DNA from: Amia ocellicauda
Lineage: Eukaryota; Chordata; Actinopteri; Amiiformes; Amiidae
DNA length: 64,000 bases
Direction of reading: 5' to 3'
NCBI RefSeq assembly: GCF_036373705.1
Contig: NC_089864.1
Coordinates: forward strand, 4,741,001-4,805,000
Shown here: positions 1-64,000 of the stretch, one piece after another
How positions within the stretch are numbered: the first letter of the stretch is position 1
How the letters are laid out: each line of letters starts with the position of its first letter
Notes under the pieces: generated by a model
What the model saw: only the letters and a program-made list of their open reading frames with translations
What the model was told of the DNA's origin: nothing
Databases searched by the model: none
Made by a program: the position numbers and the translations under genes

Positions 1-16189: not shown

Positions 16190-16274
16190 AAAATACCTTA
16201 CGTTTATAGGCGGCGAGTGGAGCGAGTCTCCACAGCAGCACCAGTAAGAGCAGGTTCTCCCGGGCAGGAGCCAT
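13981..16274 (-). CDS. Two-Ig-domain secreted or membrane protein (gene D), 3' end unresolved
   Basis: Minus-strand exons are 16202-16274 (signal peptide, MAPARENLLLLVLLWRLAPLAA), 14907-15227 (Ig1) and 14010-14321 (Ig2), all joined in phase 1 as usual for Ig genes. Both domains keep the canonical set: Ig1 has LPC, WYRY and YMC; Ig2 has LSC, WYKY and YRC. Each also has an extra N-terminal Cys (PCPV, VCPEA) and a Cys eight residues after the F-strand Cys (QCV, KCI), suggesting a second disulfide. No transmembrane exon is visible between 14009 and ino80e. If the donor at 14009 is not used, the frame ends at 13981 after TGKDGVYGFN, giving a soluble 244-aa protein; otherwise a downstream exon was missed. 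The first exon lies in a GC-rich patch. Family membership beyond the Ig superfamily is not recognised. Confidence 0.7.
15261..15286. repeat. (TA)n microsatellite
   Basis: An uninterrupted TA run in intron 1 of gene D. Confidence 0.85.
16118..16190. repeat. Compound (ATT)n/(GAT)n microsatellite
   Basis: An imperfect ATT tract passes into about ten GAT/GGT units. It lies immediately inside intron 1 of gene D, after the donor at 16201. Confidence 0.85.
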
Positions 16275-16620
16275 TCCTCTCTCCTCGGGTGGGAAAAACA
16301 CCAAACCGCAGGCAGCCGGGCTGTGTGCTCCTGTGGACGCCGGTTCCAGCCGCTCCTTTGCGAGCAGATAGGAAGCAAGAAAAAGTCTCGCCTTTCCTGC
16401 AACAATTTCCTCGGGCTTGTCTTTATCTCGCTTCCCAATCTCCCGCAGACCTTCCCAGCCCGTCCTCGGGAAAGGGCGACCCTCACGTCAGCCCCATTGG
16501 AGCCACAGCACGACACTGGCGCTCTCCTCGCGTCAGACGGGTTTCTTGTGCTTGTGCGCTCCGGGCTTTCATTTGTGATCATTATTAGGTAACTTGGGAG
16601 ACGCCTTCACCTCGGGCGAC
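16205..16620 (-). promoter_or_regulatory. GC-rich promoter/5' UTR region of gene D
   Basis: GC- and CpG-rich compared with its surroundings, overlapping the signal-peptide exon and extending about 350 bp upstream of the ATG at 16274. No clear TATA box is seen. The role is inferred from position and composition. Confidence 0.4.
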
Positions 16621-16773
16621 TTGCCTGGTTTGCCGAGCAGCGCTGACACTGTCGGTGGGAGAGGGTGGATCAGGCGGGAAGACGCCGTGCAGGGCGGGAG
16701 CTTACTGTTGGGGTCTTCCTTCTACCTTGTCATTCATGCATTTATCTATTTATGTTTTTGTATTGTGGAACTT

Positions 16774-16775
<2 letters not shown>

Positions 16776-16819
<44 letters not shown>
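16776..16819. repeat. (TA)n microsatellite
   Basis: Pure TA dinucleotide tract of about 40 bases. Confidence 0.9.
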
Positions 16820-16821
<2 letters not shown>

Positions 16822-16989
16822 ATCCTTGCCTGGCCTTATTTATTATTCTGTTTACCACATGACAGTTAACGTCCTTTGTAGTATCTGCTCAATGTCACTG
16901 GTTTTCTGAGCTCAAGTGATTTATAGATCTGTGTGAGAGTCAGGGTTTGAGGACTCTGGGTTAGCTGGCTGGGGCTCAGAGCTGCTCTT

Positions 16990-17178
<189 letters not shown>

Positions 17179-17719
17179 TGTTTTCCAGATATGCCTAAAT
17201 GGCCAGACAGGAAGTGCAAATGCACAGCAAACACACACACACACACTGGTGTACTTGGGTGAAACAACACACAGATATACATGCAAACACAGTCACACAG
17301 AAACTCACACATAAATAAGCAGAAGCATACATCCACATAGACACCTTCATGCCCACAGTCACAGAAACACACTGAGCTCTGCACAAACAAATGGCAAATT
17401 CAGAAATTCGCCTTTTCTAGGTGTACTCTGACTAGGACAATATTAAGCCGACAGAGACAGTCATCACAAGGTATATTGTCTGTATTTTTGTTTTTCTTGT
17501 CTTCTGTACACATAGACAAGCTTTAGATCACTGAGGGTTTGGGTTTAAAAATGAACAAAGCAGGTTGTATAAAGAATCATTAGCATACATTTATTTAGCA
17601 GTATCTTTGATATAGGAAAGATTCTTGTAAAATGTCACTCAAGGTACAGTAAGCAATTTAAAGTGTTTTAATAACAATATGATGATATTTCCCAAGGACA
17701 ATACAAACAAACCCCAGGG

Positions 17720-17777
17720 GAATGGCCTCATGTCTGGGCTGGCTAAGGAGCCGGCCAGCTGGCAGGAGAGAGAACAT
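17720..17777 (-). pseudogene. Partial duplicate of exon 2 of the ENDOD1-like gene
   Basis: The 58 bases at 17720-17777 match 18750-18807, the start of exon 2 of the neighbouring gene with its acceptor, at 53 of 58 positions. All five differences are transitions. The acceptor AG and the reading frame are preserved. On the minus strand the frame continues from the copy for about 26 more codons, rich in Leu/Ile, to a stop near 17639. It is therefore either a broken duplicate or, less likely, an alternative 3' exon. Confidence 0.6.
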
Positions 17778-18170
17778 TGTTATATATACAAACTATATAA
17801 TGATGGCACTTTTAAACTCTAAAAGCAAAAAAACTAGTTTTTAAGCTTACAGATCATAGAGTACACTAACCAACTCAAGCAGGAGATTTTTAAGGTATAT
17901 TATTCTGGTAAAATGCACACATTTAATGAAATACACAGAGAAACCAGGCTAGTTGTAACTGGGGCTTTACAATCTGAAACCAAAGTAATTCTATTGATTC
18001 AGATCTATTGGATAAATTAACATTTTAAATAGTTGTCTCACCAGTCAGCTGATGTAATGATCTGACCAGACTTACAAACACACACACAGATAAAGCCAGA
18101 CAACCAGGTCAAAGTAACCCCCCCTTCACAGCATCCTCCGTCACAACACAGTCGCTCTGCTCCTCGCCCC

Positions 18171-19812
18171 TCAGTCGCCGGCCCCCGAGCAGCACTCAGA
18201 GAAGACATGCACCGGCTCCCCCAGCCTCTGCTCCAGGTACTTCTCCAGGATCTTCAGGGGCATGCTCCTCACGTCGTACCCCCGCACCGTGGCCCTGGCG
18301 CTGGAGTTTACGGGAACTATCTCCTGGCTGCTCAGGGGGTCGTTCCTGCCCATGGCGGCAAACGTGGGGAAGGTCTCCTGTAGACCTCCGGGCAGGCTGT
18401 GGTTGTAGGTTGGGCAGCAGTAGGCCGACCACAGATACTCGGGCACGGCCACCCTGTTGTTGATGGACCTTGGCTGGGCATAAGGCAGCTGCCCGGTCAC
18501 AACGAAGGCCGGCCCTGTGCAGTAATCCGTCAGCCTGGCTCTCACTAGGGCCTCCAGCTGCGCCCAGGGCCCCCCGTTGGAGCCGGCCTTTTGGGGCACC
18601 ACATTGGTAAGGGTGAAGGTTGCCTTCTTGTCCAGGAGGTCGCGGTGATGGAGGTTGGGGCTCAGGTGGCCCTTGGTGTAGGAGGAGTTGGTGTAGTCGG
18701 GCAGCACCGCCTGGCTGTCCAGTACGTTCTGGTCCAGCACCTCTGGAGGGAATGGCTTCATGTTTGGGCTGGCTGAGGAGCTGGCCAGCTGGCAGGAGAG
18801 AGGACATGTTTTCATAAATATTGTTATATAATAATGCATCCATTCTGACAAAACGTTAATGTCTAATTGATCGCCATTAATAACAGGGGTGATGTAGGAG
18901 ATATTTGGGAGTCAGTGTTGCGTACCACCCGTGACAAGTGCTGTTCCTCGGGTTATCCAGAACTTTTTTGCCACTGGCCGCTACACGGATAATTTAGGTT
19001 TGAATGAAAATCCCAGTTCGGTTTATTGCAAAAGTCTGTTCCTGTTAAAAGGGAAACATGACTGAAGGACTTTCAGCACAAGGAACTGATCATGACATTG
19101 CTGGAGCACATGCTGTCATTTGCAATACACATTCCATACGATAGGGAACGATAGGGAATGTACCGTGCATCAAGGCTTCCCAAAATGATCTTTCTTTCCA
19201 GGATAAGTTACTTATTTACTAGTGTTAATGACAAGATATTGTTTTATGCCTTGTTGACAACTGTGATTGTATTATTTTGGTCTTGGAGAGCAGGGGTCTC
19301 CTGGAGAGCTACAGCACGGTTACATTGTATAATTTTGCATTGCATTGTAATGCACTGTATAACTGTGATATTGTATCACATTCCACTGTATGGCATTATG
19401 GTATTACATTGCATCACAGAGTGGTGAAAATACACTATTTACATGTCACAACAGCCTTAACCTGGTCAATCAGCCCCTCAACTGCAGCACACTGTGAATA
19501 TCTCCATCCACTCACCTGTGGTTCATACTTCCACTGGGTTGGGGGCCTCTTCATGCCCCCGGGAGTGAATATATACGCCGAGTACAGAGGAGACCGCCAC
19601 TGGCTGCGATACAGACTAGCAAAGCGGTACTGGTTCTTGTAGCGCTGGCAGATCTTCGACCACCCCGGCCCCGACCCCGACCCCAAACCTTTGGGGGGAC
19701 TCCCCTTGTAGAAGAAGTGTAGGCAGGGGGAGAAATTGCCAACCTCCCCCCGGACACCCCCCAACAAATCCACAAGGACCAGAATGAGACAGATCACCCA
19801 TGAAAGAGGCAT
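18171..19812 (-). CDS. Endonuclease domain-containing 1-like protein
   Basis: Two exons join in phase 0: 19516-19812 and 18171-18788, giving 304 aa. The signal peptide is MPLSWVICLILVLVDLLGGVRG. The N-terminal segment has SPCLHFFYKG, ICQRYKNQYRFASLY and PLYSAYIF, ending in YEPQ like the plus-strand paralogue. Exon 2 carries the nuclease-site region YTKGHLSPNLHH with the expected His, then TLTNVVPQ...N..PW..LE, then EYLWSAYCCP. The family has a DNA/RNA non-specific endonuclease fold with an RGH-type motif; here it is K-G-H, so activity is possible but not assured. The signal peptide and many cysteines indicate a secreted protein. It lacks the acidic exon and the long hydrophobic tail of the 1.4-5.4 kb gene. 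A conserved acceptor at 18789-18790 supports the join. Confidence 0.85.
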
Positions 19813-19904
19813 ACTGACTGGGAGGAGAGAAGGACTCCTTGATCTCCAATGTGCACCAGCCTGTGTGTCACGATCCTCTTCACTGACTCTGATCTGTGCA
19901 GTTC

Positions 19905-19917
19905 ACATATATATAAG
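19905..19917 (-). promoter_or_regulatory. TATA box of the minus-strand ENDOD1-like gene
   Basis: On the minus strand GCTTATATATATG lies about 95 bases upstream of the ATG at 19812. This suits transcription starting near 19880 and a short 5' UTR. Confidence 0.5.
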
Positions 19918-21412
19918 CCCAAGCCGAAACTCTGTGCTGACCACACATCATTTAAGTCATGGTCAGGTTGTTAATTTCTCATAAACAGAAAGAACTCAGA
20001 TAATTATGCTTTTTTTGGTCTTCCTTCCTTATTCACCACTTCCCCTGATGGGGCCTCCAGTTACTGGACTTGACTGTGGTCTGCGAGGACAGTTTCACCA
20101 TAGCAGCTCAAAAGGAGTGACTAGCACCAGTTGCAGGACAAACACAAAAAACAAAACTTAAGTATTGAGTAATGTGAGTATTGAGCTCAGCAGCAGTATT
20201 TTCCCTTTGCCATCATATTGTATTGCCATATTTTGTTGACTTCAATGGTTTGTGCAACACACTGAAACTCAAGAAAGGGCAAAAACGAATGGGAAACTAG
20301 GAATATGTTGTACATATGGACCCTGGGCCTAATACAGCTTGTGTGCAATATCTGCCACAAGGTAGCATATGACAAAGGACCTGTATATCCAACCATGCTA
20401 AATTATTCCGATTAAACAGCTGTATGGATTATCTGAATTCACTGACCAGCATAACAGCGTAAACAGGTTGGTCCATACCTGATCAAAATTCATAACAGAT
20501 GGGAGCTTTCAATTTCAGCTTCAAGTTTAATGACATATACATATTGGGGGACTTTCGTTGTTTTTCATGGCAATCACTATGTTTCATAGCGGACAGTTGA
20601 AGACAAAAAAGAATCCAATTGCAGTCATATAGGAGACTTTGGTTCTAGCATAAGAAGAAATCACTTACGCTCCACTGTCAGGATACAGATTTTTATGCAT
20701 CAGATATTTAATAATATTTGGGCAAGAATGATAGTGTAATACACAATTAATTTGAAACAGGTGTTACACAAATATACGACTGACGTCAGAAATCGAATGA
20801 CAACAAAAGCACGCATGTATCTTATTTATGGCTTATTAAGATATATGATTAAATATTATTATTATTTTAAGTGTGCATGAAACTATTAATGACAACTAAA
20901 AATCTCCAGTGCTTTAAAAGATCTCATTCTGTTGTATCTTGTGGTTTTAGCAAGGCGTCTGTGGGACATCGTCAGAAGGCACGCCTCCACTCTATTTTTA
21001 CCCAGTGTGTGGGGAGAGAGAGAGAGAGTGAGATGTTTTTCAGGGTGAGCTGCTTCCTGAAAGTGCCCCCCTTAACATAGATAAATTGAAGCCTCCGATA
21101 GGTAGACCAATACAGACAACAGATGTTATGAATCTTCATCTTAAAATGCAAAAACAAATTTGCATTCATATTGATTTCTTGTCATTATACAGTCCAGCAG
21201 ACATTTCATATATTGGCAAACCATGGCAATAAAACCCTGTAAAGTGAAGAATGAAAGCAATGAATAGAGGAGAGAAGGGCTGGTATCTTGAAATTTGGCA
21301 AACAACAACAACAAAAGACATTGGTCTCTAGTTCTGTCTCTTCTTGCCTCTGTATCCATTGCAGTGTATCTTTCCCTGAAGGCAGCTGGTCTTCCAAAAA
21401 ATGATGACGAAA

Positions 21413-21414
21413 GC

Positions 21415-21470
<56 letters not shown>
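21413..21470. repeat. (TTA)n microsatellite
   Basis: About 19 TTA units. The poly-Tyr/Ile/Asn frames here are artefacts. Confidence 0.9.
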
Positions 21471-21471
<1 letters not shown>

Positions 21472-21689
21472 CCAAAGTGGATTAAATCGATTTGGACCTT
21501 GGTTCTTTCATTGCTTTGGTGTCCGTGCATGTGCCCCTGGCTATAGACGGCTCCAGAGCGGGGAAAAGGACACTGATGGACAGGGTCAGCGCCAAGGCCT
21601 AATGTAAACCAAGAGTATCGTGTGCTGTGAATTAAAAACCTGTAATCGAACAAAGGAGCCTTTCTTGAAACCAGACAACTGCTACTATT

Positions 21690-21695
21690 TATTAC

Positions 21696-21741
<46 letters not shown>
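21690..21741. repeat. (TTA)n microsatellite
   Basis: About 16 TTA/ATT units. Confidence 0.9.
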
Positions 21742-24700
21742 TATATGTTATGGTAGCAGTGTTCTGAGAGAGAGACAGAGAGAGTTTCACTTGCCACATG
21801 GTTCAGCCGGACAGAACAGACAGTCCAGGACAGTACTGACAGTCCAGTAATTAAAATATATAGTCCAGTAGATTATGGCATTGTAAACGACTAATTCCCC
21901 TCTCTCTGCTTCTTCACTGCCATCAGTACTTGTACACCTGTGTTGAGCCCTGAAAAGCACACCCTGCACCACTAGATGGCGATTTTCCTCTTTGAGAAGG
22001 TAGTTTGAAGACTGAAAGCAAAACCCATAGTACTACTGCTACTATTACTAATTATAATAATCATTGTCATTATTATTAAAATCAGTACAAGGTACTTTAC
22101 AATATAAAGGACAACCATGGAAGCACTAGAAATAACAGAGGCCTTATACACAAAACAAATACACAAGCAAGCATGTTCAGGAACAAATAATCAAGTATAT
22201 AAATATTTAAATAAATTAACAAAATACGTGGTGATCAGCTGCTACCCATTATGGTAACACTATTGAGTAGTGTTAAAACAATTCTGCCCGACCCAAGTCA
22301 ACACAGAGTGACACACAGTCCCTCTTGCTGTGTGTGAGTGTTGGGGTTGACTAACTGGCTGGTGAGAGACCTCTTTATCACACCTGTATTAGGTTATCTT
22401 GATGCAAAATACAAGACACAGATTCACACACGTTACTATTTTAATAATATATATTTTTTAAAATGTTCAAAGTAATTTCCTGCTATATCATTTCACTTTC
22501 TGACCTTTTTGCTGCTTGTCTGATCTTTTATTCTGTCTGGAGGGGACTAGTCATGCACACCCAGAGATCTATCCTCTCCTGTAACAGACTGTCATCATCG
22601 AGGAGTTCGTGTTTTTCATGTTTCATTTATTTATTGTGCTGTGTCTACCTTGCAAAGGGTGCTATACCAGATAAAAATCAATTGATTGATATATATTAAA
22701 ATGTGTTTGTTCCAATTGTCTGAAGTTTATTTTATTCATATTCCCACCGAATCCTGATCTAGTATCAGTGTAGTTGAAAAATAATAAGGCTGCGACACAT
22801 TTGTACTCCCTACAAACACTATTTTGTCCCCTGGGACACTTGTGACCGACGGATATGCTGACTTGCTGCCCGTGTCAGTCGGGGCCTTTATTACACTCCA
22901 TGTGAACAAACCATCAAAGATCTGAAAACATCAAACATGCGCCAGTTTATTTTATTTTATCATGATTTTTTTATTGAATTCATTCAGAAAAAATTTAAAA
23001 GACGATGGCAGGTGCACATGGTATAGAGTATGCAGAAGTCAGTGCAAAAGACAAAAGGTGAATTCCCACGAGCTCGTACCCTGGTCTTAGAGACTGGATC
23101 TTCGAACTAATCAAACGCCCTCCTCGGTGAAAAAAGCTCCTCATATCATACACTCCTCGTTTCCCTTGACTTGCATGTCTGCAGAGTCGCAAGGTGCTGG
23201 TAACTGACTTTCCTCTCGTTTTGCGGTGGGCTAACCAAGCACTACAATGTTCAATCATTCATCATTTTGCCTATCACTGTTAAGGCTATCCTGGCAAAGT
23301 GTATCAAAGTCCGTATTCAGAAGAACCCAGGTCTGTTTGTTCTCATTTTCAGATCAAGGGAGGTTGTGAACAACACTTATATTCACAGCCCAGGGAAACT
23401 ATTTTCAGTGCCCTCCTTGGAACAAATTTGGACCACTTGCCATTCACATGACTTTTAGAAGCAGGTTTTGGATCCACGATTTGGTATGAAATTCTCATCA
23501 CAAACACCTATAATGATCAGTTAATGACACTGAAGGTGAATAGCTTTTAACAACCACAACCTTTGAAATATTAAAAATATCAGAACACAGAGTTAAGGGA
23601 TCGTATATTTTCGGAGGCACAATTTACTTTGCTACTTTGGCAGAAAGTTATGAAAACCTGGGCCTATTTCAGTTTAAAGTGACTGATTTCTAAAATTTCT
23701 TAACACCTACCCAGCCCAACTCAGGCAGAGTCAGCTATCAGGACCTTGTGTGATATTTGATCGAACAAACACTATTCTCTGAATGGAGAAAGCACACTTG
23801 GCACTTAGCAATTCTCTGAAATCTCACGAAGGGTCCCACACTACAATCAATGTCCTTTCACAAGAATGTGCTGGAAATTCTCATGACTTGGACAGTGACA
23901 CACAGACAAGAGGATACTGGTGCAAACAAAGAGTGCTTTTAAGACTGAAAATGTGAAGTCCTGCTTTACACTGTGGGTTGTGGGATTGTGGAACAAATAA
24001 CACAGCTGTGTCATTGAAAGAGACCCATGAAACAGCTAGATGGGGGTGAGGCCTCCCCTTGTCTGTCTGAAGTCCTTACGTTCTTATTACTTGTCATGAA
24101 AACTGTAAACTACCTTTATCAGAAACATTGGGACTGCAGTGTGCTTTTCTTCACTTCGATACAGACATTGACGATCACACCAGCGTAATTCAGACACTTT
24201 CCACTGGAATCAGGCGCTTTTTCCCCCAGATCATCAAAGCTTATTTACAGTCTTTTTACATTTTATAAGACATATCTTGTCTGTGTTTTCAAACAAACTA
24301 ATACCATGTGTCGCTTGTAGGAACGTAGCGTCCATAAACACTGACTGAATGCAACATATTTTTAAAGATCAAGAGGAAAATAAGCATGCTTTTTGTTCTC
24401 TGCAATGAACACCTTTCCATAGGGATGGACTGTACATATCATGTATGATTATTATTATTATTATAAATAACAACATAGTAATAATAATAAAATATTAAAT
24501 TGACCTATTATGTCTATGTAGCATTATCAAAATAACATTCTCTTCCTTATTGGTGTAGCATTTTAAGAGCAGGGACGAGGGAGCAGTGATATATATGAAG
24601 ATGTAACTAAGGAAACTTTCTGCAGAGTGCAAAGTGCCAGAGTTGAATGGGAGCTTTAGCACCATCGCAGACAGACAACAGGCTGCAATGCCACCTCCCT

Positions 24701-27700
24701 GTCGTCCAACTCGTGCTGGTGTCACGTGATTAATGTTCCCCCCTGACACTTCCTGGCACATGGTCAGTATCCACCCCCCAGTTAAGTTTGAACCGTCTCT
24801 TCCTGAGTGTTTTATCTCCGTGTTGTTAAATGGTTTGGGCTTGTGGATTTGATTTCAGGGCCCCTTTTATTTGAAGAGCTTTTCACAGCAATGTAAGTAA
24901 AGACACATACGTGAATGTAATTGGTTTTACGCCATCGATAGGTGGTAGATTGTTCGCAGGCTAGTATTTCTTGTTTATGTGGATCTACTACAAGTGACAT
25001 TCGCATTAACAGAGAAACGTTTATTTGTTTATTAGAAATCATAGTGAAACAGGAAATAATAGCTGACTAGACCATGATACACACCACGGAAACTCCATGC
25101 AACAGAAAGTTCAACCCTGGGAAAATACTGGGGAATCTGCCACATTTCCATGCAAATTTGTGGCAAACTTTCACGAAGACAGGAAGTTTCCAAAGGTGGG
25201 GAATATTTACTATGTGACACTGGCTGGTTCGTGCTAACAGTATCCAGTAGCAGATACCGAGTGATCATTTCCAACAAGAGTCTGTGTGCGAAACAAGGCA
25301 AGGCTCAACTCAGATTGTCGGACAATACTGTCTCAAAGTCACCGACTGAGGGTGGAGAAACTGCACAGCCTGACACTGAGCCTAACAGTGCGCCAGCTGC
25401 ACCATGCGATTGAGCAGTGATTAACAGCTCTCTTGCCATTTCAAATAATACCTGTTGGGTTTCAAGTTCAAAGCATGCGAAGGGGGGTTTTCTAAGAAAT
25501 GTATTTATTTGCTTTCTGGGGAAGGGGGGGGGGGTGTAGGAAGGGGTGGAGCGCTTTGGTGGAAGTGACAGGGTTCAACGCCCGGGAGCCGTTGATAATC
25601 TCAGCACTGGCTGTCATTCCTCCCTAAAGGTGTAAAGCTCTTTCACTGTGAAACCAGCACAATGGGAGAATTGTATCTTTCCAGTCTGACCAGGGGGGTG
25701 CAGGGATCAGAAGCAAGGGGGTGAGCTTGTGGGCGGTGGGGGCAGGAGGAGGTTATATAATGCCCTTTGTAAAGTTATTTGCTAGTATACTACAAATATG
25801 TCTCTTCGGCATATAAGGAACATTCACAAATGCATAATCAAATGCATAGGATAGACATGCAATATGTACAGTTAATAAAGTTGTCACAACAGCCACCGGG
25901 GCTCCATAGCTGTGGCACGACTGTGAGATGGGCGCCGCTTATAAAGTCCCCCTAACAGGACAGTAATCAGTGCAAAATGGGTTGCAAACAACAGTTTAAG
26001 CATTGACCAACTTGGGTATGAAATACGGCCATTTTTGTTTAATCAAAGTAAGAGTATTGACTTTACAGTCAAGGAACCCCTTGCAAGGAGAAATGAAGGG
26101 GGAAATTCACATCAAATTGTGAAATGCAACTGATCAAGGAGCATCATATCTCATAACTCATTTAATGGCCATAACTGTTGGCTATACAGTGAAAATATTA
26201 ATTCAGTCAGACTTCTCTCTAATTACACATGCAGTGCTTTATGTTTTGTGGCAAATCGGAGATCCTGCTCAGGTGTCTCACCACGCTAGAATCACAGAGC
26301 CCTGCAGAGTGACCCTATCACTGTGGTTCATATCGAGTTAATTATAATAACCGATCTCCAGTATTGGGTCTGTGTGAGTGAGCAGGTGAACTTGTATGTG
26401 TGTGTGTGCATTTTTAAAAGGTCAAACGTGTAAACACTGCAAAGTATTGCTCTTTAAGTCTTTGTTACAAATACTGTGGCAGTGGCTTGTTTTGGAGTGC
26501 AGAGAAAACATCAAAACACCCCCCCTCTCCTAAAAAATAAATAAATTGGCAACCTCATCACAAACGTATCGCTTGTACCTCAGTATGGGGGAACGTCTGT
26601 TTGCGGTTAAATGTCATTATGAAGGGCAGAGTTTCCAAGAGCCCCGCATGACTATTAACACGTTCCCATCATGCTTAAAAAAAGAGGTGCCACTGCTTTT
26701 ATACACTATTGAAGTGGAAGGTATTGACACCCTTCTTTTGAAACATGTTCATTCAACCTGGACAAAACAGTAACAATCCCAGTTGACTAAAATGAGATAA
26801 GACAGCAGAGGTCCTCGACTAATGCCACTGCGCAGAAACCCATGGAGTGTCGGTCAAAGCTTTCACCAATCCCGCCTCAATTCAATTTGATCCACAGTTC
26901 TCCTTTAGGCGGAGCTAACTCTTAAAAACACATCATTGACAAAAGTTGTGTGGCCTTCAAGGCGAGTCCAGTGAATGATTGATATAAATTAATCGCCGAC
27001 TAGTGCCATTGATTCAGACAAAGGGTAGAACGATGTCGGACCACCATAACCATCAGTCCAAATACCTTACAAGCAAAGGCCTGCTGGGAACACACATCTT
27101 CAGAATGGTGTGGGGTAAACATTGAGACATGGTGAATCAGGGGGAAATAATTGGCCATAAAATCCAAGAGACTGTGGATCTTTACTTTGAGTCCTTCCCC
27201 CCCCATCAAAAAGTATAGCCAGGATCTAATTTCTCTGCACTTTGTGGGCATGTATTAGGGGATGATTAGAAACTGCTGGTTACCTGAACCTTCCAGAAGA
27301 AATGAGAAGTTAAAATGACCCAGAGGGGATGCTTGCATAGAACTAACATTGCAGCTACATTTTTTTTTTGCTAATGTATTATAAGTATTAGTTTTGGTAT
27401 GATATGAAATGCTCAACTGAAGTGGCAAGTGTTACATCTGAAATGTGATCATACGATGACAAACGAATTGTTGAAAATGTTATGAAATCAAACACGATTC
27501 ATGCTCTTCCTGGCAGGCAGGTGCGGTTTGTGAACAAACCCTCGGTTCTCTGTAGTTTTCCTTCTCAGGAGGCAGATTGGTGGGGTTTCAATCAAGCGAA
27601 CTATTAAAAATGTGTGACATTGAAGGGATGGTTTTGGCAAAGACCTCGTCTGTTCTTCATCTTATCATCTTATAAGAACTGAGCAGGAAGTAAAATCAGA

Positions 27701-28712
27701 ACATGCTGGAGCTGTAACCCCTCTGATGACGTTTTTCATATGGTCTCTTGTATTCTTAGCTAAATAAATAAATACTTTAACTAATACAAAGAGCCATCAC
27801 GATCCAAATGTGAAGTAATATATTTTTACCCTCATTGAAATTGGCATGTCAGTAAAAATAATAAATAAATAATAAACATGAATTATTCCATACTAGTAGT
27901 ATTCATCTTAAGTTCGCAGTTAAAATGACGATGCAGTTTGTCATTCTGACGTATTTACATATTTACACCCCGGGGCCACACAGAGAGCTGCATTGGCTGG
28001 GTACAAGTTTTCCCCTACGATTTGGGAGGGGACTCAATTTTGGGACTTCTCATCACCAGCGACGCGAGAGTGTTAAAGCCGTCAACCACCAGCCTGCTGC
28101 CCTAGCCTAAAAGTGACCGCGCAGAGTTATCTGTAGGACGTCACAGAAAATAAAATGACAGTGTACCAAGTAACCTTCCTTCCACTTTTTTCTGCTGTGC
28201 GTAGAATTGCGTACAGCGCATCTGTCAAGCATAAACGCTGGCAACGTGTCTGAAAGGGGATGAAAACTGAAAATATGTCGAGGGCTGTATTCATTTAAAA
28301 AACTTATTTTGACGGGATAAATACTGGATAGACATCGCTGTGTGACGTCACCACTGCACTACTCAAAACTTGAATACTAGTATAGCAAAGGGAGCCTGAT
28401 CTGAAATGTGGATGATATGCTGAATGGATTTTGTTTCTATCACCCTGTCATAGATATGAATGTATAAAGCCTTTGAATTTCCTGTCTCTGGGACCATGAA
28501 GTCCTGTACCCTGTAATGAACTCCCTTTTTGTATTACCAAATCTAAGACACAGGTATCAAAGATGTATTTGTTGAGAGATTTTTTTGCTTTTTTTTTAGA
28601 AAAAATCCTGAATAGGATCCTGCCTGCATTGTGAGTTGTACTGTTGGCTTTAACGCAGATTTAAAAAAAAAAAATAGAAAGGAAAAAAAGAAGGGAAGTA
28701 AAACGCTAGACC

Positions 28713-28955
28713 CTAAGAGTCTTTGGAGTCTAGGATGAGTTTCTCCGACGTGGAGGCGATGGGGTGGTCCGTGTCACTGTCAAGGGGCAGGGCGGCGATG
28801 ACAAACTCTGCCGCAGCCTGATCGGTGTTCTCCAGAAAGTTCTTCTCGTCGGGCAGCGTGTGGTAACGGCTTCCTTTGGAGACCTCGGGGGCCTGCAGGA
28901 ATAGAGTGAGAATGGCAATGAGCGAGTGAGTGAGTGTGAGTGTTAACCTGACCTC

Positions 28956-28994
<39 letters not shown>

Positions 28995-31900
28995 CGACCT
29001 CGGGGTGTGAAAGCAATTGCTTGATAAATTACATTCAACAAGGAACAAGGAGGAAGGGAAACAAAGTGGAAGAGATTTGTGAGCATGGGGCCTTGATGTT
29101 GATGTTCATAAAGAATTTGCTAATGGCAGTGCAGTGTGAATGTTTATTAGAGTAACTTTAACATACCCACTGCTTATCTAGGTACACGAAAAGACAGTAA
29201 ATAATTGTAATTTTAACAAAATAAAACCTGCAACAACAAAAAATAAAATTAAAATTAAAAAGCATTGGTCTTTACTTGAAAGTAAACCTTTCACCAGCTT
29301 GGGAAAACCATGGCCATAGAGTTCAGATGGACAGTATTCGCGCCCTTCATTCAGAAGGACATAATTCTCCGATTCCTTTAGCTGGACGCATACAGCTCAG
29401 TAAAAAAATCATCGGTGCTCCCTTTTCAGATTATGGCATGAAAACGCTGCTTCAAGGCCAGAGAAAGCTGTGCAGACTGTATTTGGCTGAACTGAGTTAA
29501 GTTGTTGATTTCTGCTGAGCCTCGGTCCAAAGTCTACACAACCCCCTCGTGGTAAAACAATTTGTTCAATGTGAAATGCGTAAATAAGGACGTTGTCATC
29601 AATACTGTATTTACATCTTTCAAATCCTTTACCTTCCTCTTACTTCTCCCTTATAGATTATGTATGACAGGACTTTTAATGCCAGACTTTGATTTCCAGG
29701 TCAGTGTACCAAGCAACCCACTCAACACAAGAACAGTATTGTTGCGCATGCCTGCTCCTACAACATCCTTGGTTTGGTTTGCATCCTTTGCAAACACTGC
29801 ACAACTGCTCACTCAGAACTGTACATACTCACCTTTCTTGTCTCCAAGCATAACCTTTAGCCATGCATTTGGAGCTGACACACACAAAGGAAAAGATCAG
29901 CCCCCATTGGGCCCAGAGAAGCTTTCAGATACCTTCCCCTCCTCTTCAGTCACGTCTGTGTACGATGGTTTGTCATCCCACTGCGACACGGACTGCGTAG
30001 TGGCGTCCTCCGTGAACCGGTTGTACGCTTCGTGGACCACCTGACGGGGGGAGTAATAATACATAAATAAATACAATATGATTAAAATAATATAATAATA
30101 TAAATTCCAGAACTGCATGAAGCTCAGTGTTGAGGGATGATAATCTGTGGAAACTGTACTCAATCCTTTGCATCTCACAGGTGCCCTAGGAGCCATACAG
30201 AGCTGGGTAGGGATTTTGGGTGGCTAAACTGGTAAAAGCTTGATTGTTTGAAGACAAAGCTGACCCCAATCTGGGCCCTATAGTCCACACAGCAACGGCT
30301 CCAGTCTCGGCCCTATAGTCCACACAGCGATGGCTCTAATCTAGGCCCAATTGTCCAGACAGCGCTGGCTCCAGTGTGGGCCCCATAATACAGACTGATT
30401 CCGAATCCTTGATTAAAAACGTCCAGCCGCAGAGACACTCACGGACCTGTCTGAATGCCTCTCCCTCGCTCTTGTCCGCCTGCTGGGTGATCTTGGCGAT
30501 GGCTCGGGCCTTCTCCGCCCGCTGCTTGATCTTTTTCATGCAGGACACCAGACACACACACAGCAGGAACAGCACCAGCAGGAGCAAGGAGATGATCGCC
30601 ACGTACAGCGACGGCAGCTTGTAGGCTGAGGGAAGGAAGAGGCCGACGTCAACGACAGGAACAGTGCAGGGTGGACACTTACCGAGGGCCTGCCCATCTC
30701 ACAGGGAAATCCCAGCTGCTGCCTGGAATGAAATGTGTAGCTTCCGACAGCGCTCTCTTCTCTTACGTACTGCGGGATTGTTGTAGTTGTTGATATACCC
30801 TCTTGAAACATTTCAGAAATGAACACAAAAAGATCTCCTTTAAGACAACGTGAATGGAATATTTTAGGAGTCAATCTATAATAAATCTGAAGCCTTGTGA
30901 TTTATAGATTGCAGGCTGTGGTCTGTTTTATTTTAATTTTGTGATTGGGATCCCTTTTGACACCTCACTCTTCATTAGGAATCTCAACGCTCCTAACGAC
31001 TGAGGTTACGCTCTGAAACCTCAAGTATTCTTCAGATCCACTAGAGGTTTCGGACTGTAAACCCAGTCAAACATGTCAATCCAATTCCTGATGGGCCTTG
31101 GTTATGAAGGCACCAGGCCAATCCCCAGCAGCACAGGCTTTCAAGGGCCACCAAGCTGCATTTTAACTTCCTTTGGGTCTAGGTGAGTTGTCCACTAACT
31201 ATTCCTCTCCCTCTCCCCTCTCTATCTCCTACTCTCCCCTTCCTGTCTCTCTCTCGTCAACCCCCCCCCCCCACAGACACACACACACAAATCTGATTAA
31301 TTAGTAGTCCCCTTACCAATTAATTAATGAGTTGTTCACTCACCTTCCACTTCAAGGTGGACGTTGGAGATGAGCGTTCCCGTCAGGTCCTTCACTGTGT
31401 AGAAGCCGGTGTCGGCCGTGGTGACGCTGTCCAGGGTGCACAGCTTACCGTCCACATGCAGGCGAGTGTTGTACTGTGGGTCGCTGACCACCCCCTCCTT
31501 CAGCAGCACCCGCTCTGTCTTGTCCCTGTCCGAGAGGAAGGACAGCGTCACGGACGCCTTGTCCAGGATGAGGTTGATCTTCAGGGTGCCACCGTACGCC
31601 AGCTCCACGAACATTATATGCTCTGTGGGAGGGGGAGAGAAAGTTGGAAAAGGGGAGCGATGGGAGAGAGGAGAGAGGGAGAGGGGATGGGAGAGAGGGA
31701 GAGATGGGGAAGTGTAAGGCAAAGGTGGTATACTGCAGTGCAGTGTAATGTATTGTCATTATATTGTAGTCCGTGTCATTGTCCTGTCATACATTGCGGT
31801 GAACTCTAGTCTTTTGACTGGTACCATATCCCATCACCCTGTACTGTATAACACTGACCTCACCCTTCCCCCCCAACAAACAAACAAGCAGGTGGTCATT

Positions 31901-34874
31901 GGTCAGTGGGTCACCTTTCACATTCAGGCACATCTTCTGCACGGCATTGCCCTTTGTGTCCCACACCGTGTAGGCCCCTTCATCAGCCGGCGTCACCCTG
32001 TGCAGTGCCCAGCGATGCCCCTGCATCACCAGCCTCTGCTGGTACTGGGGTTCCATCACCTCACTGTTGTTTATCAGGAGCCGGGGCTGTGCCTCGGGCT
32101 GGGCCTCGGGCTGGGTCTCCGTCTGGGTCTCGGGCTGGGTCTCGGGCTGGGGCTGGGGTTGGGCCTGGGGCCGCACCACCTCTGGAGTGAACTCCAGCTG
32201 CACTGCGCTGGACTCCTGGCTCAGTGGGATGTTCAGGGTGTCTCCGTACTTCAGGATGTGCTCTGTTACACAGTCTGGTCCAGCAGCAGCAACAACGACA
32301 AGAACAAACAACAAAAGCAGGGGCTGCAGGTCAGATGGTGCTTTAGATGGTGCTGACTTTCTAGTCAGTCAGTAACACAGTTGTGTTGAACAGTGCAATA
32401 AGATTTAAAGGCGAGTCTGATTGATGAGGGAAGCAACTGAACTGGCATAAGAGAGAAAAAGAGCGAGCAAGAGAGAGAGAAATCCTGCAAACGTGTGCAT
32501 GGCAAGAATTCCCCTCCTCTTGCCAGGTGAATCATGTCACCCCAGAGCCCCAGCAGCAGGAAAAATAATGTGGAGGATTTTAATTTGCAGGCTGGAGTTA
32601 TGTGCTGCCGAACGCACACAAATGAACACGTCATTAGAGCATCTGAGGACATTGAAAAAGCCTTCGTTAATAAATGTTTTGTATAATGTCATCTCTGGGG
32701 TTCCATTTCAAAGCTATGGAAAAAAATACAGATTTCCTTCTGAATTTACAACACCTTCCTATATGCTGGCTCTTGTGATGAATATATCGATTTATTCTAT
32801 TTAATTTAAAAAAATCAGTAAAACTAGGTGCACTGAAGTGGAAAGGTTTGCGACCAGCTCATGTATGTGACAGGGTGTGTGTTTGTGTTTTGGGGGGAGC
32901 AGGCTGCCTGTTTCTTTCAGCATCTCTTCTAACTTCTGAAAAATTTAATATCCTGGAGCATTACGCAGTGTGCTGAATAATTGATCGATTTTGGGACTGT
33001 CTGATTACAAAGTTGCGCCGCTGTGTGCCAATCTGCTGACGACACAAACTTCAATCTCCATCTCTGGCCCAAAAAGGGGTTTGGATTTCTGAATCTCAGC
33101 ACCCCCCCCCAACCCCCTCAACACCACTCCTCAGCAAATCACTATGTGAAGTGAAAGGTTAGCTCTTCAGAGAGTGATACTCCAAAGGGGTCAAAATAAG
33201 GAGCTGGTGGCATAAGGCCTGTTGTTGTCTTTAATGCCTCGCTTGTATTTTTGAAGCTGCAAAAAAGTGCATCTGCAACACTTTTCTGTGATAGAGTTAG
33301 ATTTTATTAATTTTTTTAGGAACTTTTCATACTCCTCTTTTGTTCTTTTTCTGTGTCAATCAAGCAGTCGATGCACTCCCAAAGGGTTCGCCTGATTGCC
33401 AAAACCCACAAATGGAGACAGTTGGTTACAAAGAAATCTCTAAATGCCTCATTCTGGCCACATGATGAGCTTGCACAGAAAAACAGGAAGGGCCCAGACT
33501 GGAGCAGCGCTGTGTGGACTATAGGGCCCAGACTGGAGCAGCGCTGTGTGGACTATAGGACCCAGACTGGAGCAGCGCTGTGTGGACTATAGGGCCCAGA
33601 CTGGAGCAGCGCTGTGTGGACTATAGGGCCCAGACTGGAGCAGCACTGTGTGGACTATAGGATAGGACCCAGACTGGAGCAGCGCTGTGTGGACTATAGG
33701 GCCAAGACTGGAGCAGCGCTGTGTGGACTATAGGACCCAGACTGGAGCAGCGCTGTGTGGACTATAGGGCCCAGACTATAGCAGTGCTGTGTAGACTATA
33801 GGGCCCAGACTGGAGCGGTGCTGGGTGGACTACAGGGTGAAGACTTTTCTCGGTCGAGACAGTTTTACTTCACTCTTCAAAGGACACATGCTGGTCCTAT
33901 TCTGTACTCAGACACCCGGACACCTCTCTGCCCAGACCCAACGGCCCTCACCTCTCACGATCAGTGTGATGTTGTGGATGTACTCCGTAGAGTTCAGCTC
34001 CACCACTGTGTACAGGCCCTGGTCCTTCACCGAGACCTTCTCCAGAATCAGGAAGTTGGACAACAGGTGACAGCGGGGATCCAGATCACGGCCCGGACTC
34101 ATCAGACGCCGCCTGTCTATCAGGGGGGACTTAGGCAGGAACCAGGACTCCTGGGTCTCGATCTCTGTCATGGGGATGTACAGGTCCTGGCCATGGAACA
34201 GGGTCTTTGTTTCATCTTTCCCTATTGATTTATTTTTAAATAAAGACAGACAGACAAGGTGAGGAGAACGCCTGAACACTGAAAATGTGAAAAAGACCAT
34301 ATTTGTAATATATAGTCCACCTTTATTAGTAAGACTGACCTGCATTTCATTTATATTACATCAAAATATTTTAAGTAGTACAACATTTCCTTCACTTTGA
34401 AACACGCTGTGAGTATACACAATAAATGGCAAACATCCCGAGACTAATTGAAACCTCTGCTCTTTGCCTCTCTTCACGTATGAATAAATAAAACAAATAA
34501 AAACATGAATTATTTACCCATTGAAGACAAGGAACTGTATATCTGAGAGCTTTCACTTTCCTACTGGGCTATTTTTAGGTTTTTTGTCCTTCCTTGTTGT
34601 TTTTCTGTTATTGTTGGGAATAAACATCTGCAGGTTTTACCTTCATAAACCACTGAACTTGACAGTCGACAATTTGTTTTGCAGCTAGAGAAAGGGACCA
34701 GCACAGCTACACTACACCACATTGCATTACATCACATTGCACTACACTGCATTATTTTACACCACACCACAGTTCACTACATTGGAGTACACAATCTAAC
34801 AACACACTACACTGCACCGCACAATACGACTGGAGCAAGTGGAGTGTGGTACTTTTAGCCCTTACGGAACATAG

Positions 34875-34916
<42 letters not shown>

Positions 34917-37900
34917 TCTCATTCATCAAATCAACCCCCTTTTACGTGTATTTAAAACATGGGAGTGGTTCCAAATATATTTTAGTCTATAACCCATAAA
35001 CCTATTTTACATGTTGGGACTATATGGTGACAGCGTCCATGCCCAGAAAAACTCCAGACTGAAGAGGTGAAATCAGCTGCCATTTTTACAGTCGCATCTG
35101 AACATGGTCAGAGTCCGACAAACTCTGACAAGGCAGTGCTGTTGAATATGTTTTGTCACCAAATATCAGAAAAACAAATTAAATATGTGAATACTCGTTC
35201 GACTGCAACGTGTGTATGTATTTGACAAAAAGGGCGGTGGGCTAAGGTTAAGACTGGTTCCTGGTTCAAGGCCCGGGACAGCCGCTCACTCGCTGTGTGT
35301 CGACCAGAGCTGAAAGCGTCGCCCCTCGCTCGACTGTTCTGCGGAAGGGGCACGAGATCGAGGCGCTGCTGTCAGAGACACTGCAGCGGTGTTGTTTTAC
35401 AGCATTACCTCATCTTCCCCAATATCTACAGGTCCCCATTGGATTAAAGTGTCCGCTGTGTGACTAATAAGGAGCTGGTCAGGAAGTGGTGGTGGGGGGG
35501 GGGGGTTACATTCCAACCCATATCCACTGACACTGTGTTTGCAGATTAGTGCGGATATCATATGTGGTGATATTTGAATGACTGTTGGTTTGTTATATCA
35601 AATTTATGTATTTTTAAAAATAAAACAATATAAACATACATTTACATAGATCAGGCTTTAAAAGTCACATCAGGACCAACTTTCTATCTTGTTCCTTTTG
35701 AACATCACGCTGAATATGTCTTACATGAGATTCTCCTTCTTGATTATTATTACATATTAATAAGGGTGACTTACAGCTGTCACAAAATAAACAGCTCTGG
35801 AAAAAATTAAGAGACCACTCCAAGTTCAGAAATCAATGTTAAGTGGTCTCTTCATTTTTTCCAGAGCTGTATACACTCACCTAAAGGATTATTAGGAACA
35901 CCATACTAATACTGTGTTTGACCCCCTTTCGCCTTCAGAACTGCCTTAATTCTACGTGGCATTGATTCAACAAGGTGCTGAAAGCATTATTTAGAAATGT
36001 TGGCCCATATTGATAGGATAGCATCTTGCAGTTGATGGAGATTTGTGGGATGCACATCCAGGGCACGAAGCTCCCGTTCCACCACATCCCAAAGATGCTC
36101 TATTGGGTTGAGATCTGGTGACTGTGGGGGCCAGTTTAGTACAGTGAACTCATTGTCATGTTCAAGAAACCAATTTGAAATGATTCGACCTTTGTGACAT
36201 GGTGCATTATCCTGCTGGAAGTAGCCATCAGAGGATGGGTACATGGTGGTCATAAAGGGATGGACATGGTCAGAAACAATGCTCAGGTAGGCCGTGGCAT
36301 TTAAACGATGCCCAATTGGCACTAAGGGGCCTAAAGTGTGCCAAGAAAACATCCCCCACACCATTACACCACCACCACCAGCCTGCACAGTGGTAACAAG
36401 GCATGATGGATCCATGTTCTCATTCTGTTTACGCCAAATTCTGACTCTACCATCTGAATGTCTCAACAGAAATCGAGACTCATCAGACCAGGCAACATTT
36501 TTCCAGTCTTCAACTGTCCAATTTTGGTGAGCTTGTGCAAATTGTAGCCTCTTTTTCCTATTTGTAGTGGAGATGAGTGGTACCCGGTGGGGTCTTCTGC
36601 TGTTGTAGCCCATCCGCCTCAAGGTTGTACGTGTTGTGGCTTCACAAATGCTTTGCTGCATACCTCGGTTGTAACGAGTGGTTATTTCAGTCAAAGTTGC
36701 TCTTCTATCAGCTTGAATCAGTCGGCCCATTCTCCTCCGACCTCTATCATCAACAAGGCATTTTCGCCCACAGGACTGCCGCATACTGGATGTTTTTCCC
36801 TTTTCACACCATTCTTTGTAAACCCTAGAAATGGTTGTGCGTGAAAATCCCAGTAACTGAGCAGATTGTGAAATACTCAGACCGGCCCGTCTGGCACCAA
36901 CAACCATGCCACGCTCAAAATTGCTTAAATCACCTTTCTTTCCCATTCAGACATTGAGTTTGGAGTTCAGGAGATTGTCTTGACCAGGACCACACCCCTA
37001 AATGCATTGAAGCAACTGCCATGTGATTGGTTGGTTAGATAATTGCATTAATGAGAAATTGAACAGGTGTTCCTAATAATCCTTTAGGTGAGTGTATATT
37101 CAAAGAAAAGATACAATAAAAGCAAATTATAAAAAAAGCAGAATCCCTAAGAACAAGCACAATATACAGTGTAGGGCTCTAATCAGGGGTAGCTGAATTA
37201 AGTGTGGGGCCAAAACAGGCTTGATTGCCAATGATACAGATTCAGACACAACTGAGGGAATTTCAGGTGCCAGAGAGACTCGCATCCATGCACAGACGCA
37301 CACCAGGCAGCTATGGAAATTAATATTAGAGTCCCGTGTGCGATTTCAAAGGAGATCGCTTGCTTCCAACAGCTGAAGGGAGGTGGTAGAACACGAAGTG
37401 CACTGTGGCGAATCAATATTCACCATCGACCCACTGTGAGAGAGTCTGGCTATATGTGGAAGTCATCTCGTGCTGCCCACCAACATCTCACAGGTAGGGA
37501 GGCAGCGTGGCCACCTCTTGAATGCAAATTATTTACTTATTGATTCATTGAAACACCGAAATGATAACAATCAGTTCACATTACGTTATCGATCTACTAG
37601 AGCAGGGATGTCAGACTTAGTCCTGGGGGGCCGCAGTGTCTGCTGGGTTTTGTTCCAGCCCTGCTCTTGGCACCTTAATTGCTCTAATAAAATGATTAAC
37701 TGGATCAATTTAACTCTTCTCTCCAGACTCTGAAATGTTCGAGTCATCAACAAATTGTAAGGAATCGGCTAAAAATATGTAATAGTCACCTGAGTAAATA
37801 ATGACATTAATTAAGTAATTGGGATCTCCTGTTGGAACACAAACCAGCAGACACAGCTGCTCCCCACCACTGGAGCCTGACACCCCTGTGCTAGAGGAGA

Positions 37901-40426
37901 TTGAATACACATCTTGCTGCATTGCTTCGTTCAAATCGTCAGCTGCATGTGGATAAGCATTCGACACTGTCCTACCTCAAGTCATCTCGAATATCAGTTG
38001 CAAGGCTGCAGGATTTAGGAAAATATAAGCCATCCAATGAATAAAAAGATATCCTGTATTATTATGGTGAATGTATACTGTAAAAGTGACTAACAAGAAT
38101 ACAAACATATTCTAGAAATATATACTCCCACAGGTGCGCTTGAGCGCTGGCAGACAAGACCGACAGGTGCTGCGTTTCGATCAGGACTCATCTGTTATCA
38201 GGCATAATTTGGCAAGTTTCTGTACTGACGCAGTGACCTTTGGTTGATCTTTAGATTTCATCTCCTCCTGCACATGAATAACAATGCAGATTGTTCCTCC
38301 CACATTAAAATCTAAGTGTAACTGCCCATGTTCTGTGCATGGCTGTGTGCTCATCACATTAATGGTAACTGAACTTGTAATATTGGTTTCACCTTTAACT
38401 TGGAAGTACACAAACACAACACAAAAAGCAAAGCCAGTGGGGAAGCCTGGCAGTAGGTTAACCGTCTCTTACCGAACTGTGCCGAGGACGAACCTGGACA
38501 AGAGAAAAAGACAAGAGGAAAAACAAACTTCATTAAAATGACAGCAAACAGACTCACGCATTTCATATTAAATTTCCACTTAGTGTAAACTCCCCTGCCC
38601 CTGGGACACAGAGGTCTTAATGCCTTTTTGAGCTGGCATTCAAATTTCACATCTTCAATTGATTTAATAAAGTGGTCCAATGGACATATCTAACCTTTCC
38701 ATTTTTATTTTTATTTAGTTCTTAAACAGGCCGATTCGACACACTTGGATTGTTTTTCCCATCGTTTATTGATCGTAATTTGCAATTTCCCTGTCCGTTA
38801 AGCTGAAGTGATTTTCTTCTGCCGTAATGACTCCCAGTCTTCACCCACCACATCACCTCTGTCCCGCTCTTTCTAATTAAATGACGAGGCTGGTGGTTGT
38901 GCAGACAGACGTGGGGGGGGGCTTATTGCTGCTCCTGCCAGCTGGCACTAAAGCCTAAGTTATGACCCACATCCTCTAGCAGAGCCCTGGTTCTGATGTT
39001 CATTACTGAGAAAGCATGCATGGAGTTGCTCAGGGCACTGGCCTGGATAGAGCAAGAAAGACACCAGGCCCTGCCAACTGTGTACTTCCCGCAAGTGACC
39101 ACACATCCAGCCCGCTTACTGGAACTGGAGTGCATGTGTGTGTGTGTGTGTTTGAGTGAAAAATGTATGTCTGTTAGCTGTGAGGAAGGAAAGTTTAAAT
39201 TTCTCTCTTGCAAGGCTTTACTGCTTGTATTCTTAAGGAAGATAGGTCAGGGTCAGGCCAGGAGGTTCCTTGACCTCTGTTTGAATAATGATGTGCATCT
39301 GGGAGACAATGTCAAACTGTGTGATTGTGTGATTTAAGTGTCTCTTTCCCTTATCTATACATTGACCTGGGAACTGTCATCTATAAAGAAATATCTTCAG
39401 CTTAGCTTGCTTTAAAGATAAAATAGAAATGACTTAATTATAAATCAGATCTTTGTTTACTCTTTGTGTATAACAGCGTCTTTTTGTATCGAGTCAGAGC
39501 AACATTGTATTGTTTTTGATTCACTGTTCCTCTCCGTGCTGCGTGAAATAAAAGCACTGCAACGAATGCTGTAACCTGATTGAAGGCTGAGTTTCTTCTT
39601 CCACAGCTGCCTACAAGTCCCCTGTCAAGTTGAGCAATCAAAGAGGTAAGTCGCCCCAAAATGGAGAGCGCATGAATAAACACTGGCAGGAATTGTGATC
39701 CTATTTATTTTATTTTTTTAAGGAAGCATTAACAATAAAGTGTGTGTATGGGGGAGGGGGGGGGGGTCAAACCTACACAATACAGCACAGATGTCAGGAG
39801 AACACATCGTGCTTAAAATAGTTTATTATGCGTAGGTAAGGAAAGGTCCCTTAAGCATTCCTCACCTGCAGTTTAGCAGGAGGCTGTGAGTGAGTTTCAG
39901 TGATTCAGTGAAAGCACACACAGTTGAGAAGGGGGGTTGCATCTGGATTTGTAGCTCCCAGAGTCTTTCACACACAACAGGGTTTTTTAAGTCTCCTCTA
40001 ACCTGAAGGAAGCCAACAGGTATATCTTGCTAACCCATTATTGTAGCTTGAATACCACAAGGCAGGTTTACAGTACAATCTAATTAACTTCCTGTTGTTC
40101 TGGATCTGGAACTTATTCACGGTCAACGCTATGCCTATTTTTGTTAAAGATCATTCTGCTGGTGCTGTTCTTGAACACCACTGATGAACCAAAGCTCAAT
40201 CTGCAGGCAAGTTTAGTGAAGGTTTCAAAAAACCCGTCTAAAAACAAGTGGCAGGAGATTACAAGAGCAGATGGCAACTGAATTTACTGGCAGGGGAGAC
40301 TCGGCCAGGGCACCAGTCATAAGACGCCAAACAGGGTAATAACGTAACTCAACACTTCGAAATCAATAGGAGAGCACAGAACCCACCTGCCCACAGGAGC
40401 AACGCGAACACGCCAAACCAAGCCAT
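28713..40426 (-). CDS. Gene A: atypical three-domain Ig-like receptor with ITIM-type tail
   Basis: Eight exons join in frame: 40387-40426, 38473-38493, 33952-34221, 31915-32274, 31344-31622, 30447-30625, 29933-30040 and 28713-28892, giving 478 aa. Residues 1-14 are the signal start ([13 protein letters not shown]), then a 7-residue microexon. Ig-like domains D1 (21-110), D2 (111-230) and D3 (231-323) each end in D-x-G-x-Y followed by a G strand, with Y-T-V where Y-x-C is expected and no B-strand Cys. D2 has terminal cysteines (DCVTEH, MCLNV) and a Pro/Gln/Glu/Thr repeat insert. D3 has a single Cys (LCTL). A transmembrane segment lies at about 330-352, followed by a basic juxtamembrane helix. 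Tail tyrosines are HEAYNRF (389), PSYTDV (410) and SRYHTL (429). SRYHTL fits the ITIM consensus S/I/V/L-x-Y-x-x-L/V/I. The donor after the TM exon is a weaker GTCCGT, chosen because it keeps the frame. The function is inferred as a cell-surface receptor, ligand unknown. Confidence 0.78.
28959..28991. repeat. (GT)n microsatellite
   Basis: About 16 GT units in the last intron of gene A, just upstream of its final exon. Confidence 0.9.
30262..30384 (-). repeat. 34-bp minisatellite array, reverse orientation
   Basis: Three to four diverged units read CTATAGTCCACACAGC-G-TGGCTCCAGTCT-GGCC. This is the reverse complement of the unit at 33.5-33.8 kb. The array lies in the intron after the TM exon of gene A. 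Confidence 0.75.
32084..32175 (-). repeat. Coding tandem repeat inside D2 of gene A
   Basis: Units of 6 to 12 bases (GGGCTGGGTCTC-like on the plus strand) encode about 30 residues of alternating Gln-Pro with Glu, Thr and Ala. The exon is 360 nt, against 294 nt (gene B) and 285 nt (gene C) for the equivalent domain. The repeat accounts for the difference. Confidence 0.85.
33491..33835 (+). repeat. 34-bp minisatellite, ten units
   Basis: Ten head-to-tail units of GGCCCAGACTGGAGCAGCGC plus TGTGTGGACTATAG occur, with a 5-bp insertion after the fifth. The last two units are most diverged. The array lies in the gene A intron between D1 and D2. Related units occur at 3.54, 30.3 and 56.1 kb. Confidence 0.92.
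34879..34913. repeat. (TA)n microsatellite
   Basis: Pure TA tract in the gene A intron between the microexon and D1. Confidence 0.9.
35791..35870. mobile_element. 80-bp palindromic MITE
   Basis: Terminal inverted repeats of about 28 bases (ACAGCTCTGGAAAAAATTAA at the left end, its near reverse complement at the right) surround a short unpaired middle. TA-rich flanks suit a Tc1/mariner-mobilised miniature element. It abuts the DD36E element directly. Confidence 0.7.
35870..37098 (-). mobile_element. Tc1/mariner-type DNA transposon, DD36E type
   Basis: The 1.2-kb element is bounded by near-perfect inverted repeats of about 30 bp (CACTCACCTAAAGGATTATT at the left end; the reverse complement ends at 37094-37098), with TATA at both borders that includes a TA target duplication. 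It contains one transposase gene on the minus strand. It lies in the gene A intron between the microexon and D1, antisense-neutral with respect to exons. Confidence 0.93.
35987..36946 (-). CDS. Tc1/mariner transposase, DD36E, early stop near the C-terminus
   Basis: The frame gives 319 aa. Residues 1-110 are the paired-like helix-turn-helix DNA-binding region ([30 protein letters not shown]), followed by basic residues. The DDE core shows [15 protein letters not shown] and NPIEHLW. I count 36 residues between the second Asp and the Glu, against 34 in Tc1 itself, so it belongs with DD36E elements. TAA at 35987-35989 is followed in the same frame by 26 sense codons to a TAG at 35906-35908, so the ORF probably lost its C-terminal 27 residues by one nonsense change. 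The catalytic triad is intact. Confidence 0.92.
   Translation of the reverse strand: MGKKGDLSNFERGMVVGARRAGLSISQSAQLLGFSRTTISRVYKEWCEKGKTSSMRQSCGRKCLVDDRGRRRMGRLIQADRRATLTEITTRYNRGMQQSICEATTRTTLRRMGYNSRRPHRVPLISTTNRKKRLQFAQAHQNWTVEDWKNVAWSDESRFLLRHSDGRVRIWRKQNENMDPSCLVTTVQAGGGGVMVWGMFSWHTLGPLVPIGHRLNATAYLSIVSDHVHPFMTTMYPSSDGYFQQDNAPCHKGRIISNWFLEHDNEFTVLNWPPQSPDLNPIEHLWDVVERELRALDVHPTNLHQLQDAILSIWANISK
37605..37895. repeat. Interspersed repeat in inverted pair
   Basis: The 37.61-37.71 kb segment (GGGGGGCCGCAGTGTCTGCT, then GGGTTTTGTTCCAG) reappears as its reverse complement at about 37.80-37.90 kb, giving two facing copies of one repeat family around about 90 bp. The copy at 13.64 kb is a relative. 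Confidence 0.55.
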
Positions 40427-41507
40427 TGTCATCCGATCCCTGTAGGGAGATAATACTCAATCACACATCAGTCCCCCCATTTCCAGACAATTTTGAATGA
40501 CAACTGACTTAATTCAATGTTGTTGACACTGCCCTTAGGTTTGGGGTGGCAGAGAGATATATGTGAATCCAAGGCATGCTATAGGCACGGGGGGTGAGGG
40601 ATGTGTGTATGTGTGTGTAGGGGGGGGTGTCGGTGTCCAGTGATGGGGCAGAGATGTGATCTCTATCCCTCTATCATGTGATGTGATCAAGCACCTCCTA
40701 TGAATAAAATACAGAATCTGGTACAGAATCTCCCCATCGGAGACTGTAGATGAGTTCTGGGCTGGAAATATAATTGCTACGCTATGAATGTCTCTCTCTA
40801 CTGAGATATATGTTGTGCCAGAAAATGGGCTGCTCTCTCACATGGCAGGATCTGAGTTTGTTCCCCCTGGCGCTTGAGAAGGGGACTGCAGCCACATTAA
40901 GTCAGCATTTATATCAGCTTCAGAAGGTCCCACACTCAGACACAACTAGGGTGGTATTAATTTCCATGTACCTATAAAATATGACCCAGATTAAGAACTG
41001 CATACAAGAGCAACCTCCTTAATTCAAACTCAAGAGACGCAGTACATCAAACAGAAATACGGATATAGAGAAGGAAGGAGGAAAAGAAAGAAAAATAACT
41101 AATATGAAAAACGAGAATAAAAATATGATATATAATATGATAATATAAATACATAATGATATAAATATAAATGCTGTGGGTGAAAAGAAAATGACACCGA
41201 AAACAAAGATTATCAAAGATTACAAAGACAATCGTTATTCCCAAATCGCAATGTATTACATTTTTGCAAGATGCATGAGTAAGCCACACATCAACACACA
41301 TGCATGTATATAACCAGATGCTTCATAAACACGGTGTCGTGGTGTCCCGGTATCGGTACAGTTGGGCGCCGTTTCAAGTGCTGTTGTGCCAATGAAAACA
41401 CAGCGTTACAATAGGAACAAAAGGTGTAATTTTCAGTTGTACAGGGCAAGACTTCTGTCAAGGCTTTTAAGGTAAATCCATAGTCACTGTATTTTTGTGC
41501 TTGCATG

Positions 41508-41510
<3 letters not shown>

Positions 41511-41561
<51 letters not shown>
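41511..41561. repeat. (TTA)n microsatellite
   Basis: About 17 TTA units. Confidence 0.9.
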
Positions 41562-41564
<3 letters not shown>

Positions 41565-42260
41565 GCCCTGGCCCTGCACAGTTCCTGCATTTTATTTCAT
41601 CACACCATAGCTGCTAGACTGGAAATAAGGACTGGGCGTTTGCAGGGCAGTGTGGTGGCACTGTTACTTCTGCACAGATCAGGGCACCCGAGCTCCCTTC
41701 CCAGGTAACAATTTAATGTTGCAGCAACGCTGAGGGTTTCCACCCTCTTCTACTGACCAGAAAGATCATTGCTCTGATAATAAGTAGCTGGGAAAAAGGA
41801 CGATTCTGCACTAGCAACAGTGTAACACCGGGAGCGCCTTGCGAGGATGCTATTTTGCTACATATATGAATATTTCATAGGCACCACCCTTATTTATTTA
41901 TTTATTTCCAAGCCAGGGCATACAGAGAGGAGCATACTCACAGGCACATATGTGTATGCATGTAGGCAAAAACGCCAGCTTCTGGAAATCCACGGAGAAT
42001 GACATTAGGATGCTACGTTGTTAACGTTTGCCTCCAGCTCGTTTAATTCAGTCCGGGTTGCTGTGTAACACAATCTGGACTTCAATAAGAATTGGGTTCA
42101 GTAATAATATCCCTTTTGACAAATGCGCACAGCAGCTTCTGGATGTAGTCTATACATTTCCCCATTCAAATGCACCAACGCTGCATTTTAACATGTTCAT
42201 TCTGGCAAAATCGATTCAAGAATGTGGGTCAATTATTTGTAAATTATAAGGCTAGTATGC

Positions 42261-42316
<56 letters not shown>
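42261..42316. repeat. (ATA)n microsatellite
   Basis: About 18 ATA/AAT units, with a shorter imperfect tract 30 bases on. Confidence 0.9.
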
Positions 42317-43302
42317 CAACTACCACCACAATTTGGGTGGGGATTATAATAATAATAATGATTATTATTTATTAAATAAGGTAACCTGAATTCGTTAAGT
42401 TTTTCTTTATATGTGCGCATGGGCGTCAATTGTTAGATTCTCTCCTTCCCCTACCCCACTATTCATACAGATAAGCACTTTTCACCTCAGACAAAAACGG
42501 GGAGAGAGAAAAACAATTAAAAACATGAAGCTTTAGGGCGTACCCATATATACCAGTGCGATTTAAGGTTTGCTATATCTATATATAAAAGTACTCGGGT
42601 CCTCTGCATTCCAGTGCACTAAAAAAGGGATTCTCCCAAAATCATCATGACACGCTTAGTGCAATCGGGGCTTTGCAACTCACAGCAGTTAATGGACTGA
42701 AATAAACCAACTAAAAGAACAAAGAATTTTTTATTTGTCTTGACAGGCATATGTCAGATTCTTACAAATGAAATACAATACAATGCAATTCCAATGCTCA
42801 CGCATCGTCGTATTACACAAAAGCCGCGTTTCCAAACAGCGCCTGCAAAACTGCAAACTGCAAGATTTAACCTCTTATTTCCCAGTCCCCAATCCGGAGA
42901 CTCGATATTTCAGATATTTCACAATTATTTTAAGGAAAATTATATTGTCTGTATATTTACCTTCTCCGCGTCTTCTCCAACGCCTTATCCCTCCTCTTAA
43001 TAAAAACGTATCTATACACGAACAACAAAATTAAAATAAAATAACAAACCGAGAGGGGGCTTTCTCTTCTCACTCAGGCAATTTTCCTTCCTCGCCCCAA
43101 CCCTAGAGAGCACATCACATCCAATATGCTTATTGAGTTTCGGCAAACTTCGGAAGGGTCTCGTCCTTCTCCGGCATAATCCCCAGTTCCTCGCTTTTAT
43201 GGGAGGGGAGGGGGATGCAAAGGAAACCCAGGTCTGCGAGAAAGTTAACGGGAGGTAAAGGGTACTGTTCAACAGCCGTGCTGTTATATCACCTCAGTGG
43301 GG

Positions 43303-43304
<2 letters not shown>

Positions 43305-43350
<46 letters not shown>
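43305..43350. repeat. (TC)n microsatellite
   Basis: A pure TC tract of about 23 units in GC-rich surroundings. Confidence 0.9.
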
Positions 43351-43352
<2 letters not shown>

Positions 43353-43732
43353 CGGAGCTTAATGGCAGAAAACGGGGGAGACGAGTAGCTCAGTACACGG
43401 ACGACAGGGAGGAATCCAGGCCGCCTTCAGCCGCACACTGAGAGATTGCAGTTTAATAAATGGGGCGTAATTGACGATTGCTGCTGTGATTGACTGTATA
43501 CAGCGAGGCTGCCCGCCTACATTGCACTAGGCTGGGTTCAACAATAAACCGTTTTTTAATATTGTGAATCTGTTTGCTTATGCATTGTAGACAGATATAG
43601 ATACACAGGGAAAAGGATAGAAAAGGAAATACTGGTATGTATGTATTTGTAGCGCATTTATTCTGTATCGCATTGAAATTACAATTTAAAATGCTGATTG
43701 TCATTTTTAACAATTAAACAACGATTGTAACA

Positions 43733-43763
43733 ATACTACTACTATTACTACTACTACTACTAC

Positions 43764-43799
<36 letters not shown>
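43733..43799. repeat. Compound (CTA)n(ATA)n microsatellite
   Basis: About 10 CTA/TTA units pass into about 12 ATA units. Confidence 0.85.
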
Positions 43800-43801
<2 letters not shown>

Positions 43802-45865
43802 GAGCTCTATACATTGTTCCCACTGGCAATTAGAAAGCAGGGAGAATCCCGACTTTTTGCGGTGCGCATCAAGAGCCGCCCATCGAGGCACAGGAGATAA
43901 CAACGGATTACATTACTTGTGGATTGCATTAAAAACTGTAGGCCTACTTCAGACTGAGCTCCTGTTGTTGAACAGTAAAGCTTTCAATTTGAGATAACGG
44001 TTCAATCAGACACTTATTTTGTAGAGCAGGTGCGCAGTTATCTCCGGCTATTGCCAGATCGTAGGGATAAGTCCCACAAAAGCAGGTAATTGACTATTTG
44101 TTATAAATCGGAAAAGAGAGAGATAGAAATCAAACTATTCTTAATGTTCTTTGCACCAAACGGTACACTTTTATTTATTTTCTTCACCATGTTCAGTTCA
44201 GTGTCCAGCCTGTGAGACACTTCCATAGTACAGAATTCCAAAACACAAACTTTGTTTAGTTACAGGCTTCAATAAATATTTAACATTAAAAAATAAATAA
44301 GTTAGAACAAAACAGGAAATAGCGCGCACACATTAAGATGCACACGGACAGATAAAGATGGTAGGCATCCTGAGACAATGGTTAACAGCTCCTATAGCCT
44401 ACAAATGATAAATCAAATCGAATAATGGTAGGTAGATGCATTATAATACAATTTTAACTTTATTTTCCTCTGTGCAGTAGAGGTCTCCGGAGAGGGGCAC
44501 AGCCGGGCAGCCCCACAGCGCATGTCTTCCTGTCGACACTCTCCATCTGTAATCATACCCTACTTGTTTATAACATACAGGGTGAGTGAAATAGCCCACT
44601 GCAGACGATGCATATTATTCGTTGAGTTCCTGCACATTAATACGAACACATTTCTCTCACTCATGTAAGTTACAGCAAATATCGGGATTGTCCCCCAAAG
44701 ACACGCACCGGTTCTGTCAGAGTGATGTTTCCAGAGACATTTGTGACCTGAAAAATTAAGGATTAATGCATTGTTGTTTGTCTCTGTTGTTTTATTTTCT
44801 CTCTCACAAGGCCATTTTGCACTTAATGAACCTCCACATCACATTACTTCCAATGAGGGGAATTAATGCTTGCAGGGAATGTTCACAGAAGGCAAACTAT
44901 GTCAGGTCAGAACTCTGATTGCACTGAAATAAATCTTTCCCCCGATTTTATATATTTTGTGGCTAAACAAGTAGGAGTTATATAGTACACAAGTCCAGAG
45001 ATACTGAGCCGTGCCTCTTATGATTATTGCCGTCAGGACTATAGCGCAGTCTGTTCCTTGCAGTTTGAAGTGATCCCCGAAAGCTCAGAGAAGGTACGAC
45101 CAAGAAAGCCTTTAAAGCAGCACATGCATTTCCTCGTGGGAAAGTTACCAGACTCTGTTGCTCGTTATTCAGCTTATGATCTCTCCTGTGGACTGGCCTC
45201 TGCAGCGGGTTGGGCGTCAGTCTGGCTGTGGATGGCATGACCACAGCTTTCATCAGACACTGTGGGCCTCTGGTGACGGGAGAGAAGCAGAACAGGAACA
45301 CTGAAGGCCTAGCCCTTACTCGAATCAGTTCTGTTAAATGCTCAACAGATGTAGTAAGTGTTAAAGCTGAAGGGTGTCATTAACTGTTCAATTGATTGTA
45401 AAAATAAATGCTATTAGCTTAATTGGCTGAATTATTCCCATTATGTTTGTGTGTGTGCAAAGTAATCCTGCTCCCTGTGGCGCTAAAACCACTTGGACAC
45501 TTTTAGAGAGAGAGCAGTTGTACAGATCTAATCAGTGGAAAGACCCAGCTAATGTGACAGCTGTTCTAAACACACAGCATAGCACAGAACTGCAAAACAG
45601 GTAGGATTATGGGTATTCAGGACCAGGGCTGCCCGGTTATTAAAATGAAAATACACGTTTTTGTTTTTTAAGGAAACCAAGAAAGCCAAGTGAAGCGTGT
45701 GTGATCAGATCCCCTCCTCGAATTGCAACCTCTCAGCTCCACCAGAGAGCAGTCCCTGCCGCTGGGGGGGGGGGTTGAGCGCTCTACTGAGCTCCCCCAG
45801 GGGGTTGACATCACCATAACGAGCTCATCCTCTCCAAACCCTGTTGCACAAGGCATGGTCTGTTT

Positions 45866-48546
45866 TTAATCAAATACCTCTAATCTGTCTTCACCCGTCT
45901 TCTGCCGAGACTTCCCGACATCCTGACGTTCCTCGATGAGAGACACTGAATCGTCATCTTCCAATGTGGAGTATCTGTCGTTCTCCATCTAGGAAGAAGA
46001 TGATAATAATATGTCAAATAGCAGCTGCCTTATCCATGTTTTCTCAAAATGCAATGTACAATGCATGCCACGTTACCAGGTTAACAGCAGCACTATAAAA
46101 TAGAAACACTGACAGCGTGGTGGACATTCTGTACCCTTATGGCAAACGGTTTTGTGGTCTGATGAAATGAAAATGATTTTTTTTTTTGGCTTAAATGTGA
46201 AGTATTATATCTGGCGCAAACCAACACAGCACATCACAGAAAAAACACCATCCCTACTGTGAAGCACAGTGGTGGCAGCACCATGTTATCTGGATGTTTC
46301 TCCTCAGCAGGGACACTTGTCAGGATAGAAAGGGAAACTAATGGAGCAAAGTATAGAGAAGTCCTTGAGGAAAACCTGCTGCCTTCTGCAATCAAACTGA
46401 AACTGGGACAGAAGTTCATCTTTCAGCCCAAGGAATGTGACAGAGCTTGAGCAGTTGTGTAAAGATCGGTCAAATACTGCCAAGCTAGTAGGTCTGCGAA
46501 GCTAGTAGAGGCCGATCCCAACAAACTCACTGTAGTTGCTGCCAAAGGTGTTTGCACCAAGTATTAACTCCAGGGGTGGAGAATTATCCCATTATGATAT
46601 TTCAAATTTGTATTTTTAATATATATTTTCACAATAAAAACATTTCTCCTTAACAGTGTGGAGTATGGTGTGTAGGTAAGTGGGAAAAAATCCTCACTGA
46701 AACATGTGAAACTCTGAGGCACTGACACAACACAATGTGGAAAAAGATCAAGGAGGTGTAGACACTGTATATACAAACACACACGATTAGACACACTTAC
46801 CTCTTTGACTGATTGCTTGGCAAAGCTGACCATAGCCACTGCCTTCTGCGGGACTCTCTGTATCCTCTTCTTACAGTACAGCAGGAGGGCAAGGATGAAC
46901 AAGACACCCAGGATACTGACAGTGGCGACTGGGAAGTAGCCAGACGTCCTGTATTCTGGAAAGGAGTTCATCATTCAATTAGACCAAATAAGGAGCCAAG
47001 AGCTGTCCCAGAACAACAACCAAAAGACACCCCGGGGGGCCACCCAGGACTGGCGTTTGACACCCCTGCTTCAGCTGTAGAATACCTCTCCACAACTGTC
47101 CCACATCACCAGGGCATGCTTTGTAATTAAGCCATAGTGGACGTGAAGTCTTATCCACAGACTCACTGGCTACACACTGCAGCTTAAACAACCCAGCTAC
47201 AGCACAGACCTCCTCCTTACCCTGCACATACAGGGTGACTGTGACGATGATGTTCCTGTTGGAATCCACCACCTTGTACACCCCCGTGTCAGCCGAGGTA
47301 ACGCTCTGCAGGGTGCACAGCCTGGGGAGGAGGGAGAGGCGCCCCCTGTAGGCCTCGTCTGTCACCTCCCCCCGGTCAACCAACACCCTACTGGCAACCT
47401 CATGCCGGGACCCAAACAGGAGCCTGATGGTCGATTCGTTGGCGAACAGCGGGATGTGGAGAGTGTCTCCATGGGCCAGGTCCAGGAAGCTCTGGTGGCC
47501 TTGATTGGCAGAGACAAAAAGAATCATCACAGTAATAGCTTTAATCAGAAAGACCCTCATCTTCTATATGATAGTGTTTTTTTAAGACAAGTCTTCCCGA
47601 CTGGGCGTCTCCCAAGTTCTTAGTTACAGATGAATTCATATTTGATATTATGTGAATGAATCGGTCCCCAGGTCTTCCTGCTCTGCCTATTGAGAAAGAA
47701 TTTCTCCCGATCAACAGCTCGGACCTGCAAACCTTACCTTTCACAGTCAGGCAGATTTTCTCCAGGAGCTTCCCCTTCTCCTCGTCCCACACCGTGTACG
47801 CCCCCTGATCGTCCGTGGTCAGTCTGAGCAGCTCCAGACCCGTCTCCAGCGCAGAGAGCCGCGGCTGGTACTTGGGGTCGGTCACCTGGCTGCAGTTCAT
47901 TAAGAGCTGGGACCGAGGCCGGCGCTGCGCAGGGATGGCAGGAGAGAAGTGCAGCTGCACTGCAGAGGAGTCCGGCGGCAGGGAGATCTCCAGCGTGTCT
48001 CCGTACTCCAGGGTCTGAACTCTCGTACACTCTGAAAGCGGGAAACAAGAACGTGCCAACTGAGTATGTAAACTGGAGGGCTGGCTTGATTTAAACAATA
48101 CAAGGTTTCATACTGACAACCAGGGTAGTGGCACAAAGACTGGTTGTTAGACCACAGAAAGACTTCAGAAAGACTGGTTCTGAAGTTAGTCTCAGGGCAG
48201 CTAGGACAGATTTGAGAAGTGTGATCTGTGTCCTGGAAACTCGGGAGCTGGAACCACATTTCTTTTTTTGTTTGTTTTAGCTAACCTGCTTGTCAGGCCA
48301 AAACCTCACGTATGTGTGTGACCTCCACTTCAAAACCCCAGGCTTCAATCTGAGTTTCTGTACTTACGAGATTGTGCCAGGAGTGTATCTGAAAGAGAAG
48401 AAAATAAAAACAATGAGTTGATCCACCTGGCTCAACCAGTACAAGCCTGACAGCAGGTTAAGTAACACATATAACACTGAACACTACCACAAACACAGGG
48501 ATACATTACCTGAACACAGAAGGATAATCAAGAGCCTCCAAACCAT
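45866..48546 (-). CDS. Gene B: atypical two-domain Ig-like receptor
   Basis: Six exons join in frame: 48510-48546, 48368-48388, 47738-48031, 47221-47499, 46801-46955 and 45866-45988, giving 302 aa. The signal start is MVWRLLIILLCS, followed by a 21-nt microexon (DTLLAQS). The first Ig-like domain (residues 20-117) matches D2 of genes A and C: terminal Cys (QCTRVQ), LEYGDTLEISL, GAYTVWD and ICLTV. The second (118-210) matches D3: a single Cys in LCTL and GVYKVVD. Neither has the B/F-strand Cys pair. The transmembrane segment lies at about 219-238, followed by CKKRIQR. The short tail contains NDRYSTLEDD (Tyr 268), resembling the gene A motif SRYHTLPDE. No equivalent of D1 fits in the 336 bases between microexon and first domain. 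The final TAA at 45866 is used, as the frame is open to it. Confidence 0.8.
46150..46570 (+). mobile_element. Decayed Tc1-like transposon fragment
   Basis: The translation at 46259-46450 reads like the middle of a Tc1 transposase (MKHSGGSTMLSGCFSSAGT, KYREVLEENLLPSA, LKLGQKF). It starts with a GTCTGATGAAATGAAAATGA-type segment and ends with TGCTGCCAAAGGTGTTTGC. Frameshifts and stops interrupt it, and no terminal repeats are seen. It lies antisense in the last intron of gene B. Confidence 0.75.
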
Positions 48547-48835
48547 TTTCACAGATCTGCAAATAAAAACAAATTAAGTTCATAACAAGTCAACTTTCAA
48601 GCAACTTTTACCAAATGAAAATAACTGCTGCTGGTTGTATAGCTGGGTGAACTAGTAAGACAGTAAAAGCTCAACGGTACCTAAAGTAAAATAATAACTT
48701 TTATAAATAAACGCATGTGTTTCTGGCCTGTTAGTTCTTTGATAGCGTTGATGCGGATACAGATCGAACACAAATGTTGTTAGTTAATGAACTGGTCATT
48801 ATCTGCTCCGGTGTGACGCCGAATCCAGCGCCCTT

Positions 48836-48852
48836 ACGAGTCACGTGTCCCG
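48836..48852. promoter_or_regulatory. E-box (CACGTG) in a small GC-rich patch upstream of gene B
   Basis: GAGTCACGTGTCCCGGG lies about 290 bases upstream of the gene B ATG. An acceptor just before that ATG (exon begins at 48556) shows that an untranslated exon lies upstream, so this could be close to the start site. The evidence is motif only. Confidence 0.25.
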
Positions 48853-49019
48853 GGTTGGTTTGCGCTTGATTAATAATTTATGAATAAATTCATTTTCTTA
48901 ACACAGGGCGAATTACACAAAACATACATATTGTACAGTAAGAGATCAAATACACAGTAAGATCTGTTACAGTCATGCGCTTTGTGCTCACACGCCAGCA
49001 GTGCTGACAATGGATTATT

Positions 49020-49046
49020 ATGATTAGTATTATTAGTATTAGTATT

Positions 49047-49084
<38 letters not shown>
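49020..49084. repeat. Imperfect (TTA)n microsatellite
   Basis: TAG/TTA interruptions at the left pass into a clean TTA run. Confidence 0.9.
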
Positions 49085-49085
<1 letters not shown>

Positions 49086-49639
49086 ATTGGCAACAGGGAC
49101 AATGCAACAGTGATTTGGGACCATCATCCCAGACTTCATCAATAAGCACAATTCCCCATCAAACCATTATCAACACCTGAGATCATCCGACAGGTTATTG
49201 ATCTGCCACGACTGCGCCGCCAATACCCCAAAACAAACGCATTCATAATCAATAGACTAGCCTATAGTCATTGTGTTTTAAACAAGAATAAAAGTAAAAA
49301 TACGCCACACAATGAATGAAAATGTATCCACTCATACAAAGCATATTCATAATGAACTGTGTGCGCGGTGACGAATGCATGTATTTTATTCAATACAGTA
49401 AAAGTGTTTGAAATAGCGAATCGGTGTAAATCCCTTAATGCATCAATACAAATCAATACAAATAAAAGGCTGAGTTATCTTAGCATATTCGTATAGCTGT
49501 ATTTGCGTTTGTCTACATGTGATCTCGTGTTTTTTGTTTAGCTTTTCACCGTGAGTTTGATTGTGATGTATAATAGTGTTTATAGTCGCAGTCCTCGGTG
49601 CTAATTATTATTCTGTGTGACGCTTTAATGAGTTTGATT

Positions 49640-50280
49640 CTACTTGGAACGCTCACATCAGTGACGTCAGCGTTCGGTTCCAAAAAGAGCAGCTGATCCA
49701 GGCCGAGCACCGGCTCCGGCTCCAGCACCGGCTCCTTGTCGGTGGAAAAGCGCTGTGAACGGCGTGCACATCGGATATTAAAACTAAGTGTTTCCCCGCC
49801 TCCTCCTCCACACGTGTCCGGAAATCAGCCTGTAAACAACCCCTCACACGGGCCGCCGTGTCCTCTTACAGCATTGCCACAGGAATAATAATAATAATGA
49901 GTGTGCATAGATGTCTCAATGCAGGAAAAACAGCTGTGAAGGATATAACAACGACGGGAAAAGTACCGCAGCACTGTGCTCGGCTGCGGCTTTCACTTCA
50001 GCCCGGGATTGTACCGAAGCCAAACGATACACTTTGAAACTATGAGACATCTTTACCTTTGCTTTGCTAATGCACAACCTCGCCACATGTCCAGTCTCGA
50101 CCCAGCCCCCTCGCTGTGCGCGGTGGTTTCAGTCCTACAGGGCCGCCGGGGTCGCACTGGGCTGCACGTCGTTGATGCTCAGTCGCTTCTCTCCTCCCAC
50201 AAGCCCCGGTCACGGCATTCGGCCATCACCGGAATGGTTCGTCTTTTTCCGACGTCTGTGGAGTCGCAATGATGGCTGTT
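49640..50280. promoter_or_regulatory. GC-rich patch with consensus CRE, candidate promoter
   Basis: Raised GC and CpG content lies between AT-rich flanks, with a palindromic CRE (TGACGTCA) at 49662-49669. No coding exon is convincing in it. It could hold the untranslated first exon of gene B, which is transcribed away from it to the left. A promoter for an unseen non-coding transcript is an alternative. Confidence 0.35.
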
Positions 50281-50289
50281 GTTTGCAAG

Positions 50290-53200
50290 CATGAACTGGA
50301 ACACAAGTTGCAAACAGCGGCTTATGATGAGTGCTAATAAACATTTCTATTCTTTATCTGAAGGTACTTTGTCTGCATGTGAGAGTCCGTTTTGCCTGAT
50401 CTATGTTTGGATGTGTATTATTGTGATGGTATTATGTGGGTTAATATCAGTAGTATTGAAGTAGTTACACAATAGGTTAGGAGCAGTGTGGAAAGGCACC
50501 TGTTTCTGCAGGAACCTCATGACAAAAAACTTGATTCAAGTGCATAACATGGTTGCAGAGCCACTGCGCAGTGGTTTACCCAACACGAATGACAGTCAGC
50601 TATAGTCTGCAATGGTTTCAATGGCAGTTTGATCCGGAGTAGTGTATCCTGATCAGGTAAGGGAGTCATTCGCTTTTGGAACTGAGATTTGTAGACCTTG
50701 TTATTGGTTTGCTTAAGACATGGTACAGGGGGAGGTTTGCAATCACTTGGCGTCCAAGATTTTCTATAAAGCAAAAAGCAAAGTAAAAACCACAGGGAAA
50801 AAATAAGAGAGAGAACATTCTCTACTGGGAGATAAATCCAGGTCTGATCCTTCCTGAATTTGACATTTTCGGAGATCACTGGTGTAAAATAATGGCCTCC
50901 CACTCTCCCAGACACCAACAACCGTGTTCCCTTTTAAACGCACAACCTCCCATTATTGCTTCTTCTCTACCATCAGATTTAGCAGTCCCAATTGACAATC
51001 CACTCTGCACTTCTTCAGGAGGAAACAAGACAAAGAAAGATTCCAAAACACAAATATTGTTTTTTTTTAAAAAGAAGATTGTTTAAAACATAGCAAGCTA
51101 CTATACTGGTTAATTTACATTTAATTATTATAAAAATAAAAAAAAGTCCAGAAACTAAATAAAGTATTTTTGAAACCACAGTGTGTCCTCATCTTTGTTG
51201 CAGGAAACTAAAGTGCCTTCCTGTGCCGTACAGGCGTTCCTGCAAACCCTGCTAGTGTTCACAGTCAGAGCGGCATCAGGCCTTCGCTCTTTGCCTCCAC
51301 TACCGTTTGCACAGTGGTGCTGGCGTGGTGGAGAAGTGGCTGGCAGTTAGTAGGAGAATGCAATTTAAAACTGTGAGCTTGTTAAAGGACTTTAAAAATA
51401 AGTACTGTGCATTCCAAATCAAAGTAAAAAAAATAGAAATAAAAATGGCATGGGTCCACAGATACAGGAGTTCCCAGGGGGCATTGCACTAATGGCCGAG
51501 TGGCACCAGGGTGGGGGGATGGAGCCAGCTGGTGAGAGCTCAGGTTTCTACACACGAGTGACTCCTGAGCCTGCAGATTCAGGGGGCTACAGCTCCCTTC
51601 ACTGCATCAATCCCTCTCCTCAGTCTGGTGGATGGACTGCAGGCATTCTGGGTGTGTGGTGCCAAGAGTGACAGTGTACATATCAGGGTGTGTGTGTGTG
51701 TGTGCTTTCTCTCGTTCCTCCAGAAGCAGAGTAGTAGATGATACATATTCAATAATCTGGGAAAAAAATGCAGAAACATAATTCAAGATTTTTAAATATG
51801 TATTTTCTTTTCCATGTATTTGTTCACAGATGTGGCTAGAGAATAAGCAGGTAGGGAGTTGCACTTCTCTTCAGGTTTAGTACATTAAAAAATTAAAAAT
51901 AATGCACAACAGTGAACACGCATTAAGTATAATGGCAATGCCACAATTCCTGTACATCCGGAACCAAGCGGGAGATAAAAGGAAACCCACACCACAAACC
52001 ACACCAGAGAGAAGGGTTCCAGCTTATCAATGCAAACCTGAAAATCTACATTCTATACATCCTGCAACCCTTTGTATACGTGTTAGATAAGATTCCTTTG
52101 TTTTTTTTTGTCTGACAGGTTTGTGCTGAATGAATAAAATAAAAAGCTGTGACAGTGTCAAGACTGAATAATATAGGGGTACAACAAAATAGCCTGGAAA
52201 CAATTCAATACACAGCACTTTATACAAAGAACAGACCACTACACTACACTACAGCCAGACTGCGGGACCACAGGTACAGGAATCTGATGTCCATAAGGGG
52301 CAGGGCCAGGCCATGCTGTGCTGCTGATAGCAGTTTAAAGGCTGAAAAGCAGAGACAATGCATTGTGGGATGTCAATTCAGTGGCTAGTGTACAAGGACA
52401 AGGACAGGCACTCGCCCGTTTTTATTGCAGGCTGCAAATATACACGCACGTCCGATTACGGTTATTGCTAAAGGCCTGCAAGCAAAGCAGCACGGCCCAG
52501 TGTCCACCCTCTTCTGTGGAGCCCAAGGGTGCTTTGCTTTAATTAAAAAATAAAATAAAAACCATTTAAATAGCTTACCACAGTATTTTCCATTCAACCA
52601 AAAAACAGTTTCTTATTAACAGCCTATTAACATCTCCCCCTGCTGGAGCCCGAGTCCAAGATCTTTTAACCTTTTTATGAAAAGATAAGGTTTTTAAAAA
52701 TGACTTAAAAAAAAAAAAAAGAATTTTAACTGTTTTTAAAGATTTAGTTGTTTTCAAAGCACTAGTTGTTTGGTTTTTTTGGTTAGTTTTGTTCCGTTTT
52801 TTTCGTTTGTCAAATACATTGGCCGTTAGGATTTTGATTTTAAATGCATCGGACTGTTTTGGTTTGTTTTTTATTTTTATCATTTTATTTGTTTTTTGAT
52901 TTGTCCGGTGCATTTTCAGTTAATTTCAATGTTTTTGACCTTTTTTGTTGGTTTGCAGTTTTTGCTTTAATCACTAGTTTGTTTTATTGTTTTGTGCACT
53001 TGTTTATTTGAGTTCATACGTTTTGTTAATCACTAAGATTTAAATTTTTTTAAGTGATTTTAAGAATTGTTTTTTTTTTTTTTAATCATAAGTATTAAAA
53101 TTTGTTTTGATTGTTTTTATTATTGAAATGTAAAATACTTACACCAATAAAACAGTATTAACAGCCTAGTACAAATGAACAGACATGCAGTGTCTCCTGG

Positions 53201-56200
53201 AGTAGCAGTCTTGTTTTTTACAAGATCTGTTTTTTATCGCTGCCTGTTCAAAAGGGTTGTTTAGGTTACTGGAGTGTTATCAGTGCTACTACCGACATGC
53301 AAAATCCATGAGGCACAAACACACCAGCCATGCTGCACTGGTTCTGAACTCCAAAGACGATCATACATTTTAACACAGCATACAAAACACCAAAAAAGGA
53401 ACACATTGGCTATTTTTGCAGAATATATACCTTTAATGTACCCCGCCCACCCCACCTGTAACCCCCCCCAAACAAATCTCTCCATTACAAAAGACTGCAG
53501 CCCTGTACTGTCTCGGCCAGGACAGCCTCCTACACTGTGTCCGTTTGATAGTACAAATCCGTTCCGTGCCCAAAAGCTCCGGAATACTGGTGTTCTTCTT
53601 TTGTACATCGGATACTGGCCTTGTGTGATGTCACAGGAAACACAACAACAAAAACAAAATCAAAAAAATAATACTGGTAATAATGATATTACTAATGTAA
53701 CAAATGTCAAGTTTCATAATGCACAGCTGTGTGGGATGACCCCTACAATTACAAATGCCAACAAATGTAATATAATTAAATAAAAATAAAAAATGAGAAC
53801 AGCAGTCACAACACCCATACAAATTATTCCCTGTTCCCCGGCAACCATCAGCGACATTCAGAAGTGACTGACAGGGCTGTGAAGGATAGTCAATGCTATG
53901 CAGATAACTATGATATGGAAGTGTTTCTGTTATTATTGGGGCCATAGCCATTGTGAGGAGGAGAAAAACTAAACTAAAACTATTTAAAATCTGAGTTATA
54001 ATTATATGCGTCCCTACATTTGTTACCTCTACTGTTTGAATACATTCCATATATGCTGTGCGTGGTTTATGCACCATGCTCAGATGGGATTACATTTTAA
54101 AGGATAATGCACTGTAACCAAACCCATTCTTTCACCAAATCAGTCCAGATGAACAGGATTTTTAGCCACTGATTGAGCACACCTGTAAAACAGATCGGCA
54201 TGAGCAGAATCCATGAAGAAGGACAGGTGCCCTTTAACAAGGAGTGTCTCTGTACAGAAGTGAACACGGTGCACATTTTTACTTGAAACAGGCGTGACCC
54301 ATTTCAGAAGCCGAAGTGATAAATATCTGTTAAACTACAAGGAAAATAAACAGAACTGGCAAGTAATGCACATGCAAAGGCATACAAAGTTCAAGAGGCA
54401 ACATTAACTACCAGTCCCCATTTCACATGTGTCTCCTGGGGACAAAAAAAAAAAGCAATGGCGTGCCGTGACCATGGACAAGACACGCACTCGGGGGACT
54501 GACACACGTCAACCATTTAAAGCTTTTATAAAAATGACATATCACTGGATGGAGCCATACAGAAAAAGGGTTCAATTGAATCTATCTATGCTGGCTATAT
54601 TAGAGTCTGTTGGGTTTTCTGTTCCTGTTGAATTCAAACGCGTGAAAAGGTAGTGGATTTGAGGAACAAACGCAGTGGATTTAAACTTTACAATCAGCAT
54701 TGAAGCTCACACATGCGCCAAATAAAGTACCGTCTTAATAAACACAAATTTACAGAGAAGGTCTGAACTTTACATTCATCAGACTGTGCAAGATCAGTCA
54801 TTTGACCTGAAATCTGCGTGTGCGTAGAGTAAAAAGGCAGGGTTGCGATGGGTTTTCCTTCTCTGACAAGTCTTTAGGGGTATCTGTAGCGTTTCTTTAG
54901 TGTTTATTTTCAGGAACGAGAGGTTAATTAATGCATGCCATCTTATCCATTGTGCCACACCACTGGCTAATAACACTAACATGTGTACAACCCCTGCTCC
55001 CTATCCCACACAGGAATACACACAGTAACATTAATCTACGCAGAAGTACATATACCGTTTACTGAGACTGGAAATAGGCATAACATTGGATAAAGTTTAA
55101 AGGGTGATTTTGCATTGCAGTAGTGTTATTTTCCACACATCCACTATTGCTGGGCTCCATGCATAAATGCTAGCTTTGCACTTTTTATGTATAATGCAGA
55201 TAAATTGGGGACAGGTCAGAAATTCCCAATGAACACCTTGGAGGGTTGCACACTTGTGTCAGTCATCCTTTTTTCTTTTTCAAATTAAACCAGTACAGTC
55301 ATCATCAGCTGACCAGTTACAAAACTCTCACTCAATAATGAAGGACAGCCATTACATTACATCTTGATTCATACAAACACAATATCCCCAAAACACAAAA
55401 CACAGAAGCTTCCCTCATATAGAAGTTCATACAGGGGAGGTTAGAAAGCTTTGCTTGGTTGTCTGAAGGGATGACAGTTTTTATTATTATTAATGTGGAT
55501 TTTCTTTTTTGTAAGTTAAAAAATAATATTATATAAAAGTAAATACAATTAACAAGTTTTCTGCTTGTTTTGGGTAGGAATCAGCACACACAAATACCAG
55601 TCTAGAGTACCATTATTTACTTAAAAATTGTATTTATCAATGATTATGGAGAATTTTTTGAGTAGCCAGATAAAGGCTTTATTCGTCAAATTTTATCAAC
55701 GTAACCATAAATTATCTGGAGGATTATCTGGAAGTTATACTGGTGTAAAACTCTTATAACTATTAGGCTTGTCTGTAAATAAACTGCACCCGAAGACATG
55801 TCAGTTGGAGATAATCCCTTCCCTGTCCTTCATTACGAGAGGATATTTTGTAATCAGCTGGTAGGGGCGTTGGTGTGCTGATTAATTCATAATTCCTTAA
55901 ATCTATTTCACTGGTTTCAGAACGAAGTGGGTCCAAGAGGCCCCTGATCTCCGCAGGGCCCGGCCCCCAACCTGAAAAAGGCAACTTGTATGCGATTCCA
56001 TGACAACCGCATTCAAAGTCTGACAGAATTCGACTCTTTACAATGCATGCACCTTTCGCAAGACAAAACTATTTATGCAGGTTGTGCCCCTATAGTCCAA
56101 ACAATGCCAGCGCCAGTCTGGGCTCTATAGTCCACACAGCGCTGGCTCCAGTCTGGGCCCTGTAGTATGGATGGTATCACATTCGAATATGACCAGCATT

Positions 56201-57880
56201 TCCCTCGGAGCCAGTACTGTAATCAGCCAAGTGTGATGAGGGTTGTGTGGGCCGGGGGGCACGTGGGAGCTCCAGTGTCCTCGCTGAGAGCTGCACCAGT
56301 CCTCCCCAACATACTGTAGACCTGCCATTTGCACTGTGGCTCGGTGTGCGTTTCAGAATATGCATGAACATCAGCGTCATCTGTCCCATGCTGGTCAAAG
56401 ACTGAAGCAATGGGGTGAGCGGAAAAACAGCTGCCCAATAGTTGAGGTATAATCAAAAAAAAGAAAAAGAAAAATATAACAGACTGAAAGGCATAAATCA
56501 GACATCAGTCCCAACCCTACCGAGTCAAGAGACCTATGTGGTCTCCCCCAAAAAGATAACTTCTATCAAAATAAAACAGTAACAGTAAACCAACACATTC
56601 CTGCAGATGAAGAGCAGTCATGAGTGTCCATTACGGCTCACAGGCCATTGGAGCACAGCTGAGGGCAAAAATGTCCTAAATTTCACAGTATGTACTTGCT
56701 GGTCACGATGCCACTCCAGAAAAAATATCTACACTGCACAGAACTGCTATACAATCCACTGCCACGGAGAACTGCCCCGGAGAACTGCCCCATTACCTTT
56801 GGTGAGATATGTTTGTCTAAGGCTTTTGAATTATAGTAAATGTCCATAGGAAAACTAAAGGAGAATGGTTTACTAGCAGTGACAGAATCGCAATGGGCAC
56901 AGGAGACCCTGATGAGGAAAGCATTTTAAATGCAGTCCTGTTCCGAATTTAACTTTCCATTTAAATAAAGCTGCTCCTTCATTAATCTGAAACGACGTTC
57001 ACTCGTCTTTTATTCCCACAGGATAGGAACAGGGGGATTAACAGGGGGTTAAAGATTACTTTGACAAGGTTAAACTATTAATTAAGGCAAGTAAGGAAAG
57101 GGGATATTCTTTTAAGTTCCCCACAAACCTAGTAGGCTTCATATATATGTGTGTATGTATTTTTATATATTTAGATAATATAAACACATATATACACACA
57201 TACTGGTTCATTTCCAAGCAATGTGTATGTTTCAGATGCGCACGTTTTACTGTTCAAAAAACGCAGATCCGGCTCTGACCAAACAATCGTGTTTTAAAAG
57301 GAGAGGGTTTTGCTTCAGTCATTTCTGCCATTAATGGAAAAAGAAATCCCGAAAAAGTTGCAAAGTGATATTTAAATTGCCCAATTTATACACCTGAATG
57401 ACTCCAAACATGTATTTGTGAAGGTGCGGGAAGTCGACGTGGAATACATTCTCAGTTAATCCCTCGGAAGGCAGTTTATCAAGTGACCTGAATGAGGTTT
57501 TTGAAAATTACTCTACAACACATTCTACATTTTGCCCGTTTTGACAATTATAGCGCAAGTGCCCGATTAACCCTACCAAAAAAAAAGTTTTTGTCCAGCG
57601 TGTTAGCCCTTAAGTATGAACGATCCGTAAGAATCGCAGAGACAGAGGGGAAAACGGTGGCATCAACAGCAGCTGTGGCACAGACAGCTCTAATTGATGA
57701 TGTTGCACTCGAGGCCCTCAGTGTAGGCCCATGTCCGACCTGAACCACAGAGGACCAGGAGGTTTCTTGACACCGTATCTCCATCAGGCAGAGACACACA
57801 GGGCTGGACCGGGGACCTCCTGGTCAACGGAGAGAGCACGTCCCTTCTTTCCTGGCGTTGAACCAGTGGGTCTCGGGGGC
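50290..57880. other. Long gene-free interval between genes B and C
   Basis: I find no supported exon. The sequence is AT-rich, with T/A homopolymer-rich stretches at 52.5-53.1 kb. A reverse-oriented pair of the 34-bp minisatellite units lies near 56.1 kb. Near 57.0 kb a minus-strand AATAAA (TTTATT on the plus strand) could end gene C. Confidence 0.45.
56088..56165 (-). repeat. Short array of the 34-bp minisatellite, reverse orientation
   Basis: About 2.3 units reading CTATAGTCCACACAGCGCTG then GCTCCAGTCTGGGC, the reverse complement of the gene A intron array. Confidence 0.75.
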
Positions 57881-57885
57881 CCTCG

Positions 57886-60800
57886 TTAGGAGTGGGAGGG
57901 GCCCAGGTTGAGTTTGTCGGAGGTGTAGATGGTACAGGGGTCCGGGCCGCTGTCCAGGCGCAGACCGGAGATCTGGAACTCAGGGGCGCGGGGGTCTCCG
58001 GCAGCCAGGCAGTCCATCTGGACAGGAAGGGGGAACACGGTGTCTCCCACGGACACCGCTGAGGCCTGGGGTTGGGACTAGGAGTGAGCAAGAGAGAGGA
58101 GGGACACATTAAAGTGGGAAGAAAGGTAATTGCTTTTCACACGAGAGAAAGGGAGGGAGACGGGGAGATGGAAAGAGGGAGGAAGGGAGAGAATGGGAGT
58201 TGTTTCAGTAGAAGGGGTGGCGAGATGCCTCCTGAAAGTAACATCTCACACACAGCCTTACTGGCCCCGGACCGCAAGACGTTGAGGGCAACAAATCCTA
58301 TAAACACGACCTGGCAATCAAAGTCCCCCCCCAATCACTACTACCAGAGGAATCGACTGAGGCATCAGAAAGCGGCGGCATCTGAAGCCACCTGCCGTGC
58401 GGTTGCCAAGAGCAGGCTGCTCGGGGAGGCCGCCACAGCCAGCCCGTTTCAACCCTGCAAGAGAGGATGTGATTTCCTGGGGAGGGTGTGGGCCGCCTCC
58501 TGGGAGAGACGTCCTGGGGACTGAAGGATCTTACTGTGCCTCAGCTGAATGAAGGTGGAGGCCACTTTATTTATAGATTTTTACCTGCATCGGCCCTCCC
58601 CCTTCCTCGCTGGGCGGCCTCAGCTCAGTGGCTCTGTAGTGACTGTGTGGCTCTGGAGCCGGAGCAGCAGGGACGCCCTCGTCAATATGAGTGTAGCCCT
58701 AAAGAGAGGCCCCAAGCAGAGAGAAATCAGCCGCTACTCAGCCGCTACTCAGCCGCTCTCCATTTCTACACCTATCTGTTCGTCTTCATATTTGTTTTGC
58801 CCAGGGTAAGAACCAAACATTGACTTTTGATTGGTTGACAAATGTGTTTCTGAGCTGCTTGTTTGGCCTTTTCACTTTCTTTTCTTCTGGATTAAAACAG
58901 TCCCGATTATTTTCATTTGGGAAAAATTTATGACAAAGAATCCTACAGGAGCTAATCCACTCCAGAAAGTCCAGTTTTATTGTGGAATTTCTTGCTACAA
59001 AAAGCACTGATTACAAAGTAACATCTTTAATAAGCCTCAATGTATACCTGTCTCCTGTAGTTGCATTAGTTTTTTTTTTTTTTAACCAACTACAGTATTG
59101 TTTACAGAAACTATAGTTTGAAGAGTACTTTATCTGAGGCGGAGGGAATATCCAAATTCCGTTTGCATTCCTCTGCAGAGTTGCAACTCAGGATCAAATT
59201 CTTCAAATACGGTCTGTCAGTCATGTCACAGCTGGCTGAGACACACACCTTAGTGAGACGCAGCTTGGCAATGTGGCTCGTGCTTGTGTATATAAAGCTG
59301 ACTGACATCGTTACCTGTATGAGCTCGAACCTGTTTCCTTCCTCGCTGGGCAACGCCACTTCAGTAGCTCCGTAGCCAAAATGTGTTTCTGTAGCAGAGG
59401 CCGCGGTGCCCTCGTGGACAGGAATGTAGGCCTGCAGACAAACACCACAGTTGTATCAAAACAGCCCTGAGAAGGATTAACGAATACCTGGAAAAACATC
59501 TTAGAGATGGTTCAAAATCGAACTACTTGCTTAAATAGACTTGTACAACAATTTACTTACAAAATCCAGGTGCCTTAATATAATTTTCAATTTAACATGA
59601 AATATATTTAGCAGAAGAGCAGAAGTACCTTCCTCTCCTGCTTGCGGGCTGTCCATTCCTTGGGCTTGGCTTCGTACGGAGGAGGAGGGTGGATGTCTTG
59701 AGGAACGTTGGAATATGCCTGCAATAAAAGCAAACGGCATCAAACTCTGAACTCAGAAAGAGCCACTACAAGAGTGCAAAGCATTTAGTAGCTGGAATGG
59801 AGTCGTCCAGGACCACCGCCCACTACCCATGAGCCTTTGCTACTCACATTCGCATATGCCGTCCTGCCGGGCTGGACCTCGACCACTCGAGGCTGTGGGG
59901 CACCGCTGCTGTCCAGCTCCCGGCAGGTCTTCCTGAAGTAAGGCACAGCGCACACACACAGCACGACCACCGCCATCGACCCGAAGGCCTTCAGTGCGAT
60001 AAAGTAAGGGGGGACCACATAGGCTGGGGAAAGAAACAAATCCAATGTTATTATGAACACCAAACCAACTACGGTTGTTATGAAACTACAAATATTTCAT
60101 TAAAAAAACTAATCGCATTTAAAAAACTAAACAAACCATATAGAGCACAAAAATTCAGTCAATCCGGACGGTTAACAACCTCAAACACAGAACTGAACAC
60201 ATCCCTTCTCTGCAGTAATAATTCTGGACTAACCCGTTTATAATTGCAGAAGAAAAGTAAATTAATTCTAAAAGATTGGAAGCGCTAGTGTGTTTAACCT
60301 GCAGATGGTATCTCATAAAGCAACCCCCCCCCCCCCACAATAACACAGGCCTGCTTACAGCCGACTTGCAGGTCCAGGCGCAGGACAAGGACCTTCTTCT
60401 TGTCTCGGACTTCGTAGGTGCCCCGGTCCCGGGGGGTGACGTTTGCCAGGGTGCACTCGTGGGTGCCGACGCGGAGGCGCTGCGCGTACTGCTCGTCCAC
60501 GATCACCCCGCCGTCCACCAGCAGCCGGGCAGGGTGCTCTGACTCCGGGGAGAAGCGCAGCTCCACCTCCGTGTCCCTGGCGTAGAAGGGGATCTCCACT
60601 GTGGCGCCGTAAGACACTTCCTTCTGTTCTTTGCGAGCTGCGCGGTGGTGGGTGGGGTAGACAGGAACACCGAAAGTCAGAGCTGAAGAGGGATGTGGGG
60701 GGGGATACAAAGGCACTACAATCGTACACCACTCACCCACCACCTTCAGGCAGACCGTCTTCAGGACATGGCCGATGCTGTCCCAGATGGTGTACTTGCC

Positions 60801-62366
60801 CTGGTCCTCCGGGCTCATCTTGCGCAGCGTCAGCTGGCGCTCATGGACAGTGGCCCTGCGGTCGTACTGAGGGTTGGGGAAGTGACTGTAATTCAGCAGG
60901 AGCCTGGGCACTTGGGGCCCAGGGGCCAAGGGTTCGAACTCCACCCTCACCGAGGACGGAGTGGTGGTGAGGGCAAACTCAAAGTCTTCTCCGTAGTAAA
61001 CAGAGATGTTGGTTACGCATTCTGAAGACACAGAGAGAGAGGAGACGTCCCACCGTTTCAGCAGAAGCGAGGCTCCAGATATTAGGCCCTAAACACGATT
61101 CATCAAGGGTGTCCTTACAGAAACTGGCATGCACTGATGAAGCTGTGGAGATGATCAGGGGATGTAGGATATCAGGGGATAACACATGCAGTTAATACTG
61201 GGGGAGGGTTGGACTTCTACTCAATTTATTTTGCGGGGAAAATATTTAATTCGAAATGGATTACAATTTAACCAACAATCACTCAATGAATAACAGTTTC
61301 AGGGCTTTCAGAGGGTCCTTTGGATTGTCTAGATATTCGTAGAGTCGCAGTCTGTGATTGGGTAAAAAATATCAGATCTCTAAGGCTGATGACAGCCACA
61401 GTAGCGTCCTATCCATTGGGTAATTCCATGTGCATGTTCTGCAGATCCGCGTTGGATTACAGAAGGCAGGGATGCGATGACGCGATGTAAACAAACCACA
61501 CGTTGTTATTTTCAGCCAAATCTCAGGTACGCAGCTCCTGTGAGCCCCAGCCCAATTTAACCCCTTGTCAGAAATAATCCTGCAGGCAACCGTGTTCGCT
61601 CTGAAGACACTGCCACGGGACTGACCCCACACCCCCACGTACCCATCACTGTCAGGTGGATTGTAGTCATCGCGACATTCACGTACTGGAACATCATCTC
61701 ATAGAGGCCCTGGTCCTGTAACGTGACATTCGGCAAAGTCAGCTGGTCCTTCCTGGAGTTCATCTTCCAGCGGGGGTCCACCAGCTTCAGGTCCTCCATC
61801 ACCACCTTGGGGGACCCAGTGGACGCCCAGGGTTTGAACACCATTCTCCTCAGATCGTGGGACGTGAGGGAGATGGTCAGGTTCTCCCCGGGGGTCAACC
61901 ACACACGGGTGTTCCTTATGCCTGGCGAGAGAAAAGCAGGACGGAAATAAACCTCCAATGACAACACACAACACTACATGAAACAACACCACCATGACAC
62001 AATACACCACGCCACCGTGACACACCGAACAACACACAATACACCATTCCATACAGCAATACGGCACACCACCATGACAAGACACAACACAAGACACAGC
62101 CCGTGACACAACCAAACCCCACTGTGTGTGTTTTCCTCAAGACCAGCTACCAGGATTGTCCCAACTTACGGAAATCCCCCCACGCTAGATCTGCCAGGAG
62201 AACCGGGGGAAAGAGAAACAGCACTGGATTAGAATCACCAACAGAGTCGAGCACAACAGATCATTTACACATTTCCATTTTGAGTTGAATGCAAGTTACA
62301 CGCCTCCTCTCACAAGTGGACCCTACCTGTGCGGAGCAGAGCAGCCAGCAGAATCCACAGCAGCAT
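57886..62366 (-). CDS. Gene C: atypical three-domain Ig-like receptor with long multi-tyrosine tail
   Basis: Ten exons join in frame: 62327-62366, 62170-62190, 61643-61921, 60737-61021, 60359-60637, 59848-60023, 59629-59718, 59315-59431, 58585-58698 and 57886-58077, giving 530 aa. The signal start is MLLWILLAALLRT, followed by the 21-nt microexon. Ig-like domains D1 (21-113), D2 (114-208) and D3 (209-301) lack the canonical Cys pair. D2 has terminal cysteines (ECVTN, VCLKV) and KYTIWD; D3 has one Cys (ECTL). The transmembrane region at about 309-331 contains Lys313 near its outer end. The tail has Y-x-N sites (TAYAN, AYSNV), PPPPY (a WW-domain ligand type), AYIPV, GYTHI and TIYTSDKL. Exons 59315-59431 and 58585-58698 encode homologous segments and look like a tandem duplication. 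N-glycosylation sites occur in all three domains (e.g. ENLT, TNIS, ANVT). A surface signalling receptor is inferred; the ligand is unknown. Confidence 0.8.
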
Positions 62367-62379
62367 TGTCTGGGGAAAA

Positions 62380-64000
62380 AGCAAAGGAAAGACCAGTGAA
62401 GTGGCAAACAGAAACAAAACCCAGCCACACTTAAAAGCATGCTGGTTCCCATTTACTCATCTGTCCATTAATGGTGCATTACATCTCTCTTGACCAGGTG
62501 TGGACATCACCAGGCCTGGAGAGGCACAAAGCCCCTGGTTGTCTGTCCACCCCTGATCTTAATGACTTGATTTATCTAATAATTGGGATAATAAGTCAAA
62601 CTTTGTGTTGATTCCAGCTATTCAATCAGTAGCTCATTATTATCCTTGGATCACTCAGTTATTAATGGCCTCCTCTTGTTTGTAAACTTTCTTATGTATC
62701 TTAAAAAGAGACATCTAAAGCCTACAGAAATCTAGGCCCAGGAGGACTGGAGTAGCATCCTCTATCCTCTCTCACTCTCATACCCCCTCCAATAAGTGGG
62801 CCGGACATACGGCGGCTGAAGGGAGTGACGTCTCGGTGCTGGCTTGCTGGCCCATCTCCTGAGGAGCAAGCAGAACCTGGGCTGCTAAAAGGTCGTTAAT
62901 CATAACCAGGGGTGGTGTGCTAGTGAGAAAGGGGCTTAACACAGGGCATTGCACACCAGCTGGCAATTATTATTACACTTGCTGCAATAATCCCCTCTTT
63001 AAGGTTTTGCGTGTCAAATCTAGAGTGTGATTCTGTATGTGTTGTAGAGACACCCACGAGTTGTTTTCCCCCTTCTCTCAACACCACACAGCAGGATGAT
63101 TGAGAAGATTGTCTAGCAGCTAACTTTACACCTTAGGCATGTGGTGGCAGAAATAGACGATCTTCTTTCCAATCAAAAACTCCACACTAAGGAGTATTCA
63201 ATAACTGAACTAATTATACAATGGAAATAGTCCCCAAGACTAATACGGACATTCATCATAATTCACTTCACATGTAAATACTAGCCAAAAGACAGACTGT
63301 GTTGAAAGAGTGTCTGAATAGTGATTACATTTGGCTCCTAATACAATACATTATTTGTGTTCATGGACAGAACAACAAAAAAGCATAATAAAGTTTTTGT
63401 ATCCACCTTTTGGGATTGTCAGTCTGTCAAGTTTAGATGAAATGTGGGTATTGTAGGACAAGCGGAAATCAGTTTCACCTACCAGTATTGGCATGTCTAA
63501 AGGTCAGACCAATGAGTTTGTTTACCGTGTCCATGGAAAACAATGCATCACTTCTACACTTCTACCACGTCTAAATGCAGGACTATTGACTGGTTTAGCA
63601 AAACACCTCTTATGTCTGAAGATGTTCACACATTGCACAGCGGCAGTGACAGAAGACAGAAGCTGGATTAAACTAGAAAGCTTTTCCTTTTCAAACAACC
63701 TGATTTCGAGATCATGTCAGCTTTGGACAATTTCAAATGAAACAAATAAATCAATTACACCAGCAATACAGATGTGCAATGCAATTAGCCAAGTCAGGAA
63801 AGTGCAATCAATAATAAGGGTTTTTCCCAAAGGTGGACATGCACAAGAGCCATTTAAACATTATCAACAGGTCTGCTGATCAGTCGTGCAGCTGTTCGTT
63901 GGAAGTAAGATAATAGACTTAATTATTAAACTAGAAACAGACTCTGTACGTGACGGCAAGGTCGTAGTAAACAAGCCGAGACATTGCATTGCTTTTCTCA
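62380..64000. other. Upstream flank of gene C, no supported gene
   Basis: An acceptor ending at 62370, three bases before the gene C ATG, requires an untranslated exon upstream, possibly in this stretch or beyond the window. A repeat-like segment at 62.50-62.66 kb resembles the GGCC/GTTCCAG family. The 128-codon frame at 63.49-63.88 kb on the plus strand has no recognisable feature. Confidence 0.4.

Follow-up and report, generated by a model that had tools for sequence, protein, structure and literature searches.

We identified three genes, designated A, B and C, arranged head to tail in tandem on the minus strand of a 64,000-nt window (the whole stretch of DNA analysed) of the Amia ocellicauda contig NC_089864.1. 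The data are best explained if these genes are tandem paralogues encoding single-pass receptors of the immunoglobulin superfamily, and if the canonical core of the Ig domain was lost in an ancestor before the duplications, a joint reading that we consider likely. All of the gene parts fall inside positions 28713..62366 (Table 1). The re-derived exons bore out the layout of the first-pass annotation, which had described eight Ig-like domains in three paralogous genes with one domain per exon: three such exons are present in gene A, two in gene B and three in gene C, all of them phase 1 at both ends. Domain exons of phase 1 are general to the Ig superfamily. The annotation had also given every gene a signal peptide, a transmembrane segment and a tyrosine-bearing tail; this stands for the candidate signal peptides and the predicted transmembrane exons (three of three genes each), but tails were found in genes A and C only. 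We infer that the exons are joined in vivo as listed and that the genes are expressed.

Table 1. Parts of genes A, B and C, in window coordinates.
Gene	Part	Position	Strand	Remarks
A	Candidate signal-peptide exon 1, 15 residues	40387..40432	-	leaves in phase 1; splice acceptor immediately 5' of ATG
A	21-nt second leader exon, GSSSAQF	38473..38493	-	strict scan of 34222 to 46500 gave this and one other candidate
A	D1 Ig exon	33952..34221	-	phase 1-1; weak acceptor
A	D2 Ig exon	31915..32274	-	A-strand/G-strand Cys pair; P/Q/E-rich repeat loop; weak donor gtgacc
A	D3 Ig exon	31344..31622	-	lone E-strand Cys
A	Transmembrane exon	30447..30625	-	phase 1 to 0; weak donor gtccgt
A	Cytoplasmic exon	29933..30040	-	AYNRF, SYTDV
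A	Terminal exon	28713..28892	-	ITIM-like SRYHTL, stop
B	Signal-peptide exon 1, MVWRLLIILLCS	48510..48546	-	
B	21-nt second leader exon, DTLLAQS	48368..48388	-	
B	D2-type Ig exon	47738..48031	-	A/G Cys pair
B	D3-type Ig exon	47221..47499	-	lone E-strand Cys; weak acceptor
B	Transmembrane exon	46801..46955	-	
C	Signal-peptide exon 1, MLLWILLAALLRT	62327..62366	-	
C	21-nt second leader exon, DLAWGDF	62170..62190	-	
C	D1 Ig exon	61643..61921	-	
C	D2 Ig exon	60737..61021	-	A/G Cys pair
C	D3 Ig exon	60359..60637	-	lone E-strand Cys
C	Transmembrane exon	59848..60023	-	one Lys near outer end of membrane span; tail begins AYAN
C	Cytoplasmic exon	59629..59718	-	YSNV and PPPPYE; weak donor gtactt
C	Terminal exon, 180 nt	57886..58065	-	homologous to gene A terminal exon

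Profiles built from the eight exons showed that the D1, D2 and D3 types cross-match each other, and the all-domain profile re-matched its own eight source exons at E <= 7.4e-27, as expected by construction. A search of the window in six frames with four profiles uncovered no further Ig copies, the other frames reaching E 0.69 at best. The last exon of gene A is homologous to that of gene C (tblastn E 1.9e-5). For gene B no D1 was found, and a composition scan, tblastn and a profile made from the terminal exons of A and C detected no tail exons downstream of its transmembrane exon. The sequence following gene B was suspected to contain a Tc1-like remnant but showed neither a Pfam match nor an inverted repeat.

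To compare the residues of the Ig core, we aligned the eight domains, which display 21-48% pairwise identity with frames and phases kept. The D, G and Y of the D-x-G-x-Y signature are invariant, and the position of the B-strand Cys is occupied by L, L, L, F, L, L, L and M, that of the C-strand Trp by F in every domain, and that of the F-strand Cys by I, V, V, V, V, V, M and V. The aligned columns thus confirm that the canonical Cys pair and the core Trp are gone everywhere with D-x-G-x-Y kept, since none of the eight domains carries any of the three residues. The statement of the first-pass annotation that the disulfide was lost is correct for this B-F pair, but it overlooked an alternative pair in D2, where cysteines at the start of the A strand and in the G strand are conserved in each gene. 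Because of this pair and of one lone E-strand Cys conserved in the D3 of each gene, the domains are not cysteine-free; B-D2 and A-D1 have in addition one unshared Cys each. D2 may have been restapled by the A-strand to G-strand pair, although three related sequences sharing two cysteines are weak statistics. A Trp in the F strand is likewise conserved among the D2 domains and is probably exposed on the face of one sheet.

Structure prediction, proposed as a check on the family, gave confident V-type Ig folds for the one D2 and the one D3 that were modelled with AF2 (pLDDT 92.2 for C-D2 and 92.9 for B-D3). According to these models, the two domains belong to the Ig beta-sandwich. In our reading, the V-type fold would now be held by a hydrophobic triad of Leu/Phe/Met, the invariant Phe and Val/Ile/Met. 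Among the PDB fold matches listed for D3 were domains of FcmR and pIgR, and antibody V domains match as well as these. When the viral fold library was searched with the D2 model alone, the best 50 matches listed included proteins of adenoviruses, herpesviruses, poxviruses and iridoviruses at 11-23% identity, which we read as reflecting the common fold only. No relatives were confirmed in viral contigs (two single-domain queries) or prokaryote genomes (one query).

At the sequence level, none of the eight single domains reached the Pfam cut-off, and the matches of protein A were all below it (PFF1_TM, E 0.0023; GAPT, E 0.0028; and others). Protein C is the one whole protein of the three that passes, as the sum of weak stretches, with 25.4 against a cut-off of 23.7 for I-set and 24.6 against 21.8 for ig. 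The PDB sequence-search matches were generic and rest on weak stretches, none of which passes alone. The best whole-chain profile match, VEGFR2 (E 1.1e-9), is summed over several Ig domains, its best single stretch having 17.9 bits only. One matched stretch of this receptor tyrosine kinase, GNYTV, likewise lacks the F-strand Cys, whereas the alignment of its best-matching domain shows Cys at both B and F. The claim that no described family matches holds for the Pfam searches with single domains and for the PDB sequence searches; FcmR and pIgR are, however, among the fold matches, and the leader exons are considered below.

We give about an even chance to the possibility, compatible with the reading preferred here, that these divergent receptors are already catalogued, under labels such as uncharacterised or Fc-receptor-like protein, in the public genomes of fish. 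The collections that we searched were phage, viral and prokaryote sequences, PDB and Pfam, and an annotation pipeline would tag protein C as Ig-like, given that it exceeds the I-set and ig cut-offs; against this, no such family was found named in the titles and abstract openings of open-licence PMC text. The window also contains two canonical V-set frames, 15234-14713 and 14370-13984, which reach the Pfam cut-off. Their kinship with the three genes was rejected (profile comparison probability 1.4%), and a strict scan found no 21-nt leader exon near them.

Candidate signal peptides split over two exons, the second of 21 nt, were predicted in all three genes, the first leader exon having a coding length of 46 nt in A, 37 nt in B and 40 nt in C. 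The gene A signal peptide is the least certain of the three candidates. Its first exon was chosen among ten candidate rows for its upstream acceptor and position, has a weak donor (gtgggt) and lies 6 kb upstream of D1 with a transposon between, in a predicted intron of gene A. A candidate from an earlier strict search, 38533-38473, was replaced by the pair 40432-40387 and 38493-38473. Two reports describe the signal peptide of FCR and FCRL genes as likewise divided between two exons, the second of 21 nt (PMC7940838, PMC2413239), so that the predicted leaders would share the layout described there. The 30/21-nt rule, given in PMC7940838 for FCRL1-6, FcgRI and FCRLB, differs in the first exon, since none of the three genes has one of 30 nt. 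With this restriction, the 21-nt exon suggests a gene layout of FCR/FCRL type, as a single gene-structure trait that could have arisen by convergence, and several Ig exons, a transmembrane segment and tyrosine-bearing tails are further points of likeness. The Ig domains of FCR/FCRL proteins carry canonical cysteines, whereas those described here are V-type and lack the B-F cysteines in all eight cases. Descent from FCR is also disfavoured because the fold is V-type and the Fc-binding proteins listed, FcmR and pIgR, are V-domain receptors and not FCGR, FCER or FCRL chains. No chains of the latter kind were among the best 50 PDB fold matches listed per search, which in itself excludes nothing. 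Tentatively, and at clearly less than an even chance, we propose that a gene stock of FCR type had its whole ectodomain rebuilt from disulfide-free V domains, that Cys-Trp-Cys changed to Leu-Phe-Val once, and that D2 then gained its A-to-G disulfide and the exposed F-strand Trp.

A lineage-specific offshoot of CD2/SLAM or CEACAM type, whose entire ectodomain arose by duplication of an N-terminal V domain free of the disulfide, appears unlikely. V domains lacking the B-F disulfide occur in both groups, and in the N-terminal V domain of CD2, CD48, CD58 and SLAM a hydrophobic residue replaces the F-strand Cys, as in the domains described here; CEACAM proteins resemble them as cell-surface receptors with a V domain that has no disulfide. 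Consistent with such an origin, D2 matched a 2B4 chain at rank 20 and D3 matched a chain from the CD2-CD58 complex at rank 22 in the PDB fold searches, each among many other V domains, and CEA/CEACAM chains were among the PDB profile matches, aligning chiefly over the D-x-G-x-Y region and the residues preceding it. However, CD2/SLAM and CEACAM proteins keep the C-strand Trp, and canonical disulfides persist in the membrane-proximal domain of the former and in the domains after the N domain of the latter. In the three genes, all eight domains lack all three core residues, including the D3 of each gene without Cys at B and F. CD2 genes are not known to have a leader divided in this way, with its second exon of 21 nt.

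Besides the pIgR and FcmR domains in the D3 fold matches, pIgR was among the profile matches. That the genes branched from the pIgR/FcmR/CD300 group of V-domain receptors and then lost their disulfides we regard as quite improbable, for the equal scores of antibody V domains and the weak stretches behind the profile matches stand against it, and the V domains of this group have canonical and extra disulfides, which are absent here save for the unrelated A-G pair of D2.

A simulation of neutral drift, with substitutions only and exons treated as independent, gave a chance of 1e-4, 3e-7 and 6e-10 that all eight exons stay stop-free at 0.15, 0.3 and 0.5 substitutions/site. The NG86 dN/dS ratio was 0.53-0.70 in five of seven paralogous pairs, and 0.98 (A-D1/C-D1) and 1.15 (A-D3/C-D3) in the remaining two, a pattern suggesting moderate constraint only, with dS poorly measured because GC3 is 0.79-0.87. 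Decay of ordinary Ig receptor copies into pseudogenes is very unlikely, for although some exon borders have weak splice sites (the leader donor, D1 acceptor, D2 donor and transmembrane donor of A, the D3 acceptor of B and the tail donor of C), the gene B tail was not found, two pairs have dN/dS near or above 1 and a transposon lies in a predicted intron of gene A, the eight frames and their phases are intact at this level of divergence, stop-free chances are low, columns of Gly, Phe, Leu, Asp, Tyr and Val are invariant, and GC1 and GC2 are lower than GC3. The first-pass annotation had taken the joint loss of both partners with intact frames as a sign of selection; the frames are indeed intact, which the simulation makes improbable under neutral drift, but paralogous domains do not amount to eight pieces of evidence, and the dN/dS values indicate only moderate constraint. 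Eight independent losses were rejected in favour of a single ancestral loss, which is simpler because the domains are paralogues. The V-type domain thus probably lost the disulfide and the core Trp once, domain and gene duplication following.

As to function, the ectodomain would bind a protein ligand in cis or in trans, and the tail would then signal through tyrosine phosphorylation. Gene A would act through the ITIM-like SRYHTL of its tail, which is a motif match only; two more matches to the ITIM pattern lie at the membrane (SLYVAI in A and SGYFPV in B), and none was found in gene C. Gene C would signal through two Y-x-N sites, which are Grb2-type, and P-P-x-Y. Gene B may be a short or decoy-like member, because neither a D1 nor a tail was found for it.

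Textbooks identify Ig receptors by the Cys-Trp-Cys pin, and standard models would overlook the single domains of a multi-domain family that lacks it throughout. If the tentative proposal of a rebuilt FCR-type gene stock is true, these genes represent a receptor class whose Ig core differs from that of any characterised leukocyte receptor. A family of this kind would show how far the core can be rebuilt with the fold kept, D2 offering a test case of compensation for a missing disulfide by one at a new place and the 21-nt leader exon a gene-structure clue to the origin of the receptors. The redesign of a common receptor module seen in the three genes is apparently old and stable.

On the minus strand, read downwards from 64000, the three predicted Ig-like receptor genes lie head to tail in the order C, B, A. 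The eight phase-1 Ig-like exons that the first-pass annotation had assigned to three paralogous genes were re-derived, all with AG/GT borders and open frames, and each codes for one domain of about 90–120 residues (D1, D2 or D3 by position; gene B is without D1). Pairwise identity among the eight domains is 21–48%, highest between A and B within D2 (48%) and D3 (42%); the remaining D3 pairs (32–33%) and the D1 pair (24%) are equalled or exceeded by some cross-type pairs (up to 35%). In a quick tree D1, D2 and D3 fall into groups by position, with modest support values (0.71–0.87), which suggests that a multi-domain ancestor was duplicated as a whole unit. Four profiles built from the eight exons, whose self-matches are expected by construction, detected no further copy in the six-frame window better than E 0.69.

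The claimed loss of the B-strand Cys, C-strand Trp and F-strand Cys, the pin of ordinary Ig domains, is seen in the aligned columns of all eight domains; D-x-G-x-Y keeps its Asp, Gly and Tyr in every one. In our reading, which assigns the canonical positions by how far they lie from the invariant Gly and Tyr, the B-strand position holds L, L, L, F, L, L, L and M, the Trp position F throughout, and the F-strand position I, V, V, V, V, V, M and V. Because the domains are divergent, none of the eight reaches any Pfam cut-off singly; two ordinary V-set frames in the same window both pass. Among whole proteins, C passes the I-set and ig cut-offs through summed weak stretches, and A and B do not reach them. 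The two V-set frames, both of which carry an additional Cys at their start and after the F strand, were rejected as family members, being unrelated by profile comparison, and represent a separate Ig gene.

In all three genes D2 carries two Cys, one where strand A begins and one within strand G, and the five other domains have neither; only D2 carries a Trp three residues past the D-x-G-x-Y tyrosine (Y-T-V/I-W-D; 3/3 against 0/5). Since strands A' and G lie side by side in V domains, an A–G disulfide bridge is plausible; shared by three related sequences, the Cys pair is suggestive only. D3 has a single strand-E Cys in all three genes, where other domains have Leu or Trp, and B-D2 and A-D1 each have one additional, unshared Cys. 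A 12-nt tandem repeat after the C strand of gene A D2 encodes a P/Q/E-rich loop; as it stays in frame, loop length could vary between individuals.

The proposal of selection and not decay was upheld in part. Simulated neutral drift left all eight exons stop-free with a product of 1e-4, 3e-7 and 6e-10 at 0.15, 0.3 and 0.5 substitutions/site. NG86 dN/dS, with ratios worked out by hand for seven paralogous domain pairs, was 0.63, 0.63, 0.58, 0.53 and 0.70 in five, but 1.15 (A-D3/C-D3) and 0.98 (A-D1/C-D1) count against selection, and dS is unreliable because GC3 is 0.79–0.87. We infer that the family kept its frames while evolving fast, as in immune receptors.

In genes B and C the predicted leader consists of a hydrophobic first exon and a second exon of 21 nt. 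When both strands were scanned strictly for phase-1 exons of 21 nt, four came up, all of them on the minus strand (40 Markov sequences: mean 0.875, maximum 3); three of these serve in the gene models as leader exons of C, B and, newly, A. The first leader exon of gene A was picked because an acceptor lies just upstream of its ATG, as in B and C; it is the least certain exon of the gene models. A candidate signal peptide is seen in all three genes. FCR and FCRL genes are described as commonly having a signal peptide split over two exons, the second of 21 bp (PMC7940838); two-exon leaders are described in mammalian and Xenopus FcR-like genes, of which several in mammals and a fraction in Xenopus follow a 30/21 rule (PMC2413239). 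The predicted leaders of A, B and C are likewise split with a 21-nt second exon, so that the layout carries one FCR/FCRL trait, but they depart from the 30/21 rule since their first exons code for 46, 37 and 40 nt. Between its 21-nt leader exon and D1, gene A has a predicted intron that contains a Tc1-type transposase frame.

The terminal exons of A and C are 39% identical (E 1.9e-5). Tyrosine tails had been attributed to all three genes; a motif scan found SRYHTL in A and two Y-x-N and one P-P-x-Y in C, but the search in gene B found no tail. Since the 99-nt predicted D2–D3 intron of gene C has no in-frame stop, its retention would lengthen the linker.

A 34–35-nt minisatellite unit is common to two gene A introns and a place downstream of gene C; its 17-nt core gave 13 matches at ≤2 mismatches, one at 3545, and none in 100 shuffles.

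Positions of the features in the window
Feature	Position	Strand	Remarks
Gene A, D1, D2, D3	34221-33952, 32274-31915, 31622-31344	-	
Gene B, D2, D3	48031-47738, 47499-47221	-	
Gene C, D1, D2, D3	61921-61643, 61021-60737, 60637-60359	-	
Gene A first leader exon candidate	40432-40387	-	15 residues; one of ten candidate rows
Fourth 21-nt exon	45340	-	unused
Transposase frame	35987-36946	-	319 codons; Pfam HTH_Tnp_Tc3_2, DDE_3
12-nt repeat	32084-32171		7.3 copies
Terminal exons A, C	28892-28713, 58065-57886	-	180 nt each
Gene C D2–D3 intron	60638-60736	-	
Open frame	61088-60294	-	spans gene C D2 and D3 exons
Frame just downstream of gene B transmembrane exon	46166-46450	+	possible Tc1 transposase remnant; no Pfam match, no inverted repeat
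V-set frame	15234-14713	-	Pfam V-set E 3.8e-7
V-set frame	14370-13984	-	Pfam V-set E 3.1e-9
Endonuclease_NS domain	18171-18911	-	Pfam E 7.3e-20; PDB matches EXOG, EndoG-type nucleases
Frames, possibly further ENDOD1-type pieces	1265-1771, 3756-5447, 19435-19902	+, +, -	no Pfam match at E ≤ 0.01, no NCBIfam at E ≤ 0.1
Minisatellite	30266-30387, 33489-33837, 56088-56166		

Taken as a family, the trio most likely represents single-pass Ig receptors; a single, ancient loss would have removed the canonical pin from their V-type domains, the fold being kept by a hydrophobic core. The N-terminal V domains of CD2/SLAM and CEACAM proteins are also free of the disulfide, and its loss as such is therefore not new; what is unusual in the trio is that the loss extends to every domain, that the Trp is lost too and that a Cys pair is relocated.
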